Positions 1 to 43,611 of a stretch of 43,611 nucleotides of DNA are shown here, piece after piece (within the stretch, counting starts at the first letter, position 1; each line of letters begins with the position of its first letter). The notes beneath the pieces were generated by a model. That model ran no database searches and had not been told where the DNA came from. It was given only the letters and a program-made list of their open reading frames with translations. The position numbers and the translations under genes were made by a program. This stretch comes from a virus. The stretch spans positions 1 through 43,611 of the IMG/VR virus record IMGVR_UViG_3300008050_000096; one strand, given 5' to 3'.

Positions 1-1
1 A

Positions 2-1321
2 TTCTTCTACGGTATCGCAGGGAATCAAATTTATAAGTTTGGGCAGTCTGGTGTTATTTTGGAATCATTCGGTGAAACTATGGTGAACTACATCAATAGT
101 AGCATCTCAATTCCAGATGAATTGTATTATGATAAGAATATCAGCGATTTATACCACGACATCAATTACAACCTGTTTGCTTCTTCTAAATATGACGTAG
201 TTAAATATTACGACAGGGCTGAAGTGTATGATAGACTTCTGGACGATCTTAGTTTCAATATATATGACGAAGTATGGGATGAATCACAGTTGGATGTTGG
301 ACAAGATGAAAATACTACGTCTTGGATCTACAACCGTGTGTTTGACAGAATCTTAGACAATTTGAACATGTACCGTCTAGCTCTTAAAGGGTCACAGGTT
401 CTTATCAGTTCTAACACCTTTGAAAAGGTTTCGATTGATAATTTCAATCCGAAGCAGTATGTCCCGTTGGATTATAATAAGGGTGATATTGCAATTGGTG
501 TTAATGAGTTGCATTGTGAAGGTGCATTGAACAGGTGTCTTCGTCAGCTACATGAATGTTTTGAAACCTGCCTTGGATTTATTAACTTGAAGGATACTGG
601 GATTGATCCAGATTCATTGAGAATCACTGAATTTGAATTAATCGGTCAGACTGAAAGTAGACCATTGGTAGACTTTATTGACGGCGTATATTATTATGAT
701 TATGGTAGACCTGTCACAGACTTCCATTTCAAATGGTTGGACACTATCTCATACCGAGGCGATCCTAAATTAAGAGCGTACATTATTGACAGTGTTGGAA
801 TACAGCACGATATGGTTAGATTTGATACTCCAACTGAATGGATTGATGACACCGTTTCATATTCGGGTGGAGATTACACTTGGCAGTTGATTGAGACATA
901 TGGCGAACTAGTTCAAACTAAAGATGTGAATGTGAAATGGAGTAAGAGATTGTACGCTGGTGTGCTAGAAGACTCTGCAATTCCAGAAGATGATGATATT
1001 GAAAATACTATCAACCAGAGATGGACTTCACTATCCCCTGAAATGGATGGTACAATCACAATAGACCGACTTTACGACCTTAGATATTATATCGCAGTTC
1101 CTAAAGATGAGTGGGATTCTGGAGACCTTAAAATTTACCATCCAGACTATCCAGAAATGGAGTATGAGTGGCTACCACCAAACATTATAACTCTTAATAA
1201 TTTCGATGGTGGTCATGGTAATGCAGGAGATTATTACGTCTTTACTTGCCAGAAGATTAATGGCGAACCTGTATATGGTACAGGAATTGAAGAAATTAAC
1301 TTCAGAATCGTAAGAACGTAG
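2..1321 (+). CDS. phage virion protein, 5' partial
   Basis: The reading frame is open to the left edge of the window, so the gene starts upstream; an internal TTG at 59 is not the likely start. The visible 439 residues are acidic and rich in Tyr and Asp, with no family motif I recognise. The final part reads like a beta-rich domain ending in VYGTGIEEINFRIVRT. It sits directly before two tail-fibre-like genes, on the same strand and about 25 bp away, so a structural role in the tail, baseplate or fibre is inferred from position only. No membrane segment is visible. Confidence 0.7.
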   Translation, partial: FFYGIAGNQIYKFGQSGVILESFGETMVNYINSSISIPDELYYDKNISDLYHDINYNLFASSKYDVVKYYDRAEVYDRLLDDLSFNIYDEVWDESQLDVGQDENTTSWIYNRVFDRILDNLNMYRLALKGSQVLISSNTFEKVSIDNFNPKQYVPLDYNKGDIAIGVNELHCEGALNRCLRQLHECFETCLGFINLKDTGIDPDSLRITEFELIGQTESRPLVDFIDGVYYYDYGRPVTDFHFKWLDTISYRGDPKLRAYIIDSVGIQHDMVRFDTPTEWIDDTVSYSGGDYTWQLIETYGELVQTKDVNVKWSKRLYAGVLEDSAIPEDDDIENTINQRWTSLSPEMDGTITIDRLYDLRYYIAVPKDEWDSGDLKIYHPDYPEMEYEWLPPNIITLNNFDGGHGNAGDYYVFTCQKINGEPVYGTGIEEINFRIVRT

Positions 1322-1323
1322 GA

Positions 1324-1341
1324 CTAAATAGTTAAAAGGAG
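1324..1341 (+). promoter_or_regulatory. late-promoter-like element fused to RBS
   Basis: CTAAATAGTTAAAAGGAG lies just upstream of the ATG at 1348. The same layout (nTAAATA, about 5 nt, then AGGAG) recurs in front of other late or mobile genes in the window and resembles the T4-type late promoter TATAAATA. A transcript starting about 6 nt after the motif would carry the Shine-Dalgarno almost at its 5' end. Confidence 0.5.
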
Positions 1342-1347
1342 ATTTTT

Positions 1348-1932
1348 ATGGCTAATATTAATATAAATGGAACTCTATTCCCTGCGGTTAGTGGTGAGGC
1401 AACTCACGACTCTGCAACTGGAAGGGGTGGATATAGGACAGTTGTTACTGACGCAGATCGCATCGGATTACTTCCAGACTATAAATCAGACGGTACTCTA
1501 GTTTTCGTTAGAGACACATATGTTACTTGGCAGTGGAATCAGGGACTTGGAATTTGGGAAGAATATCCTAATAATATCTCTGGTAGCCAGATTGCGAATG
1601 GTAGTATCACAGAAGTGAAAATGGATGACGATTCAGTGTCCACAAGGACAATCCAAAATAGTGCAGTTGAGACTGCTCAGATTGATGATGGTGCAGTGGC
1701 TCTTGCTAAATTGAACACAGATGTTACGGATAATTATTACGATAAATCTACCGCTGACGTAACATTTTTACCTGCATTTACAACAGTGCCAAGTTCTGAC
1801 AGCGATGGTGGAGAATATAACAATATGGCAAAGGATAATACCTTTCTATATGTATGTCTTTCAGGAGAATCAACTCCCGGCACAGCAGGGAACTGGGGTA
1901 GAGTTGCTCTGGATACCTCATTCCCAACATAG
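1348..1932 (+). CDS. tail fibre-like protein
   Basis: This 194-residue protein has an N-terminal segment (residues 1-75) with a VFVRDTYVTWQWNQGLGIWEEY stretch split across lines of aromatic residues, typical of virion attachment domains. Repeats of the GSITEVKMDDDSV and GAVALAKLN kind follow, as seen in trimeric phage fibre shafts, and the end (residues 145-194) is Gly/Ser rich. A strong RBS (AAAAGGAG) precedes the ATG, and the collar-domain gene follows after 9 bp. It probably forms part of a short or side fibre with its neighbour; that partnership is inference. Confidence 0.65.
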   Translation: MANININGTLFPAVSGEATHDSATGRGGYRTVVTDADRIGLLPDYKSDGTLVFVRDTYVTWQWNQGLGIWEEYPNNISGSQIANGSITEVKMDDDSVSTRTIQNSAVETAQIDDGAVALAKLNTDVTDNYYDKSTADVTFLPAFTTVPSSDSDGGEYNNMAKDNTFLYVCLSGESTPGTAGNWGRVALDTSFPT

Positions 1933-1941
1933 GAGAATTAA

Positions 1942-2991
1942 ATGAGTAATAGATTTCACAATAAATTTCACACACGAAACCACCACACAGATGCTACGGT
2001 TGGTGATATAGATTCAGCGACAGATCCAATTGCATCTCCATCTGAACCATTTAAGGGCGATTTTCACCTCGATGGTAATTTGGAGGTTCAAGGTGGCGGT
2101 GGAGTAAATTCTCCAAACGGAACAATTGATAATCTTGAATCCGACACTTTAGCAACTGATAACCTTGGAAGTCATACTACCAGTGAAGTGACATTGACTT
2201 CCAATTTAGATCTCAACAGTAATGAGATTCTAGGACTTGATCTAGACAGTCTAAGCGATGTGGAGGCTCCAGCCCCAGTTAATAATGATGTATTGAAGTG
2301 GGATGGTTCTAAGTGGGTTAATTCAATAGTTCCATTGGCTGAAGATTCGGTTGGATTATACGAGATTGATGAGACAATTTTAGGTGTTGGATTGACTGTT
2401 GGTGGAGGTAAGATTAACTCCACAAGCACAACTCCAATTGGTGGTATGATCATGTGGATGGCTGATGGCATTCCTACCGGATGGGCAGAGTGTAATGGTC
2501 AGGGGCTTGATACTTCAACATATTCGGATTTATTCACAGTTATTGGAGACATTTACGGTGTTGATCAATATCCGAATCCTAATACATTTTATCTCCCAGA
2601 CATGAGAGGAATGTTCCCACGAGGATTAGATGCGGGACGGGGTGGCGATTATGGCGATCCAGATGGTGGAAGTCGCACATCAAGTACTGTTGATGGGGTT
2701 GATGGTAGTAATGTTAAAACTGGTAGAAATGTTGGAACAAAGCAGGACGATGCAGACCAACGGATTCAGGGTAATGTTCTTGGTGTTGATGAAGGATTTC
2801 CCGGCAATGTAGCACACCTTACTGGTCCATTCGGAACCGCACCTTCTACTTCTCGTTGGGGTACACCCGGCAATCCAGACTCATCAGGTGCAGGCTCTTT
2901 CAGCTTTGATAATAATCGTGTAGTGCGAACAAGTACTGAAACCCGACCAAATAATGTATATGTCAAATTCATCATGAAAATTGAAGCATAA
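1942..2991 (+). CDS. tail fibre protein with phage tail collar domain
   Basis: The 349-residue protein carries a C-terminal phage tail collar domain (PF07484-like). GGMIMWMAD occurs near residue 167, GWAECNGQ near 180 and FYLPDMRGMFPRG near 217, followed by a Gly/Asp/Ser-rich tip that ends in YVKFIMKIEA. The DVLKWDGSKWV motif near residue 116 is common in phage fibre proteins. The N-terminus is His-rich (residues 7-16). RBS GGAG lies 6 bp before the ATG. The collar domain usually precedes a receptor-binding tip, so this is likely an adhesin-type fibre. A strong terminator follows. Confidence 0.85.
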   Translation: MSNRFHNKFHTRNHHTDATVGDIDSATDPIASPSEPFKGDFHLDGNLEVQGGGGVNSPNGTIDNLESDTLATDNLGSHTTSEVTLTSNLDLNSNEILGLDLDSLSDVEAPAPVNNDVLKWDGSKWVNSIVPLAEDSVGLYEIDETILGVGLTVGGGKINSTSTTPIGGMIMWMADGIPTGWAECNGQGLDTSTYSDLFTVIGDIYGVDQYPNPNTFYLPDMRGMFPRGLDAGRGGDYGDPDGGSRTSSTVDGVDGSNVKTGRNVGTKQDDADQRIQGNVLGVDEGFPGNVAHLTGPFGTAPSTSRWGTPGNPDSSGAGSFSFDNNRVVRTSTETRPNNVYVKFIMKIEA

Positions 2992-3016
2992 CACTACAAA
3001 AATTCATAAAAATGAG

Positions 3017-3052
3017 AAAAGTGCGATTAAATTAAAATTTAATCGCACTTTT
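3017..3052 (+). terminator. bidirectional intrinsic terminator
   Basis: A 17-bp perfect inverted repeat (AAAAGTGCGATTAAATT and its complement) is separated by 2 nt and followed by a T-run. It closes the fibre gene unit starting upstream. Confidence 0.9.
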
Positions 3053-3055
3053 TCC

Positions 3056-3072
3056 GTAAGTATTTAAAAGAG
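3056..3072 (+). promoter_or_regulatory. late-promoter-like element (variant)
   Basis: GTAAGTATTTAAAAGAG matches the spacing and form of CTAAATAGTTAAAAGGAG at 1324. It lies directly after a terminator and before a structured leader, so it probably drives the operon starting at 3164. Confidence 0.4.
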
Positions 3073-3145
3073 AACTTTCTCTCTGAAACCGAGCAATTTT
3101 GCTCCGAAGCTTAGCTTCCGCTCAATACGAGCCGTCTGAAAAGAC
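3069..3145 (+). other. structured leader with four tandem small hairpins
   Basis: Four short hairpins follow each other: AGAGA/TCTCT (3069-3082), GAGCA/TGCTC (3091-3104), GAAGC/GCTTC (3106-3118) and GTCT-GAAA-AGAC (3134-3145, with a GNRA-type tetraloop). They occupy the leader between the putative promoter and the ATG at 3164. This is unusual here, because most late genes in the window have almost no leader. A role in mRNA stability or translation is inference. Confidence 0.5.
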
Positions 3146-3163
3146 CGTTAATGGAGAAATAAC

Positions 3164-4018
3164 ATGGCAGACCCTAATAATATTAATGCTGATCAAGAAT
3201 ATAGAACAGCAGTAGCAGAACGCGGCAAATTTTGGCCCGTCGATACAGACTATTTAACGAGCATTGGATACCCACTCACAGGTGAGGGTAAATATGCTAC
3301 ACTAACCTATCAAATAAACAGTGCGCCGATTTCGCTTAGTGGCGATATTATGATCGAACTGGACTCTGAAAGCGTGATTGGAACATCTAGTTCTAACACC
3401 GTACAGCAACAAGGTGGCGTTGCTGAAACCACAACCCCAACCCCAGTAGGTGATGGCGATACCGTTGCCGTTTGGTATGATGAGTATGGTCGCCAAATCA
3501 TCGCAGGATATAATACCACACTAAGTGCAATTGATGTTAATGTCCTTTCAGGTATGCAAGTTAACATTGCAGAAGCTACTATTCCATCTCCCGTGGCTGA
3601 CGGTGACGAGGTAAATGTTTGGTATGACACATATGGTCGCCAAGTAATTGCAGGATATAACCAATCGTTGAATGCAGTCGATATTAATGAAGTAAATCCT
3701 GCCTTGTTACAGAGATTAGGTCCAGTTACAAACCTAGATGACGTTGTTGCGAATACAACTGGAACAACTGTTGAGGTTTCAAACTATCACAATTTCACAA
3801 TTCACGTCATAGTATCTGGTAGCACTACAACAGGCGCAACCGTATCAATAGAGCATAGCTTGAACGGCAGTGATTGGGTAGAAATAGACAGGGAAGACGT
3901 AATCGCTGACGGAATTACAGAGCTTGCAATTTCGCAACAAGCATATCGCTATTTGAGAACAGTTGTTTCTGATTACATTGATGGAACATACACTACACTT
4001 ATTTACGCAGGAAACTAA
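3164..4018 (+). CDS. virion structural protein with internal duplication
   Basis: This 284-residue protein has a duplicated module. PTPVGDGDTVAVWYDEYGRQ (about residues 90-109) and PSPVADGDEVNVWYDTYGRQ (about 142-161) are both followed by (I/V)IAGYN. The C-terminal 90 residues resemble a small beta-sandwich (FTIHVIVSG...VSIEHSLNGSDWVEI) seen in phage virion proteins. RBS GGAG lies 6 bp upstream. It starts a tightly spaced run of structural genes. The exact virion location is unknown. Confidence 0.6.
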   Translation: MADPNNINADQEYRTAVAERGKFWPVDTDYLTSIGYPLTGEGKYATLTYQINSAPISLSGDIMIELDSESVIGTSSSNTVQQQGGVAETTTPTPVGDGDTVAVWYDEYGRQIIAGYNTTLSAIDVNVLSGMQVNIAEATIPSPVADGDEVNVWYDTYGRQVIAGYNQSLNAVDINEVNPALLQRLGPVTNLDDVVANTTGTTVEVSNYHNFTIHVIVSGSTTTGATVSIEHSLNGSDWVEIDREDVIADGITELAISQQAYRYLRTVVSDYIDGTYTTLIYAGN

Positions 4019-4030
4019 TAGGAGAATATC

Positions 4031-5272
4031 ATGGGACAAAGTAAAAATGGAGTTGGGATAGTAGATAATACAAACCAAGGTTTTGGTGATATTCCTCAGA
4101 TGGATGCTTTTGGCAGACTGCGAGTTTCAGAAGTAACAACGCTTGTAGATTTGAAGATGCTTGGCGGTCGGCGTGACTTCTGGATTGATACAGTTGAAAA
4201 TGGTACTGGAACTGCAACACACGTTGATTCAAAAAGTGCTGTAGAATTAGAAACAGCGGCGAGCGGTGATTATGTAATCAGACAGGAATATCAACGAAAT
4301 AGGTATCAGTCTGGTAAATCGCAACAGATTTTCATGACGTTCTCCAAATTAGCACCAGAAGCTAACATTGTTAAGCGTGTTGGATATTTCACCAGTAATA
4401 CCGTTGCTCCGTTTGATTCGGATAAAGATGGATTGTGGCTAGAAAGTTCCAATGGCGAAATTTCAATTAATATTCAACATGTAGGAGGAGTCACTGAATC
4501 AACAGCGCAATCGTCATTTAATGTTGATAAATTAGACGGTACAGGACCGAGCGGTATAACTATGGATTGGAGTAAATCCCAAATCATGTTCGTTGATTTT
4601 GAATGGTTAGGTGTTGGTCGTGTTAGATGGGGGTTTGTAATTGATGGCATAATCGTACCGTGCCACGTTTCGAATCACACAAATAACGGCTTAGATGAAG
4701 TCTACATGCGTTCACCAAACCAACCTCTTCGTTGGGAAATCCGTCAAACCGGTTCAGGATCAGGTTTATTTGATCAAATTTGTGCTACAGTAGGTTCAGA
4801 AGGATCACTTAACGAATTAGGTATTACCAGAAGTGCGATTGGACAAGAAATTGTCGGTAATGGTGAGAATTGTACCGCTGATGTTAAAACGGCATTGATC
4901 GGTATGAGGTTAAAGGATGGTTATATTGATGTTCCACCTGACTTCTCTGGTTTTGGATCATGGACAAAAGATAAAGCAACATACTTGTGGGAAATTTATA
5001 TGAACCCAACAGTTGCCGGAACATTTACTTATAATGACGAACCGAACTCAACAGTGCAAATTGCAAAAGGGGTATCTAGTAATACTGTTACTGGTGGAAT
5101 CCGACTAATTGCCGGATATTCAGGAGATAAATCCACTGTTAATAACATTGTTCAGGTCGCTCGTAAGCTTGGAGTATCAATAGATGGTACAAAAGATACG
5201 TTCGTATTATGTGTAACTCCAGAAGCTACTAAACCGTTCTTTGGTTCACTTGACTGGGTTGAAGTAGGATAA
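4031..5272 (+). CDS. putative virion or adhesion protein
   Basis: This 413-residue protein starts GQSKNGVGIVDNTNQGFGDI and continues PQMDAFGRLRVSEVTTL. It is a predicted soluble, beta-rich protein without signal or membrane segments. The opening phrase MDAFGRLRVSE (residues 20-30) echoes phage structural proteins that have a short N-terminal attachment segment. It lies 12 bp after the previous gene with RBS AGGAG. The next gene begins with a similar short Lys-Asn-Gly segment (SKIKNGTTIV), suggesting a shared docking peptide. Function beyond virion structure is not assignable. Confidence 0.5.
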   Translation: MGQSKNGVGIVDNTNQGFGDIPQMDAFGRLRVSEVTTLVDLKMLGGRRDFWIDTVENGTGTATHVDSKSAVELETAASGDYVIRQEYQRNRYQSGKSQQIFMTFSKLAPEANIVKRVGYFTSNTVAPFDSDKDGLWLESSNGEISINIQHVGGVTESTAQSSFNVDKLDGTGPSGITMDWSKSQIMFVDFEWLGVGRVRWGFVIDGIIVPCHVSNHTNNGLDEVYMRSPNQPLRWEIRQTGSGSGLFDQICATVGSEGSLNELGITRSAIGQEIVGNGENCTADVKTALIGMRLKDGYIDVPPDFSGFGSWTKDKATYLWEIYMNPTVAGTFTYNDEPNSTVQIAKGVSSNTVTGGIRLIAGYSGDKSTVNNIVQVARKLGVSIDGTKDTFVLCVTPEATKPFFGSLDWVEVG

Positions 5273-5282
5273 GGAGAATATT

Positions 5283-6080
5283 ATGTCAAAAATAAAAAAC
5301 GGGACAACAATAGTTCAAGGCAATCTACCAGATGGCTCAATTGATGTCAATATACAGGATGTGACAAGCGCACCTGTTGCCGACTATTTCCTTCAATCAT
5401 TATCAAACTTTTCATTATCAGTAGATACCCCAGTTAGCACGGATACGACTCTGATATATTCGTTTTCGGCAACTGGTGGACATGGAATAACTGTGGGTAA
5501 TGAAATTATTCTCTTGGATGTTGTAGGTGATAGAAGTATCATAGGTATTGTGACTAATGTTGCAACTAATGTGATTACTATTGATAGACCTATTGATCAT
5601 ATATTCCCATCCGCTAGTACGCTAGGAAGAATAGTATCATCTGATATGCGAGTTAATGGAAGTGTAACACCTGTCATATTCACTATGAGAGCAGGAGCAA
5701 CCCCTGTTGATATTATAAACATAGAAATAAACATAACTGACTCTGATAAGGGTGACGATTCCACTTTCGGTAAAACCGCAAACGGTCCTTTAACGAATGG
5801 ATTGGTATTGCGAATAGTTGACGGTTATCAGAAAACAGTATTCAACTTCAAAAATAACGGAGACTTTTCTCAATTTGGAGCAGACTTCTCTTACAACGAA
5901 AAAGGTAAACAGCCTAATACGTATGGATATCATGCACATATTAATTTGAAAGAAATATTGGGTACTGTATTTAGAGTAAGCGGTGACTCCATATTGCAAT
6001 TGATTGTACAGGATGATCTAACGTCCATGGTGGGATCTATTGCTGTTACAGGTTTAGGTCAAGAAACGGTAGGTGAATAA
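5283..6080 (+). CDS. putative virion structural protein
   Basis: This 265-residue protein has an N-terminal KIKNGTTIVQGNLPDGSIDV segment like its upstream neighbour. A beta-rich body follows, with the alternating hydrophobic pattern IVTNVATNVITIDRPID and a LVLRIVDGYQKTVFNFKNN strand pair. RBS AAGGAG precedes the ATG, and the stop abuts the ATG of the next gene with no gap. It is probably part of the tail adhesion assembly encoded by this operon; no known family was recognised. Confidence 0.45.
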   Translation: MSKIKNGTTIVQGNLPDGSIDVNIQDVTSAPVADYFLQSLSNFSLSVDTPVSTDTTLIYSFSATGGHGITVGNEIILLDVVGDRSIIGIVTNVATNVITIDRPIDHIFPSASTLGRIVSSDMRVNGSVTPVIFTMRAGATPVDIINIEINITDSDKGDDSTFGKTANGPLTNGLVLRIVDGYQKTVFNFKNNGDFSQFGADFSYNEKGKQPNTYGYHAHINLKEILGTVFRVSGDSILQLIVQDDLTSMVGSIAVTGLGQETVGE

Positions 6081-7934
6081 ATGTCAGAGATAAGAAGATA
6101 TAAAGATTGCGGAGCAGTATTCGCAGATAATTGCAATGACCCAATCAAGAACGTAATATATAGCGGTACTAGTGATGTGGAGTTTGTTGACTCTCCTTAT
6201 GGTACTGCACCATATTTTGATGGTGATGCTGTCGCAAAGTTTACGGACAAGACTAGAATTAATGAAGTACTTGATGGTGAGTTTAGTTTATCATTCAGGA
6301 TTAAACCTACACTAGACTTCTCGTATAGAACTATATTTAGAGCAATGAATAATGACAGCGCTTCTTATATGAGGTTCACGACTGTGAATAAATTGCAAAC
6401 GTTTATGACGTATACGGATAACTCTACTAGAAATATTGCAACTAATACAGTATTTAACTCAGACGAATGGTATACTATAACTGCTACATATGACGGCGCT
6501 AATTTTACTGTATATGTTAATGGAGTATTCGATGTAACAACCGCAGTAGCTTTACCATTGCGTAAAGGTACAGATGGTTCGTATTTTGGCTATTTAAGTG
6601 GTATTTACGCATATGCAGATATTGTAACTGATGATCGTGCATGGTCTGAACAGGAAGCATTAGATTTCCATAACGGAAGTACTTTCGATTATGATAAGCA
6701 CGTTGAAGCTAATTGGAATATGGATTCTGTTGATGAAATTGCTGATGTGGGTTGGAGAAAAGATCCTGAATTATCTAAAACCCTTACTGCACACCAATTT
6801 TTAGATTTAACAGCTTTTGATATTGATAAAGTCATGACAGAAGGTATTTGGGATATTAGTATAGATTTCTCATACGATTCATCCAATTTTAATAATTATG
6901 GACGTTTAGTCTGGTTTATAGGTGATGTTGGTGGTCCTGATTTCTTTAGATTTCAAAGAACTATTGGAACTAATAATTGGGTACTTTGGGTTAGAAATTC
7001 TAGTTCCAGTGATATAGCCGTTACAAGTACTGATTTAGTACCGAATACTCGTATGGTGCTTCGCTTAGTGGGTGACGGTTCTCGTAGTAAGATTTATGTT
7101 GACGGTGTAAAAGTTGCAGATGTGGCAATTACAACCGCAAACTTCTATTCTCCAGTATGGAGTGAAAAGCGTATCTGGTCTCACACTACAAGTGAACTAA
7201 CGAAAATGTATGGTTTTAAACTTGCAACTGATGATTTGAAAGTGTCATTGCATACAATCGCTGAAGGTGAAGAGCGATATGGTGTAACTGCAACAGAGAA
7301 TGGAATGATTGATTCAGTCACTCGCGCATTCTTACCGAATTCGGGAACTGGAGCAGATTTCGGCTATAAGAAAGATAATAGAGGTTCAATAGTAGGCTCA
7401 CCAGTTCTAACTAAAGATGTATGCGGTGACGCTCTTATATTCGCTGATAATGAATACATGGACGCATCTAGTGTTGTAGTTGCAGGTGATCAAACTATAA
7501 TATCATGCAGTACTGTAAATAGCACACCGGGTATAGCATATAATATGTACGGTAAATATGTATCAGGGCTACCGAGCGAAGATGTTATATGGGCATTTAA
7601 TAGTACTAATGGGTTCAATGTGAGGATTGGAGCGAGTGGCGTAGCTTATGTGGCCATTAATCTTAATACTGAACTAGGGTTTAATATAGTGTCCCTAGTT
7701 ATAAATAGAACAGAGAATGAAATGTATGCAGTTAATAATGGAGAAACTAGCGCAGTGTCGAATATCTCAACAATCGGTACTAGTAATGGAACTATCAATC
7801 GCATAGGTGATGTTGGTGGCGGTACATATACGCCGCTTGACGGTAATTACGGAAAATTTATAGTATTCAACTCCGCGCTTACAACGACACAAATTAGAGA
7901 TGTTGAGAATAGAATTAAACGAGGACAAATTTAA
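6081..7934 (+). CDS. LamG/concanavalin A-like adhesion protein
   Basis: This 617-residue protein shows repeated LamG-like jelly-roll features. The first domain (about residues 25-205) contains PYFDGDAVAKF, FSLSFRIKP, EWYTITATYDGANFTVYVNG and the closing DDRAWSEQEALDFHNG. A second similar domain spans about 215-400 (MVLRLVGDGSRSKIYVDGVK). A third spans about 400-615, ending in FIVFNSALTTTQIRDVENR. Such domains bind glycans in phage tail proteins. The end overlaps the ATG of the next, related gene by one base, so the two probably form one receptor-binding apparatus. Confidence 0.7.
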   Translation: MSEIRRYKDCGAVFADNCNDPIKNVIYSGTSDVEFVDSPYGTAPYFDGDAVAKFTDKTRINEVLDGEFSLSFRIKPTLDFSYRTIFRAMNNDSASYMRFTTVNKLQTFMTYTDNSTRNIATNTVFNSDEWYTITATYDGANFTVYVNGVFDVTTAVALPLRKGTDGSYFGYLSGIYAYADIVTDDRAWSEQEALDFHNGSTFDYDKHVEANWNMDSVDEIADVGWRKDPELSKTLTAHQFLDLTAFDIDKVMTEGIWDISIDFSYDSSNFNNYGRLVWFIGDVGGPDFFRFQRTIGTNNWVLWVRNSSSSDIAVTSTDLVPNTRMVLRLVGDGSRSKIYVDGVKVADVAITTANFYSPVWSEKRIWSHTTSELTKMYGFKLATDDLKVSLHTIAEGEERYGVTATENGMIDSVTRAFLPNSGTGADFGYKKDNRGSIVGSPVLTKDVCGDALIFADNEYMDASSVVVAGDQTIISCSTVNSTPGIAYNMYGKYVSGLPSEDVIWAFNSTNGFNVRIGASGVAYVAINLNTELGFNIVSLVINRTENEMYAVNNGETSAVSNISTIGTSNGTINRIGDVGGGTYTPLDGNYGKFIVFNSALTTTQIRDVENRIKRGQI

Positions 7935-10198
7935 TGATACCACAAAAAAATAATTTAAAGGCTTATTACAAGCTTAATGGAGCGAAAGGCGGGATTATAG
8001 CTAGAGGTGATGGTGATAGTACATTTATTAATACTGGCATTAGTGTAGATGATACCGTTATCTTTGAAGTACGAGGTAAATATAATGAGATAAGTGATGA
8101 CCAGCGACATGGTTCATTGTATGAAAATGCAAACAATAGATTTTATTTCGGTATTGATAGTGGAGAGGAGTGGAACGTGTCATGGGGAAACTCTGGACAT
8201 ATCTATGGTTTAGGTATATCTGATTTATCTGTTCATACGTTCAGGTTAGAAGCTTCAGGGTTTTATATAGATGAAAGTTTAATTCACGACTTCTCATCTA
8301 ATACATTTCAAGCAACATCTCAGACTATTCGAATATTTACAGGGTTAAACTCTTCAAACTTTAGTAACTTCGATTTAATGTATGCTAAAATTTGGAAGAG
8401 TGGTGAGTTAGTTTATCATTATGAACCGTCTATTAGCACCGATACTAATATCGTTAATGGTGATGCTATTATAGAAACAGATGTTGAAATCACCCGCCGC
8501 GATGTCAAAGACTTCTCCGGTAACGGTAATCATGGAACTGATCGTGGCGCAACTCCAGTTTATATTGAAAGTCAGTACGGAGTTCAGATGCAAGAATTCG
8601 GCAACACTACTGATGTTTTATGTAATGGAACTGAAACATGTGATCCTAATAATGGTGCAACTTATGCTATTCAGGTTAGAGTAGATGAAATTGTTGCAGG
8701 TAGAACATGGTTCGCAAAAAATAGTAGTAGCGAATCATCTTTAGTATTGGATAGTAGTAGCGGAGTAATTAGAGTCTTTGGATATGCTGTTTCAGGAGCT
8801 CCAAAGATCATCAACTTAAACAATACAGATGATATGATCGGACAGACTGTTAATTTCATAATAACAATGTCGATTGATGATCTAAGTCTTTATATTAATG
8901 GGGAGTATTACGATAGTATTGATAATGGTGGAGCGGGTTGGAAATTTAATGATACTATTCCGTACACAATCGGTAGTAGATACACGAGCGGACATTCAGG
9001 GGAGCCTGAAGGTAATGTATTAATCTATGATACTATCCTAACTCCAACTGAAATTAAGCAACTCAATACATTTATGAATACTCCTCCTAAAGAGGTTGAT
9101 CCAACTGCTCTTGTTGTTGATAGTGATGGTACAGGATCATATATTAGCACAGGAATTGTTCCTAGTGTTGATACTGATGTAGAGTTAGTAATATCATATA
9201 ATACTGACGATCCAGCCGATGAGCGAAATGGAACAGCTTCTCCATATTATTGGATGGGAGCGTCGGGTAATGGAGCTTTTCAATATGGATTCGGAACAGC
9301 ATACACTTCATTAGAGCAAGTTGTTAAAGACCGAATCTATACTTTGGCAATACGTGCAGACGGTATAGATTCTTGTGATTTTCTACTAGATGGAGAAATT
9401 CTCGGCAGTAGATCAGGTAAAACTCTTAGTGGTTCTAGAACATTTAACTTATTCGCCAGAGACTCAACAAATTTGGTTAATGGTAAGATACATCAATGTA
9501 AGATCTGGCAGTCTGGAGTTTTAGTCCGTGATATGGTTCCAACAACTGATGGTAGATTTTACGATCAAGTGAATGGTACATATTATTCGAATGATGGCAC
9601 AGGTACGCTAGTTACTAAGAGAATTCCTTATTATGACGTTAATTCATTAGAATTCTCAACAAGAGATGGTGTAAAGGATTTAAGCAATAAATATACACTT
9701 ACTAATAACAATGCAATTATCGGTAATGGAATGGTGTTTGATGGAAGTAGCATCATCTCCACTAACGCACCAAATAAAAGCGTGTTTACAATAGCATCAA
9801 CTATTAATCCTAATGATCTAGTGGGTTCTCAAACTGTTATAGCATATAACTTAACTAGTACACCGCAAGTGAGATTAGAGGACGGTGGTAAAATTAAGTT
9901 ATTATCCTCCTCAACGGCCGCTGTTGGTAAGTCAGTTAGTAGCATAATAGCTGAACGGTTAAGTAGAATTGTAGTCACATACTCTAGTGAAGGTGAGCTT
10001 GTATTCTATATAAATGGTGTAGAGTCTGGTCGTTCTATCAACCTCGTGACGTTTGCGTCCGGGGATGCTATGTTCATCGGATCACGTAATGGTATTGAAA
10101 CATTTACTGGATTGATAGATAATGTAGAAGTTTACTCCGAAGTTAAATCAGCCGATTGGGTTAAACAAGATTACGAAAAAGAAGTGAAGTATTGGTAA
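7934..10198 (+). CDS. large LamG-like multidomain adhesion protein
   Basis: This 754-residue protein is related in architecture to its upstream neighbour. It has successive LamG-like units, recognisable by DDLSLYINGEYYDSI, YTIGSRYTSG and YDTILTPTEIKQLN (about residues 300-385). A final unit carries ELVFYINGVESGRS, MFIGSRNG and TGLIDNVEVYSEVKSADWVK (about 690-745). The N-terminal part (GDGDSTFINTGI...) and a middle part (DSDGTGSYISTGI) are also similar to each other, indicating internal duplication. It probably recognises host surface sugars, either as a fibre tip or as a side adhesin. Confidence 0.7.
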   Translation: MIPQKNNLKAYYKLNGAKGGIIARGDGDSTFINTGISVDDTVIFEVRGKYNEISDDQRHGSLYENANNRFYFGIDSGEEWNVSWGNSGHIYGLGISDLSVHTFRLEASGFYIDESLIHDFSSNTFQATSQTIRIFTGLNSSNFSNFDLMYAKIWKSGELVYHYEPSISTDTNIVNGDAIIETDVEITRRDVKDFSGNGNHGTDRGATPVYIESQYGVQMQEFGNTTDVLCNGTETCDPNNGATYAIQVRVDEIVAGRTWFAKNSSSESSLVLDSSSGVIRVFGYAVSGAPKIINLNNTDDMIGQTVNFIITMSIDDLSLYINGEYYDSIDNGGAGWKFNDTIPYTIGSRYTSGHSGEPEGNVLIYDTILTPTEIKQLNTFMNTPPKEVDPTALVVDSDGTGSYISTGIVPSVDTDVELVISYNTDDPADERNGTASPYYWMGASGNGAFQYGFGTAYTSLEQVVKDRIYTLAIRADGIDSCDFLLDGEILGSRSGKTLSGSRTFNLFARDSTNLVNGKIHQCKIWQSGVLVRDMVPTTDGRFYDQVNGTYYSNDGTGTLVTKRIPYYDVNSLEFSTRDGVKDLSNKYTLTNNNAIIGNGMVFDGSSIISTNAPNKSVFTIASTINPNDLVGSQTVIAYNLTSTPQVRLEDGGKIKLLSSSTAAVGKSVSSIIAERLSRIVVTYSSEGELVFYINGVESGRSINLVTFASGDAMFIGSRNGIETFTGLIDNVEVYSEVKSADWVKQDYEKEVKYW

Positions 10199-10209
10199 TA
10201 GGAATTTAT

Positions 10210-10632
10210 ATGAGTAGTTTTACAAAACCATTTAAAGTTTTGGTACACAATAACTCTCTTAAGGATAAGCCTTTTGAGGTTATTGTTCCATTTGAGTATT
10301 ATTCAAAAAAGTTTAACGGATTTATGGTTAAAGTGCCAAAAGGGTATAGGACAGACTTCGCAAGTGTTCCTAGAATCTTTTGGGCTATAATTCCACCTAT
10401 CGGAAAATATAGTAAAGCCTGTGTCATTCATGATGTCTTAATAGATAATAAAGATAGTCATGAGTTCACCATGGATGAAATAAATCAGATTTTATTTGAA
10501 GCTATGGGGGTTTTATGTGTCAGTAAGTTTAATAAGTACTTAATATATGGCAGTGTGCTATTTTATTGGAAGTTTGGAAGATATATTTCCAACTTCGTGA
10601 GAAAGATTCTAAGGAGAGAAAATGGAAAATAA
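10210..10632 (+). CDS. DUF1353 family phage protein
   Basis: The 140-residue protein carries the DUF1353 signature VPKGYRTDFASVPRIFWAII followed by PPIGKYSKACVIHDVL. An in-frame start six codons upstream is less likely, because RBS AGGAA lies 5 bp before this ATG. A C-terminal hydrophobic stretch (YLIYGSVLFYW) precedes a basic tail. DUF1353 genes usually lie near the phage tail or lysis region, and their function is unknown. The stop overlaps the start of the next gene by 11 bases. Confidence 0.85.
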   Translation: MSSFTKPFKVLVHNNSLKDKPFEVIVPFEYYSKKFNGFMVKVPKGYRTDFASVPRIFWAIIPPIGKYSKACVIHDVLIDNKDSHEFTMDEINQILFEAMGVLCVSKFNKYLIYGSVLFYWKFGRYISNFVRKILRRENGK

Positions 10633-11308
10633 TGAAGTAAGAGATTTGCAAAATCATATGAATACTATATCAGTATCACCACATGTTGCAAACGATCAAC
10701 AAGAGGCTTATACAGGCATGTTGGGAATGGGGCCAATCGGATCGTTGATGGCAACTATTCTATTATTTTGGATACTTGCATATGTATTTGGAGTTATTCA
10801 TAAATATCGCGAAGAGAAGAAGTGGCTCATCCCAAATGCCAGATATGTATTGGAATTAGGTCGTGCGTGGGGGATTTTATTCAAATCTCTAGCAGGACTT
10901 GCAACTCCAAGAGCGCAGGTTGAACGTAGTGATGCATATTACTATAATCCAACTCAGGATGAATTTGACGAAGCACTGCTGGTGACGCATCAGATGATGA
11001 CAGACGGCGGTTGGACTATTGCAGGATATTTAAAGAGATCTAAAGATTGTGAAGACTATGCTATGAAAATGGCAGTTGAAATAAGAAATTACATCGCCAC
11101 TACTTGGACAGAGAAAGTTGGTGAAAAAGGCGTTTCCGTTGGCAATATCGCGTATAGGCGGGATGTAGACGGTGTGGGTCACGTAATTGTGGTGGCAATG
11201 TTAGATAACGGAGTAAAATACTACGAGCCATATCCGGGTGAGAAGTATTTGAAGGAGAAGCCAATGTCTCAAAAGGAATTGGATTCAATCAACATGAGCA
11301 TAATGTAA
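10622..11308 (+). CDS. membrane-anchored transglutaminase/cysteine-peptidase-like protein
   Basis: The 228-residue protein has one membrane segment near residues 37-59 (IGSLMATILLFWILAYVFGV) and a C-terminal domain resembling bacterial transglutaminase-like cysteine peptidases. Cys143 sits in SKDCEDYA, His187 in GHVIVVAML, and an acidic or Asn residue sits in the following DNG or YEPYP. The arrangement C...H...(D/N/E) fits a papain or transglutaminase fold. RBS is AAGGAGA. Possible roles are peptide crosslinking or cleavage at the inner membrane during infection; this is inference. Confidence 0.6.
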   Translation: MENNEVRDLQNHMNTISVSPHVANDQQEAYTGMLGMGPIGSLMATILLFWILAYVFGVIHKYREEKKWLIPNARYVLELGRAWGILFKSLAGLATPRAQVERSDAYYYNPTQDEFDEALLVTHQMMTDGGWTIAGYLKRSKDCEDYAMKMAVEIRNYIATTWTEKVGEKGVSVGNIAYRRDVDGVGHVIVVAMLDNGVKYYEPYPGEKYLKEKPMSQKELDSINMSIM

Positions 11309-11317
11309 AGGGGAAAA

Positions 11318-12100
11318 ATGACAGAATTCATTACAGGCATATGGGCGTTATTAATGGCTAATATAGGTGGTATAGTTGGCATCTGTATACTATTAGCGTT
11401 TGTAGGCATACTTAATAAAATTAAGAAAGATTTGATCGGTAAATTTATGGATGTGGCGAAAACGGCAAATAGCCAACATCATGAAACAACCGTTCAAATG
11501 TCGATAGCTTGCGATAGGGATATCAATCAGGAATTATCTAAACTGCTGTACGGTGCGAAAGCGTCAAGAGTAGGGTTGTTCCTTTTCCATAACGGAAGCG
11601 TGTTTAGTACAAATAGTCCAATTTGGAAGATTTCAGCAACACATGAAAGGTGCGAAACGGCGATAACGCAAGAGTTTGATGGGGTGCAGGATGTTAAGGC
11701 ATCGCTGTTGACTCCGTTGATCTCTCCAATGTTCACCGGAACTGATACTGAGGGGATACTCAGTATCAACCCTGCAAGATATCCTGTAGGTGGGCAACAG
11801 TGTAACCGTAAATCTTCAAGTTATAGGGTAGATCCTGCTAATATTTCAAATACATTCACTCAGACCTTCTTGGTTAATCGTGGAACTAAATTTGGGATAA
11901 TGTCCCCGTTAATAGATTGGAACGATGCAGTAGTAGGGTTCGTGCTTATTGAATATTGCCATGATGGGTTCTTGACAGATGAGGAATTATCTAATAACAC
12001 TCATTTGGCGTGTCAGACAACACAAGCGATCTACTCACTAATTAGTGAGCTTGATCCAACCGTAATTGCGGGTGCAACTTCTAAAAAGTTGAAAATATAA
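11318..12100 (+). CDS. membrane protein with GAF-like domain
   Basis: The 260-residue protein has an N-terminal membrane helix (about residues 8-31), a short basic or coiled linker, then a soluble domain. Its SRVGLFLFHNG, FGIMSPLIDWNDAVVGFVLI and closing helix resemble a GAF sensor domain (residues about 80-245). GAF domains bind small ligands or mediate dimers; no ligand residues can be named here. It is the last gene of the late + strand unit. A long hairpin at 12124 follows the stop. Confidence 0.5.
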   Translation: MTEFITGIWALLMANIGGIVGICILLAFVGILNKIKKDLIGKFMDVAKTANSQHHETTVQMSIACDRDINQELSKLLYGAKASRVGLFLFHNGSVFSTNSPIWKISATHERCETAITQEFDGVQDVKASLLTPLISPMFTGTDTEGILSINPARYPVGGQQCNRKSSSYRVDPANISNTFTQTFLVNRGTKFGIMSPLIDWNDAVVGFVLIEYCHDGFLTDEELSNNTHLACQTTQAIYSLISELDPTVIAGATSKKLKI

Positions 12101-12123
12101 ATTAAATTCAAATATGGCTTGAC

Positions 12124-12170
12124 GAGTTTGGCAATATAGTTCCTAATATGAGTTCTATATTGCCAAATTC
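12124..12170. other. 16-bp inverted repeat after late operon
   Basis: GAGTTTGGCAATATAG pairs with CTATATTGCCAAATTC across a 15-nt loop, with one wobble. No proper T-run follows (TTCTTTAT), so it may be a weak terminator or a regulatory hairpin. It occupies part of the 350-bp gap between 12101 and 12448; the rest holds the endonuclease scar, the repeated leader and an early promoter. Confidence 0.5.
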
Positions 12171-12187
12171 TTTATACGATATCCGTA

Positions 12188-12235
12188 TTAATTGGATTTC
12201 AGTATGAATTCTCCTGTTGTTAACCGTTTAGGCAT
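12188..12235 (-). pseudogene. N-terminal scar of homing-endonuclease gene
   Basis: On the minus strand, directly behind a leader nearly identical to that of the intact gene at 19590-20519, a 15-codon reading frame encodes MPKRLTTGEFILKSN. Its first 11 residues match the start of the intact protein (MSRKLTTEEFI), then homology stops at a TAA. This looks like what remains after deletion of an endonuclease gene, although a copied leader with a start fragment is also possible. Confidence 0.7.
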
Positions 12236-12346
12236 AAAAAATCCTCATTGATACACGTAGGTCGCTACAACCATCTCAATGAGGACTTCTTATTTAAATT
12301 GTCTAGGATTTGAAGTAGCGAATTTCGTGTTCCTATAAATATTTAG
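12233..12346 (-). repeat. copy A of duplicated structured leader
   Basis: This 114-bp segment is about 94 percent identical by eye to 20517-20633. Read on the minus strand it starts with a late-promoter-like CTAAATATTTATAGGA. It contains a 10-bp perfect hairpin (12242-12251 with 12276-12285) followed by T6 and ends at the ATG of the gene scar. The hairpin loop holds TCGCTAC (12262-12268), which is complementary to GTAGCGA (12315-12321) upstream in the transcript. Confidence 0.85.
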
Positions 12347-12391
12347 ATATCGGTTGGGGGAAAATTGTCATATTTTTTTAATATAAATATA

Positions 12392-12420
12392 TTGACAATG
12401 TGATTTGAGTGTGTTCTAAT
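12392..12420 (+). promoter_or_regulatory. sigma70-type early promoter
   Basis: TTGACA, 17 nt, TCTAAT. It is followed by AGGTTCACATTTAAAGGAG and the ATG at 12449. The spacer resembles that of the tRNA promoter near 40833 (GAGTGTGT before the -10). Confidence 0.8.
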
Positions 12421-12448
12421 AGGTTCACATTTAAAGGAGCTTATTATT

Positions 12449-12715
12449 ATGACACAGAAAGAATACAATATAATCGTTAGGGCGATAGTCTTCGCATCAA
12501 GCACGGACTGTTGCATGGATTCAGATGCCGTAGACGGATCAGTTGATGCGTTGAAGGCGTTATTGAAGGAAAATCCTGAATTGACTGAAAATGTAGATTT
12601 TGGAAGTGTGTATATTTACAACACAGATCCTACATACCAAGAAGACCCTGAAATCAATGCAAAACTCTTGGAAATTTTTGAAGGTAAGTTGGATAACCGT
12701 GGATATGAAAATTGA
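12449..12715 (+). CDS. small acidic protein, unknown
   Basis: This 88-residue acidic protein is the first gene behind a clear early promoter and has a strong RBS (AAAGGAG). It has a pair of cysteines (DCCMD, residues 24-28) and helical periodicity. No family was recognised. The stop overlaps the start of the DUF6378-like gene by 11 bases, so the two are co-translated. Confidence 0.7.
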   Translation: MTQKEYNIIVRAIVFASSTDCCMDSDAVDGSVDALKALLKENPELTENVDFGSVYIYNTDPTYQEDPEINAKLLEIFEGKLDNRGYEN

Positions 12716-13019
12716 TAACCTAACGGTCGAGCGTGGCAACGACTATGGTCATCCTATTGACCATTTTACCACTACGCAGGGAATGTGGAACATCTGGCTT
12801 GAGAAGCGTGAGAAGGGCAAGTCACTTCCACAACCTCTTGAATATGTTCTGCGACATATTGCATATTTAGTGCTTGACAAATTAGCACGAATGGCAGAGA
12901 ATCCCTACAAGCAAGATAATTTTGACGATATCCAAGGATATGCGTCATTGTGGAAGTGTTCAGTTGATGAACATGAGAAGAGGAATAAAAGGATACAACT
13001 TGAAGATATTACCGATTAG
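12705..13019 (+). CDS. DUF6378-like phage protein
   Basis: I place the start at ATG 12705 (MKIDNLTVERGNDYGHP). A longer frame from 12600 would run over the upstream gene. The 104-residue protein has the pattern ERGNDYGHPIDHF...MWNIWL..., then LARMAENPYKQDN and a C-terminal DIQGYASLWK, which fits the DUF6378 phage family as I know it. The function is unknown. It sits between a small acidic gene and a metallophosphoesterase in one operon. Confidence 0.65.
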   Translation: MKIDNLTVERGNDYGHPIDHFTTTQGMWNIWLEKREKGKSLPQPLEYVLRHIAYLVLDKLARMAENPYKQDNFDDIQGYASLWKCSVDEHEKRNKRIQLEDITD

Positions 13020-13665
13020 CGACATACATGGGAAACCTCATATATTCGATTACATTTTAGATGAAATTGACCCAGACTCATATGACTTGCTCATATGTGC
13101 AGGGGATGTATGGGAAGGTACTGGCATTGGTGGAAAGTACAAGTGGGATCTGTTTCAACAACAGATCAATAAAGAGATTATCATGATTCAGGGTAATCAT
13201 GATTTCTGGACTAGCACCGCATTTGATGGTATGCCAAATATTCACCTATTACACAATGAATCTATCATCGTTGACGATGTTAAGTTCTTCGGAACTCCAA
13301 ATACGGTCAATTTCATGAATTGGAATCATATGAGTGATGAAAAGACCCTTTTTGAACTGTGGGATAAGCGGATGCCTGACGATATTGATGTTATGATAAG
13401 TCACGGTCCTCCTTATGGTTATGGTGATAACTGCAATCAACCTGTGTATGGAAATACTAAAGATTCACATCTTGGGTCTAAGGCGTTGAAACAGATCATT
13501 CTTGATAAGAATCCACAATATGTTTTTTGTGGTCATATCCACACTGGCGATAGAGTTACCGAAATGGATAATGGAACTAAAATACATAACGTATCGTGTC
13601 TGGATGAAGCGTATATGTTTATGGGACACAACCCACCTCCAGAAGTCGTAGAATTAAGGTTATAA
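13000..13665 (+). CDS. calcineurin-like metallophosphoesterase
   Basis: The motifs of the family are all present: SDIHG, CAGDVWEG, QGNHDFW, ISHGPPYG and CGHIHTGD. These supply the Asp, His and Asn ligands of a two-metal site. I chose TTG 13000, because AAAGGA lies 6 bp upstream and the protein then begins MKILPISDIHG, as usual. Upstream ATGs at 12967 and 12973 are possible. It is a small (221 aa), single-domain phosphoesterase of unknown substrate, perhaps a nucleotide or cyclic nucleotide, and overlaps the previous gene by 20 bases. Confidence 0.88.
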   Translation: MKILPISDIHGKPHIFDYILDEIDPDSYDLLICAGDVWEGTGIGGKYKWDLFQQQINKEIIMIQGNHDFWTSTAFDGMPNIHLLHNESIIVDDVKFFGTPNTVNFMNWNHMSDEKTLFELWDKRMPDDIDVMISHGPPYGYGDNCNQPVYGNTKDSHLGSKALKQIILDKNPQYVFCGHIHTGDRVTEMDNGTKIHNVSCLDEAYMFMGHNPPPEVVELRL

Positions 13666-14507
13666 TGGACAAAAAGAAAATATTGGTGTTGGGCAACGGC
13701 TTTTTAGGGGCGGTGTTTAAACGCCACGGCTATACAGTGTTAGGGCGTGATGAGTTTGAATGGAGTGATACAATGAATTCTCCAATTCAAAACCCACACG
13801 CAATCTTGGGATCATTTCGACAATATGATGCAGTTGTTAATTGCATTGCCAAAAGTGATACCCGTTGGTGTGAATACCAGAGCAATTTTAAAGAGTTAAT
13901 GTCTATCAATGCAGAACTCCCAAAATACCTATCTAAAACCTGTCATCAGACAAACACTAAGTTTGTCCAGATCTCAACAGGGTGTCTTTATGACACAAGA
14001 GGGAAGGGTGCAACCGATGAAGAGGCGTTCAAGTCTGCGCATTGCAATTATGTAGTGTCAAAATGGGCAGGAGAAGGCTATTTAGCTAACGATGACCTAA
14101 TTATCAGACCTAGACTCATCTTCGACTCTGAAGTGGCTCAAGGGCGCAATAACCTCCTTCAAAAACTACCTAAGTTTAACAACTTTCTAAATGAATTTAA
14201 TTCCGTGACATCTTGCGATACTATCGTTGAAGCAGTTGAAGCATTGGTTGAGTATGATCAGTGTGGAGTCTACAATGTAGCCAATAGTGGAAACTATACA
14301 ATACATGAAATGGCAACAGCGATGGGTCTTAAAGGTGGTAAAACAACACAAGAGGAATTACACGAGTCTCAGGGATTATTCTTGGTGAACAATGTCATGG
14401 ACATTGATAAGCTGAAGAAATATTACAAACCTAGAGATACTATCGAAGAAATATTAAGATGCTATGAAAAGCTTCAAAAAAGGCTTGCATCCTTAAGCTT
14501 CGTATGA
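13665..14507 (+). CDS. NAD(P)-dependent sugar-nucleotide reductase (SDR, RmlD-like)
   Basis: The 280-residue protein is an extended short-chain dehydrogenase. It has the glycine motif LVLGNGFLG at residues 7-15, a STGCLYD strand around 104-110, and the catalytic Y129-x3-K133 in NYVVSKWAGEG. Overall it resembles dTDP-4-dehydrorhamnose reductases, with VYNVANSGNYTIHEMA in the C-terminal substrate region. It may act on host sugar nucleotides. It overlaps the phosphoesterase stop by one base, so it belongs to the same operon. Confidence 0.8.
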   Translation: MDKKKILVLGNGFLGAVFKRHGYTVLGRDEFEWSDTMNSPIQNPHAILGSFRQYDAVVNCIAKSDTRWCEYQSNFKELMSINAELPKYLSKTCHQTNTKFVQISTGCLYDTRGKGATDEEAFKSAHCNYVVSKWAGEGYLANDDLIIRPRLIFDSEVAQGRNNLLQKLPKFNNFLNEFNSVTSCDTIVEAVEALVEYDQCGVYNVANSGNYTIHEMATAMGLKGGKTTQEELHESQGLFLVNNVMDIDKLKKYYKPRDTIEEILRCYEKLQKRLASLSFV

Positions 14508-14513
14508 TATACT
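14485..14513 (+). promoter_or_regulatory. sigma70-type promoter
   Basis: TTGCAT, 17 nt, TATACT, spanning the end of the reductase gene and leading to the small basic gene at 14569. Confidence 0.6.
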
Positions 14514-14568
14514 GATAACTTCAGTAGTAAAGATAAGAACTAAATTAACAATAACAAAGGAATGAAAA

Positions 14569-14745
14569 ATGAGTACACGAAGAAAATTCAGCAAAGGTGA
14601 TTCGGTGAAGTACCTTGGTAAGAAGTGGACTATTTGCAAGGGTGGTAAATCCAACCCTACAACTAAGTCTTATGAGTACAAGATTGCCCGTGGTGCGTGG
14701 AAGCGTCATATCGCAGGTAACTGTCTCGAATCTTTTGAAGGCTAA
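14569..14745 (+). CDS. small basic protein, 58 aa
   Basis: The ATG has RBS AAAGGA 6 bp upstream and its own promoter. The protein is strongly basic (starting MSTRRKFSKGDSVKYLGKKW), with a GDxVKYLGKKWTI pattern that suggests a small SH3-like or KOW-like barrel and possible nucleic-acid binding. A clear terminator follows, so this gene is a one-gene transcription unit, probably strongly expressed. Confidence 0.7.
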   Translation: MSTRRKFSKGDSVKYLGKKWTICKGGKSNPTTKSYEYKIARGAWKRHIAGNCLESFEG

Positions 14746-14753
14746 AATCACTA

Positions 14754-14778
14754 GGGAGGGGTAAAACCCTCCCCGATC
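14754..14778 (+). terminator. intrinsic terminator
   Basis: GGGAGGG (14754-14760) pairs with CCCTCCC (14767-14773) and is followed by CGATCTTTT. Confidence 0.8.
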
Positions 14779-14785
14779 TTTTATT

Positions 14786-15046
14786 ATGAAATATATGACT
14801 AAAGTAGAATGGGTTCTTGAAGATGAGGATTTTATGGTCTTTTCAACGGAAGCGTCTGATCAATACGACATGGCTTCCGATAAGGCACGAACTCCAAGAA
14901 CATCAAAGATGACATGGAAGATTGTGAATAAGCGGATTAAGCGAAAGATTGAGAATCCATCCTCTGTTAAAGGTATTTGTGCTTGTGATAGTGATTTCCT
15001 ATGTGAGCATAGAAAGAAATATTTAAAAGAGGCTTTACGTGGCTAA
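14786..15046 (+). CDS. small protein, unknown
   Basis: This 86-residue charged protein has a weakly supported start. No good RBS precedes ATG 14786, and ATG 14795 is an alternative. It contains KMTWKIVNKRIKRKIENP and a C-terminal Cys-rich ICACDSDFLCEHRKK (residues 64-78), which could bind a metal. The stop overlaps the GTG start of the next gene by 8 bases, supporting a real, translated gene. It lies just after a terminator, so part of its expression may depend on read-through. Confidence 0.6.
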   Translation: MKYMTKVEWVLEDEDFMVFSTEASDQYDMASDKARTPRTSKMTWKIVNKRIKRKIENPSSVKGICACDSDFLCEHRKKYLKEALRG

Positions 15047-15401
15047 GAAAGCAGAACCGAAGAAACGAGGAAGACCACCTAAAAAGGTCGAGATCAATGT
15101 CACTGAATTTATTGACATGATCAAGTTTATTAAAGAATATCCGATTGACCGTACAAGGGGCAGTCGGGAGTCCGATGTGCCTATTCCAGAAACTGGACGG
15201 GCATATTGGAATGGCGCATTGGATCAAGTGCTTGAATGTCTAAAATATGTCAAGAAGGCAACACCAATGACTTCCGCAAGGAAAGTCTTACATGATGAGA
15301 AAATGGATCAGTATAATGGTGACGATAGGGTCGCAATATACGAATATATCAGAGAACAAATAATAGAGAAGAATGGAGGAAGCTCAAAAACTTATGAATG
15401 A
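15039..15401 (+). CDS. basic protein with AT-hook-like N-terminus
   Basis: A GTG start gives a 120-residue protein. The N-terminus KKAEPKKRGRPPKKVEINV contains RGRPPK, the AT-hook core that binds the DNA minor groove. The rest is helical and charged. The start overlaps the previous stop, and the stop (TGA) overlaps the region of the next start (ATGAATGA). DNA binding is inference from the motif. Confidence 0.65.
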   Translation: MAKKAEPKKRGRPPKKVEINVTEFIDMIKFIKEYPIDRTRGSRESDVPIPETGRAYWNGALDQVLECLKYVKKATPMTSARKVLHDEKMDQYNGDDRVAIYEYIREQIIEKNGGSSKTYE

Positions 15402-15585
15402 CGGAACAGTAAAATATGCTAATTATAAGGGCTATTCAGCTAAAGGTATGAAGAATAAGCGTACCAAGAAGGTTGAAGCGATGCGAAGACGTATAGCGGA
15501 AGAAAAACGTGAAGCGATGAAACGTAAGAAAAAGAAAGCATACAGTAAACCGCCTGAATATGGTAACACATCAAAGGATTGGTAA
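15394..15585 (+). CDS. very basic small protein
   Basis: The start is placed at ATG 15394, with GGAGGA upstream; ATG 15373 in the same frame is possible. The protein is 63 residues, with about one third Lys or Arg and the helical run KRTKKVEAMRRRIAEEKREA followed by MKRKKKKAYSKPP. It is likely a nucleic-acid-associated protein. It closes the operon before a strong terminator. Confidence 0.65.
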   Translation: MNDGTVKYANYKGYSAKGMKNKRTKKVEAMRRRIAEEKREAMKRKKKKAYSKPPEYGNTSKDW

Positions 15586-15595
15586 AAAACTCACA

Positions 15596-15623
15596 AAAGA
15601 CGAACATTAGTTCGTCTTTTTTT
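15596..15623 (+). terminator. intrinsic terminator
   Basis: GACGAAC (15599-15605), loop ATTA, GTTCGTC (15610-15616), then seven T. Confidence 0.95.
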
Positions 15624-15635
15624 GTAAATAATTAT
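15624..15635 (+). promoter_or_regulatory. late-promoter-like element next to ATG
   Basis: GTAAATAATTAT runs straight into the ATG at 15636, directly after the terminator. If transcription starts about 6 nt past the motif, as at T4 late promoters, the message would begin at or next to the ATG (leaderless), or translation would start at the later ATG 15672. Confidence 0.5.
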
Positions 15636-16292
15636 ATGGACAATTTCGATAAATTATACGAGGAAGAAATCATGCGAATTAATGAGGGTGCATTCAAAAG
15701 CCTTGCAACCGCATCAGCGTTGGGTATTGGAGCGTTAGCGGGTGCTAATAATGGAGCCAAGGAATACAACCAAACTCCTGCCGTCCAACCGAGGGCAAAT
15801 GATGATTTTATTATCAATAAGACACTCCCGATTACAAAATGGGCAGAAGGGTTCCGTGAAGGGGTCTATGAAGATTCAGAAGGTATTCCGAGCGTGGGTT
15901 TTGGGTTTAACCTAAGAACCGCTCATATAAGAAAGGAATTAGAGAACGTTGGATATGATATTGAGAATATCAAGAATCGTAACGAAGTTGTCGATGAAGC
16001 GAAGGCTGAAATAGTGTTGAAGCGTCTAATGGTTCAAGCGTTGAATGACGCAAAACAATTTGTTAATAATTTTGATGAATTAGACCCAATAGCTCAGATT
16101 GTGTTAGTTGACATGTCATATAATATGGGATTAACCAAACTTTCAAAGTTCAAAAACTTCAAATCAGCGTTGGAGAGTCAAGATTACTATTCTGCTAAAA
16201 AGGAGATGATTGATTCCAAGTGGTATACGGACGTTGGACGAAGATCCAAACGATTAGTCCAATTGATGGACACACTAGCTGACCGAACATAA
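15636..16292 (+). CDS. T4-type lysozyme (GH24-like) with N-terminal extension
   Basis: The 218-residue protein has the phage muramidase active-site pattern E71-x8-D80-x5-S86 in KWAEGFREGVYEDSEGIPS, followed by VGFGFNL. In T4 lysozyme the third residue is Thr26, so Ser here is a conservative change. A hydrophobic ASALGIGALAGA stretch (about residues 26-37) follows a short amphipathic N-terminus (MDNFDKLYEEEIMRINEG) that could be a signal-arrest or virion-targeting segment. An alternative start with GAGGA is at 15672. It lies convergent to a holin-like gene, so a lysis role is likely; a virion-bound role is possible. Confidence 0.8.
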   Translation: MDNFDKLYEEEIMRINEGAFKSLATASALGIGALAGANNGAKEYNQTPAVQPRANDDFIINKTLPITKWAEGFREGVYEDSEGIPSVGFGFNLRTAHIRKELENVGYDIENIKNRNEVVDEAKAEIVLKRLMVQALNDAKQFVNNFDELDPIAQIVLVDMSYNMGLTKLSKFKNFKSALESQDYYSAKKEMIDSKWYTDVGRRSKRLVQLMDTLADRT

Positions 16293-16322
16293 AAAAAGCC
16301 ACTTAAAAGTGGCTTTTTTTTT
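16291..16322. terminator. bidirectional terminator
   Basis: GCCACTT and AAGTGGC around a 2-nt loop, flanked by A7 and T9, serve both the lysozyme gene and the convergent gene at 16324-16755. Confidence 0.95.
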
Positions 16323-16323
16323 A

Positions 16324-16755
16324 CTATCTAGAGGCTTTTGCTAAACTTCCACCGAATAAGAAACTCACAACTTGAATAACTCCGTACTTGATATAATCAG
16401 CTAGGAAGAATCCAGTAGTTGTTATAATTTTGGGATCGGTTTCCCATTTAAACAAGCCAAAGATTACACTTTTACTTTTCCCTGCAATTAACATTGCAGT
16501 CTCCTGCTCTTTAATTCCCATATATAATAGACCTCCAAAGGATACTAATATGATAATTAGTGCGATATATTTTCGGAATACTGGAGAAGATCGTTTAGCC
16601 GCATCATTAGCGTGGTCATTATTCTGAGAATTTTGCCGTAAAGCAAGCTCCATCAATTCTTTTTGATCTTGACGTTTATATGCAGATTGTTTAGCGAAAA
16701 ATGATAATATTCCCGTAACCATTCCAAATAGAATTTCTGTAGGTATTCCAAACAT
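16324..16755 (-). CDS. holin-like membrane protein (three TM)
   Basis: The 143-residue protein has membrane segments near residues 5-20, 61-80 (YIALIIILVSFGGLLYMGI) and 115-137. A charged Gln/Asn-rich loop lies between the first two, and a short basic C-terminus closes it. This layout fits three-TM phage or gene-transfer-agent holins. It is preceded by a late-promoter-like element and converges on the lysozyme gene, which together suggests a lysis cassette. Membrane function is seen; holin activity is inference. Confidence 0.65.
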   Translation of the reverse strand: MFGIPTEILFGMVTGILSFFAKQSAYKRQDQKELMELALRQNSQNNDHANDAAKRSSPVFRKYIALIIILVSFGGLLYMGIKEQETAMLIAGKSKSVIFGLFKWETDPKIITTTGFFLADYIKYGVIQVVSFLFGGSLAKASR

Positions 16756-16762
16756 GGTATTT

Positions 16763-16779
16763 CTCCTATAAATATTTAG
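16763..16779 (-). promoter_or_regulatory. late-promoter-like element fused to RBS
   Basis: On the minus strand CTAAATATTTATAGGAG precedes the holin-like ATG by 7 bp. Confidence 0.55.
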
Positions 16780-16873
16780 CGTTCAGCATTTTCAATAATA
16801 GTCTTTTTATATCATTTTCAGTGTATGTATTCTAATTAATCGTAAAATATTTAGCAAATAGTTGGCTGATATG

Positions 16874-16893
16874 ATAAATAATTATAAGGAGAT
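16874..16893 (+). promoter_or_regulatory. late-promoter-like element fused to RBS
   Basis: ATAAATAATTATAAGGAGAT precedes the ATG at 16900. The interval 16780-16873 holds no gene I can support. Confidence 0.55.
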
Positions 16894-16899
16894 TTAAAA

Positions 16900-17094
16900 A
16901 TGGCACGTAAAAAGAAAGCAACAAAAAAAGTAATACCTGATGCTGAAGCACCAGTTGAAGTAGCTGAAGAAGTGGTTGAGGTTGTAGAACCTGTTGAAAC
17001 CGTTGAGGTGGAAGAGCCTGTAGTAGTGGTTCCAGTCGTTCCTACCGTTGATGTCGATGCAGAAAGACGCAGAAAGCATTCTCAGGGATACTAA
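16900..17094 (+). CDS. small Val/Glu/Pro-repeat protein
   Basis: The 64-residue protein has a basic head (ARKKKATKKV), then a low-complexity middle of Val, Glu and Pro repeats (EEVVEVVEPVETVEVEEPVV), and a short basic tail ending RRKHSQGY. It has its own late-promoter-like element and terminator, so it is a single late gene. A structural filler, internal head or DNA-compaction role is conceivable but unsupported. Confidence 0.65.
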   Translation: MARKKKATKKVIPDAEAPVEVAEEVVEVVEPVETVEVEEPVVVVPVVPTVDVDAERRRKHSQGY

Positions 17095-17116
17095 GCGTTT
17101 AACCGTGGAATTGCGA

Positions 17117-17144
17117 AAAAGGGTGACTTTATAGTCACCCTTTT
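17117..17144. terminator. bidirectional terminator
   Basis: GGGTGACT (17121-17128), TTAT loop, AGTCACCC, flanked by A4 and T4. Confidence 0.85.
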
Positions 17145-17164
17145 AGCGTTTAAGTGTTCAACCG

Positions 17165-17347
17165 TTAATCTTCGAGATTAATAGCTTCCAGATCATCAAG
17201 GCAGTATCCGATCTCGTCATCAACTTCCTTAATTTCTTCATTTTTAAGCTTAGTATCACGCTTCTTTTCAGCCTGAAGCTCACGCTTCCTGCGTTCAAGA
17301 TTTTCCAACTTAAGGCGAAGTTCGCCAGTATTTAATTCTTCACTCAT
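17165..17347 (-). CDS. small coiled-coil protein
   Basis: This 60-residue, highly charged protein has heptad-like LRLKLENLERRKRELQAEKK followed by an acidic end (DDEIGYCLDDLEAINLED). RBS AAAGGAAAG precedes the ATG. It is the last gene of a long minus-strand operon. A role as a small coiled-coil partner is only inferred. Confidence 0.65.
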   Translation of the reverse strand: MSEELNTGELRLKLENLERRKRELQAEKKRDTKLKNEEIKEVDDEIGYCLDDLEAINLED

Positions 17348-17371
17348 GTTACTTTCCTTTGTTTATGCCAA

Positions 17372-17533
17372 TTAAGGCAGTTTATGCTCTAAGCGTAGAA
17401 ATCCATCATAATTCCAAGGGTCTTGGAATTCCATTTTATTGATGCCTCTACGCTTTAAGCGTTCAAGTGCTTCTTTTTCAAATTTGGACTCTGGGATTAA
17501 TTTCACAGAGTTTTCACCGACTTGTACACGCAT
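17372..17533 (-). CDS. small protein, 53 aa
   Basis: The frame begins MRVQVGENSVKLIPESKFEK, with GGAG just upstream, inside the end of the preceding gene (20-base overlap). It continues with RLKRRGINKMEFQDPWNYDG, a helix plus a WNYDGFLRL end. Coding is supported by the RBS, the overlap and its place in a compact operon. No family was recognised. Confidence 0.6.
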   Translation of the reverse strand: MRVQVGENSVKLIPESKFEKEALERLKRRGINKMEFQDPWNYDGFLRLEHKLP

Positions 17534-17786
17534 CTCCACACTCCTTAAAGAGTTCTAAACTCTTTCGGTCACGGACGATCTTCGCCCACCATTTCCATTT
17601 AAATTTCCGAGGTTTAACATCCTCATGAATATATCCTACGATACCAGAGGATGAATGTCGAGTAATTCTTTGGATGGATATCACTTCAGTTCGGTCAAGC
17701 CGATCTCTGAAGTGAACCGTGTAAGCGTCATCTTTATCAGAATACTCTAACCATGCACCGACATTTATAATTTTCCGAGTTTTCAT
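17514..17786 (-). CDS. small protein, unknown
   Basis: The start is placed at ATG 17786 (MKTRKIINVGAWLEYSDKDD), 8 bp after the previous stop; the longer frame would overlap the upstream gene entirely. The 90-residue product is mostly beta-like with basic patches (KPRKFKWKWWAKIVRDRK). No motif allows a function. The RBS is weak, so translation may be coupled to the membrane-protein gene upstream. Confidence 0.6.
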   Translation of the reverse strand: MKTRKIINVGAWLEYSDKDDAYTVHFRDRLDRTEVISIQRITRHSSSGIVGYIHEDVKPRKFKWKWWAKIVRDRKSLELFKECGDACTSR

Positions 17787-17794
17787 GTTAACGG

Positions 17795-18001
17795 CTATAC
17801 CATCGGCCCTTCCCAAAATATTATGACCGAAGTGATAAATAAATATGCTCCATTGAGTGCAAGTTGCCATACGCCACTCACAAACCCTGACAGTGCAAAT
17901 GTGATGATTCCAAGGAATATGATAAACGTAGTCCTAATAGGGAATTTCCCAATCCATTCCAGAATTCCCCATCCAATTTCTTTTAACATATTATCTTTCA
18001 T
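17795..18001 (-). CDS. small membrane protein (two TM)
   Basis: The start ATG 18001 overlaps the upstream stop (ATGA) and has GGAAG as RBS. The 68-residue protein has two hydrophobic helices (about 24-45 and 48-64) separated by few residues, with a short charged N-terminus. It lies in the same operon as a lipoprotein-like gene. The function is unknown. Confidence 0.65.
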   Translation of the reverse strand: MKDNMLKEIGWGILEWIGKFPIRTTFIIFLGIITFALSGFVSGVWQLALNGAYLFITSVIIFWEGPMV

Positions 18002-18366
18002 AATTCCACTTCCTTCCAATATTTTGGATCTTGATGATCCCTATCCCAAAGGCTCCATGCTTGCCTCAGACATTCTTTCTTATTAGGGTGTTCAAATATA
18101 CTCTGATATCCATTTGGATATACTAGAGAATATTCACTACCGTCTGTCACTATTTTATAACCGTTTGGCATCTTGGTACGATCCGTGGCAGACTGTCTAG
18201 CCTTAATACGATTTGATTTCTTCTCCATGAATCCATCAGTCTTTTCAGGTTTTGGGTGTTCAATCGGCAAAACTTCATCCTTTTTAATACACCCTTTGAG
18301 TGAGAGGAGGAGTAATATCGATAATACGATTATCACAATCCTTTTTTCTTCTTTAAAATAATTCAT
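17998..18366 (-). CDS. putative lipoprotein
   Basis: From ATG 18366 (RBS AAGGAG) the protein begins MNYFKEEKRIVIIVLSILLL and continues LSLKGCIKK. It has a basic head, a hydrophobic core and a lipobox-like LKGC, with Cys at about residue 26. The mature part is 97 residues, charged, with YKIVTDGSEYSLVYPNGYQS. Membrane lipidation is likely, although the lipobox position -3 is Leu and -2 Lys, which is not ideal. It could be an outer-membrane spanin-like or host-surface protein; neither is shown. Confidence 0.6.
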   Translation of the reverse strand: MNYFKEEKRIVIIVLSILLLLSLKGCIKKDEVLPIEHPKPEKTDGFMEKKSNRIKARQSATDRTKMPNGYKIVTDGSEYSLVYPNGYQSIFEHPNKKECLRQAWSLWDRDHQDPKYWKEVEL

Positions 18367-18368
18367 AA

Positions 18369-19589
18369 TTAACTCCTTATGCATTCTTCAGGTTTCTTAT
18401 CATAGCGAACACGGATGAACTGTGGAAATTCACAACATCCACTATCGTCCTGCCGACTCTGATATTCGATTTCATTCACAAACGGGAATGTCAGTTCACC
18501 GCCATCAATTTCTTCGGTCAGTTCTTTCAAGCGTTCATGTGACAGTTTACCTGGCCCACATTTCCCGAAACTAACTAATTCCCCATCTACATATTGACTG
18601 ATGAAGAATTTAGCGTACAACCCTGCTTGTTTACCCGCTTTACCTTTTTCAGCACTTGTAACAATGAAATCATCTTCATAGACATACTTCTGTTTCCAAG
18701 CACCGCATTTATCAGCTTTACCGTTCAAGGAGAAGCGGATATTAGACTTTTCACCTTCAACCCGAAGAACAAGACCTTCAATGTCACCATCTTTGTCGCC
18801 TTGGTTTTCTTCGTAGAACTTCTTCCAATCTTCAAGAATTTCAGGAACGTCCAAACCCATTTCAATCATCCACGGGTAGCGTTCAGTCTTGTAACAGGTG
18901 TTACCGATGAACTTATAGTCCATAAACATCATGTCAAACGGAACAACTTCAAAGGTGTTCTCAACCGATAGGGCGTTGTAGCGTTTAACCGCCTTTTCTT
19001 CAGTTTTCTGACGAGTAACTTCACCCGCTTTACGAGGACTGTCTTTACCATCAGCCTGTACGCAACAGAACTCATTAAGCACCAGTGAACCTTTTGCCAT
19101 AGTGTCCAATTGCTCTTTGATCACAGGAATGTTCTTTAGGTGTTGAAGCGGAACCATGCCACGGGAATATACATATTCCTTTTCAGTCTTAATAAGAATG
19201 ATACAGTGACCGTTGCGTTTCAACTGACCAAACAGTGTTGGATCTTTCAGTGCTGAAGCGGGAGCGTCCTTTGCAGGTTTACTTGGGCAAAAACTTTCTG
19301 GAATGTTATCAAGGTCGATTTCTTCAGTCTTAGTTTCAACAACTGCTTCCAAATCTTCAACATAACCGTCCTTTTTCTTTTTAACGATCTTAGCATCCAT
19401 TTCAACGATAGCCTGTTCAGCAGGAGTAGATTCATTGGCTTTGCCAATATTCTTACCTTCACACTCTTTGCGAGTAGACTGTTCCTTAGACCCAATCGTA
19501 CCCCACTTGCTACAGAGAAATTCGCCCTCTGTCCAAAGTTCAATGTATTTGGTTTTTCCAGTTCGTGCTTTTTGATATAATTTAGTCAT
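18369..19589 (-). CDS. ATP-dependent DNA ligase with N-terminal WGR domain
   Basis: The 406-residue protein begins with a WGR-like domain (YIELWTEGEFLCSKWGTIGS, about residues 15-34), followed by an acidic linker. The nucleotidyltransferase core then runs from about 115. Motif I is GQLKRNGHCI, with candidate nucleotide-attachment Lys124 (KxNG instead of KxDG). Later motifs include FEVVPFDMMF, DIEGLVLRVEG (about 259-269) and WKQKY (288-292), and an OB-like C-terminal domain follows (LVSFGKCGPGKLS). It should seal nicks in phage DNA. The WGR fusion is unusual, because that domain is best known from PARPs and some bacterial regulators. Confidence 0.85.
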   Translation of the reverse strand: MTKLYQKARTGKTKYIELWTEGEFLCSKWGTIGSKEQSTRKECEGKNIGKANESTPAEQAIVEMDAKIVKKKKDGYVEDLEAVVETKTEEIDLDNIPESFCPSKPAKDAPASALKDPTLFGQLKRNGHCIILIKTEKEYVYSRGMVPLQHLKNIPVIKEQLDTMAKGSLVLNEFCCVQADGKDSPRKAGEVTRQKTEEKAVKRYNALSVENTFEVVPFDMMFMDYKFIGNTCYKTERYPWMIEMGLDVPEILEDWKKFYEENQGDKDGDIEGLVLRVEGEKSNIRFSLNGKADKCGAWKQKYVYEDDFIVTSAEKGKAGKQAGLYAKFFISQYVDGELVSFGKCGPGKLSHERLKELTEEIDGGELTFPFVNEIEYQSRQDDSGCCEFPQFIRVRYDKKPEECIRS

Positions 19590-20519
19590 TTACTCTCCTT
19601 CTGTTAATAATTTTTCAATAATTTCGTTTATGTTTTCTAAATCTGTATATGGTATTCTACATAGATTAATTGATTTGTCAATACAATATTTGGTTTTAAT
19701 TTTATCTCGATTCTGGGTTAGTTTGAATGCACGTACTCCTCCAAAATGTTCAATAGGTTTGAAGTGTTGTATACCGTCAAATTCAATTGCAATATTATAT
19801 TCTGGGATATAAAAATCGAATGGCAGGGTGTATTTATCTCTACAATCGTCAAATCGTTTTTGTGGTTCAAATCCAACTCCTCTATTTTCGAGTATTGTGC
19901 GAATCAATTTCTCACCATGAGATTCTTTACACATTGGGCATCCATTGCCGTTAGTATGATTATTAGGTTTTTGCCAAAATTCGCCATGTTCTGGGCAAAT
20001 TATGAGGACTTTACTGTGATTGTTTTTATAGTTTACTTTTGAATAATCATATATATTACCGTGTTTTTGTTTAGCTTTAATTATGAAATCATCAGCGGTT
20101 GAAGAAAATATAGTTTGTTGGTATTCTATGTTGCATTTATGGCAACCTGTACCTTGAGTATGATTTGTTGGAGTCTGCCAAAATTCCCCGTGTTTTGGAC
20201 ATATTATACAGACTTTAGTTCTAGCGTTTACATATTTAACTTTAGAATAGTCATATCCATGGTGTTTATTTTTTGATTTTGTAATAAATTCTTCTATTTT
20301 CAGTGATTGTGTTTTAGCTCTATTTTTTCTACCACAGTTTGGACATTCATTTCCACCTAGATGGTTTTTGGGTATTTGCCAAAATTCACCATGCTCTGGA
20401 CATATGATGCAAATTTTAGTATAACTATTATCATATTCTACTTTAGAGTAATCATATTTATCTCCATGTTGTATTATGGCTCTTTCTATAAACTCTTCGG
20501 TTGTTAACTTTCTAGACAT
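19590..20519 (-). CDS. homing-endonuclease-like protein with zinc-ribbon repeats (DUF723/Vsr-like)
   Basis: The start is ATG 20519 (MSRKLTTEEFIERA). The 309-residue protein has three tandem units of about 60 residues. Each runs YDYSKVxYxN...KxxIICPxHGEFWQxPxNHxxGxGCPxC, a treble-clef zinc finger of DUF723 type. The C-terminal nuclease region has LPFDFYIPEYNIAIEFDG followed by IQHF, an NRDKIKTKYC helix and LCRIPYTDLENI. That C-terminus fits EDxHD/Vsr-like homing endonucleases such as I-Bth0305I. It is free-standing, inserted between an M16 peptidase and the ligase, and preceded by a structured leader that may block its RBS. Confidence 0.8.
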   Translation of the reverse strand: MSRKLTTEEFIERAIIQHGDKYDYSKVEYDNSYTKICIICPEHGEFWQIPKNHLGGNECPNCGRKNRAKTQSLKIEEFITKSKNKHHGYDYSKVKYVNARTKVCIICPKHGEFWQTPTNHTQGTGCHKCNIEYQQTIFSSTADDFIIKAKQKHGNIYDYSKVNYKNNHSKVLIICPEHGEFWQKPNNHTNGNGCPMCKESHGEKLIRTILENRGVGFEPQKRFDDCRDKYTLPFDFYIPEYNIAIEFDGIQHFKPIEHFGGVRAFKLTQNRDKIKTKYCIDKSINLCRIPYTDLENINEIIEKLLTEGE

Positions 20520-20633
20520 AAAAAATCCCCATTGATACTCGTAGGTCGCTACAACCATCTCAATGAGGACTTCTTATTTAAATTGTCTAGGATTGTGAAG
20601 TAGCGAATTTCGAGTCATCCTATAACTATTTAG
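20517..20633 (-). repeat. copy B of duplicated structured leader
   Basis: This 117-bp leader of the intact endonuclease is nearly identical to 12233-12346. The minus transcript from CTAAATAGTTATAGGA can fold a 10-bp hairpin that includes the likely RBS (GGGGA) and is followed by T6 just before the ATG. The C-to-T difference in the stem between copies keeps pairing as G-U. Confidence 0.85.
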
Positions 20634-20674
20634 TGAATGTTATCAATAAATGATGAAATAAATTACTAAATATG

Positions 20675-21913
20675 TTAAAAAGTTGGACGCATTATACACC
20701 AGTTGCTTTGCATATTAGTTAAAAACTCTTTTGCATATTCATTGACGGCATTGAGGTCTACATTTCGACAGTCTTCATAGTCCTTATTGAAGTCAAAGTC
20801 AACCCCAAAAAGCTCAAAGTTTGCAATTTGCATCGCCATTGATTCTGGAGTTTGCATTGCCCGACAGAATTCGCCCAAAATCGCATTCTTTCCTGCCAAG
20901 AAATCCTGTTCATCAAATCCGTTGGCGATGATGCCGTCTTTAACCTCTTGCACCGCATCCTTGAATTGCTCAACTTTAGAAGCATCAATTCCAGACTTTA
21001 GAATCCCAACTCCAGAACAACCGTTTGTAAGCCAATCGCCAGTTCCGATATTGTAACACAACCCTTGTTTCTCTCTTATTTCACGGAATAACAGAGAATT
21101 CATTCCACCACCATAAAGCTCATGGAACATTTCATGATGAATGTCCTGTGTGGCAATATCTGGAACACGGAAATGCTCACAAATGTATGTCTGCTGAATT
21201 GCACTGCGATCAAACTCTTCTTTCAGATCCCACATTGGAACGATTTCAGGTTCGATCAGCGGATCAGCCGTTGCAACCATTTCATTCCCCTTCAGATGCT
21301 TGTTTACTGCGGATTTAACTTCACTAACAGGCATTGAGCCGATGATCAGCAGAACAGTGTTATCCTGACCATATTGGGTCTTGTAGTAGTGTTCAAGCGT
21401 TTCACGGGACATTTTCTCAAGCGTTCCCTCATCTCCAAGGATTGTTCTGGACGTTTGACTGTTATGGAACCGTTTAGCCATTTCACCGAAGAAATGTGAG
21501 TTGTGGTTGTCCTGATGCATCTTCAATTCTTCTTGGATCACAGACCGTTCAGAATCAATCTCTGACTGTGGAAGTGTTGAATTGAACATCATATCAGACA
21601 ATAAATCCAACGCACCTTCAAAATTGTCCTGCGGTAATCCCGACAAATAATACGAAACTTTATATTGACCAGTGCAAGCGTTCTGGATGCCACCAAGCAT
21701 TGAACCTTCTCTTGCAATATCTTCCCAAGTTCGTGTTTTGGTTCCTTTGAAAAACATATGTTCCAGATAGTGAGCAACTCCGCTATTTTGGTCATTCTCT
21801 CCGTAAGATCCTGCGAGACTGTGAAAGCCTACATATGCCGTGAAGAGATTCGGCACTTGCATATATACCACATCGATTCCGTGTACTTTACTTCTTATTA
21901 CATTATATTTCAT
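20675..21913 (-). CDS. M16-family zinc peptidase
   Basis: The 412-residue protein has the inverted zinc motif HxxEH (H48, E51, H52 in AHYLEHMFFKGT). A third-ligand candidate Glu lies about 76 residues on, in SERSVIQEELKM (E128 or E129). Later GGGMNSLLFREIREKQGLCY carries the conserved R...Y region of the second half. This is the architecture of M16 (insulinase or mitochondrial-processing type) half-enzymes. RBS GGAG lies 10 bp upstream; a CTAAATAA element lies at 21941-21947. It may process a host or virion protein. M16 in a phage is not common. Confidence 0.88.
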   Translation of the reverse strand: MKYNVIRSKVHGIDVVYMQVPNLFTAYVGFHSLAGSYGENDQNSGVAHYLEHMFFKGTKTRTWEDIAREGSMLGGIQNACTGQYKVSYYLSGLPQDNFEGALDLLSDMMFNSTLPQSEIDSERSVIQEELKMHQDNHNSHFFGEMAKRFHNSQTSRTILGDEGTLEKMSRETLEHYYKTQYGQDNTVLLIIGSMPVSEVKSAVNKHLKGNEMVATADPLIEPEIVPMWDLKEEFDRSAIQQTYICEHFRVPDIATQDIHHEMFHELYGGGMNSLLFREIREKQGLCYNIGTGDWLTNGCSGVGILKSGIDASKVEQFKDAVQEVKDGIIANGFDEQDFLAGKNAILGEFCRAMQTPESMAMQIANFELFGVDFDFNKDYEDCRNVDLNAVNEYAKEFLTNMQSNWCIMRPTF

Positions 21914-21940
21914 ATATACTACTCCTTCAGGTGTTGATGT

Positions 21941-21947
21941 TATTTAG
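21941..21947 (-). promoter_or_regulatory. possible late-promoter-like element
   Basis: The minus strand reads CTAAATAACATC about 28 bp before the peptidase ATG. It matches only the first half of the recurring element, so support is weak. Confidence 0.3.
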
Positions 21948-21976
21948 TTCTTTAACGATCCTCGTATCAACAATTG

Positions 21977-22147
21977 TTAATAATCTTTCATGTCTTCACG
22001 ATCCTGCTTTTCCTTCAAATCACGTTTGCGACTTTTGAAGGCAAATCCAGTAGGTGGTGTTACATGACGAACCTCACCCATAGCAGACCAATTAGATTGT
22101 GTAGTCTTCTTGCCCTTCTTCTTCTTTTTGTTCTTCCGTTTTGCCAT
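21977..22147 (-). CDS. small very basic protein
   Basis: The start is ATG 22147, with AGGAGG 6 bp upstream. The 56-residue protein opens MAKRKNKKKKKGKK and continues with RHVTPPTGFAFKSRKRDLKE. Its first 56 bases are shared with the end of the preceding gene in another frame, which there encodes an acidic tail. Nucleic-acid binding is plausible but not shown. Confidence 0.65.
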   Translation of the reverse strand: MAKRKNKKKKKGKKTTQSNWSAMGEVRHVTPPTGFAFKSRKRDLKEKQDREDMKDY

Positions 22148-22511
22148 TATAATCCTCCTGTATCTCCCGATACTTTGCAACTTCATCCTCGTTTAGTTTT
22201 CCCATTTTGATGAGAACCTCATTAGGAGAATCAATATGCACGATACTTTCAGCTTCGTCAACCAAAATCGTAACTTCTTTTTGCTCTGGTTCAACAACCT
22301 GTGCAAATCCGATTTGGACTTTTTTGACCATTCCCTCTACGGGTGTGACTTCAAAATCAGATACGACCATCTGATGCCGTTCTGGGTGATAACAAATAAG
22401 TTGATACTGCACCGTTGCATTTGCACCGACAACTGCCTTTTCAACAACTCCAGTTGCTCCACCTACTGATAACGTTGATCCTGCTTCATACACTTCGATT
22501 ATACCCATCAT
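22092..22511 (-). CDS. small acidic protein with beta-rich core
   Basis: The 139-residue protein has a beta-rich front part (MGIIEVYEAGSTLSVGGATG, then QLICYHPERHQMVVSDFEVT) and a highly acidic C-terminus (KTEEQKEEEGQEDYTI). The start overlaps the upstream stop (GAATGATGG). The end overlaps the next gene out of frame by 56 bases. No family was recognised. Confidence 0.65.
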   Translation of the reverse strand: MMGIIEVYEAGSTLSVGGATGVVEKAVVGANATVQYQLICYHPERHQMVVSDFEVTPVEGMVKKVQIGFAQVVEPEQKEVTILVDEAESIVHIDSPNEVLIKMGKLNEDEVAKYREIQEDYNGKTEEQKEEEGQEDYTI

Positions 22512-22879
22512 TCTTGCTCCTTGATAAACTGTTCTAATTGTTCGTCTGTTGTAATGTCCAACAGTTCCAGACTCTTCTGGAGTTTGTTATACTTCCTAAC
22601 ATCTATTACGATACACGCCAGTGCATACATTGAAAATCCCCATGCGAATTGGAGCAGACACCCCTGCCACGTTGTGGGACTCTGGGTTACTATCATTATA
22701 TACCCACATAGGGAACCACCTATGATAATATCAGATACTATTTTGACGTACATATCGCTCATCATTTTAATGCTACCCAGACTCCATTTCAGATGGAAAA
22801 GAGTTGATATAGCACCTGATACGATATTAGACACCAGAATGGCTATTATATACAGTCCAATTATCATCCACATATTCAT
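22508..22879 (-). CDS. membrane protein, unknown
   Basis: The 123-residue protein has hydrophobic segments near residues 3-28, 44-64 and 72-92, and a charged C-terminal helix (KYNKLQKSLELLDITTDEQLEQ, quoted in part). RBS GGAGG and the early leader AACAACGGAGG follow a clear promoter at 22909-22936. It is the first gene of an early operon that continues to 21977. Confidence 0.7.
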   Translation of the reverse strand: MNMWMIIGLYIIAILVSNIVSGAISTLFHLKWSLGSIKMMSDMYVKIVSDIIIGGSLCGYIMIVTQSPTTWQGCLLQFAWGFSMYALACIVIDVRKYNKLQKSLELLDITTDEQLEQFIKEQE

Positions 22880-22908
22880 TATTACCTCCGTTGTTATTAT
22901 GTCGCTTA

Positions 22909-22936
22909 TTATACATGAAATGGAAACCTTGTCAAA
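22909..22936 (-). promoter_or_regulatory. sigma70-type early promoter
   Basis: On the minus strand, TTGACA, 16 nt, TATAAT, then AAGCGACATAATAACAACGG and AGG. This is one of many near-consensus early promoters. Confidence 0.85.
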
Positions 22937-23207
22937 GGTTTTGTGTGATCAATTCCATTTCAACATGTTTAAATTGTTCCATGTCGTTAATTTCATAGTG
23001 AATGACCTCAGTATGCTCAAAGCAAGCCCCTTTGGTTCCTGTATACATGGTGCATCCGTAATTATAGGAATTCACAAATCGTTCGGTTATTTCTCCGAAG
23101 ATGCTTTCATATTTATAGACAGAGAACCCTTTAAAAGTTCCATTAGTTTTACGATATATTGCATAATAATCTCCAACCTTCCTGTCTGCTTTATCAATAA
23201 TTTTCAT
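22932..23207 (-). CDS. member of expanded about 100-aa early protein family (terminal member)
   Basis: This 91-residue protein shares the family N-terminal pattern KVGDYYAIYRKTNGTFKGF (charged turn, G-x-Y-Y, then hydrophobic strand). The C-terminal ND-MEQFKHVEMELITQNL partly keeps the motif. It is the last gene of its array, and its tail lacks the embedded GGAG-ATG seen in inner members. It overlaps the upstream gene by 4 bases. Function unknown. Confidence 0.65.
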   Translation of the reverse strand: MKIIDKADRKVGDYYAIYRKTNGTFKGFSVYKYESIFGEITERFVNSYNYGCTMYTGTKGACFEHTEVIHYEINDMEQFKHVEMELITQNL

Positions 23208-23506
23208 ATTTCCTCCATCATGACATGTTTAAGCACCTCATCATCGTTAAGTAAAAAATGCATATCATTATCCTCGTTGGAATACTGGTCTGCATATGAG
23301 ATAATATCATGAGCATCATACTCCTTCGGTGTCAATAATTTACGTACAACTTTACCATCTTCAATGTACATTACTTGCGTAAACATAAGAATGCCGTCCA
23401 ATATGGAGGCAATTCGCAGTATCGTGCGATCATGTGGAGTTGTACCATCATAGTTGAGTATGTAACAAGGGTCTGGAAGTTGTAATAAGTCTGGATAGTG
23501 TGTCAT
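23204..23506 (-). CDS. member of expanded early protein family
   Basis: This 100-residue protein has an N-terminal PDPCYILNYDG and a C-terminal HFLLNDDEVLKHVMMEEI. The last codons (ATG GAG GAA ATA TGA) contain a Shine-Dalgarno and the ATGA that starts the next gene. It is closely similar to the + strand protein at 37377-37685 (both have ISYADQY or VSQYANQY, then NDxHFLL), so the family spans both early clusters. Confidence 0.7.
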   Translation of the reverse strand: MTHYPDLLQLPDPCYILNYDGTTPHDRTILRIASILDGILMFTQVMYIEDGKVVRKLLTPKEYDAHDIISYADQYSNEDNDMHFLLNDDEVLKHVMMEEI

Positions 23507-23826
23507 ATTTCCTCCATGACAACATGCTTGTTTACATCATCATCGTCCAATTCGTAGATTAATATACTCAGCATATTTCGACCCTTTCGGCACTCGCACA
23601 TAGCAGTTGAGTTTTCAGTATTCATTGATCTTTTGCCAAATGTTTTAGATCCTAGCTTCAGTTTAGACATTTTGAATGTGTTAAAATCAGTCCCACTGTC
23701 TAGTCTAGGTTTAACTCCGTTAAATTGGCACAAAATCATTTCCTTATAGGCAACGCCCACGAGGTCATTATAGAGCAGGTAATATTGCCCTTCTTTTAAA
23801 TTTGCTGTATCTTTAAGTAGTTTCAT
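23503..23826 (-). CDS. member of expanded early protein family
   Basis: This 107-residue protein has an N-terminal LKEGQYYLLYNDLVGVAYKE and the C-terminal LIYELDDDDVNKHVVMEEI tail. Codons of MEEI include GGAGG, and the ATATGA end overlaps the next start by 4 bases. A Cys pair (AMCECRKG) lies in the middle. It is the first gene of a three-member array behind its own promoter. Confidence 0.7.
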   Translation of the reverse strand: MKLLKDTANLKEGQYYLLYNDLVGVAYKEMILCQFNGVKPRLDSGTDFNTFKMSKLKLGSKTFGKRSMNTENSTAMCECRKGRNMLSILIYELDDDDVNKHVVMEEI

Positions 23827-23850
23827 TTATATCCTCCATTAGAAAGACAG

Positions 23851-23879
23851 AGTATTCCATAATTTGTTTCATTTGTCAA
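23851..23879 (-). promoter_or_regulatory. sigma70-type early promoter
   Basis: TTGACA, 17 nt, AATACT on the minus strand, upstream of the array starting at 23826. Confidence 0.65.
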
Positions 23880-23900
23880 CTTGATTTTTCTGGATTCGTG

Positions 23901-23917
23901 ATAAATAATTATGAGGA
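23901..23917 (+). promoter_or_regulatory. late-promoter-like element fused to RBS
   Basis: ATAAATAATTATGAGGA precedes the ATG at 23925. It faces away from the early promoter just upstream. Confidence 0.55.
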
Positions 23918-23924
23918 GTTAATT

Positions 23925-24182
23925 ATGGAAAAACAATATGGAATGGCAATGCCAGAAAAAGCAGGTAAAGTATTATGTAAAAAATGTCATACTTACTATA
24001 CCTTAAAAGCAGGTAAGCAGAAGTGTCCTTGGTGTGATACGATGAAACCTGACCCAAATAAATCAGAAACTGCAAAAGGTGGAAAGCCTACGCAAGTTGA
24101 TAAAGACCTTTTCAATTTTATGAAAACGGCAAGCTTGGAAGAGAAAACCAAGATTTTAAAATTCGTTAAGGAAGAACTTTAA
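23925..24182 (+). CDS. zinc-ribbon protein
   Basis: The start is ATG 23925, with GAGGAG 8 bp upstream. The 85-residue protein carries a CxxC...CxxC zinc ribbon (VLCKKCHTYYTLKAGKQKCP then WC) at about residues 17-37. A short helical C-terminal domain follows (DLFNFMKTASLEEKTKIL). It lies on the + strand between minus-strand early arrays and has its own late-type promoter. The function is unknown. Confidence 0.75.
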   Translation: MEKQYGMAMPEKAGKVLCKKCHTYYTLKAGKQKCPWCDTMKPDPNKSETAKGGKPTQVDKDLFNFMKTASLEEKTKILKFVKEEL

Positions 24183-24184
24183 TT

Positions 24185-24394
24185 ATGAAAAGTATTATTG
24201 GAACTACAGCATCAAACCCTATTCCACTTTGGGATCGGGGAGCAATTATGAAATATCTAGAAGGTCGATATGGCGAAGACTTCTTCGTAAATGGTGAAAG
24301 TGTAATCACCACAAACGAAGCAGTGGATGTTAAATTGATCCAGTTGAAATTAGATTCGGGTGAGTATAAGAATTTATACTTTGGGTTGTTTTAA
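24185..24394 (+). CDS. small protein, unknown
   Basis: The 69-residue product begins 3 bp after the zinc-ribbon gene. It contains IPLWDRGAIMKYLEGRYGED and a C-terminal strand pair. The RBS is distant (AAGGAAG, 15 bp), suggesting translation coupling. The end overlaps the convergent gene at 24374 by 21 bases. Confidence 0.6.
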   Translation: MKSIIGTTASNPIPLWDRGAIMKYLEGRYGEDFFVNGESVITTNEAVDVKLIQLKLDSGEYKNLYFGLF

Positions 24395-24958
24395 AGCAAT
24401 ATACACGATATTTTCAATTGGTCGCCACACGATAGATTCATCCCTTTCATCAATCAGCTTTACATTTCCACTCATAGGATCAAGTCCTGCGTAAATGAAT
24501 TGTTTAGCCCTGTTGAAAGGGTTTTTGCTTTTAAATTTAACCATAACCTTCTGGTCTAACAGTTCGTCCATGCCAAGTCCTAGAAACGGTTCTTCGGTCA
24601 TCACTTCCTTGGGAAGTTCAACATCAACAATTCGGTCTTCGCAATATGGGCAGAAATGTGCTTTAGGAGCATCCACCTCATCAAAGAATACAATATTCTT
24701 GCAGAATTTGCACATCTTAGTAACAAAGCTGTTGTTATTTGGATTACTTGCCTTATCAATACTGTTCTTAACAGGTTCTGGTAAGACTCCATCTTCTTTC
24801 TGCTGTGCTATATCTTCACTATCGTAGATCTCACCCCTTGGGATTTTAACCTTACAATATGGGCAAAGACTTGCATCACTCTCTGGAAGATCGTGGCAAA
24901 ACCACACTCCTCCACAGGTACATATGTTACCACGAAGTTGAATATTATCTATCATCAT
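24374..24958 (-). CDS. double zinc-ribbon protein
   Basis: The 194-residue protein has two CxxC pairs forming zinc ribbons: CTCGGVWFCHDLPESDASLC followed by PYC (about residues 13-36), and CKFCKNIVFFDEV...HFCPYC (about 83-108). An acidic linker and a C-terminal beta-rich domain follow (VMVKFKSKNPF...IENIVYIALKQ). It has RBS AAGGAG and a late-type CTAAGTATTTTTAAGGAG element upstream. It may bind nucleic acid or a protein partner; no enzyme motif is visible. Confidence 0.7.
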   Translation of the reverse strand: MMIDNIQLRGNICTCGGVWFCHDLPESDASLCPYCKVKIPRGEIYDSEDIAQQKEDGVLPEPVKNSIDKASNPNNNSFVTKMCKFCKNIVFFDEVDAPKAHFCPYCEDRIVDVELPKEVMTEEPFLGLGMDELLDQKVMVKFKSKNPFNRAKQFIYAGLDPMSGNVKLIDERDESIVWRPIENIVYIALKQPKV

Positions 24959-24963
24959 TTGTC

Positions 24964-24981
24964 TCCTTAAAAATACTTAGT
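24964..24981 (-). promoter_or_regulatory. late-promoter-like element (variant)
   Basis: On the minus strand CTAAGTATTTTTAAGGAG precedes the ATG of the double zinc-ribbon gene. Confidence 0.45.
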
Positions 24982-24987
24982 AAATTA

Positions 24988-25305
24988 TTATATAAAATCA
25001 ATTAACTCGTGGGCTTCTAATTCAAAGAACTCAATCAACATTCCTTGGAAAATCTTAATTCTGTTACATTCATCCTGCTCTGTAACCCTTTGGAAACTGC
25101 TAACCTTCAGATGTTGTCGTTCTAATCCATATCCAATTTCAAGACCCTGTGAACCTTTGACCATTCTATATCTCAAAATATGCTTCCACGAGTCATCATA
25201 TCCCAGAAATTGAATTATTTCAATCTCTTTATGTATCATATTTGAGGATCGATATGACAGATAGTACATATCTTCTTCCAGTTTATCATGTTTTACAGGT
25301 TTCAT
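24988..25305 (-). CDS. member of expanded early protein family (terminal member)
   Basis: This 105-residue protein has a family N-terminus KLEEDMYYLSYRSSN and a C-terminal LIEFFELEAHELIDFI. It is the last of its array, and its tail has no embedded GGAG, in line with the rule that only inner members keep MExI. It is translated from an ATGA overlap with the upstream member. Function unknown. Confidence 0.65.
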   Translation of the reverse strand: MKPVKHDKLEEDMYYLSYRSSNMIHKEIEIIQFLGYDDSWKHILRYRMVKGSQGLEIGYGLERQHLKVSSFQRVTEQDECNRIKIFQGMLIEFFELEAHELIDFI

Positions 25306-25631
25306 ATAACCTCCATAATATAATGCTTGTCTATCTCTTCTTTGTCAAGTTTAAAAAACATTTTTTTCAGGGTCAAGGATGCAACGTGTTCCAAATTCGG
25401 TGGACTGAAATTTGTGGCAAGGGAATCTCCAACGTACATGATTATAGTGAATCCTTTCGGAGTCCACTTCACCAGTTTACAATTTTTGCCTTTATTTCCC
25501 GTTGACCAAGAATACATTAAGTAAATTTCATCAGTTCTGAAATTACCCTTCTTATCATTCCAATTATTGCATCGTATTTCTTTCATATTACCCTCACAGT
25601 TGATGTCCTCTGGAGCATCAACGATCTTCAT
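25302..25631 (-). CDS. member of expanded early protein family
   Basis: This 109-residue protein has an N-terminal extension rich in Asn, Cys and Asp before FRTDEIYLMYSWSTGNKGK. It ends FFKLDKEEIDKHYIMEVI, with ATG GAG GTT ATA TGA giving the RBS and start of the next member. It overlaps the DUF1737-like gene upstream by 4 bases. Confidence 0.65.
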   Translation of the reverse strand: MKIVDAPEDINCEGNMKEIRCNNWNDKKGNFRTDEIYLMYSWSTGNKGKNCKLVKWTPKGFTIIMYVGDSLATNFSPPNLEHVASLTLKKMFFKLDKEEIDKHYIMEVI

Positions 25632-25807
25632 TTCACATGCTTTGGTTTATACAACACTATTGATAATAGTACTCCAGTGATCGATGATGTTGAATTTCGT
25701 TCAATATTAACACCACAATTTGGTTTAACCAACCAACCTTTATTGAGAAGGTCATTAACCGCTCTCTCATAGTCATTAATATCACTGCCTAGTACGATTT
25801 TATCCAT
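25628..25807 (-). CDS. DUF1737-like small protein
   Basis: The frame of 59 residues begins MDKIVLGSDINDYERAVNDL and continues with LNKGWLVKPN, the helix-GW-strand layout of DUF1737/DUF4177-type proteins. RBS AGGAGA lies 6 bp upstream, and the stop overlaps the next ATG (ATGA). The function is unknown. A terminator-like hairpin block lies just upstream. Confidence 0.65.
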   Translation of the reverse strand: MDKIVLGSDINDYERAVNDLLNKGWLVKPNCGVNIERNSTSSITGVLLSIVLYKPKHVK

Positions 25808-25827
25808 ATCATTCTCCTAAAAAGGTT

Positions 25828-25900
25828 GGGGGTGAGCGGGGGGAGGTAGTCCCACCCACCCCCGATGCCCGAAGGCATCAGTGGTTGGAGGTAGAACCAC
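25828..25900. other. three adjacent hairpins between operons
   Basis: Three stems are packed without gaps: GGGGGTG/CACCCCC (25828-25863), GATGCC-CGAA-GGCATC (25864-25879) and GTGGTT/AACCAC (25881-25900). On the minus strand the first is followed by AACCTTTTT, giving a terminator after the VWA gene. On the + strand the last is followed by AGTTTTT. Confidence 0.65.
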
Positions 25901-25905
25901 AGTTT

Positions 25906-27147
25906 TTAAATTTCACCATCATCTGCGAGATTACAGCATACACCGTACTCCTGACAGACATCATCATGCCCACCTTTGGAGATGACGAAGATGTTCGTTC
26001 CATCTGGCACTTTCGGACTGCGTTCGATGTATCCATCAGTCAGCGTAATAAAGATGCTAGACGTAATGTTGTTATCTTCGCAATACTCAGCAACACAACT
26101 GAAAGTCGTTCCACCAGATGAATGTGCCTTGTAAGACTGCAAATCTTGAGCAGTATCACGGTCAATGATCTTATCATCCTGCGGATCAATGTAGGTAGAC
26201 CAGAACAGCACACGGGCTTTAACCTGCTCATAGGCAGTACAGACTCCGCAAACTTCGCTCATGAAGTCCTTATACTCTTGATCGCCAATAGAACCAGATA
26301 CGTCAACCGTAATTACAACTTCAAGGTTTTCCTTGAGAGATGAAGGTTGGTAGATCCCTGTAGCACACCACTTACGATTCGGACGAGCGTTCGTATAGTT
26401 GAACGGAAGTTCACGAGTGATATACATGTTCAGAAGGTCTTTCCAGTTCAGTTTCGGAGTAAGGATACCGTCACAGATACGTTCCAAAGCACCACCAAGT
26501 TTACCACGGGTCTTAGCATAAGTTGCCGCATTTGTAAAGACTTGTTTCCACTTTTGTTGGTTCGCTTGATTCTGTCCCTGACCTTTCGCATCGCCAGTAG
26601 AGTTTCCTTGGTCATCTTCATCGCCTTGCATATGAGTGTCCATAGTACTGTAATTTTCCTTGACCTTTTCCGCTTCTTTTTCAAGAAGTTCATAGACCTT
26701 TTCAGCAGGGACATTTTTGACGTTGATAGTCAGTCCTGCCTTGTCAAGACGCATCGTTCCATCCATTTCTGGAAGTAGTACGCCTTTAGGAAGGTGCATT
26801 CCAGTTGATGTAAGGATGTAGTTGATCGCAATATCAGTTGCAATGTTCCAAAGCTCATGATCACGATGTTTCTGACGGTCAAATGTCAAAGTTGCCACAT
26901 GCATCGCTTCGTGTGCCAACGTAGCCATAAGTTCATCCAGTGTAAGGGTTTTCACGAATTCTGGGTTCCAATATAAGCGACCATACTTACTCACGCCCAT
27001 TGTAGGAATTCGTTCTGGATCACGACATTCAGTTGATTTCATGCTCAAAATAATTCGAGCAAAGAAAGGATGACTTTTATTCAAAAAAGCTTTCCCTTTA
27101 ATAATTCTTTCATGAGGAAGAAGATCCTCGAAACGTACAAGTGCCAC
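25906..27147 (-). CDS. DUF2201-type metallopeptidase-like/VWA protein (MoxR partner)
   Basis: The GTG start at 27147 follows GGAGG. The 413-residue protein has an N-terminal putative metallopeptidase motif HEAMH (residues 79-83) of the DUF2201 family, then an acidic Gln/Gly-rich linker (about 165-200). The C-terminal VWA domain has MIDAS residues D282-x-S284-x-S286 in VDVSGSIGD, a later HSSGGTTF and FITLTDGYIE. Such proteins work with MoxR AAA ATPases, and one is encoded at 31528-32667 in this window. The pair probably remodels a protein or complex; the target is unknown. Confidence 0.82.
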   Translation of the reverse strand: MALVRFEDLLPHERIIKGKAFLNKSHPFFARIILSMKSTECRDPERIPTMGVSKYGRLYWNPEFVKTLTLDELMATLAHEAMHVATLTFDRQKHRDHELWNIATDIAINYILTSTGMHLPKGVLLPEMDGTMRLDKAGLTINVKNVPAEKVYELLEKEAEKVKENYSTMDTHMQGDEDDQGNSTGDAKGQGQNQANQQKWKQVFTNAATYAKTRGKLGGALERICDGILTPKLNWKDLLNMYITRELPFNYTNARPNRKWCATGIYQPSSLKENLEVVITVDVSGSIGDQEYKDFMSEVCGVCTAYEQVKARVLFWSTYIDPQDDKIIDRDTAQDLQSYKAHSSGGTTFSCVAEYCEDNNITSSIFITLTDGYIERSPKVPDGTNIFVISKGGHDDVCQEYGVCCNLADDGEI

Positions 27148-27173
27148 AATATACCTCCTGCGTTAATGTTAAT

Positions 27174-27332
27174 TTAATTTACGAAAGAGAGGATACCTTC
27201 CTCAATTTCAACTGGACTCATAGTATACGGAAACCGCAACAATGTCAATCCATTTTCCTCACAATATTCATTTTTTCGTTTGTCATGTTCCTGAAGGGTT
27301 TCAAATTCTTCCTTCGGAATTAAATCAGAAAA
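27174..27332 (-). pseudogene. C-terminal scar of a homing-endonuclease gene
   Basis: An open frame without a good start encodes KEEFETLQEHDKRKNEYCEE, then NGLTLLRFPYTMSPVEIEEG and a stop. It aligns with the end of the intact endonuclease (NRDKIKTKYCIDKSINLCRI, PYTDLENINEII). The nuclease core upstream is missing; the tiny membrane-peptide gene takes its place. The early promoter of the VWA gene lies inside this scar. Confidence 0.7.
27220..27248 (-). promoter_or_regulatory. sigma70-type early promoter
   Basis: TTGACA, 17 nt, TACTAT on the minus strand, driving the VWA gene at 27147. Confidence 0.75.
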
Positions 27333-27393
27333 TTATAACAAGGATTGTCATTCCAATAACTAGAAATAGTATCCATGTTTCATATTCGTCCAT
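27325..27393 (-). CDS. 22-residue membrane peptide
   Basis: ATG 27393, with AGGAGG 6 bp upstream, encodes MDEYETWILFLVIGMTILVI plus IF and a stop: a short acidic head and one membrane helix. A clear early promoter (27429-27456) precedes it. The strong RBS and promoter argue for a real gene despite the size. Phage early membrane peptides sometimes target host membrane complexes, but no target can be named. Confidence 0.6.
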   Translation of the reverse strand: MDEYETWILFLVIGMTILVIIF

Positions 27394-27428
27394 AATATGC
27401 CTCCTGTTAAATTGTTTTGATGTGATCC

Positions 27429-27456
27429 ATTATACATGAATCACATCATCTGTCAA
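27429..27456 (-). promoter_or_regulatory. sigma70-type early promoter
   Basis: TTGACA, 16 nt, TATAAT on the minus strand, directly after the methyltransferase stop. Confidence 0.8.
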
Positions 27457-27457
27457 C

Positions 27458-28552
27458 CTATTTCTTTCGCAAACGCTTACTCTTTTTGAGTTTGTTTGCA
27501 ATCATGTTCGCAGTTTTTGATTTATAGCATATTGTAACATCTGCATTCTTATTAGTAGTTGCATTCGTTGTATTGCTAGATGGGCGCACTGAAGACCCCA
27601 AGTTGAATTCATCGACTTTATTAAAACCTAAGTTGTCGTGAATATCCTTAACATCCGCAATAAGTTTCATCTTACCAACATTGTGAACGTTCCAACAAGA
27701 TACACCATCTGGATTCAATTTGTCAATAGCTTTCTTAATAACATCTGCAAGCCAATCCGTTTTCCATACATCGTAGGTGCTGAATTTGTTTTCACATTGA
27801 TCTTCACCATCACAATATACTTCATGGTCAAAATATGGTGGAGAAGTTAATACAATATCAACCTTTCCAAAATCATACTTGTCCATATTTTCAGCAACAT
27901 CGTTAATAAGTCTTACATGTTCTTGAATTCCCAAGAAGTTAACCATCTTAATAAGATTTAGATATGTTTCAAGATTCGGTTCGAATCCAATATACTCTTT
28001 CCCTGCTGAAACGGTTCCAAGCATCCTTCCACCCCATCCCATACATGGATCAAGGACACGTTGCCCCTCAAATCCAGAGACAATATTCTTTGCATGGTGT
28101 GGTCTGAAGAGGGTTGGAATTGGAAGTCCTGAGCCTGTATAGCAACCTTTCTTATATTCAGACATAAGTGGCGTTGAATGCCCCCATGTCCTAGTTCCGT
28201 CAGCTTTAGGCACTCCTCTATTCATACGGATTGTTTTCTCTAATAGATCACGATCCTTCCATAATTCTTCAAAGGTCTTACCCTTCAGTTCAATAGTGTA
28301 GAAGTTCGGCATGAAGTGTTCGCACAATTTCATACCCTTTCGTTTCTGGGCAGAAGTATCCTTCTCAACCTTGTAAGCTAAGAGATTTTTCCATTCTTTC
28401 TGTAAGGTGTCATCATCATATGTCAATCTGAAATCCATCTGTGATAGATCATCTACCAAAATTGGTAGAATCAATTCGAATGTTTCATCGCTCAACTTCT
28501 TCATTGACATTTTTTTATTTAAGAACTTATCTAGCAGTTTTATATTGCTCAT
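27458..28552 (-). CDS. DNA methyltransferase
   Basis: The 364-residue protein has SAM-binding motif I VLDPCMGWGGRMLGT (about residues 164-178) and the catalytic TSPPYFDHEVYC (motif IV, S/D-PPY class; about 236-247). The next motif includes VSCWNVHNVG. This fits an N4/N6 amino-methyltransferase acting on adenine or cytosine. The N-terminal 100 residues are specific and may recognise the target. It may protect phage DNA from restriction. The RBS is weak (AAAGGA farther upstream). Confidence 0.82.
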   Translation of the reverse strand: MSNIKLLDKFLNKKMSMKKLSDETFELILPILVDDLSQMDFRLTYDDDTLQKEWKNLLAYKVEKDTSAQKRKGMKLCEHFMPNFYTIELKGKTFEELWKDRDLLEKTIRMNRGVPKADGTRTWGHSTPLMSEYKKGCYTGSGLPIPTLFRPHHAKNIVSGFEGQRVLDPCMGWGGRMLGTVSAGKEYIGFEPNLETYLNLIKMVNFLGIQEHVRLINDVAENMDKYDFGKVDIVLTSPPYFDHEVYCDGEDQCENKFSTYDVWKTDWLADVIKKAIDKLNPDGVSCWNVHNVGKMKLIADVKDIHDNLGFNKVDEFNLGSSVRPSSNTTNATTNKNADVTICYKSKTANMIANKLKKSKRLRKK

Positions 28553-28631
28553 TTGTTTCCGTGTTTCCTTTTATAGTTACTTCGTTATTTGATATAGTTT
28601 GTTTCTATGTAGTTTGTATCCGTATTTAAAT

Positions 28632-28667
28632 AAAGCTTACATTAATCTGGAGACTAATGCAAGCTTT
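28632..28667. other. long inverted repeat
   Basis: AAAGCTT-a-CATTA pairs with TAATG-c-AAGCTTT around a 10-nt loop. It lies between the ParB-like gene terminator and the methyltransferase gene. Confidence 0.6.
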
Positions 28668-28676
28668 TAATGCAAT

Positions 28677-28704
28677 AAAAAAGCCCCGACTGAATCGGGG
28701 CTTT
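28677..28704 (-). terminator. intrinsic terminator
   Basis: GCCCCGA and TCGGGGC around a 5-nt loop, with A/T runs on both sides; it follows the ParB-like gene. Confidence 0.92.
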
Positions 28705-28708
28705 GATA

Positions 28709-29614
28709 TTAAATCATGTTAGGTGTTGGAAATCCAACTTTACTAGATTTGCGGTGTACAAACCCATTCTTCTTCTGGAGATGAACGTCATTGATATAAC
28801 GATTCCATGATTTGAATAATGTGCCATAAAGACGGCAACGTTGTGCAGAACCATTCAGGGGTTGGTTCATTAAATAATCACGCAGAGCAAGCAAATCGGT
28901 ATTATGCGATTTGTATGTTGCAGAGGTACGTCCTGTACATATGACTGTTAAGAAGTCTTCTGCCATTTCCTGTAGTTCCGAATTGCCACTATCCAAATTT
29001 ACTAGGATATAGTGAGCTACTGCGATAGCAGTATGGGTAATCGGAACCGACTTCTTTTTAGCCCTTCCGAACGTATTAGCAAATTGTAGTGATGTTATAA
29101 CATCTGGACGTTCTTGAAATTCTGCTTCAGCCTTTGCACCAGTAAACCCTGCGCCAGTGCCACCCATATTACCATATTCTCCATCATAATAATCTTTCAG
29201 GGACTTGAGAACGGCACCTGCAACAGTATTAGAGGATACCGTTATCGCCTTAGACTTGAATAAGATACCCAAAATTTGGGCAACTGTTCTCTTTTGACCT
29301 TGATCCATAGTTTTAAATGCAACAGGATCTACGCCACGAACAACAACACTTACAATAGTTTCGTTAGACTTTTCCACCGCCATCAAACGATTTTGCCCAT
29401 TTAACAACAATCCATTAGATCCTATAATAATGGATTCCCCGTTAAACATCCATTGATTATTTTCCATTGCATCTGTCAATCTTCGGATATTTGCATTACT
29501 AGGGGTACGATTCCCAATATTAGTAGCTAACATGGCAGTTGCAGTAGTTGGTTCGATGATTTCAATGTCTGCGGTGCAGTTTTTAATAGCATCTTGTATA
29601 TCTTTATATAGCAT
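28709..29614 (-). CDS. ParB/Srx-fold-like phage protein
   Basis: The 301-residue protein has the pattern NRTPSNANIRRLTDAMENNQ, WMFNGESIIIGSNGLLLNGQ, NRLMAVEKSNETIVSVVVRG and DPVAFKTMDQGQKRT. This is a family common in phages and plasmids that resembles the ParB/sulfiredoxin nuclease fold (GQNRL in place of GxHR). The usual role is DNA-related but not firmly known. It starts with RBS AAGGAG after an early promoter at 29657-29684. Confidence 0.75.
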   Translation of the reverse strand: MLYKDIQDAIKNCTADIEIIEPTTATAMLATNIGNRTPSNANIRRLTDAMENNQWMFNGESIIIGSNGLLLNGQNRLMAVEKSNETIVSVVVRGVDPVAFKTMDQGQKRTVAQILGILFKSKAITVSSNTVAGAVLKSLKDYYDGEYGNMGGTGAGFTGAKAEAEFQERPDVITSLQFANTFGRAKKKSVPITHTAIAVAHYILVNLDSGNSELQEMAEDFLTVICTGRTSATYKSHNTDLLALRDYLMNQPLNGSAQRCRLYGTLFKSWNRYINDVHLQKKNGFVHRKSSKVGFPTPNMI

Positions 29615-29656
29615 AATTTATATCTCCTTAATTTATTTAATTTGTTTAGGGTTCCT

Positions 29657-29684
29657 ATTATACATACTTCTCATTCGTTGTCAA
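29657..29684 (-). promoter_or_regulatory. sigma70-type early promoter
   Basis: TTGACA, 16 nt, TATAAT on the minus strand, immediately after the small zinc-ribbon gene. Confidence 0.85.
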
Positions 29685-29687
29685 CAA

Positions 29688-29795
29688 TTATTCTGCAATA
29701 ATTTCAATATGTTGAGTTCCGCATACTGGACACGTATAATTACCATCATCTTCAATGTGGTATTCCTCACAACACTCTGTGCAAAATATTATCAT
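29688..29795 (-). CDS. 35-residue zinc-ribbon protein
   Basis: The TAATG overlap with the preceding gene starts MIIFCTECCEEYHIEDDGNY, then TCPVCGTQHIEIIAE and a stop. Two CxxC pairs (FCTECC and TCPVCG) make a minimal zinc ribbon. The frame is supported by the coupling, the motif and the promoter behind it. It is too short for a catalytic role. Confidence 0.65.
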   Translation of the reverse strand: MIIFCTECCEEYHIEDDGNYTCPVCGTQHIEIIAE

Positions 29796-29983
29796 TACAT
29801 ACACACCATTTTAATTCTACGATTCTTCATACGCTTAATATGGTCATCATCATGATGCAACATTTTATAGCGTCCTTGATCGCAGTTAATGAAGTACCAA
29901 CCATCATCTTGAAGCTTTCTGAATTCTTTATATGATACTTCTTGGCATTCACTTCCAGATTTATTAGTACGTTGTCTTCTCAT
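29795..29983 (-). CDS. small basic protein, unknown
   Basis: The 62-residue protein has EVSYKEFRKLQDDGWYFINC and a basic tail (KRMKNRRIKMVCM). Its RBS is the GGAG encoded in the MEMI tail of the upstream family member. It overlaps the zinc-ribbon gene by one base. Function unknown. Confidence 0.6.
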   Translation of the reverse strand: MRRQRTNKSGSECQEVSYKEFRKLQDDGWYFINCDQGRYKMLHHDDDHIKRMKNRRIKMVCM

Positions 29984-29985
29984 AA

Positions 29986-30306
29986 TTATATCATCTCCAT
30001 TAGTATATGTTTGTTAATTTCATCATCAGTCAGTTCGTAAATTTCACAACCACTACGTTCTAAGAAATGACAACTCCGATCCTTCTCCATAAATGCTGTT
30101 GTGAATGATCTCACACTATCTTCAAGGGGGTTGCGATCCTCATTAGACCTATGGACAAAGCCCCCCAATGTTTTGATAAATATACAATTGTGGCTAGTGA
30201 ATCTAAAATACATAAGATGTTGCAGTACGGTGTCAGCATTAGGGTGATATCCCAAATACACTTTATCCGTCCGAAATTTTACTCCATCCAGATCAATACG
30301 TTTCAT
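29986..30306 (-). CDS. member of expanded early protein family
   Basis: This 106-residue protein has VKFRTDKVYLGYHPNADTVL near the start and the tail CEIYELTDDEINKHILMEMI (20 residues). The MEM codons hold GGAG, which serves the next, unrelated small gene. It starts from TAATG at the end of the upstream member. Confidence 0.7.
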   Translation of the reverse strand: MKRIDLDGVKFRTDKVYLGYHPNADTVLQHLMYFRFTSHNCIFIKTLGGFVHRSNEDRNPLEDSVRSFTTAFMEKDRSCHFLERSGCEIYELTDDEINKHILMEMI

Positions 30307-30638
30307 TATAAAGTCTCCGTTAGAATATGCACTAATATCTCATCATCTGTCAAGCGAAAAATGATGTCATCTCTCTCACCAACAAATATTCCACTTCCAT
30401 CTGTGATGCTTGAAACTGGGATGATATTATAATCCATCATATCTTTACCCCGAACCGTACCTCTAAATGAATCACCACTAAGCAGTGTGTATCTTGGAAA
30501 AGCTTCATCACGATCATAAAGCTTGCAGAATATTATATCTTGGCGAAATCCCCAAGTCCGATCTAATGTTTTATAATAGATTAGGTAGTATCCCTCTTCA
30601 CACAACTGCTCTGGAGCGATTTCAGTCAACACGTCCAC
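30306..30638 (-). CDS. member of expanded early protein family
   Basis: The GTG start lies inside the end of the gene at 30622. The 110-residue protein has LCEEGYYLIYYKTLDRTWGF and the tail IIFRLTDDEILVHILTETL, where ACG GAG ACT encodes the RBS of the following member. Confidence 0.65.
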   Translation of the reverse strand: MDVLTEIAPEQLCEEGYYLIYYKTLDRTWGFRQDIIFCKLYDRDEAFPRYTLLSGDSFRGTVRGKDMMDYNIIPVSSITDGSGIFVGERDDIIFRLTDDEILVHILTETL

Positions 30639-30927
30639 CTTGCTTCAGCAAAGCATACCACTTAGCCATTAACGGTTCGATGTTATCCTCAGACACTTCA
30701 TCACTGCAAAAGCCTACTTCCCAACCATATTTATTTTCACCGCCGAAAAAATCATGAAGTCCGTACTGGATTTCAAGGTCGCTAAGAATATCCGCAATAC
30801 GGTCACTCTGCAACCATTCCATGAATTCATCATCAGTACATTTTAATGGAATCTCTTTTACAATTTCCCGTTCCATTTCAGTTTCTTCATCCCAGAGCAT
30901 GAAGTGAAATTTAAATACATTAGCCAT
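30622..30927 (-). CDS. small acidic protein, unknown
   Basis: ATG 30927 (MANVFKFHFMLWDEETEMER) lies in the end of the previous gene, with AAAGGG upstream. The 101-residue product is acidic, with IQYGLHDFFGGENKYGWEVG and a C-terminal helix. A longer frame upstream would overlap the preceding gene and is not needed. No family was recognised. Confidence 0.65.
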   Translation of the reverse strand: MANVFKFHFMLWDEETEMEREIVKEIPLKCTDDEFMEWLQSDRIADILSDLEIQYGLHDFFGGENKYGWEVGFCSDEVSEDNIEPLMAKWYALLKQGGRVD

Positions 30928-31135
30928 TGTTTTTTCCCTTTGTTGGGATACGAAGTGCGTCTTTGTAAATCTCACCAAGCTTTTCTTTCTGCAAGTGATC
31001 AGTCTCTACCGCAATCTCCTCCATATCTTCCAGTGTGAATAAATCACAGACTTGTTTAGGGTCTGTTTTAAAAAGATGAATCACGGCACACATCAGTGCG
31101 GTACGTAATTCGGTTATTCTATCTTTGCTATTCAT
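30920..31135 (-). CDS. small helical protein, unknown
   Basis: The 71-residue protein (MNSKDRITELRTALMCAVIH and on) is predicted helical and charged. RBS AGGAAGGAAT precedes the ATG. The promoter TTGACG-N16-TATACT just upstream (31166-31193) may drive it and the following genes. Confidence 0.65.
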   Translation of the reverse strand: MNSKDRITELRTALMCAVIHLFKTDPKQVCDLFTLEDMEEIAVETDHLQKEKLGEIYKDALRIPTKGKNNG

Positions 31136-31149
31136 CCTATTCCTTCCTG

Positions 31150-31464
31150 TTATATTTGAGACATCAGTATAGCATATTTTTCAGTCTCGTCAAGTGCAAA
31201 AAACAATCCACCGTAAGTTTCTGCCAGTAGTGTCATAGATCCAAGTCGTTCTACGGGAATCTCTGTAGTGTGTAGTATCAATTCTTCAGGACTAAGAGTG
31301 CAACGAAGTCTAACCCTCACATTTCCGTGGATCAATCCTGACAGTAGACAGTCCCGTTCATACATGAACACTTCAACCATCTTGCGGTGGAGTATTCCTG
31401 CTGATTCATGATATCGGAGATAATACTTACCACTTTCAAGATCTTTAAAATCAATCTGCTTCAT
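31150..31464 (-). CDS. member of expanded early protein family (terminal type)
   Basis: This 104-residue protein has LESGKYYLRYHESAGILHRK and ends LFFALDETEKYAILMSQI. Its tail lacks GGAG, and the following gene has its own RBS after the stop, which fits the embedded-RBS rule. It starts with AAGGAGG after a terminator, so it is probably expressed from read-through or an unseen promoter. Confidence 0.65.
   Translation of the reverse strand: MKQIDFKDLESGKYYLRYHESAGILHRKMVEVFMYERDCLLSGLIHGNVRVRLRCTLSPEELILHTTEIPVERLGSMTLLAETYGGLFFALDETEKYAILMSQI
31166..31193 (-). promoter_or_regulatory. sigma70-type promoter inside gene end
   Basis: On the minus strand, TTGACG, 16 nt, TATACT, within the last codons of the family member at 31150-31464. 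Confidence 0.6.
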
Positions 31465-31478
31465 AATACCTCCTTACG

Positions 31479-31508
31479 AAAAAAGGGACAGGAATTACCC
31501 TGTCCCTT
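31479..31508 (-). terminator. intrinsic terminator
   Basis: On the minus strand, AAGGGACAGG, 6-nt loop, CCTGTCCC then TTTTTT, after the MoxR gene. Confidence 0.9.
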
Positions 31509-31527
31509 GTCGTTCCCTACTTACCGA

Positions 31528-32667
31528 TTAGGCAAGTGCGTAGCGGGCCGCAGATTCAAGGAGTTCCTTGAAGCGAGGATACTTCGCCAACGCAGTCTTG
31601 AACTTAGGGTTGGAATCGAACGAGGTGCGAATCATGTTCAATGCAACCACGCAGTATTCCTGCGGAAGTTCATGTGCTACTGCGAACATCTTCTTGGACT
31701 TCTCATCGTTCGGCTTAAGCTTACGAAGGTTCTCACCCAACAGTGCGCAAACTGCGAACCATTTGTCTGGGGAGTTGAGATCCATTACGGATTTCGGGTT
31801 CGCCATCAGTGCATCCAGATCAATCTTGGAAGCTACTGCGGTGTACGCACCGAATTCGGTAGCGAATGCTTCACCCAATGCACAGGAGGTCAGTGCATGT
31901 ACGGTAGGGTGCTCAATCGGCAGACCACACTTAGCGATCAGAGTAGAGGCACGAACCACACCACGAGGTGTTGAACCCTTATCTTCCGTACCAGAGGCAG
32001 GACGATACAAAGCGGAAGGTTTCCACTTGATGAAGGCGATAAGGTGATGGTTGATTTTATTCTTCCATGCCCAGTTGCACCATTCTTCATCATTCACACC
32101 AACTTCAACTTCCGAGAAACGGTCACGGAGTGGGAAAGGCATGGTGAATACGTGTGCCTTATCAGAAGCACGATTACCTGCACCGAAGATGAAAACATCA
32201 TCAGACAGTTTTATATCAGACACAACACGGTCGTTGATGATCTGATAAGCCTGACCTGCAACAACAGGTGGGGCGAGGTTAAGCTCATCGAAGAAAATTA
32301 CTCCTCGTGCGCCTTTTGAAGCATAATACTTCACCCATGCCAGTGGCATGTATTCCAAAGTGCCTTCTTCGCCACCTTTGGTCATGTTAGGAATACCACG
32401 CAAATCGGTAGTATCACACTGACCCAGACGGAAGTCGGTGAAGACGAAATAGTCTTCAGGTTTCTTCATGGCGAGAGTCTTGTCCTTTTCGGTCATTTCA
32501 TTCCATTCCATGAAATTACGACCTTCAGACTTCGCAATGTCCCCAAAAACCTGACGAGGAATTGCCGATTTACCGATCCCCGGCGCACCGTATACATACA
32601 GTGGGGTCTTGGTCTGGTCGTGAATTTTCAGCATATCGGTATATGCTCCTGTATCAATACTATACAT
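31528..32667 (-). CDS. MoxR-type AAA+ ATPase
   Basis: The 379-residue protein has Walker A YGAPGIGKSA (residues 26-35), Walker B VIFFDELNLAP (about 123-133) and sensor 1 FIFGAGNRAS. A later LRDRFSEVEV matches the arginine-containing region after the Walker motifs typical of MoxR proteins. MoxR ATPases usually pair with a VWA protein, and the DUF2201/VWA gene lies 4.4 kb downstream on the same strand. It is a single-gene unit with its own early promoter and terminator. Confidence 0.85.
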   Translation of the reverse strand: MYSIDTGAYTDMLKIHDQTKTPLYVYGAPGIGKSAIPRQVFGDIAKSEGRNFMEWNEMTEKDKTLAMKKPEDYFVFTDFRLGQCDTTDLRGIPNMTKGGEEGTLEYMPLAWVKYYASKGARGVIFFDELNLAPPVVAGQAYQIINDRVVSDIKLSDDVFIFGAGNRASDKAHVFTMPFPLRDRFSEVEVGVNDEEWCNWAWKNKINHHLIAFIKWKPSALYRPASGTEDKGSTPRGVVRASTLIAKCGLPIEHPTVHALTSCALGEAFATEFGAYTAVASKIDLDALMANPKSVMDLNSPDKWFAVCALLGENLRKLKPNDEKSKKMFAVAHELPQEYCVVALNMIRTSFDSNPKFKTALAKYPRFKELLESAARYALA

Positions 32668-32736
32668 AATCTTACTCCTTGTGTTTTATTTAAGCCCACC
32701 GTGGGCAGTTCTACCTGTTATCTTTTGATGTGATCT

Positions 32737-32764
32737 ATTATAACCACTTTCCAATATTTGTCAA
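32737..32764 (-). promoter_or_regulatory. sigma70-type early promoter
   Basis: TTGACA, 16 nt, TATAAT on the minus strand, overlapping the stop of the zinc-ribbon gene upstream; drives the MoxR gene. Confidence 0.85.
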
Positions 32765-32898
32765 TCGTTATTTTTACTATTTTTTACATCAGAGTTTATT
32801 TCAACTCCATCAATATACCCTACACGGTCTTGCGCACAGTTAGGACAGTAAAACTCATCCATTTCGCACTCGTGACCGCAATTTACACACATCCACAT
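32761..32898 (-). CDS. 45-residue zinc-ribbon protein
   Basis: ATG 32898 (GGAGG 8 bp upstream) encodes MWMCVNCGHECEMDEFYCPN then CAQDRVGYIDG and an Asn/Lys tail. Two CxxC pairs form a zinc ribbon. It has its own early promoter. Function unknown; it is similar in kind to the 35-residue zinc protein at 29688. Confidence 0.7.
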   Translation of the reverse strand: MWMCVNCGHECEMDEFYCPNCAQDRVGYIDGVEINSDVKNSKNND

Positions 32899-32931
32899 GT
32901 TACTGACCTCCGTTGTTTGTTTAGGTTGCCC

Positions 32932-32959
32932 ATTATACATGGGTTGAAAAGTTTGTCAA
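32932..32959 (-). promoter_or_regulatory. sigma70-type early promoter
   Basis: TTGACA, 16 nt, TATAAT on the minus strand, then a leader with AACAACGGAGG. Confidence 0.85.
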
Positions 32960-32978
32960 CCACTAATTGTGGATATAT

Positions 32979-33434
32979 TTACCTTTTCTGGAAAACTTCA
33001 CCACTACCCCAATTAGCCAGAGTGTAAGTGGGTGAAACGGTGACTATGCGTTCCGCAGATTCCAATTTCAGTGCAGACAATATAGCATAAGCTTCACTAT
33101 CCTGCCAAGCATTAAATTCATTGGACATACATTCCAGACATTGACATGCCTTGAATACCTGCTCCATATTATCTTCGTAAATCGGATCAATTTCTTCAGA
33201 ACGGGAATAGTTGTATTTCAGAGCATCTTCTCCCTGCAATTCCTTATACCAACCCCGTTGATCTCCGTTGAGAACTTCGACTGAAGTCTTGTTAGCATCC
33301 CACAGTGTGTTAGCAATGTGAATCGGATCATCAATCGTCTTCGTCTGACCTTGGAAGCGATACTGCAATTCCATGCCCATCGCCACGCCTACCAAATATT
33401 TAATGTGATTCTTTTCTACTACCCATGCACTCAT
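32979..33434 (-). CDS. hypothetical early protein
   Basis: The 151-residue protein starts with MSAWVVEKNHIKYLVGVAMG after AACAACGGAGG. It contains DDPIHIANTLWDANKTSVEV and a Cys-containing ACQCLECMSNEF segment. No family motif is clear. It lies in the operon starting at 33640 and is followed by the zinc-ribbon gene's own promoter. Confidence 0.65.
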   Translation of the reverse strand: MSAWVVEKNHIKYLVGVAMGMELQYRFQGQTKTIDDPIHIANTLWDANKTSVEVLNGDQRGWYKELQGEDALKYNYSRSEEIDPIYEDNMEQVFKACQCLECMSNEFNAWQDSEAYAILSALKLESAERIVTVSPTYTLANWGSGEVFQKR

Positions 33435-33460
33435 TGTAAACCTCCGTTGTTAAGTGTTAA

Positions 33461-33640
33461 TTAGGAATATTTCTTCTTTTCAGCGTCTACATATATATTA
33501 TCATCTTCTAAATTAACTTCACGATAATAATCAGTTTCTATGACCCCATTGACGGCAACGCCTTCCCGTTCAATAAGTCTACGTGATCTCATATAGCTTT
33601 TATGAATATCTAATTCAATAAGTGCTGTATCCAATGTCAT
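33461..33640 (-). CDS. 59-residue S4-like protein
   Basis: ATG 33640 follows AACAACGGAGG and a perfect early promoter. The protein has MTLDTALIELDIHKSYMRSR and RLIEREGVAVNGVIETDYYR, close to the S4 RNA-binding fold core (helix, S-x-R-x-L-I, then V-x-V-N-G). The rest is a short acidic-basic tail. S4 domains bind structured RNA; that function here is inference. Confidence 0.65.
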   Translation of the reverse strand: MTLDTALIELDIHKSYMRSRRLIEREGVAVNGVIETDYYREVNLEDDNIYVDAEKKKYS

Positions 33641-33668
33641 AACTACCTCCGTTGTTAATTGAGTCGCT

Positions 33669-33696
33669 ATTATAACTAAAATTGAAATCCTGTCAA
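33669..33696 (-). promoter_or_regulatory. sigma70-type early promoter
   Basis: TTGACA, 16 nt, TATAAT on the minus strand. Confidence 0.85.
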
Positions 33697-33699
33697 CTA

Positions 33700-33987
33700 T
33701 TATTTTCCAAGAATTTGGATAGTAATAGGATTAGTCACCATATTATATTTTCCAAGATTGTAAACTTCACCATCTTCTCTTTTCATAAGCCACTCACCAT
33801 CAACAGTTTGCTCAACTGTAATTGAGTATAGAGTATTAGTTCCCTTTTCCATAAGATGGAACAATTCTCTAGGAGGGTCTGCTGTATAGTGTTGTATGAA
33901 ATTTGAAATGAGGATTATAAATCCTGTAATTATAAGTGTCCAAAATACACCACTGCCCATTAGTTGTTCTATATCTTTTACATTCAT
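33700..33987 (-). CDS. single-TM protein
   Basis: The 95-residue protein has a hydrophobic helix at about residues 14-31 (VFWTLIITGFIILISNFI) and a soluble C-terminal part with strand pattern (YSITVEQTVDGEWLMKREDG). Its ATG overlaps the upstream family member's stop, and its RBS is the GGAG in that gene's MEII tail. Function unknown. Confidence 0.65.
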   Translation of the reverse strand: MNVKDIEQLMGSGVFWTLIITGFIILISNFIQHYTADPPRELFHLMEKGTNTLYSITVEQTVDGEWLMKREDGEVYNLGKYNMVTNPITIQILGK

Positions 33988-34292
33988 ATTATCTCCATTA
34001 CTATATGATGAGCAATTTCATCATCATTTAATTCAAACAGTACTGCTTTAAACTCCAAATTCTCAAATGAGAATGACGATACAAGGGTATTCATTATAGG
34101 TTCTTCAACCCAATGATCCTCATATCCTAGCCAACTGTTAAGTCTCCAGTACCCAATATGCTCATCTGGTAATCGTTCCGATAAACTAATCGGCTCAAGC
34201 TCTTGCTTGAATGCACAGACAATCTTAGTCACAGGGGTACTCCAATACGCAATATAGTATTTACCTTTCTCAGTTTTGTCAACAACTTTCAT
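33984..34292 (-). CDS. member of expanded early protein family
   Basis: This 102-residue protein has the family start KGKYYIAYWSTPVTKIVCAF and the tail LFELNDDEIAHHIVMEII. The MEII codons (ATG GAG ATA ATA TGA) supply RBS and start for the membrane-protein gene. It starts by TAATG at the previous member's stop. Confidence 0.7.
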   Translation of the reverse strand: MKVVDKTEKGKYYIAYWSTPVTKIVCAFKQELEPISLSERLPDEHIGYWRLNSWLGYEDHWVEEPIMNTLVSSFSFENLEFKAVLFELNDDEIAHHIVMEII

Positions 34293-34594
34293 TAGATAAT
34301 TTCAGCAACCACATGGTGGGCGAATTCATCAAAGGTGATTTCATAGATCTCACTAGTCCCTTGGTCGTTATCGGTTGGAAGAAGTTCCTGACCTCTCCAA
34401 AAGCTTTCAGTGACTGCGTGTATATTACCAGATTGGTAAATCTTACCATGGCAGATTGCTAGGAAGATCGAGTCTGTACTCGCCTTGCCCATATATTTAA
34501 AAAACGTCAATTGCTTTTGCTTATTTACTGTATTATTCCGATACATCATATAAAGCTTATGTCTGCGAATTTGTGTGTGGTGTATAGCTTGCAT
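34292..34594 (-). CDS. member of expanded early protein family
   Basis: This 100-residue protein has RRHKLYMMYRNNTVNKQKQL near the start and the tail IYEITFDEFAHHVVAEII. Here the tail codons (GCT GAA ATT ATC) keep the peptide but have lost GGAG, an exception to the embedded-RBS rule. RBS AGGAGG precedes its ATG. Confidence 0.65.
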   Translation of the reverse strand: MQAIHHTQIRRHKLYMMYRNNTVNKQKQLTFFKYMGKASTDSIFLAICHGKIYQSGNIHAVTESFWRGQELLPTDNDQGTSEIYEITFDEFAHHVVAEII

Positions 34595-34602
34595 ATTACC
34601 TC

Positions 34603-34914
34603 CTAAATGTTTTCCGCTACTGAGTGAAGAAGAAATTCTTCATCTGTCAATTCTAAATATGAGAAATTTTTACCAAGCACCATAGGGCGTTTTTCAACCT
34701 TTACCTCACGACTATATCGTTCCGATTCGTACTCACTTGGTCTAGTTTCATATGTCATACTGTATGCAAAGATCGGAGCGTCCACACTATCTGAAAACTG
34801 CCCCATTTGGAACATAAACAATAACTTTCGTTTGGTGTTAGTGGTAGCAGTGTTTTTAGCGTAGGCAACATAATAATTCCCTATCTTTAACTCGTTACGA
34901 AGTACTGGCTTCAT
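34603..34914 (-). CDS. member of expanded early protein family
   Basis: This 103-residue protein has LKIGNYYVAYAKNTATTNTK and the tail SYLELTDEEFLLHSVAENI, followed by AGGAGG after the stop. It overlaps the L7/L12-like gene by 4 bases (ATGA). Confidence 0.65.
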   Translation of the reverse strand: MKPVLRNELKIGNYYVAYAKNTATTNTKRKLLFMFQMGQFSDSVDAPIFAYSMTYETRPSEYESERYSREVKVEKRPMVLGKNFSYLELTDEEFLLHSVAENI

Positions 34915-35186
34915 AGTCCCATACCCGCAATATAATCTTCAACAAATTCCTTAGCCTCTCTAAGTCCAAATCCGCTAATATTACGAACGTGCTTGATTGC
35001 CTGAATCTTCTCACCCGCCTTTGCGAATCCTTCCAACAGTGGGTATTTGAGTTCACATTCCTTCATAGAATCTATGATCGCCTGTGGATTGGTTCGGGCA
35101 ATTCGCTCAACCAATGCTCTGTAATCATAATTGTCCGTCAATAGTACGTCAAGTACCTTGTTGAACTGTTGTATTGTAATATCCAT
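34911..35186 (-). CDS. ribosomal protein L7/L12 C-terminal-domain-like protein
   Basis: The 91-residue protein ends with KAGEKIQAIKHVRNISGFGL followed by REAKEFVED (about residues 56-84). This matches the L7/L12 C-terminal domain pattern K-x-x-x-I-K-x-V-R-x-x-T-G-L-G-L-K-E-A-K. The N-terminal half is helical and different from the L12 stalk-dimer domain. L12 C-terminal domains recruit translation factors, and phage-encoded copies have been reported in viral genomes. An early promoter (35219-35246) precedes it. Confidence 0.78.
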   Translation of the reverse strand: MDITIQQFNKVLDVLLTDNYDYRALVERIARTNPQAIIDSMKECELKYPLLEGFAKAGEKIQAIKHVRNISGFGLREAKEFVEDYIAGMGL

Positions 35187-35218
35187 TTAAAAACCTCCGT
35201 GTCGTTCAAGTTGCAAGT

Positions 35219-35246
35219 ACTATAACAGGAAAACTGGATATGTCAA
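35219..35246 (-). promoter_or_regulatory. sigma70-type early promoter
   Basis: TTGACA, 16 nt, TATAGT on the minus strand, then ACACGGAGG before the ATG at 35186. Confidence 0.75.
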
Positions 35247-35249
35247 GCA

Positions 35250-35543
35250 CTATAATTGAGGAATTACAAAATGACTTTGATATTCATCATAGTCTAGGTG
35301 AAAGAGGTTTTCAGAATCAGGTGATAAGTCTGTGGCATAATCATCTCGATATTGGATCATTTTTGTGTGATCGTTATCAATACCACTTAACCATGCATGA
35401 CGCACGGTGATAATGGAAAAGGTGTCCATAACTGGTTGGCTATCGAGTAGTTGGAATATTACCACCAACTTTCTACTTGACATTTTCTTATACATTGCAT
35501 ATAATTCGCCTTTCTTTAAATTAGCATACGGAACACTCTTCAT
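35250..35543 (-). CDS. member of expanded early protein family (terminal type)
   Basis: The start is ATG 35543 (MKSVPYANLKKGELYAMYKK); an in-frame ATG five codons upstream lacks an RBS. A CTAAGTAATTAT element runs into the ATG, as at 15624. The tail LFHLDYDEYQSHFVIPQL lacks GGAG and the gene ends a unit. It was placed in the family by its KKGELYAMY start and D-x-DEY tail. Confidence 0.6.
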   Translation of the reverse strand: MKSVPYANLKKGELYAMYKKMSSRKLVVIFQLLDSQPVMDTFSIITVRHAWLSGIDNDHTKMIQYRDDYATDLSPDSENLFHLDYDEYQSHFVIPQL

Positions 35544-35586
35544 ATAATTACTTAGCATAAAGCTCAGAAATACAATAGATAAAAGG

Positions 35587-35614
35587 TTGACAAGGAGTAT
35601 TCAGTATGTATAAT
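35587..35614 (+). promoter_or_regulatory. sigma70-type early promoter
   Basis: TTGACA, 16 nt, TATAAT, then GGCGCAACTTAACAACGGAG and the ATG at 35641. It marks the switch to + strand early genes. Confidence 0.88.
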
Positions 35615-35640
35615 AGGCGCAACTTAACAACGGAGGCGAT

Positions 35641-36603
35641 ATGAACAAACTTAAACCAGATACAGTAATAGGGTCATTGATGACTAAAGGGATTTTCCAA
35701 GATTTGGAGGCTTTTAGGCATAGAGATCCTGATCAAATATTTTCAGGACTGCAATTCGCACCAATTAATGTTAAACGATTTGGAGAATATTTCCGCAAGT
35801 GTATTGGAAACATCAATTCTATCGTTAAACGTGGGGAATTCGAAGCCGGTGACTATCAGATGGTTGTAAAGCAGAGAATCGGATATCGTAATACTGCTAG
35901 GACACAAGGATATGGAAACGCCCGATATGCAGATGATACGACTCTCTTTGCAGTCCTACACCCAATACACATGCCCTTAATCTGTAAGAAGGCAAAGCGG
36001 GAAATTGCTCAAGACTTTTTGGCACTTAAACAGGACTTCATTATACGTTTTCATAATCTGAAGGCACAAGCATTGGGTTTTGTTGATGATCAAGTGGCAG
36101 TATCTGACGCATTTGTAGTTGGCAGTAAAAAGCCTGACGATGGTACTTGGGCATATGAGGAGTTGGGTTACATGTTACTCAATTCAAGAGTCATCCCAAA
36201 GGATAAAGTGTTTATCACAATTGATCAAAACTATGACTACTTTGAAGCTCACACTAAGAGTATTGTAGCATCCACAGGACATGGGTATGCTAGGTCAAAT
36301 GTGGGCGAACTGTGTTATACGGTGTTCATTGATGAGAGTGAGGGTGATTGTGTTCAGAATACCACATTATTCAGCGTTCGTATGAATGGGACATCGCAGG
36401 AGGATGTTACGCGAATACCCACGTTGAATGTTTTTGATACACGGTTTAATGGAATTGATGTTTCTGGGATGACAGATTTTCTGGCTAATGCTCTGGAGAA
36501 TCTTAACAAGGATTTTGAAGCAGAGTTGGAAACCCTCAAGAACAAGTACCTTGGAGAATTCCTATTACATGAAATTTGTGAAAGTGAAGACGGTGCAATA
36601 TGA
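35641..36603 (+). CDS. hypothetical early protein, 320 aa
   Basis: The product begins MNKLKPDTVIGSLMTKGIFQ and is behind a strong promoter and RBS (GGAGG). It has mixed alpha/beta character, with YGNARYADDTTLFAVLHPIH and KVFITIDQNYDYFEAHTKSI. I do not recognise a family. A helical C-terminus (LNKDFEAELETLKNKYLGEF) follows. The stop overlaps the next ATG (ATGA). Confidence 0.7.
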   Translation: MNKLKPDTVIGSLMTKGIFQDLEAFRHRDPDQIFSGLQFAPINVKRFGEYFRKCIGNINSIVKRGEFEAGDYQMVVKQRIGYRNTARTQGYGNARYADDTTLFAVLHPIHMPLICKKAKREIAQDFLALKQDFIIRFHNLKAQALGFVDDQVAVSDAFVVGSKKPDDGTWAYEELGYMLLNSRVIPKDKVFITIDQNYDYFEAHTKSIVASTGHGYARSNVGELCYTVFIDESEGDCVQNTTLFSVRMNGTSQEDVTRIPTLNVFDTRFNGIDVSGMTDFLANALENLNKDFEAELETLKNKYLGEFLLHEICESEDGAI

Positions 36604-36908
36604 TCTGGTGGATTATTTGGATCGCAGGAATATTCCCCTGTTACATATCGTATGTGTTGGTAATATGCCACTTTGATCATACAGGATTCATTGAGTATTT
36701 CCACGACAGTGATTATGATACATCACAGTTTGCAATGTTTATTGGTTCAATACTTTGGTTCATATTTGCTCCAGTATTCTGGATAGTGATTATATTTAAT
36801 CCTGTCGTTGATTCGATGGATGATATGAAATTTAATCCATTCCATTGGAGTATTAAGAAGATGACAGCAAAGGCACATGTTCGTAACAGAGTAATTGAAG
36901 AAATCTAA
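36600..36908 (+). CDS. membrane protein (two TM)
   Basis: The 102-residue protein has hydrophobic segments at about residues 2-22 and 45-70, separated by an acidic loop (HDSDYDTS). It ends in a basic helix (SIKKMTAKAHVRNRVIEEI). Translation is coupled to the upstream gene by ATGA. Function unknown. Confidence 0.65.
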   Translation: MIWWIIWIAGIFPCYISYVLVICHFDHTGFIEYFHDSDYDTSQFAMFIGSILWFIFAPVFWIVIIFNPVVDSMDDMKFNPFHWSIKKMTAKAHVRNRVIEEI

Positions 36909-36916
36909 AAAAGATA

Positions 36917-36945
36917 TTGACAGAGTGATCAGTCGTTGCTATAAT
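36917..36945 (+). promoter_or_regulatory. sigma70-type early promoter
   Basis: TTGACA, 17 nt, TATAAT, leading to the acyl-carrier-like gene. Confidence 0.88.
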
Positions 36946-36987
36946 GACGACCTATTAAAAAATAAATCCAAACTAAGGAGAATAAAA

Positions 36988-37320
36988 ATGAGTAAAGATA
37001 AAAAGAAAGCGGAAGCTTTGGAAAAAATCCGTAATGTGTGTGAACGCATTTTGGGCGTTGAGCGTGAGGATGTAACGGTTGATAGGATCTTCGCATCAGC
37101 ACCTGACGGCATGGCAGACACCGATGCGAAGCGGGATCTGTATCTGGGCATGGATCAAATTGATGCTATGAAGTTTATGCTCTACACTGAGCAGGAATTC
37201 AACAAGGAAATTGACGATTCATTGTTCGTTCCTCGTAAGGATACCGTGATTGAAGACATGTGGCGTGAGCGTCCTGTTGGTGATCTGGTTAATTACTGTG
37301 TTGATGAAGTAATGGACTAA
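36988..37320 (+). CDS. acyl-carrier-protein-like protein lacking the attachment serine
   Basis: ATG 36988 has RBS AAGGAG 7 bp upstream; the longer frame would span the promoter. The 110-residue protein has CERILGVEREDVTVDRIF, then DLYLGMDQIDAMKFMLYTEQ and EFNKEIDDS, which follow the order of an acyl carrier protein. The phosphopantetheine site D-S-L is replaced by D56-Q57-I58, so it cannot carry the cofactor there. It may mimic or bind carrier-protein partners; inference. Confidence 0.72.
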   Translation: MSKDKKKAEALEKIRNVCERILGVEREDVTVDRIFASAPDGMADTDAKRDLYLGMDQIDAMKFMLYTEQEFNKEIDDSLFVPRKDTVIEDMWRERPVGDLVNYCVDEVMD

Positions 37321-37376
37321 GTTCATGATCGAATTACCACAGGATGGACAACTGAAATGTTGACACGGGAACTATA

Positions 37377-37685
37377 GTGACTTTAATATGGGATGTAGAA
37401 GATTTTCCAGATGATGGATATGTTGTAAATTACACTTGTGAACACGGTTCGGGTGATAGAAAAGTCATCCACATGATTAGAATCGCTAACGGAGTCCTTA
37501 AATTTATAGAATGTGTTGAAGTTAATAGGTGCGATGATCATCTCAAAATTGATGAGAGTGGTGGTGGCGGGGCTGAATATACCGTTAGCCAATACGCTAA
37601 CCAATACGCTATGAGGGAGAACGACATACACTTTCTTCTTTCTGATGAAGAAGTGTTAATGCATATTGTAACGGAGGCAATCTAA
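37377..37685 (+). CDS. member of expanded early protein family
   Basis: The GTG start gives a 102-residue protein with DVEDFPDDGYVVNYTCEHGS at the start and the tail HFLLSDEEVLMHIVTEAI. The codons ACG GAG GCA hold GGAGG, used by the next member. It is the + strand relative of the protein at 23204-23506. Confidence 0.65.
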   Translation: MTLIWDVEDFPDDGYVVNYTCEHGSGDRKVIHMIRIANGVLKFIECVEVNRCDDHLKIDESGGGGAEYTVSQYANQYAMRENDIHFLLSDEEVLMHIVTEAI

Positions 37686-37686
37686 T

Positions 37687-37995
37687 GTGACTTATGTAGA
37701 TCCAGATACCTTGGAGAAAGGGAACTTTTACCTCTTCTACAAGACATATGAGGAGTATCGCCCCGATATCATTATCGGGGCGTTTGAGGAATATGATCGT
37801 GATGATGTCCCATGTAGAACTGCAATATTGAATAATGTTCTATCATGGGTGGTTGGTCATAATTTTTCTATAGCACACTCTATTGGAAAGAAGGATCAAA
37901 GGTTTTGCGAATTGAGTGCGCCACATTCAACTGTTTGGTGTTTTGAGCTTGACAAATCCGAAGTAGAATGTCATATTCTTATGGAGATGCTATGA
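37687..37995 (+). CDS. member of expanded early protein family
   Basis: The GTG start (MTYVDPDTLEKGNFYLFYKT) follows the previous stop by 1 bp. The tail CFELDKSEVECHILMEML includes ATG GAG ATG CTA TGA, giving RBS and ATGA overlap for the next gene. 102 residues. Confidence 0.7.
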   Translation: MTYVDPDTLEKGNFYLFYKTYEEYRPDIIIGAFEEYDRDDVPCRTAILNNVLSWVVGHNFSIAHSIGKKDQRFCELSAPHSTVWCFELDKSEVECHILMEML

Positions 37996-38267
37996 AACTG
38001 GTGACTAGAGATGAAATGGTAGCAGGTGAATATTATATGATCTTTGAATCAATCACTCCATGTAAGATCGTGATAATTGGAATAAAATGTCCAAACACTA
38101 ATCATGTATTAGGACAAATGATGTTCCGTCACGCAGAAATGGGCATAGAAGTGCGTGACAATGACAGGTGGGCTGTGTATGATAGTGAGGGAACGTTTTC
38201 TTCCCAGACCATATACGAACTCAACGATGATGATATTCACAAACACGTAATAATGGAGACAATATGA
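37992..38267 (+). CDS. member of expanded early protein family
   Basis: This 91-residue protein has VTRDEMVAGEYYMIFESITP and the tail IYELNDDDIHKHVIMETI; ATG GAG ACA ATA TGA feeds the next gene. The start ATG 37992 lies inside the previous stop. Confidence 0.72.
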   Translation: MKLVTRDEMVAGEYYMIFESITPCKIVIIGIKCPNTNHVLGQMMFRHAEMGIEVRDNDRWAVYDSEGTFSSQTIYELNDDDIHKHVIMETI

Positions 38268-38509
38268 AAATATTAGTAAAACTTGAAGGTCGGACACCAA
38301 CACTAACTGCAACTGAAAATAAAGTCAAATGTATATTGACATTGGGCAAGTCACATGATATAACAACTACTGGAGATGATACTAATGGGTTGGCTAACCG
38401 AATTGCGTATTCGCATAGAGTGTGGTTTGGTCAAAATCTCACAGGCGTAGATTATTTGCAATTTATAAAAGAGGATTTACTCGAACGAAGTACCCCGAAA
38501 GGAGATTGA
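38264..38509 (+). CDS. small early protein, unknown
   Basis: This 81-residue protein is co-translated from the preceding ATGA and has KILVKLEGRTPTLTATENKV. It is not a clear family member, because it lacks the GxYY start and the MExI tail. Its 3' end GAAAGGAGATTGATGG supplies RBS and start for the next gene. Confidence 0.6.
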   Translation: MKILVKLEGRTPTLTATENKVKCILTLGKSHDITTTGDDTNGLANRIAYSHRVWFGQNLTGVDYLQFIKEDLLERSTPKGD

Positions 38510-38745
38510 TGGAATTAACACTTTACATTTTAGCACTACTGGTGATATTATTCTCTCTATGTGCAGTGGTATGGATTTTATCAGCAATATCAGGAGAATC
38601 ATTTTTTCGCGCAATGAAGAAGATTCCATTTTTAAGGAAACTTTTACTTGCATTTGTAATTTTTTGCCCTATAATCAATCACACATTAGCGATGTTGTGT
38701 ATAGGTGCATGGGTCGCATTTTTTATAGAGGCTATTAAGGATTAA
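38509..38745 (+). CDS. small membrane protein (two TM)
   Basis: ATG 38509 (MELTLYILALLVILFSLCAV) overlaps the upstream stop by one base. The 78-residue protein has hydrophobic helices at about residues 4-25 and 45-73, separated by a basic loop (RAMKKIPFLRK). Function unknown. Confidence 0.65.
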   Translation: MELTLYILALLVILFSLCAVVWILSAISGESFFRAMKKIPFLRKLLLAFVIFCPIINHTLAMLCIGAWVAFFIEAIKD

Positions 38746-38756
38746 GGAGATTATAC

Positions 38757-39527
38757 ATGTCAAAAGTTACGAGAAGTGAAAAGTTGAAGAAATATGTTGT
38801 CGTTATTCGGGAGAATGTCGTGCATAATTTGGACGGTGAAGATCGCAGAAAATTGCTTTCCGAAATCTATATGCTAAAACCTAATACTGTGATGTCTGGT
38901 GGCACATGGCGAGAATATCAAAAAGTATATTATCGTGAGATTGTAGGTGAGCGAGGCACTGATATTGGAATGGAGAATGCACAATCCTATATTTCAGTTT
39001 CTGGTTGCGTGGACGATCTCATTGATCTTAATTTTAAGAGTTCAGCATTGGAGACTAATAATATAAAGGTTGTAAAAACATATGCGAACAACAAATTTAT
39101 GAAGCGTGACCGTGAAACTTCATTCCATCGTGAATACGAACTGGACGTTGATGAAGACGGCAACCCATACATGAAGCGTGTGGACAAGAATGCTCCGCAA
39201 CCTGCAACGCCTCCTGCACCTAAAGTGAAGGCAGACTTCTCAACGATTCCTGCGGGATCGAAGTATCTATACTCAAGGCTTAACACTCCAGATGGTGAAT
39301 GTATCGTGGTGACTGATGTAATGCACTGGTTGCAGAACAACTCCCAGAATGATACTATGATCAGTGGTATGGATACAAGTCTGGACGCACTTGCCCCTGC
39401 GGGATGGAGTGAACTTGGATCAACGGTGATTGAACCTGACGATGGCGACTTTGATGCACTTGAAAAGGCATTGCAAGCCGATCCAGATTGGGGCAGTGAT
39501 CCAACATTCGATCAGTTCAACGCATAA
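38757..39527 (+). CDS. hypothetical protein, 256 aa
   Basis: The product starts MSKVTRSEKLKKYVVVIREN, with RBS AAGGAG. It has a helical or charged N-terminal part, a Pro/Ala linker (APQPATPPAPKVKADFS, about residues 145-162) and a C-terminal acidic region ending DWGSDPTFDQFNA. No family was recognised. It overlaps the next member by one base. Confidence 0.65.
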   Translation: MSKVTRSEKLKKYVVVIRENVVHNLDGEDRRKLLSEIYMLKPNTVMSGGTWREYQKVYYREIVGERGTDIGMENAQSYISVSGCVDDLIDLNFKSSALETNNIKVVKTYANNKFMKRDRETSFHREYELDVDEDGNPYMKRVDKNAPQPATPPAPKVKADFSTIPAGSKYLYSRLNTPDGECIVVTDVMHWLQNNSQNDTMISGMDTSLDALAPAGWSELGSTVIEPDDGDFDALEKALQADPDWGSDPTFDQFNA

Positions 39528-39829
39528 TGAAACGGGTTGACATATCAGATATGGTTATTGGCGAACCATATCTAATTTACTTCCACGATCATGTGGAAAT
39601 AGCTATTGGGGTCTACCAAGGTGATGGTGATAATGATCATCTTGGAAAGGGGATCTTTTTTAAAGTCAACTATCGTATAATTAGAGGTGATTATGTTGAC
39701 AATGAGCATTTCTATGAGTATTCAGAGGTTGATGGTGAAGATGTGCTAGATGAGGACTATGCTCCCCCTGATGAAATTTTTCACTTGACAAGTCACGAAT
39801 ATTATGTGAGTATCATCGACACAATTTAA
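39527..39829 (+). CDS. member of expanded early protein family (terminal type)
   Basis: This 100-residue protein has ISDMVIGEPYLIYFHDHVEI and the tail IFHLTSHEYYVSIIDTI. The tail lacks GGAG, and the next gene has its own AAGGAG after the stop, again as expected for the rule. Confidence 0.65.
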   Translation: MKRVDISDMVIGEPYLIYFHDHVEIAIGVYQGDGDNDHLGKGIFFKVNYRIIRGDYVDNEHFYEYSEVDGEDVLDEDYAPPDEIFHLTSHEYYVSIIDTI

Positions 39830-39844
39830 CAAAGGAGATATAAT

Positions 39845-40192
39845 ATGAGTGCAAGGCGTAAGAAAAAACACAGTCATTTTAACCAAGTCCCGAAATTCTG
39901 TACTACAGATGTTGAAGGTGCTTGTCACATTTACGAATTGAAGAATAAGCTTGAAGGCATGGGAACGATCGAAGCACTATATACTTGTGTGAAGATGGTT
40001 CGCTATGATGGCACTGATGCGATGGTCGAAGACCCGCAGGGCGAAAACGCCAAAAGTCTCTTCTTGGAAATCCGTACTGGATCTCACCTCCCCTTGGAAA
40101 CTGAAGGGTTGGAATTGACTTGGTATGAACATGATGACGATCCAAATATGGAAATCACTCTTGAGGAGATAATAACTATGTGTGCTATTTAG
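39845..40192 (+). CDS. hypothetical protein, 115 aa
   Basis: The protein opens MSARRKKKHSHFNQVPKF with RBS AAGGAG. It is basic at the start and acidic at the end (ITLEEIITMCAI). DVEGACHIYELKNKLEGMGT and LEIRTGSHLPLETEGLELTW suggest a small alpha/beta fold. Function unknown. Confidence 0.65.
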   Translation: MSARRKKKHSHFNQVPKFCTTDVEGACHIYELKNKLEGMGTIEALYTCVKMVRYDGTDAMVEDPQGENAKSLFLEIRTGSHLPLETEGLELTWYEHDDDPNMEITLEEIITMCAI

Positions 40193-40205
40193 CATCAAAA
40201 ATAGA

Positions 40206-40234
40206 TTGACATTGATACGGATTCCGTATACAAT
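40206..40234 (+). promoter_or_regulatory. sigma70-type early promoter
   Basis: TTGACA, 17 nt, TACAAT, driving the gene at 40295. Confidence 0.78.
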
Positions 40235-40294
40235 GAGTCCTTCTGAAATAGAGAGAGTTTTATTAAACAAATAAATAACAAGGAGATAGAAACT

Positions 40295-40771
40295 ATGTGT
40301 AAAGGAAAATGTAATACAAGTGCCACAGACGAACAGTACAACGCAGTTCGCAATCGTGTTGAGCGTATGGTAGAAGGTGCGATGGATCGTTTGGAAGAAG
40401 TGGTTCTCGGAATGCAGGAAACTGCGTCTATTGAAATCGCAGAAGTAAACCGCAAGTTGTGGGACGGCATGACCAAGGCTGAGTTGGTTGCAGGTATCGT
40501 TGACTCAAACGACATGCTCTCATTTGATGGACTGATGGAACGTGAAGATGTTCAGACTGCTATGGCAAAATCGCAGGACATCCAGTTCAACGCCTTCCAG
40601 AAAGCAGGTGAAATTGGTGGAGCAGTGTTCAACGCTGAAGTTACCATCAACGACCAAGCTGAAAAGATCATGGAAGAATTTGTGATCTTCGGCATGTGCG
40701 ACAATGTTAAGACCATGCTTGTGGACTTTGAAAGTTTTATCGACAGTAAACTGTCGGCAATCCAAGCCTAA
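40295..40771 (+). CDS. helical early protein, unknown
   Basis: The 158-residue protein has RBS AAGGAG and starts MCKGKCNTSATDEQYNAVRN. It is predicted mostly helical (VERMVEGAMDRLEEVVLGMQ and AFQKAGEIGGAVFNAEVTIN). Two N-terminal Cys are close together. It is a one-gene unit ended by a GC-rich hairpin. Function unknown. Confidence 0.7.
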   Translation: MCKGKCNTSATDEQYNAVRNRVERMVEGAMDRLEEVVLGMQETASIEIAEVNRKLWDGMTKAELVAGIVDSNDMLSFDGLMEREDVQTAMAKSQDIQFNAFQKAGEIGGAVFNAEVTINDQAEKIMEEFVIFGMCDNVKTMLVDFESFIDSKLSAIQA

Positions 40772-40790
40772 CGGCTTACCCTCCAAAGAA

Positions 40791-40812
40791 CCTGCCCCTT
40801 CGGGGGGGCAGG
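40791..40812 (+). terminator. terminator-like hairpin
   Basis: CCTGCCCC, TTCG tetraloop, then GGGGGGCAGG, followed by GGATTTT. Confidence 0.75.
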
Positions 40813-40832
40813 GGATTTTAGAGAAAAAGATG

Positions 40833-40860
40833 TTGGCACATTGATGTGAGTGTGTATAAT
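40833..40860 (+). promoter_or_regulatory. sigma70-type promoter of tRNA cluster
   Basis: TTGGCA, 16 nt, TATAAT ends 18 bp before the first tRNA half. Its spacer end (GAGTGTG) matches that of the 12392 promoter. Confidence 0.78.
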
Positions 40861-40878
40861 AGATCACATAACAAAGAA

Positions 40879-41122
40879 CATTGGGTCGCTTAATGTGTAA
40901 AGCACCTTCACCAAGAGAAAGAAAGCCGATTGCGGATGTCTCCAAGTGTCTCGTACAAGACCACGGGGATTGAGGTAAGTGCGAGTATGGAAACTAGGAT
41001 GCGTCAATGGATGTAGGGGATCGATACCCGAAATCTGGAGATAGTCAAAGGAAATGGAAACGTGAAGGAGAAATGGTAATGATACAAATTATTGTATCTG
41101 GGTTCGAATCCCCCCCCAATGA
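40879..41122 (+). tRNA. interrupted tRNA 1 (long variable arm), insert in anticodon loop
   Basis: The 5' half CATTGGG-TC-GCTT...AAGC-A-CCTTC (40879-40909) and the 3' half GAAGG (41064-41068) to CCCAATG-A (41115-41122) form a perfect 7-bp acceptor stem and a 5-bp anticodon stem. T-loop TTCGAAT is at 41103-41109. The variable region is long, with a 7-bp hairpin (41081-41098), so it is class II-like (Leu, Ser or Tyr type). Two T-stem pairs mismatch. About 147-154 nt separate the halves. The anticodon cannot be read, because the splice points are unknown. Confidence 0.7.
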
Positions 41123-41145
41123 TACCAATTTTGAAGTAATAGATA

Positions 41146-41315
41146 CAAGCGGTAGTTTAATAGAGAAAAATACCTAGAAGTTGTGGGAATGGAAGCGTAC
41201 AAGTGCCAATCGATCGTAGGCGAAGACGTTAGTATTTCTAAGAGTGCGGGACTAATTGACCCAAGCAAACAACATTGACATCTAGGAGTTGGCGGTTCGA
41301 ATCCGTGTCGCTTGA
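41146..41315 (+). tRNA. interrupted tRNA 2, insert in anticodon loop
   Basis: The acceptor CAAGCGG (41146-41152) pairs with TCGCTTG (41308-41314), with one wobble. The D-arm is TAGTTT...AAATA, and anticodon stem CCTAG (41173-41177) pairs with CTAGG (41282-41286). T-loop TTCGAAT is at 41296-41302; the T-stem has one mismatch at its base. The 104 nt between the stem halves include TTGT/ACAA pairing near the ends. A TTGACAT stretch sits just before the 3' stem; a full loop there would read GAC, but this is only one option. Confidence 0.75.
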
Positions 41316-41337
41316 TTCCATTTTTGAAGTACATAAA

Positions 41338-41581
41338 CAGCGGGTAGCTCAGGTGGTGGAGCAACCATCGTGAATAGATAAAAAAGCAGGTTACGAGTTA
41401 TTGTAGTGTACAATGCAGTGCTAGTAATTCTGACAAGTATTGAAGGCTTAAGGTGACGGGATGCCCGAAGATAGGTGGTTGCAACCATCTTGAAAGGTAT
41501 ACATCGAGTAGTAACGGTTCCCCGATTTGGCAATACACGGTAACATATGGTAGGTCGGATGTTCGAATCATCCCCCGCTGA
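41338..41581 (+). tRNA. interrupted tRNA 3, insert in anticodon loop
   Basis: This is the clearest of the three. The acceptor CAGCGGG/CCCGCTG is perfect, the D-arm is TAGCTCAGGTGGTGGAGCA, and the anticodon stem is ACCAT (41364-41368) with ATGGT (41547-41551). The variable loop is AGGTC, and the T-arm is GGATG-TTCGAAT-CATCC with a perfect stem. The 178 nt between stem halves begin CGTG and contain CACG (41536-41539) just before a 7-nt GTAACAT. Removal at those points would leave a 7-nt loop with anticodon AAC, but this is not proven. Confidence 0.82.
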
Positions 41582-41587
41582 CATCAT

Positions 41588-42262
41588 TTAAAACTTAAGT
41601 TTACGACCCTTTTTCCAACCATTGGGGATTGGGTCTGTTTTCTTAATTCTTTTAGATTCTTTTAGTTCTAGGTTATATATCCACATTGTTCCATAATGCG
41701 AATTACCAGATCCCTTTTGACGTTTAGAATTCGCTAATCCGATTTTGTTCTTTGACTCTTCAGTATGTTTCATACCCGTGAAGTGTGATGTTGGAGTATA
41801 TCTTCCTTCTGAAATTGCTAATTGCAACCCCTCCGAAACTCTTTGACTAAAATATTCTTTAAATTCTTTAGTTTCCGACAATTCTTTAATCTTTGCAAAC
41901 CCTCTTTCGTGTCCAAGTTTTTGAGCTTCCTTATAGTTTTTCTGATTATGGATTAGAACACCCAAGTTATTAGCATTTACGTGATCCCATCCACCAGTAC
42001 CACCAAGTTTGATATTATATGTATCTGCTCTTTTGATGAATTCGGAATCAACAATTTTAGCTTCCATATCACTAGCATCTTGCTCATTATCATATACGAA
42101 TAAAATATCTTTAGTGAAATGATCAACTCCATATTTCTCTATCGCCCGTTCAATGAGTAATCCTGAACCCATATAGTTGTCGTTTATATCTTCGGTTTTA
42201 TGTTTACCAATGTAAATTTTGTTGTTGACAGTATTCGTAATTTTGTATATAGTGTATTTCAT
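41588..42262 (-). CDS. GIY-YIG homing endonuclease (free-standing)
   Basis: The 224-residue protein begins MKYTIYKITNTVNNKIYIGK with the GIY-YIG core (TIY and YIG), followed by LLIERAIEKYGVDHF. Its C-terminal DNA-binding part includes HFTGMKHTEESKNKIG, a NUMOD3-type element. It resembles the Seg-type phage endonucleases. It lies tail-to-tail with the interrupted tRNA cluster; the stop is 7 bp from tRNA 3. Its promoter-RBS module is CTAAATAGTTATAGGAG. T4 also has a Seg gene beside its tRNA cluster. Confidence 0.88.
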   Translation of the reverse strand: MKYTIYKITNTVNNKIYIGKHKTEDINDNYMGSGLLIERAIEKYGVDHFTKDILFVYDNEQDASDMEAKIVDSEFIKRADTYNIKLGGTGGWDHVNANNLGVLIHNQKNYKEAQKLGHERGFAKIKELSETKEFKEYFSQRVSEGLQLAISEGRYTPTSHFTGMKHTEESKNKIGLANSKRQKGSGNSHYGTMWIYNLELKESKRIKKTDPIPNGWKKGRKLKF

Positions 42263-42268
42263 AAGTTG

Positions 42269-42285
42269 CTCCTATAACTATTTAG
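42269..42285 (-). promoter_or_regulatory. late-promoter-like element fused to RBS
   Basis: CTAAATAGTTATAGGAG on the minus strand, 6 bp before the GIY-YIG ATG. It is identical in its first 15 bases to the element of the endonuclease leader at 20618-20633. Confidence 0.6.
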
Positions 42286-42302
42286 GGGCAGGTTCAATAA
42301 AA

Positions 42303-42321
42303 GTTCAATAAAATATTGAAC
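42303..42321. other. 8-bp inverted repeat
   Basis: GTTCAATA, AAA, TATTGAAC. On the minus strand it is followed by TTTT; an adjacent extra GTTCAATA copy lies just upstream. Confidence 0.5.
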
Positions 42322-42343
42322 TATTTAACTATAGGAGGTTATT

Positions 42344-42562
42344 ATGATTATGCAATATTTGATAGGACTAGGTATACTGGTCGCAATGATTGTTTACCCG
42401 ATTTTGTTTTGTTGGTGTTCATATAAGCTTACAGGCGATCATCTGTGTGATGGTGAATATGGATTCCTTGGTGGGTTTATGTTTGCATATATTTTTCCAC
42501 TTGCAATTGCTATGATTCTGGCATTACCACTTGTTATATATCAATCTATCTTTGGCGGTTAA
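42344..42562 (+). CDS. small membrane protein (two TM)
   Basis: The 72-residue protein has two hydrophobic stretches (residues 4-28 and 45-68) around an acidic Cys-containing loop (CWCSYKLTGDHLCDGEYG). RBS AGGAGG lies 6 bp upstream. It precedes the tandem array of small genes with shared tails. Function unknown. Confidence 0.68.
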   Translation: MIMQYLIGLGILVAMIVYPILFCWCSYKLTGDHLCDGEYGFLGGFMFAYIFPLAIAMILALPLVIYQSIFGG

Positions 42563-42563
42563 T

Positions 42564-42797
42564 GTGGTAGAAATCAACGAACGCCAGTACATGATGGATC
42601 TTGGCGATGAGCATATGATCGTCTGGGAGCGACACCCTTCTGTGGTGATGTTGAAATACGTCAGTATAAATAATCAGAGAACTATTATAAGGGAATATAC
42701 TCGCAGTTCATTTGCTATCGGAATACATCCCGTTCGTAGATTTTTCCGCTTGACAGATGAAGAAGTTAAGTGTATGGTATTACCAAGAATTATTTAG
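42564..42797 (+). CDS. tandem small protein, shared-tail array member 1
   Basis: The GTG start follows the previous stop by 1 bp (MVEINERQYMMDLGDEHMIV, 77 residues). The tail FFRLTDEEVKCMVLPRII is nearly identical in members 2-4, while the middle differs. The pattern of a variable body and a constant C-terminus links it to the about 100-residue early family. The end codes for a segment that may serve as promoter and RBS for member 2. Confidence 0.68.
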   Translation: MVEINERQYMMDLGDEHMIVWERHPSVVMLKYVSINNQRTIIREYTRSSFAIGIHPVRRFFRLTDEEVKCMVLPRII

Positions 42798-42805
42798 GAG
42801 GTAAT

Positions 42806-43030
42806 ATGGTTGAAATAACAGAAGATGAATGGATGTACCTTGGTGGACACCGCATCATGTGGCAGAGAATGGGGCAATATGATGCTCTCTATTACTGTAG
42901 AGAAGGTATGGGAATGACTCGTCTGAAATTGACAGTTCCCGTCAAACCTATACTAAGAAGTAAAACTCATCGTTATTTCTCCTTGACAGAACAGGAAGTA
43001 ATTGATATGGTATTACCAAGAATTATTTAG
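42806..43030 (+). CDS. tandem small protein, shared-tail array member 2
   Basis: ATG 42806, with AGGAGG 6 bp upstream (MVEITEDEWMYLGGHRIMWQ, 74 residues). The first 8 residues resemble member 1 (MVEI), suggesting a fairly recent duplication. The tail YFSLTEQEVIDMVLPRII is shared. Function unknown. Confidence 0.7.
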   Translation: MVEITEDEWMYLGGHRIMWQRMGQYDALYYCREGMGMTRLKLTVPVKPILRSKTHRYFSLTEQEVIDMVLPRII

Positions 43031-43038
43031 GAGGTAGT

Positions 43039-43263
43039 ATGAAATTGTATATTAATGCCCGTCTTCCAAAGTCTGGAAACATATTGAAGCGTGGGTTCTT
43101 TTGTGGAACTTGCGAGTTGACATTATACACTATAAAAAACTACACATTGACTAATCCTGTCATCATTAAAGAAACAAATTCTGTAAGTTCCTTCAGAGAT
43201 TCTACGTTTTGGATATTGACAGATGAAGAAGTTCAGCGTATGGTATTACCAAGAATAATTTAA
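43039..43263 (+). CDS. tandem small protein, shared-tail array member 3
   Basis: ATG 43039 after AGGAGG (MKLYINARLPKSGNILKRGF, 74 residues). The body is unrelated by eye to members 1 and 2; the tail WILTDEEVQRMVLPRII is nearly the same. Function unknown. Confidence 0.7.
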   Translation: MKLYINARLPKSGNILKRGFFCGTCELTLYTIKNYTLTNPVIIKETNSVSSFRDSTFWILTDEEVQRMVLPRII

Positions 43264-43271
43264 GGAGGAGC

Positions 43272-43535
43272 ATGAAAGAACTTGATATAGATCGTATATA
43301 TAACCAACAAACCCCTGACAATGTTACGGGAATAGTGGGAATGAGAAACATTCTATCGTGGTCTAGGGGAAGTAATATATTCTCTTGGTTGACATTTCAT
43401 AGCGAGTACGGTGAAGCGTGTGGCGTTGATCTGAAGGTCACAAAGCTTCCATTCATCCATAAGGTAAATAGAAATCGCTATTTTATATTGACAGATGAAG
43501 AAGTTGAGCGTATGGTATTACCAAGAATTATTTAA
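43272..43535 (+). CDS. tandem small protein, shared-tail array member 4
   Basis: ATG 43272 after AAGGAGG (MKELDIDRIYNQQTPDNVTG, 87 residues). The tail YFILTDEEVERMVLPRII matches the others. Function unknown. Confidence 0.7.
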   Translation: MKELDIDRIYNQQTPDNVTGIVGMRNILSWSRGSNIFSWLTFHSEYGEACGVDLKVTKLPFIHKVNRNRYFILTDEEVERMVLPRII

Positions 43536-43544
43536 GGAGGTATT

Positions 43545-43611
43545 ATGAAGAAAATAATTTTTGAAAAGGGTCAACGTGTTACCGTTGAGAATTATCCTAA
43601 AAATGGTTATA
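43545..43611 (+). CDS. small protein, 3' partial
   Basis: ATG 43545 follows AAGGAGG from the fourth gene-end module and reads MKKIIFEKGQRVTVENYPKN before the window ends. It is likely the next member of the array; whether it carries the same tail cannot be seen. Confidence 0.6.
   Translation, partial: MKKIIFEKGQRVTVENYPKNGY

Follow-up and report, generated by a model that had tools for sequence, protein, structure and literature searches.

A predicted terminator-like hairpin buries the SD of a free-standing homing endonuclease gene in a T4-like phage

Regulation by a leader hairpin has been documented for gene e, segB and I-TevI of phage T4 and for mobE of Aeromonas phage Aeh1 (PMC2988022, PMC3014915). 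In I-TevI, segB and mobE, a stable hairpin pairs the SD in front of a homing endonuclease, and the late promoter is placed so as to prevent the hairpin in late transcripts. The T4 late element TATAAATA spans positions -13 to -6, and CTAAATA has been reported as the late promoter of Aeh1 (PMC1524935). The endonuclease gene seg43(25) of Aeromonas phage 25 also has a stable hairpin at its start, for which no release by a late promoter has been described (PMC2988022). The leader described here resembles these anti-RBS hairpins in that a stable hairpin pairs the SD and a homing endonuclease (phrog_559, phrog_9084) lies downstream, but it lacks a late promoter placed to prevent the hairpin, as far as promoter use can be predicted.

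The window, i.e., the whole stretch of DNA analysed, is a virus record of 43,611 nucleotides (43.6 kb) with the gene content of a T4-like phage. For a virion structural protein, matches lie in T4-like phages, those of Synechococcus among them, with about 32% identity; no near match among phage records was found for the 15-25 kb region. Judged by these comparisons, the phage appears distant from all sequences in the collections compared. The endonuclease, whose relatives occur in 1236 phage records, consists of repeated zinc-finger-like units and a nuclease-like domain at the C-terminus; it has 309 aa when counted from the family-consistent start. Family homology begins directly past ATG 20519, which agrees with the start chosen in the initial annotation. 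Automatic ORF calling would instead pick ATG 20558, which is in frame and lies within the hairpin. This upstream ATG had been overlooked; it would prepend MVVATYEYQWGFF to the endonuclease (20558-20520, minus strand). The features of the locus and of its second copy are collected in Table 1.

Table 1. Features of the two leader copies and their surroundings; positions are those of the window
Feature	Position	Strand	Basis or remark
Free-standing homing endonuclease gene	19590-20519	-	matches to phrog_559, phrog_681 and phrog_9084; DUF4379
T6 tract	20520-20525	-	between SD and ATG; terminator score with hairpin
Core hairpin	20526-20569	-	folds, SD opening rank, shuffles
Conserved leader	20520-20611	-	from CGAAATTCGC to the ATG; copy-to-copy comparison
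P2, TTTAAATA, late-type element	20575-20582	-	next to the hairpin base; start predicted at 20569, where the 5' arm begins
TCGCTAC, proposed pseudoknot partner of loop GTAGCGA	20600-20606	-	7-bp complement, near chance
P1, CTAAATAGTTATAGGA	20618-20633	-	late promoter + SD module; CTAAATA 20633-20627; predicted start 20621
M16 peptidase gene	20675-21913	-	one neighbour of the leader-endonuclease unit
DNA-ligase-like gene	18369-19589	-	other neighbour of the leader-endonuclease unit
Copy A of the leader	12235-12346	-	perfect stem TCCTCATTGA/TCAATGAGGA, T6, ATG
Truncated endonuclease remnant	12188-12235	-	MPKRLTTGEFILKSN*, after copy A; read from sequence

On the minus strand, the arm TCCTCATTGA (20569-20560) pairs with TCAATGGGGA (20535-20526), after which come T6 and ATG 20519; the core hairpin also has an apical stem, UUGUAG/CUACGA, and its 3' arm contains the SD, GGGGA. 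All the elements named in the initial annotation are present, namely CTAAATA, both arms, T6, the ATG, TCGCTAC and the loop GTAGCGA. The folding energy of the leader is -36.7 kcal/mol (z = -3.9), a value matched by none of 200 shuffles. Opening the endonuclease SD costs 15.5 kcal/mol, which ranks first among the 70 gene starts in the window (mean 2.4, sd 2.3; next highest 7.0), and among the 182 SD-ATG sites in the window no others rank as high as those of the two leader copies. When the upstream part was dinucleotide-shuffled with the SD-ATG stretch fixed, 0 of 500 shuffles reached the observed SD opening, for either copy. Given this rank and these shuffles, the hairpin is far beyond chance. 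The hairpin buries the sole SD, and the earlier proposal that the only good RBS is held in the stem is strongly supported by the opening energies and the shuffles. No curated RNA family matched above the gathering score in a search of Rfam 15.

Copy A of the leader is similar to the copy before the endonuclease (copy B) over 12203-12346 (90% over 147 nt). The endonuclease after copy A stops after 15 codons, which had been overlooked, and a perfect inverted repeat, TTTGGCAATATAG...CTATATTGCCAAA (12127-12167), lies immediately past this remnant. In copy A, the frame equivalent to that of ATG 20558 stops at a UGA within the SD. Between CGAAATTCGC and the ATG, 2 of the 91 positions that can be aligned are mismatched, and there is one gap (98% identical); in the following 30 coding bases, eight differ (73% identical; Fisher p = 2e-4 versus the leader), and beyond these similarity vanishes. 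Because the leader is better conserved than the gene after it, the comparison suggests that the leader itself is conserved, either for a function at the nucleic-acid level or by recent copying between sites. Part of the identity could come from recent copying or conversion between the copies, not from selection. Two differences fall in the hairpin: an A-to-G change in the 3' arm retains pairing as G-U, as had been noted earlier, and the apical U-A becomes U-U. These two changes are not covariation.

No homologue of the leader was found outside the window in viral and genome contig collections. The loop motif GGTTGTAGCGACCTACG had four matches in viral contigs, all within coding sequence, without a matching hairpin and without a leader. 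A search with the perfect-stem pattern returned matches beside tRNA-like sequence and others without the leader, none of the 26 matches to a 16-mer of the 5' arm was followed by the hairpin, and the loop with the 3' arm had no match in genome contigs. We also considered that the leader might be the 3' end of a phage gene whose product ends in NPRQFK*; this was rejected, as the 21 matches were scattered, nearly all in very short frames, and pointed to no shared gene.

The element TAAATA is enriched upstream of window genes (14 occurrences, 3.7 expected); in most cases, 16-19 nt separate it from the ATG, and the SD lies within this interval. The P1 module recurs before other genes of the window, at 41588-42262 and, with one difference, at 16324-16755. 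P2, overlooked in the initial annotation, is weaker and less typical for the phage than P1. Late starts were predicted from the -13 to -6 rule, by which the RNA begins six bases past the last A of the late element (PMC1524935). In the RNA predicted from P1, the hairpin is intact and SD opening still costs 14.3 kcal/mol; in that from P2, the cost goes down only to about 9 (9.4) kcal/mol. On late-promoter RNA, the controls fall from 13.7 to 4.2 (T4 e), from 9.4 to 4.3 (segB), from 11.0 to 4.1 (I-TevI) and from 14.3 to 4.0 kcal/mol (Aeh1 mobE). Since P1 leaves 14.3 and P2 9.4 kcal/mol while the controls reach about 4, a switch of the I-TevI kind appears to be lacking with P1 and to be only partial with P2, both start sites being predicted. 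It had been argued before that the late start lies upstream of the hairpin, so that I-TevI-type release would not apply; the folds bear this out, the T4 and Aeh1 controls releasing the SD and the P1 RNA not.

Aeh1 mobE shares with this locus a free-standing homing endonuclease, a buried SD and a CTAAATA-type late promoter. However, its endonuclease is of another family and its CTAAATA lies within the hairpin, so that late RNA frees the SD, whereas here CTAAATA lies about 57 nt upstream and gives no release. I-TevI, segB and gene e of T4 also have a stable leader hairpin that buries the SD, but their late promoter is the 5' arm itself and their hairpins are without terminator character. In seg43(25), which has a similarly stable hairpin at the endonuclease start, the SD is outside the stem, and here it is inside. 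Among relatives of the same endonuclease family, CPT_Munch_274 of Salmonella phage Munch likewise has a buried SD (8.2 kcal/mol), but its leader is I-TevI-like, with TATAAATA inside the hairpin and an SD opening that falls from 8.2 to 0.8. In GAP32 and fENko-Kae01, the endonuclease relative is preceded by a U-tract hairpin, a clear terminator, whose base carries a TAAATA element; in contrast to the present leader, this hairpin contains no SD, and the SD is free. RBS burial is absent in most relatives of the endonuclease, and the idea of a family-wide burial was not supported (median SD opening 2.3 over 21 starts, some of them miscalled, versus 2.6 over 95 controls).

We suggest, as a somewhat probable explanation, that a terminator-like anti-RBS hairpin holds endonuclease output low and is perhaps partly relieved by transcripts from the hairpin base. 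The leader would act in cis, its hairpin repressing the free-standing homing endonuclease gene behind it. In full-leader transcripts, including late ones from P1, the SD-bearing 3' arm would be locked in the long stem, and translation would be very low. The hairpin with U6 would probably also end part of transcription just before the start codon, which would make a double lock. Initiation at P2 would be the most plausible partial relief, as RNA from its predicted start, where the 5' arm begins, has a weakened stem. Low and late endonuclease output would then be the purpose for which the leader was selected. According to this model, for which we rely on folding, the two copies and the controls, the leader appears to work like the known anti-RBS hairpins, and what seems new is that the release device is missing and a terminator-like tail is added.

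Another possible, though doubtful, explanation is that the hairpin is mainly an intrinsic terminator or attenuator of upstream transcription, from the peptidase gene or P1, and that the use of the 3' arm as SD is incidental, translational control being a by-product. The hairpin has the make-up of an intrinsic terminator, a U tract coming straight after a GC-bearing stem, and scores d = 10.3 with U6 (d = 3.0 in copy A) by the d'Aubenton-Carafa formula, where d above 0 counts. By the same score, segB has no candidate, and the values for T4 e and I-TevI are far below zero. Within 80 nt of the start, d is above 0 for 3 of 75 window gene starts, and only the endonuclease hairpin overlaps the SD. 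Termination, which the initial annotation had named as one alternative while overlooking that the hairpin with U6 resembles a terminator, thus has real support. The GAP32 and fENko-Kae01 endonucleases, directly behind clear terminators with TAAATA at the base, fit this explanation as well. In addition, L106, a viral contig whose genes include some of phage structural type, carries CCTCATTG...CAATGAGGATTTTTTTATG before a non-endonuclease gene, with d = 25.8 and an SD opening of 12.8; this hairpin (700-740) has the same arms and is followed by T7 directly before the ATG. On the evidence of these arms and values, there appears to be at least one case elsewhere of a terminator that lends its 3' arm to the following gene as SD. 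The likeness of the arms may be convergent, because a GAGGA SD dictates a UCCUC partner. However, a T-rich stretch between SD and ATG is nothing unusual in this phage (AAGGAGATTTTTATG at 1348 is one example), the hairpin scores modestly and that of copy A lower still, and an endonuclease whose transcripts ended just before the sole start codon would scarcely be made.

We regard as equally doubtful a timing switch of the I-TevI type through P2, in which late RNAs would begin within the 5' arm, leaving the SD free, and early and middle read-through RNAs would be repressed. This architecture is known from T4 and Aeh1, P2 does lie at the hairpin base, and a start only 2-3 nt deeper (20567-20566) would cut SD opening to 5.2-3.2 kcal/mol. 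The rule-based start (20569, or the G at 20570), however, retains the whole 10-bp arm with an opening of 9-10, and all four controls drop robustly to about 4, unlike P2.

It is unlikely, in our estimate, that the leader is a mobile regulatory element copied together with differing endonuclease N-termini, whose two-level lock (termination and SD burial) would hold even on late transcripts and be released by a trans-acting factor or controlled read-through, not by promoter position. With regard to the setting, the left flank CTAAATAGTTATAGGA (20633-20618, minus strand) and the right flank GGAGAGTAA-ATG (19600-19587, minus strand; the ligase start) would, if joined, make up a normal late promoter + SD module of the phage, and copy A is likewise preceded by such a module. 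The leader-endonuclease cassette may have been inserted into the promoter/SD of the ligase gene, and the last endonuclease codons (GGA GAG TAA) may serve as the ligase SD. An empty insertion site was sought through relatives of the neighbouring peptidase and ligase, which gave distant matches only; the M16-type peptidase has few and distant phage relatives. Elsewhere in the window, four similar 75-nt repeats (42734-43546; spacing 233-272 nt) precede a row of small genes, and each of them holds an SD and a start region.

A role at the DNA level, with the inverted repeat as an operator or a homing-site remnant bound by the endonuclease, would be quite unlikely. It would agree with the conservation of the leader and has a precedent in I-TevI, which represses its own late promoter (PMC2988022), but the single arm change breaks the DNA symmetry and keeps the RNA pairing as G-U. 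Slightly less credence is given to translational coupling, by which a short upstream frame from ATG 20558 would melt the stem, the stop inside the SD of copy A having been changed in copy B to give an in-frame fusion to the endonuclease. These frames are read directly from the sequence, and the distance from P2 to ATG 20558, 16 nt, is within the 16-19 nt usual for the phage; this ATG, however, is without an SD, and the N-terminal extension is absent from relatives. Finally, the proposed pseudoknot switch is unsupported and highly improbable: the loop-upstream complement between TCGCTAC and GTAGCGA does exist (7 bp, duplex -9.2 kcal/mol) and is kept in both copies, but it is identical in them and so without covariation, 3.4% of upstream stretches, shuffled or genomic, have such a 7-bp loop complement as well, and the pairing would displace the apical stem only, leaving the SD stem untouched.

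Under the explanation that we favour, a terminator-like anti-RBS hairpin keeping endonuclease output low, the locus would be a counter-example from nature to the rule that a late promoter within the hairpin opens the hairpins of phage endonucleases. It raises the question of whether permanent low expression is sufficient for the persistence of a homing endonuclease, or whether a second release mechanism exists. It also indicates that one short hairpin may combine terminator and anti-RBS functions.

What the first reader, a model, noticed from the sequence alone, without database searches (positions are those of the whole stretch)
22932..39829. Large family of about 100-residue early proteins on both strands
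Seen: about 14 proteins share a start of the form (K/E)xGxYYxxY and an end (L/I)xDDE(I/V)xxHxxMExI, with strongly divergent middles. Locations include 22932-23826, 24988-25631, 29986-30638, 31150, 33984-34914, 35250, 37377-38267 and 39527. Inference: repeated duplication with fast divergence, as expected for host-interacting or anti-defence proteins.
Basis: partly seen in the sequence, partly recalled or inferred. Interest (0 to 1): 0.82.

Follow-up and report, generated by a model that had tools for sequence, protein, structure and literature searches.

The report
Sixteen-member family of phage early proteins
An uncharted, probably T4-related phage carries at least 16 distantly related ~100-residue proteins of unknown function in its early region, built alike at both ends with unrelated-looking middles, which look like a diversified set of host- or defence-directed proteins; part of the shared end is simply the ribosome-binding site of the next gene.

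Summary
A leave-one-out profile recovers 16 paralogues (not 14) among 462 window ORFs, each at E 4e-13 to 1e-4; the best ORF outside the described genes was never below 0.002. The ends are conserved and the middle is not (mean BLOSUM62 per column 0.91 / -0.27 / 1.78 for N end / middle / C end). Four more tandem genes (42531-43535) carry a related tail and are probably distant cousins; a fifth cousin lies in another viral contig. No Pfam, PHROG, NCBIfam, PADLOC, PDB-sequence or isolated-phage relative was found.

AlphaFold models of two members both place a strand and helix at the conserved C end and beta strands at the N end; one resembles a small beta-barrel (weak, Z<=5.2). Early expression fits perfect sigma-70 promoters in this region.

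The final 'MExI' is largely the Shine-Dalgarno of the abutting next gene (GGAG in 9/10 versus 0/6 members, p=9e-4). In the cousin group the last 45 nt are conserved as DNA and include a promoter-like sequence.

Best reading: a diversified early effector family on a constant scaffold. The host/anti-defence role is plausible but untested.

The parts
22932..23207 (-). family A member (91 aa; tail extended by 5 residues, ends where a perfect promoter begins)
   Evidence: LOO E=1.1e-5
23204..23506 (-). family A member; closest pair with 37377 (34% identity, E about 1e-13)
   Evidence: LOO E=5.3e-7; AF2 model 2, pLDDT 75.9, pTM 0.67
23503..23826 (-). family A member
   Evidence: LOO E=3.7e-13
24988..25305 (-). 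family A member, worn tail
   Evidence: LOO E=4.6e-8
25302..25631 (-). family A member; tail holds TTGACA-17-CATTAT
   Evidence: LOO E=8.5e-8
29986..30306 (-). family A member
   Evidence: LOO E=1.9e-11
30306..30638 (-). family A member; tail holds TTGACA-18-CATATT
   Evidence: LOO E=4.7e-10
31150..31464 (-). family A member, worn tail with TTGACG-16-TATACT
   Evidence: LOO E=1.8e-6
33984..34292 (-). family A member
   Evidence: LOO E=3.1e-8; AF2 model 1, pLDDT 67.8
34292..34594 (-). family A member
   Evidence: LOO E=3.4e-10
34603..34914 (-). family A member; Shine-Dalgarno of the next gene lies after the stop
   Evidence: LOO E=8e-9
35250..35558 (-). family A member (likely start 35543)
   Evidence: LOO E=5.5e-7
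37377..37685 (+). family A member (GTG start)
   Evidence: LOO E=2e-6
37687..37995 (+). family A member (GTG start); tail holds TTGACA-17-CATATT
   Evidence: LOO E=8.1e-9
   Evidence: LOO E=8.2e-11
39527..39829 (+). family A member, worn tail, most divergent
   Evidence: LOO E=9.7e-5
42531..42797 (+). family B cousin; top non-A hit of the family A profile in the window (E=0.0017)
42770..43030 (+). family B cousin
43039..43263 (+). family B cousin
43272..43535 (+). family B cousin
42750..42807 (+). family B tail element, one of four: TTGACA-17-TATGGT-ATTACCAAGAATTATT-stop-GGAGG-ATG, conserved as DNA
35219..35246 (-). sigma-70 promoter 11/12 (TTGACA-16-TATAGT) ahead of the leftward operon with three family A genes
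35587..35614 (+). perfect sigma-70 promoter (TTGACA-16-TATAAT) for the rightward genes
22908..22935 (-). perfect sigma-70 promoter starting at the stop codon of member 22932

Best explanation
This is one true paralogous protein family, orphan in the collections searched, in the early region of a large, probably T4-related phage. Shown: 16 members share both ends and not the middle; they sit in operons with perfect sigma-70 promoters; two modelled members put beta strands at the N end and a strand plus helix at the C end. Inferred: the constant ends form one small beta-barrel-like scaffold, and the variable strands and loops between them carry the specificity. Made at the start of infection, each member would bind a different host or defence protein, so the set works as a diversified kit for host takeover or counter-defence. 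Overlaid on this, 3' ends that abut the next gene double as its ribosome-binding site, which fixes the final MExI residues.
For: Leave-one-out recovery of all 16. N end and C end conserved, middle at chance. AF2: model 1 confident at E12-18, E23-29, E82-88, H90-101 with the middle below pLDDT 50; model 2 has E14-19, E30-36, E39-49, E52-58, H68-75, E82-86, H88-96 with pTM 0.67; weak small-barrel matches, several of them Sm/LSm at Z 3.4-4.5. Perfect promoters with ribosome-binding-site leaders. Leucine and other codons vary freely in family A tails, so the LxDDExxxH part is largely kept at protein level. GGAG in the last codons of 9/10 members with an abutting next start versus 0/6 others, p=8.7e-4.
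Against: No functional match in any library, so the effector role rests on context only. Both models came from essentially the same 16-row alignment and are not independent; fold matches are weak. Early timing is inferred from promoters, not measured. No test of positive selection was possible. Pair similarity does not follow gene order, so the duplication history is obscure.
Confidence: 0.5

Rival explanations
1. The shared C-terminal block is mainly a DNA/RNA regulatory element (promoter plus Shine-Dalgarno for the next gene) that happens to be read in frame, so the apparent family is partly an artefact of shared regulatory DNA.
For: Final MExI tracks the need for a Shine-Dalgarno (p=8.7e-4). 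Family B tails are near-identical as DNA (codon identity 0.81 versus 0.37 expected; 92/73/92% over the last 45 nt, then falling to 29%) and all carry TTGACA-17-TATGGT. Promoter scores of A and B tails exceed codon-shuffled controls (combined p 0.0023 and 0.0005) while other early genes do not (0.56).
Against: In family A the tail DNA varies at synonymous sites (codon identity 0.56 versus 0.48), only 4 of 16 tails hold an individually significant promoter-like site, no non-coding or out-of-frame copies exist in the window or G002, and the N-terminal motif is independent of it. Paralogues are not independent, so the p-values are optimistic.
Confidence: 0.15
2. The C-terminal block is a common targeting, docking or degradation tag carried by otherwise unrelated small proteins.
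For: A related tail occurs in families A and B although the bodies differ; it is terminal and helical in the models.
Against: The N end is conserved too, and in both models the tail strand and helix are part of the predicted fold; worn tails are tolerated (24988, 31150, 39527).
Confidence: 0.12
3. Selfish or neutral amplification: paralogues persisting by recombination without individual selected functions.
For: Many copies, no conserved catalytic residues seen in the alignment, worn members.
Against: All 16 are intact open frames; highly divergent neutral copies in a compact phage genome would be expected to decay.
Confidence: 0.08
4. A multi-subunit assembly, for example an Sm/LSm-like hetero-ring whose subunits diverged.
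For: Weak Sm/LSm matches at Z 3.4-4.5; many paralogous barrel-like proteins from one genome.
Against: Matches are below the level that means anything (Z<8); no Sm sequence motifs were tested for; the C-terminal strand-helix is not typical of Sm.
Confidence: 0.07

Closest known systems
Hyperplastic / ORFan early regions of T4-like phages (e.g. S-PM2 ORFanage, PMC4503421; hyperplastic regions as described in PMC2147016)
   Same: Clusters of small genes without known relatives, early-type promoters.
   Different: Here 16 of the genes are one recognisable paralogous family; the cited regions are described as collections of ORFans or of exchanged domains.
PeSL promoter-stem-loop cassettes of T4-type phages (Arbiol 2010, Comeau 2014, as cited in PMC4503421; originals not held)
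   Same: Repeated promoter-bearing sequence between early genes, possible substrate for shuffling.
   Different: The tail lies inside coding sequence and has no terminator stem-loop.
Small beta-barrel (SH3-like / Sm) folds
   Same: Strand order of model 2 and weak structural matches.
   Different: No sequence match; Z at most 5.2; extra C-terminal helix.

Membership tests
Any described protein family (Pfam, PHROGs, NCBIfam, PADLOC) | Score above the curated cut-off or E<=0.001 | tested here: not met
   Best whole-library E is 0.01 (phrog_37525, one member)
PeSL cassette | Intergenic position | tested here: not met
   Tails are the last codons of open frames
PeSL cassette | Early promoter in the repeated unit | tested here: inconclusive
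   10/12 promoter-like sites in 4 of 16 A tails and all B tails; excess over codon shuffles
PeSL cassette | Stem-loop terminator in the unit | tested here: not met
   No listed terminator-like site falls in a tail on the coding strand (which covers 24.0-43.6 kb)
Small beta-barrel / Sm-like fold | Clear structural match | tested here: inconclusive
   Foldseek E>=0.7; VIA Z up to 5.2, Sm/LSm 3.4-4.5
Anti-defence / host-takeover effectors | Binds or inhibits a host or defence protein early in infection | not testable with these tools
   Only early-type promoters shown
Single paralogous family A | Each member recovered by a profile of the others | tested here: met
A and B as one superfamily | Profile similarity beyond chance | tested here: inconclusive
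   hhalign P=1e-4, probability 58%; B members are the top non-A hits in the window (1.7e-3) and in G002 (0.048)

The most novel reading that the evidence does not exclude
Each gene is a cassette whose 3' end is read three ways: as the C-terminal strand-helix of the protein, as a sigma-70 promoter, and as the ribosome-binding site for the next gene. Any two cassettes could then be joined by recombination at the tails and remain expressed, letting the phage reshuffle an array of early effectors without breaking expression.
Probability: 0.15. Interest if true: 0.75.

Novelty: new variant of a known kind. Interest (0 to 1): 0.52.

Why it matters
Most phage early genes are orphans that cannot be grouped. 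Here 16 divergent members share a genome and a recognisable frame, so one can ask directly whether an early region is a diversified kit built on one scaffold, and screen the set as a unit. The double use of gene ends for expression of the next gene could explain how such arrays stay functional while they are reshuffled.

Tried and rejected
Relatives of family A: viral contigs pattern scans and an alignment scan gave nothing beyond a chance hit (L004, inside a methyltransferase-like frame); genome contigs gave two chance hits inside unrelated frames; tblastn of two members and of the consensus in isolated phages gave no credible match. Relatives through neighbouring genes: ATPase and vWA scans found none; one family B relative came from the tail pattern. 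TTGACAGATGAAGAA hits in six further contigs encode unrelated LTDEE peptides. Proteasome, signal peptidase and other sub-threshold profile hits judged chance. phrog_37525 fits only one member. Foldseek in PDB and viral models: no significant match. VIA second look: Cif, Myosin VI, YopQ and similar rows at Z 2-5 are not interpretable. Recent tandem duplication rejected: similarity does not follow distance. DNA-mimic idea dropped: pI ranges from 4.2 to 7.7.

Full report
What was checked. The window is a 43.6 kb viral record, without close relatives: no megablast match in isolated phages. A virion protein is 32% identical to cyanophage proteins, so a T4-like myovirus is likely but not proven. Gene direction switches near 17 kb and 35.4 kb: genes run leftwards from about 35.5 kb to 17 kb and rightwards from about 35.6 kb.

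The family is real. Leave-one-out profiles recover 16 members at E 3.7e-13 to 9.7e-5; the best ORF outside the described genes was never below 0.002. A C-terminal profile alone finds 13 at E<=2e-6 and nothing in the shuffled window ORFs. The closest pair, 23204 and 37377, is 34% identical (E about 1e-13) yet lies on opposite strands 14 kb apart. Across all pairs, similarity does not correlate with genomic distance, so this is not a fresh tandem array. Mean BLOSUM62 per aligned column is 0.91 at the N end, -0.27 in the middle and 1.78 at the C end.

A second group. Four genes at 42531-43535 end in YFxLTDEEVxxMVLPRII. Profile-profile comparison with family A gives P=1e-4, probability 58%. The family A profile ranks a B member first among non-A ORFs in the window (E=0.0017) and the B relative first in the other contig (E=0.048). 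That relative, L005:11060-11290 in IMGVR_UViG_3300025133_000155, shares only a GIY-YIG-like gene and a methyltransferase-like gene with the window otherwise.

What the conserved end is. Codons in family A tails vary freely (same-residue codon identity 0.56 versus 0.48 expected, p=0.013), so the part FELxDDExxxH is largely kept as protein. The final MExI is different: in 9 of 10 members whose next gene starts within 6 nt the last codons contain GGAG, against 0 of 6 others (Fisher p=8.7e-4). ATGGAGGAAATATGA reads M-E-E-I-stop and also Shine-Dalgarno plus overlapping start.

Family B tails are conserved as DNA. Codon identity is 0.81 versus 0.37 expected (0 of 1000 shuffles). Nucleotide identity is 92, 73 and 92% over the last three 15-nt steps and falls to 51% and then 29% upstream, with the other contig included. 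The block starts at TTGACA and spans TTGACA-17-TATGGT. With a sigma-70 weight matrix and codon-shuffled controls, A tails (combined p=0.0023) and B tails (0.0005) exceed expectation while other early gene ends do not (0.56). Only four A tails (31150, 25302, 30306, 37687) are individually below 0.05. Shared descent inflates these values, so the promoter reading is a hypothesis for a subset. PWM scans found no non-coding copy of either tail.

Timing. Twelve strong promoter matches, most of them perfect TTGACA-16/17-TATAAT, lie across 22.9-42.2 kb, mostly ahead of genes and followed by leaders with Shine-Dalgarno sequences such as AACAACGGAGGT. By analogy with T4-like phages (own knowledge), host-type consensus promoters mean early expression.

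Structure. Two AlphaFold runs with the 16-row family alignment: member 33984 gave pLDDT 67.8 with confident N-end strands, a C-end strand and a C-terminal helix, the middle below 50; member 23204 gave pLDDT 75.9, pTM 0.67, with four strands, a helix, a closing strand and a terminal helix. That order resembles an SH3-like small barrel; VIA-align lists several Sm/LSm chains at Z 3.4-4.5, top Z 5.2 for an unrelated myosin domain, too weak to claim membership. Foldseek found nothing significant. The prediction 'unrelated folds' that would have refuted the finding did not come true, but the models share one alignment and are not independent.

Known relatives. None in Pfam, PHROGs, NCBIfam, PADLOC, PDB sequences or isolated phages, none for family A in IMG/VR by pattern or alignment, and only chance hits in GTDB genomes. 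Absence in these scans is limited by their need for short exact motifs.

Interpretation. The best-supported account is an early family with constant ends on a probable small beta-barrel scaffold and variable middles, used against several host or defence targets. The family, its ends and the ribosome-binding-site overlay are shown; the early setting is strongly suggested; the targets and the effector role are inference.

Noticed in passing
window 20675-21913 (-): M16 (insulinase-type) peptidase with both Pfam M16 domains, found in few phages (24 of 50,697 records).
   Followed up: partly
window 25906-27147 (-) and 31528-32667 (-): DUF2201 putative metallopeptidase/VWA protein and MoxR-like ATPase, a pair interspersed with the family.
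   Followed up: no
window 34911-35186 (-): First gene of a leftward operon with three family members has a ribosomal L7/L12 C-terminal domain match (E=5e-8).
   Followed up: no
window 36895-37320 (+): Acyl-carrier-protein-like gene (phosphopantetheine site, E=1.3e-5) directly ahead of three family members.
   Followed up: no
L005 6210-11775: The other contig with a family B member has it abutting a NADAR-domain gene, downstream of a NUDIX gene and two coenzyme-A-type flavoprotein genes, suggesting an NAD/CoA metabolism cluster.
   Followed up: partly
window 22908-22935 (-): A perfect promoter begins at the stop codon of member 22932, whose tail is extended by five residues.
   Followed up: no
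window 41588-42262 (-): GIY-YIG homing-endonuclease-like gene on the opposite strand near the family B array.
   Followed up: no

Follow-up and report, generated by a model that had tools for sequence, protein, structure and literature searches.

Three tandem tRNA-type genes with unclassified anticodon-loop inserts in a viral DNA fragment

What becomes of a tRNA gene whose anticodon loop is interrupted by more than 100 nt, and why should three such genes stand in a row? Positions 40879-41581 of the window, the whole 43,611-nt stretch of viral DNA that was analysed, raise this question. Three tRNA 5' halves alternate there with three 3' halves on the plus strand, giving cloverleaf-type RNAs at 40879-41122, 41146-41315 and 41338-41581. 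All three are genuine genes of tRNA type, and the inserts in their anticodon loops are unclassified. The alternating halves, matching stems, intact TTCGAAT and spans of 154, 104 and 178 nt reported in the preliminary description were exact to the base. Its reading of split tRNA-type genes was borne out by ARAGORN, which found the joined halves when introns were allowed (copy 1 at a lowered threshold).

Copy 1 spans 40879-41121, or 41122 with A73. Its 5' half (40879-40909) contains the acceptor strand CATTGGG, the D-arm GCTT/AAGC and the anticodon-stem strand CCTTC. The 154-nt insert 1 (40910-41063), which has no Rfam match, lies between the two halves of the anticodon stem, and the 3' half (41064-41122) contains GAAGG, a long variable-arm hairpin (41081-41098), the T-arm, CCCAATG and A73. 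Copy 2 (41146-41314) consists of a 5' half at 41146-41177 with CAAGCGG, a D-arm and CCTAG, the 104-nt insert 2 at 41178-41281, and a 3' half at 41282-41315 with CTAGG, a T-arm, TCGCTTG and A73. Copy 3 (41338-41580) consists of a 5' half at 41338-41368 with CAGCGGG, the D-arm GCTCAGGTGGTGGAGC and ACCAT, the 178-nt insert 3 at 41369-41546, and a 3' half at 41547-41581 with ATGGT, the variable loop AGGTC, the T-arm GGATG/CATCC, CCCGCTG and A73. Part of the 5' half recurs within insert 3 (41481-41494); at 41474-41495 the insert repeats AGGTGGT..GCAACCATC.TGAA of its own 5' half, which creates a competing hairpin.

The T-loop TTCGAAT is common to the three copies, and each 3' half carries RACRU before the stem as well as A73. 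Skipping the insert lets the acceptor, D, anticodon and T helices form, more weakly in copy 1, where the T-stem has only three pairs. The G18-G19 pair is present in the D-loop of copy 3 only, being absent from copies 1 and 2, and U33 is missing on the 5' side of the insert in all three.

Neither default ARAGORN nor Rfam at gathering thresholds reported anything. With introns allowed, ARAGORN called copies 2 and 3 with scores of 132 and 205 and introns at 32/33; copy 1 was called only after the threshold was lowered. As a chance control, 8.7 Mb of dinucleotide-shuffled window and 5000 shuffles of the local 861-nt stretch yielded two and zero split tRNAs, respectively. A purpose-written split-tRNA scanner gave copy 3 a score of 22.5, copy 2 a score of 19.5 and copy 1 a score of 18.0; shuffled sequence reached at most 18.3, with six hits in 2.6 Mb on both strands. 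Chance can be excluded as the source of the array, in which copy 1 is the weakest member: not significant alone, it gains significance because it neighbours the other two (24 nt from copy 2), not by its own score. A coding origin of the stretch was ruled out by codon use and a protein-family search, the antisense ORFs over it having non-coding codon use.

The acceptor and anticodon stems are 100% paired in all copies though on both sides the letters vary from copy to copy. Within the cassette itself, two-sided differences occur at acceptor pairs 3-5 and at four of the five anticodon pairs. When the copies were aligned with two Lak tRNAs, with 500 shuffles as control, both stems were paired in every sequence and 12 of 12 pairs had changed on both sides; none of the 500 shuffles reached the observed values. 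The stems are under constraint, as judged from this alignment, and their pairing despite two-sided changes argues against both chance and decay.

The inserts themselves matched no known class. In a permissive scan, none of 4227 Rfam models matched, whether group I, group II or any other family; there were chance-level hits only, plus a tmRNA T-arm fragment. The Intron_gpI model gave no match over the whole record at E up to 10, and the same model did give hits in control genomes. The absence of a group I core, noted in the preliminary description, was thus upheld, and the group I and group II models found no intron in the inserts. A tmRNA was rejected, with only 13 T-arm positions matching (E 0.13). 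Beyond short words, inserts 1-3 showed no similarity to one another, and the one word that they share, GTACAA, was considered to be within chance expectation. The inserts had been described as structured, but they folded no better than shuffles (z-scores of -1.1, -1.5 and +0.6 for inserts 1, 2 and 3, respectively). Of the earlier interpretation, then, the split tRNAs and the missing group I core stand, whereas the structured character and the premise that such inserts are normally group I do not. On inspection for an archaeal-type bulge-helix-bulge (3-4-3), a helix beside the anticodon stem with a one-sided bulge of 6-8 nt is possible, weak in copy 1 and likely due to chance; the one-sided 3' bulges adjoining the anticodon stem were judged likely chance in each copy. 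Y RNA (YrlA) tRNA mimics were set aside, with no Ro60 gene recognised in the window and no Rfam match.

The surroundings fit a tRNA locus. A sigma-70-type promoter-like site, TTGGCA-16-TATAAT (40833-40860, plus strand), ends 18 nt upstream of copy 1 and has 11 of 12 matches to the consensus, a consensus match only. Elsewhere in the window, at 42750-43516, four TTGACA-17-TATGGT promoter-like sites, spaced 233-272 nt, precede small genes. Spacer 1 (41123-41145) is near-identical to spacer 2 (41316-41337); this repeat (D1), TGATNCCANTTTTGAAGTA, starts in the last bases of the tRNA, and its presence after copies 1 and 2 points to a tandem duplication. Convergent with the cassette is a SegB-type GIY-YIG homing endonuclease gene (41588-42262, minus strand; PHROG 314 homing endonuclease, E 1e-40), whose product shares up to 46% identity with phage SegB/Seg-like endonucleases. 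T4, Acinetobacter and Vibrio phages all show the ordinary SegB-tRNA arrangement. Phage tRNAs are strongly associated in position with SegB genes, which can amplify them, and amplification of tRNA genes by SegB against tRNA-cutting defences is a recent finding (PMC13096335). The tandem copies beside SegB fit such amplification.

The two options of the preliminary description, an undescribed tRNA intervening sequence and a retained extra domain, are both still live. We tentatively prefer, at somewhat under an even chance, that the inserts are protein-dependent introns at about 32/33, whose excision would leave copies 2 and 3 with U33 and a Val-type anticodon. On this reading, three tRNA-type genes that arose by tandem duplication, on what is probably a fragment of a large T4-related phage, would each carry an unclassified, non-self-splicing intervening sequence at about 31/32-32/33 of the anticodon loop. 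The cassette would be transcribed from its own promoter, and its ends trimmed by RNase P and 3' tRNA processing with the anticodon stem still paired across the insert. A nuclease would then cut the insert out at the stem base, and an RNA ligase would rejoin the halves. In the same way, T4-type phages use Pnkp and RNA ligase 1 to repair tRNA that has been cleaved at the anticodon.

In single-excision modelling, copy 3 was cut at 32/33, giving the loop C-U-AAC-A-U with a score of 16.8, and copy 2 at 31/32, giving U-U-GAC-A-U with a score of 15.3; both exceeded all of 180 shuffles (maximum 15.05). The predicted anticodons would be Val-type (NAC), and RACRU and A73 in all 3' halves are consistent with a Val-type tRNA family. 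Excision is also favoured by the stems, which differ between copies on both strands and are yet paired across the inserts, by the comparable interrupted tRNAs of Lak-A1 and the KVP40-like Vibrio phages, and by the RNA ligase gene annotated near one of the Vibrio tRNAs. Against it, neither such a nuclease nor an RNA ligase could be recognised among the genes of the 43.6-kb fragment, where a DNA ligase-like protein is among the family-named genes, and bacteria are not known to have a tRNA-splicing endonuclease. The inserts have neither sequence nor boundary structure in common, an odd feature if one machinery acts on them all. The lack of G18-G19 in copies 1 and 2 also counts against excision, as does copy 1, in which no anticodon-loop cut yields U33 and the excision score is no better than shuffles. 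Large phages repeatedly carry interrupted tRNA genes whose inserts are not group I, and for this reason removal is put slightly ahead of retention.

The main rival, only a little less likely, is that the inserts are retained, and that each product is a stable non-coding RNA of tRNA-like form whose anticodon arm is much extended and which would undergo tRNA-like end-processing, take no part in decoding and work like T4 RNA C. The minimum-energy fold of unspliced copy 1 holds the whole cloverleaf, copies 2 and 3 come within 2.5 and 5 kcal/mol of doing so, respectively, and the absence of U33 5' of every insert agrees with retention. T4 RNA C (139 nt) is, moreover, a stable tRNA-like RNA in the same kind of place, beside SegB and tRNA-Arg. 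However, the RNA C covariance model finds isolated T-arms only in the three window RNAs. A common functional domain would predict unusually stable or related inserts, which these are not, and copy 3 resembles a near-regular tRNA.

Decay of tRNA pseudogenes that gained insertions is unlikely. The loss of G18-G19 from copies 1 and 2, the broken T-stem of copy 1 and its lack of U33 in any anticodon-loop reading would suit it, as would the partial repeat of the 5' half within insert 3. Decaying genes, however, would not keep acceptor and anticodon stems fully paired in three of three copies despite letter differences on both strands. That the inserts are degenerate or minimal group I introns is highly improbable: the anticodon loop is a classic bacterial site for them and insert 1 ends in GATAGTC, which weakly resembles P7, but Intron_gpI found nothing at E up to 10, a group I core cannot fit in an insert of 97-104 nt, and copies 1 and 2 lack the U before the 5' site.

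Searches for relatives of the cassette found none, neither by nucleotide search of phage records nor in viral contigs scanned with five window proteins, an alignment of one of them, the SegB protein and the duplicated spacer. Outside Lak-A1, a split-tRNA scan covering about 2.5 Mb of phage DNA turned up no further clean example; what ARAGORN reported in other tRNA clusters was weak or a chimera of neighbouring tRNAs. In another large phage, a 123-nt tRNA-like gene at 19169-19291, within a tRNA cluster, is perfect in its acceptor stem and T-arm, with roughly 50 additional nt separating the D arm from the anticodon arm.

The general view is that tRNA introns of bacteria and phages are group I elements that splice themselves. 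The premise of the preliminary description that phage tRNA inserts are normally of this class does not take account of Lak megaphages, whose tRNA introns are unclassified (PMC6784885). With that precedent, and judged against open-licence papers, the window inserts are a variant of a poorly understood known kind. Short inserts that are not group I would imply protein-based tRNA splicing in bacteria or phages, possibly by T4-type tRNA repair enzymes; alternatively, tRNA bodies would be used as carriers for other RNA. It is possible, on balance not probable, that large phages of several lineages (the window phage, Lak and KVP40-like phages) share an undescribed tRNA splicing or tRNA-scaffolded RNA display that acts on differing anticodon-arm inserts, represented here by three tandem tRNAs with a different insert each at the same site. 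Since standard tRNA calling misses such genes, interrupted tRNA genes may be common.

Four known systems can be compared with the cassette. The anticodon loop is a classic site of group I introns in bacterial tRNAs (PMC3984707), the same position as in the window. Those introns have a catalytic core, whereas none was detected in the window, where the copy 2 insert is about 100 nt.

T4 RNA C (species 1 RNA), examined at 2406-2551 of the T4 record, has a tRNA-like fold with an extended central arm; Northern blotting has confirmed the RNA, for which no function is known (PMC9697503; PMC3014915). In the structure derived from five phages, 20 of 47 pairs show compensatory changes, and the homologues fold with an acceptor-like stem, a variable-arm hairpin, a canonical T-arm and, where a tRNA would have its D and anticodon arms, one long arm. 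In the diverged RNA C copy of Kosakonia phage 305, the central arm differs in sequence. RNA C resembles the window RNAs in its tRNA-like form, T-arm, variable-arm hairpin, extended central arm and location in a tRNA cluster beside SegB, but differs from them in lacking a D-arm, in its shorter acceptor and in having a conserved sequence of its own. Membership of the window RNAs in its family was rejected, as its covariance model detects the T-arm only; RNA C is therefore an analogue and does not form one family with them.

Lak megaphages have been reported to carry tRNAs with 'enigmatic' introns (Devoto et al. 2019, PMC6784885), and in Lak-A1 our split-tRNA scanner found four such tRNAs, interrupted by 86, 100, 121 and 150 nt. 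In both Lak and the window, anticodon-loop inserts of no known class occupy phage tRNA genes. All four Lak-A1 tRNAs have U33 and a readable anticodon 5' of the insert, which the window copies lack, and three of the four inserts hold a nested tRNA-like domain with its own T-arm, whereas inspection found no TTCRA T-arm inside the window inserts. Three Lak-A1 inserts, on the reverse strand at 10478-10662, 2834-2996 and 6455-6607, share one layout: about 8 nt, next a hairpin of 4-5 bp whose hexaloop is A-rich, and last the nested domain.

In this analysis, KVP40-like Vibrio phages proved to possess a family of tRNAs with anticodon-arm inserts of 38-50 nt near positions 28-32, found in dozens of phage records and annotated as tRNA-OTHER, as hypothetical or not at all. 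Vibrio phage TCU-VP04-AIR2 has interrupted tRNAs at 4544-4662 and 7208-7319, with homologues in further records. The first interrupted Vibrio tRNA has an RNA ligase gene annotated about 0.7 kb away. The insert forms a hairpin with a UGACAA hexaloop, followed by the conserved motif UUCAGCAACCAA; the hairpin is paired in eight of eight sequences, its covariation score exceeds every shuffle, and in one case removal of the insert leaves a regular tRNA-Asn(GUU). Scored against the model of these short inserts with their conserved covarying hairpin and motif (R2), the window inserts gave no match (best 8.7 bits, a hairpin fragment only, E 0.14 in 741 nt), and membership in the family was ruled out by this covariance search. 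The Vibrio and window genes are nevertheless alike in belonging to T4-related phages, in lying in a SegB-linked tRNA cluster, in carrying an insert in the anticodon arm and in being missed by standard tRNA calling.

Follow-up and report, generated by a model that had tools for sequence, protein, structure and literature searches.

A repeated coding 3′ module in a cluster of small phage genes and its possible double use as protein tail and start signal

A gene array with constant ends

The window analysed here is an entire virus record of 43,611 bases, which is itself probably a fragment. Virion proteins are encoded at its left, and tblastn searches with the protein at 4031-5272 recovered mainly cyanophage virion proteins (174 records, best about 32% identity), which suggests a distant T4-like myovirus. 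At its right end lies an array of small, co-oriented genes punctuated by a repeated module:

42564..42797 (+), array gene 1: 77 aa, GTG start; body kin to that of gene 2 and weakly to that of the L005 gene (see below)
42806..43030 (+), array gene 2: 74 aa; structure model with pLDDT 74.5
43039..43263 (+), array gene 3: 74 aa; no detectable kinship of its body to the others
43272..43535 (+), array gene 4: 87 aa; no detectable kinship of its body to the others
43545..43611 (+), fifth array gene: ATG at 43545, truncated by the end of the record
42750..42808 (+), module copy 1: 59 bp, comprising the tail codons, TTGACA-N17-TATGGT, the palindrome TGGTATTACCA, the stop codon, AGGAGG and the next ATG
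42983..43041 (+), module copy 2: 59 bp
43216..43274 (+), module copy 3: 59 bp
43488..43547 (+), module copy 4: 60 bp

We delimited the module from TTGACA, whose TTG is a Leu codon, through the end of the following ATG. All four complete proteins end in FxLTDEEVxxMVLPRII, with LTEQEV as a variant in copy 2 and W in place of F in copy 3. The initial annotation had described four consecutive genes with a common 3′ module and variable bodies; this is borne out, the module measuring 59–60 bp and the DNA identity of the bodies lying at about chance level. Likewise, the TTGACA that it saw followed 17 nt on by TATGGT in every copy is present in 4/4, and the fifth gene does run off the window from its start at 43545.

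A single further copy of the module is found in another phage contig (L005:10001-10231), and the module is therefore not confined to the phage of the window. Across the four array copies and this single outside relative, mean pairwise DNA identity is 0.26–0.34 in the 80 bp upstream, 0.72–0.86 within the module and 0.38 after the ATG, so that its borders are sharp. Chance is excluded as the source of the repeat; we also rejected an assembly artefact, since the array bodies differ and the module is present in the second record too. Of the bodies, 1 and 2 are clearly related (0/400 shuffles reach their score) and body 1 weakly resembles that of L005 (P 0.035), whereas bodies 3 and 4 show no sequence kinship to any other array-type body.

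The contig that holds the L005 gene is 51.4 kb long and has 37 tRNAs; the gene is the only tailed one there, flanked by ORFs of 42 and 161 aa and without an array. A blastn comparison of the window with this record gave just two matches, one of 60 bp at 84% in the tail and one of 53 bp at 81% in a promoter stretch; the remaining matches between the two are a homing endonuclease (38% of residues) and a methyltransferase (33%). We take the 161 aa ORF to resemble the NADAR family, and the neighbours of the tailed gene across L005 8899-11027 likewise resemble NAD salvage genes (adenylyltransferase-Nudix, NADAR and phosphoribosyltransferase). The same contig has a 109 nt direct repeat in four tandem copies at a spacing of 117 nt (2754-3213).

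Further relatives were sought widely. In viral contigs, 54 stretches fitted the array alignment, and a single one, that of L005, was confirmed; a protein-derived pattern matched only the L005 contig among the viral contigs and a second such pattern matched none. Distant blastn of 42300-43611 against phages found no relatives, and tblastn in phages with the proteins of array genes 1-4 and of L005, and with two members of the family described below, gave nothing credible (best E 0.8). A lone genome-contig match, in Streptomyces, was taken as chance.

These data bear on a cassette exchange, by which the module would be a recombination joint at which homologous recombination swaps or adds bodies, within the genome or between phages, each new body thereby gaining a tail and the start signals for the next gene. 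The sharp DNA borders (identity going from 0.34 to 0.72 upstream and from 0.86 to 0.38 downstream) speak for it, as do the lack of relation of bodies 3 and 4 to 1 and 2 and the fact that the two records resemble each other in DNA chiefly through the module. Against this, L005 has one copy and no array and a body like that of array gene 1, the bodies of array genes 1 and 2 are homologous to each other, and 0/8 of the records fetched through the virion protein had a match, these records being fragments that may omit the region. No recombinase or reverse transcriptase was seen in the larger proteins scanned, although homologous recombination needs none encoded. With regard to integron-type gene cassettes, no attC-like inverted repeats pairing module with module were found. 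Cassettes moved by an encoded integrase were considered improbable, as none was seen among the larger proteins scanned (a subset of the ORFs of a fragmentary record). On balance we consider cassette exchange a possible but unlikely account.

A paralogue family with a similar tail

From all small ORFs of the window, we chose by eye, ahead of testing, 16 further diverged paralogues of 91-110 aa, which lie on both strands between 22.9 and 39.8 kb and are hereinafter denoted by their first coordinate:

22932..23207 (-), paralogue: tail longer by a few residues
23204..23506 (-), paralogue: tail FLLNDDEVLKHVMMEEI; GGAG in the tail for the overlapping next start
23503..23826 (-), paralogue: tail YELDDDDVNKHVVMEEI; GGAG in the tail
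24988..25305 (-), paralogue: diverged tail, without an overlapping next gene
25302..25631 (-), paralogue: TTGACA-17-CATTAT and GGAG in the tail
29986..30306 (-), paralogue: tail YELTDDEINKHILMEMI; structure model with pLDDT 75.9
30306..30638 (-), paralogue: TTGACA-18-CATATT in the tail
31150..31464 (-), paralogue: diverged tail with TTGACG-16-TATACT
33984..34292 (-), paralogue: tail FELNDDEIAHHIVMEII
34292..34594 (-), paralogue: the sole overlapping member whose tail Glu is GAA
34603..34914 (-), paralogue: tail DNA starting TTGACAGATGAAGAA and ending ATTTAGGAGGTAATATG, like array copy 1; without a -10
35250..35558 (-), paralogue: tail FHLDYDEYQSHFVIPQL
37377..37685 (+), paralogue: GTG start
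37687..37995 (+), paralogue: TTGACA-17-CATATT and GGAG in the tail
37992..38267 (+), paralogue: start favoured over 37968 by the family N-terminus
39527..39829 (+), paralogue: tail diverged; lowest-scoring member of the leave-one-out test (E 0.0018)

Members have in common an N-terminus of the form MKxVDxxxLxxGxYYLxY and a C-terminal motif, [FY]xL[TND]DDE[VI]xxHxVMExI, which in most of them reaches the stop codon. Leave-one-out profiles, a test independent of each gene's own inclusion, recovered 16/16 members (E 2.1e-12 to 1.8e-3), the best score among 50 shuffles per gene being at most 11.6 bits. The 16 bodies are still alike when stripped of their tails (summed score 3895 vs 2839 +/- 45 for shuffled sequences). 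The family tail pattern matched nothing in the viral contigs (in the window, the same pattern matches just 5 family members), and the proteins at 38757-39527, 37992-38267 and 31528-32667 had no matches there. Neither array nor family genes have a credible match in PHROGs or Pfam.

The array is connected to this family through its protein tails. A tail matrix was built from the 12 regular family tails, leaving out 22932, 24988, 31150 and 39527 as extended, diverged or shifted. It was then applied to the C-terminal 17 residues of 1,284 ORFs, taken from the window record and two other phage records. The training tails occupy ranks 1-12, and the five array-type tails, namely those of the four array genes and L005, follow directly at ranks 13-17 (20.0, 16.6, 15.7, 12.5 and 4.9 bits; next ORF 1.8). 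Because the array tails rank right behind the training tails, the module is first of all a protein tail. The distance from Phe/Tyr to the stop equals that of the family, with MVLPRII replacing HxVMExI, and on the best reading of these sequences the array tail would be a derived form of the family tail. No sequence relation was detected between the array bodies and the 16 family bodies (P 0.295), and the link between array and family consequently rests on 17 tail residues. A full-length family profile gave E 0.07 for copy 1, 0.098 for L005, 1.7 for copy 4 and 9.5 for copy 3; copy 2 is absent from the list, in which unrelated ORFs are interspersed among the array-type genes.

In AlphaFold2 models of array gene 2 (from 5 sequences, pLDDT 74.5) and family gene 29986 (from 16 sequences, pLDDT 75.9), the tail forms a terminal strand and helix, at middling confidence, and the order of the strands is similar between the two, at low confidence. 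Neither Foldseek searches with the two models (best E 0.42 and 1.2) nor a second structural comparison (best Z 4.2, rmsd 4.5, 62 aligned; and 4.9, rmsd 3.7, 71 aligned) named a fold.

Candidate start signals in the tail codons

Codon choice is constrained in the tails. Where array-type proteins have an identical residue, they use an identical codon in 96/114 tail comparisons vs 39/81 in the bodies (the pairs not being independent), and the same codon recurs in 35/47 of the tail comparisons that involve L005; among the 12 regular family tails it is 267/461. The far higher codon identity in the tail than in the body would favour cassette exchange, but constraint on protein and signal also predicts tail conservation. 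In nine of the ten family genes with a next start that overlaps or lies 2 nt beyond the stop codon, the tail Glu is GAG, the exception being 34292, and this GAG forms GGAG ahead of the next start. The excess holds against both the genome usage of 27.5% (184/669; P 7e-5) and the remaining Glu codons in these ten genes (29 GAG, 43 GAA; P 0.005). In the array and in the paralogue 34603 the site instead follows the stop codon as (A)GGAGG; in L005 the ribosome site can be an AAGGA inside the Pro-Arg-Ile codons, 7 nt upstream of an overlapping TAATG. The proposal that the module includes a ribosome-binding site thus finds support in the AGGAGG after the stop and in the GAG of the family genes, and the tail or module likely carries the ribosome site of the next gene.

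A promoter in the module, which the initial annotation had also suggested, stands only in part. Each array site (TTGACA-N17-TATGGT) has 10/12 matches. Compared with synonymous shuffles, single sites in the array have P 0.058, 0.064, 0.03 and 0.135 and that of L005 has P 0.047; any one copy's promoter-like site may still be due to chance, and the array copies are not mutually independent for this purpose. The 16 family tails, however, form a test set not used in forming the promoter idea. TTGACA occurs in 5/16 of them, where 0.73 is expected given the amino acids (0/5,000 shuffles reach 5), 0.63 with the codon usage of the family bodies, and 0.88 with synonymous codons permuted among the family tails (P 2e-4). 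A 10/12 site is present in 4/16 (expected 0.147, P 5e-4), and among the tails of other genes 0/32 have TTGACA and 0/32 a 10/12 site. TTGACA is also enriched in the family bodies (4/66, expected 1.0) and array bodies (3/12, expected 0.33), so the excess is not purely a matter of the tail.

The -10 side is weaker. From the -10 to the ATG the four promoter-bearing paralogues have 15, 18, 31 and 15 nt, as against 28-29 in the array, and the 15-18 nt of three of the four are too short for a leader with a ribosome site. A promoter in most paralogues would leave almost no leader, and this spacing weakens the case for family tails as general promoters. The window has 17 sigma70-like sites with at least 11/12 matches, against 2.3 +/- 1.4 expected; nine are perfect, 7/9 of these with a 16-base spacer. 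Several strong sites stand immediately behind a stop codon (22935, 33696 and 35246, minus strand), and several precede a TCACATaacaa-like stretch. The array TATGGT is poor beside this TTGACA-N16-TATAAT class of the phage's own, and the array sites lack the context of that class. An array promoter is accordingly no more than predicted, as a possible, perhaps weak and geometrically sound element. Sites of the N16 class occur both in the window (27456 (-), 32764 (-) and 40833 (+)) and in the L005 contig (21242 and 33372), that is, in two phages with almost no further DNA similarity.

The promoter data also speak to plain protein paralogy, under which only the tail and the ribosome-binding site would be constant, and TTGACA and TATGGT would be chance products of the Leu-Thr and Met-Val codons, retained through recent common descent of the tails. 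Given the amino acids, one 10/12 site costs just P 0.03-0.14, xxT-ATG-GTN yields TATGGT almost free, the array -10 is poor against the phage's own class, and 34603 and 39527 have TTGACA without a fitting -10. This account sits badly with the TTGACA excess and the 10/12 sites across the 16 paralogues, two of which make TTGACA in another frame (CTT GAC AAA); we hold it to be improbable, if still worth weighing.

Over the -10-like hexamer of 4/4 modules lies the perfect palindrome TGGTATTACCA (42775-42785 in copy 1), which may resemble GntR/FadR-type operators. An operator array, with this palindrome as a repressor or activator site that drives the DNA conservation, would fit its exact presence in every copy and nowhere else in the window, and its three free synonymous positions (GTA, TTA, CCA) being constant in L005 too. 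Yet Met-Val-Leu-Pro dictates half of the palindrome, the remainder has a roughly 3% chance of arising once at the codon usage of the window, and the phage's other promoters do not have it, which leaves an operator array very improbable.

At the RNA level, no terminator-like site was found in the array, and RNA folds of the modules lie within the shuffle range (z -1.87 to 0.35), on which ground a stem-loop element was rejected. In copies 1 and 2 (42750-42830 and 42983-43063), the UAUUACC part of the module can pair with the bases that span the next gene's ribosome site and start, a pairing not seen in copies 3 and 4; this SD-hiding hairpin is likewise within the shuffle range.

A proposed dual-use tail and its relation to known systems

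At slightly better than even odds (about 0.55), we favour a dual-use tail, in which a protein motif and the start signals of the next gene are combined in a cluster of small paralogous genes. The array genes would be small accessory genes of the phage, clustered in tandem, and their constant ends would represent the conserved C-terminal motif FxLTDEEVxxMVLPRII, a derivative of the tail seen in a paralogue family that has no fewer than 16 further members in this phage. The tail codons would serve twice, by encoding the motif and by supplying a ribosome-binding site there or just past the stop: in the family, as GGAG within the ME-x-I codons ahead of an ATGA or TAATG overlap, and in the array, as AGGAGG after the stop codon. 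Array tails, and some paralogue tails, may also form a sigma70-like promoter. Duplication would spread the genes, with bodies that diverge fast or get replaced, and we propose that the tail DNA is constant because protein and signals both constrain the same bases. Since the module is the C-terminal motif of a genome-wide paralogue family, duplication and divergence explain much, but bodies 3 and 4, sequence-unrelated to the others, are poorly explained by divergence alone. Activity of the promoter, a common partner to which the motif docks and the order of the evolutionary steps are inferences; the products would most likely be small host-interaction proteins expressed from early-type promoters.

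A search of the available literature turned up no title that deals with such a conserved coding tail. The nearest idea appears to be that of the PeSLs (promoter early stem-loops) of T4-like phages, reportedly described by Arbiol in 2010 and Comeau in 2014, and the nearest layout that of the SAS repeats. PeSLs, in outline, are short regulatory repeats that lie between small variable genes and contain an early promoter of host type (PMC4503421). Going by that outline, the array module is likewise a short repeat with a promoter-like pair between small variable genes, its candidate counterpart of the early promoter being the 10/12 pair of all four copies, which is weaker than the phage's own; unlike the PeSLs so outlined, it is coding, as the conserved C-terminus of the upstream protein, and has no terminator-like stem-loop. 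For gene shuffling around the repeat, a further PeSL trait, the comparison available is one relative with a single copy. A stronger version of our reading, which we regard as rather improbable, would make it a coding counterpart of the PeSLs, a gene-end module that gives the preceding body a docking tail and the following gene a promoter and ribosome site; if true, bodies inserted between modules would at once be expressed and tagged for one common partner. The SAS/ESAS of cluster K mycobacteriophages are described in brief as repeats with an AGGAG core placed immediately ahead of the starts of some of the genes, which repeats may contain the upstream stop codon, the SAS being 13 bp long and present in 11-19 copies per genome (PMC3203893). 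Judged from this description, the array module shares their position and AGGAG core, but differs in being about 59 bp long, mostly upstream coding sequence, and linked with both a protein motif and a promoter-like pair.

Clusters of small phage genes arranged as tandem paralogues are familiar, with overlapping ATGA/TAATG junctions and the ribosome-binding site inside the upstream gene. The many diverged small genes in co-oriented runs seen here are like these, whereas the constant C-terminal motif, with codons biased for next-gene signals, and its extension to genes with unrelated-looking bodies set the present cluster apart. Small genes that lack relatives are numerous in phages, and how regions of this sort expand is a standing question; a case in point is the present 43 kb fragment, in which about 20 genes share the tail and have no credible match in PHROGs or Pfam. 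Signal-biased tail codons would explain constant gene ends in such runs, and a dual-use tail offers a sequence test of protein and regulatory constraint on the same bases.

The neighbourhood of the array has further features. A GIY-YIG homing endonuclease-like gene (41588-42262, minus strand), 300 bp before the array, adjoins three consecutive tRNA-like genes on the plus strand (40879-41122, 41146-41315 and 41338-41582), which are split in the anticodon loop by 151, 97 and 171 nt, their anticodons and intron borders being uncertain, and which are preceded by the strong promoter-like site at 40833. With introns allowed, ARAGORN predicts two of them (three at a relaxed score); with introns disallowed it predicts none, and 40 random windows likewise gave none. 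The split genes had no match among Rfam introns at E up to 5. Farther away, M16 peptidase and DUF2201 metallopeptidase/VWA-like genes are found at 20675-21913 (-) and 25906-27147 (-).
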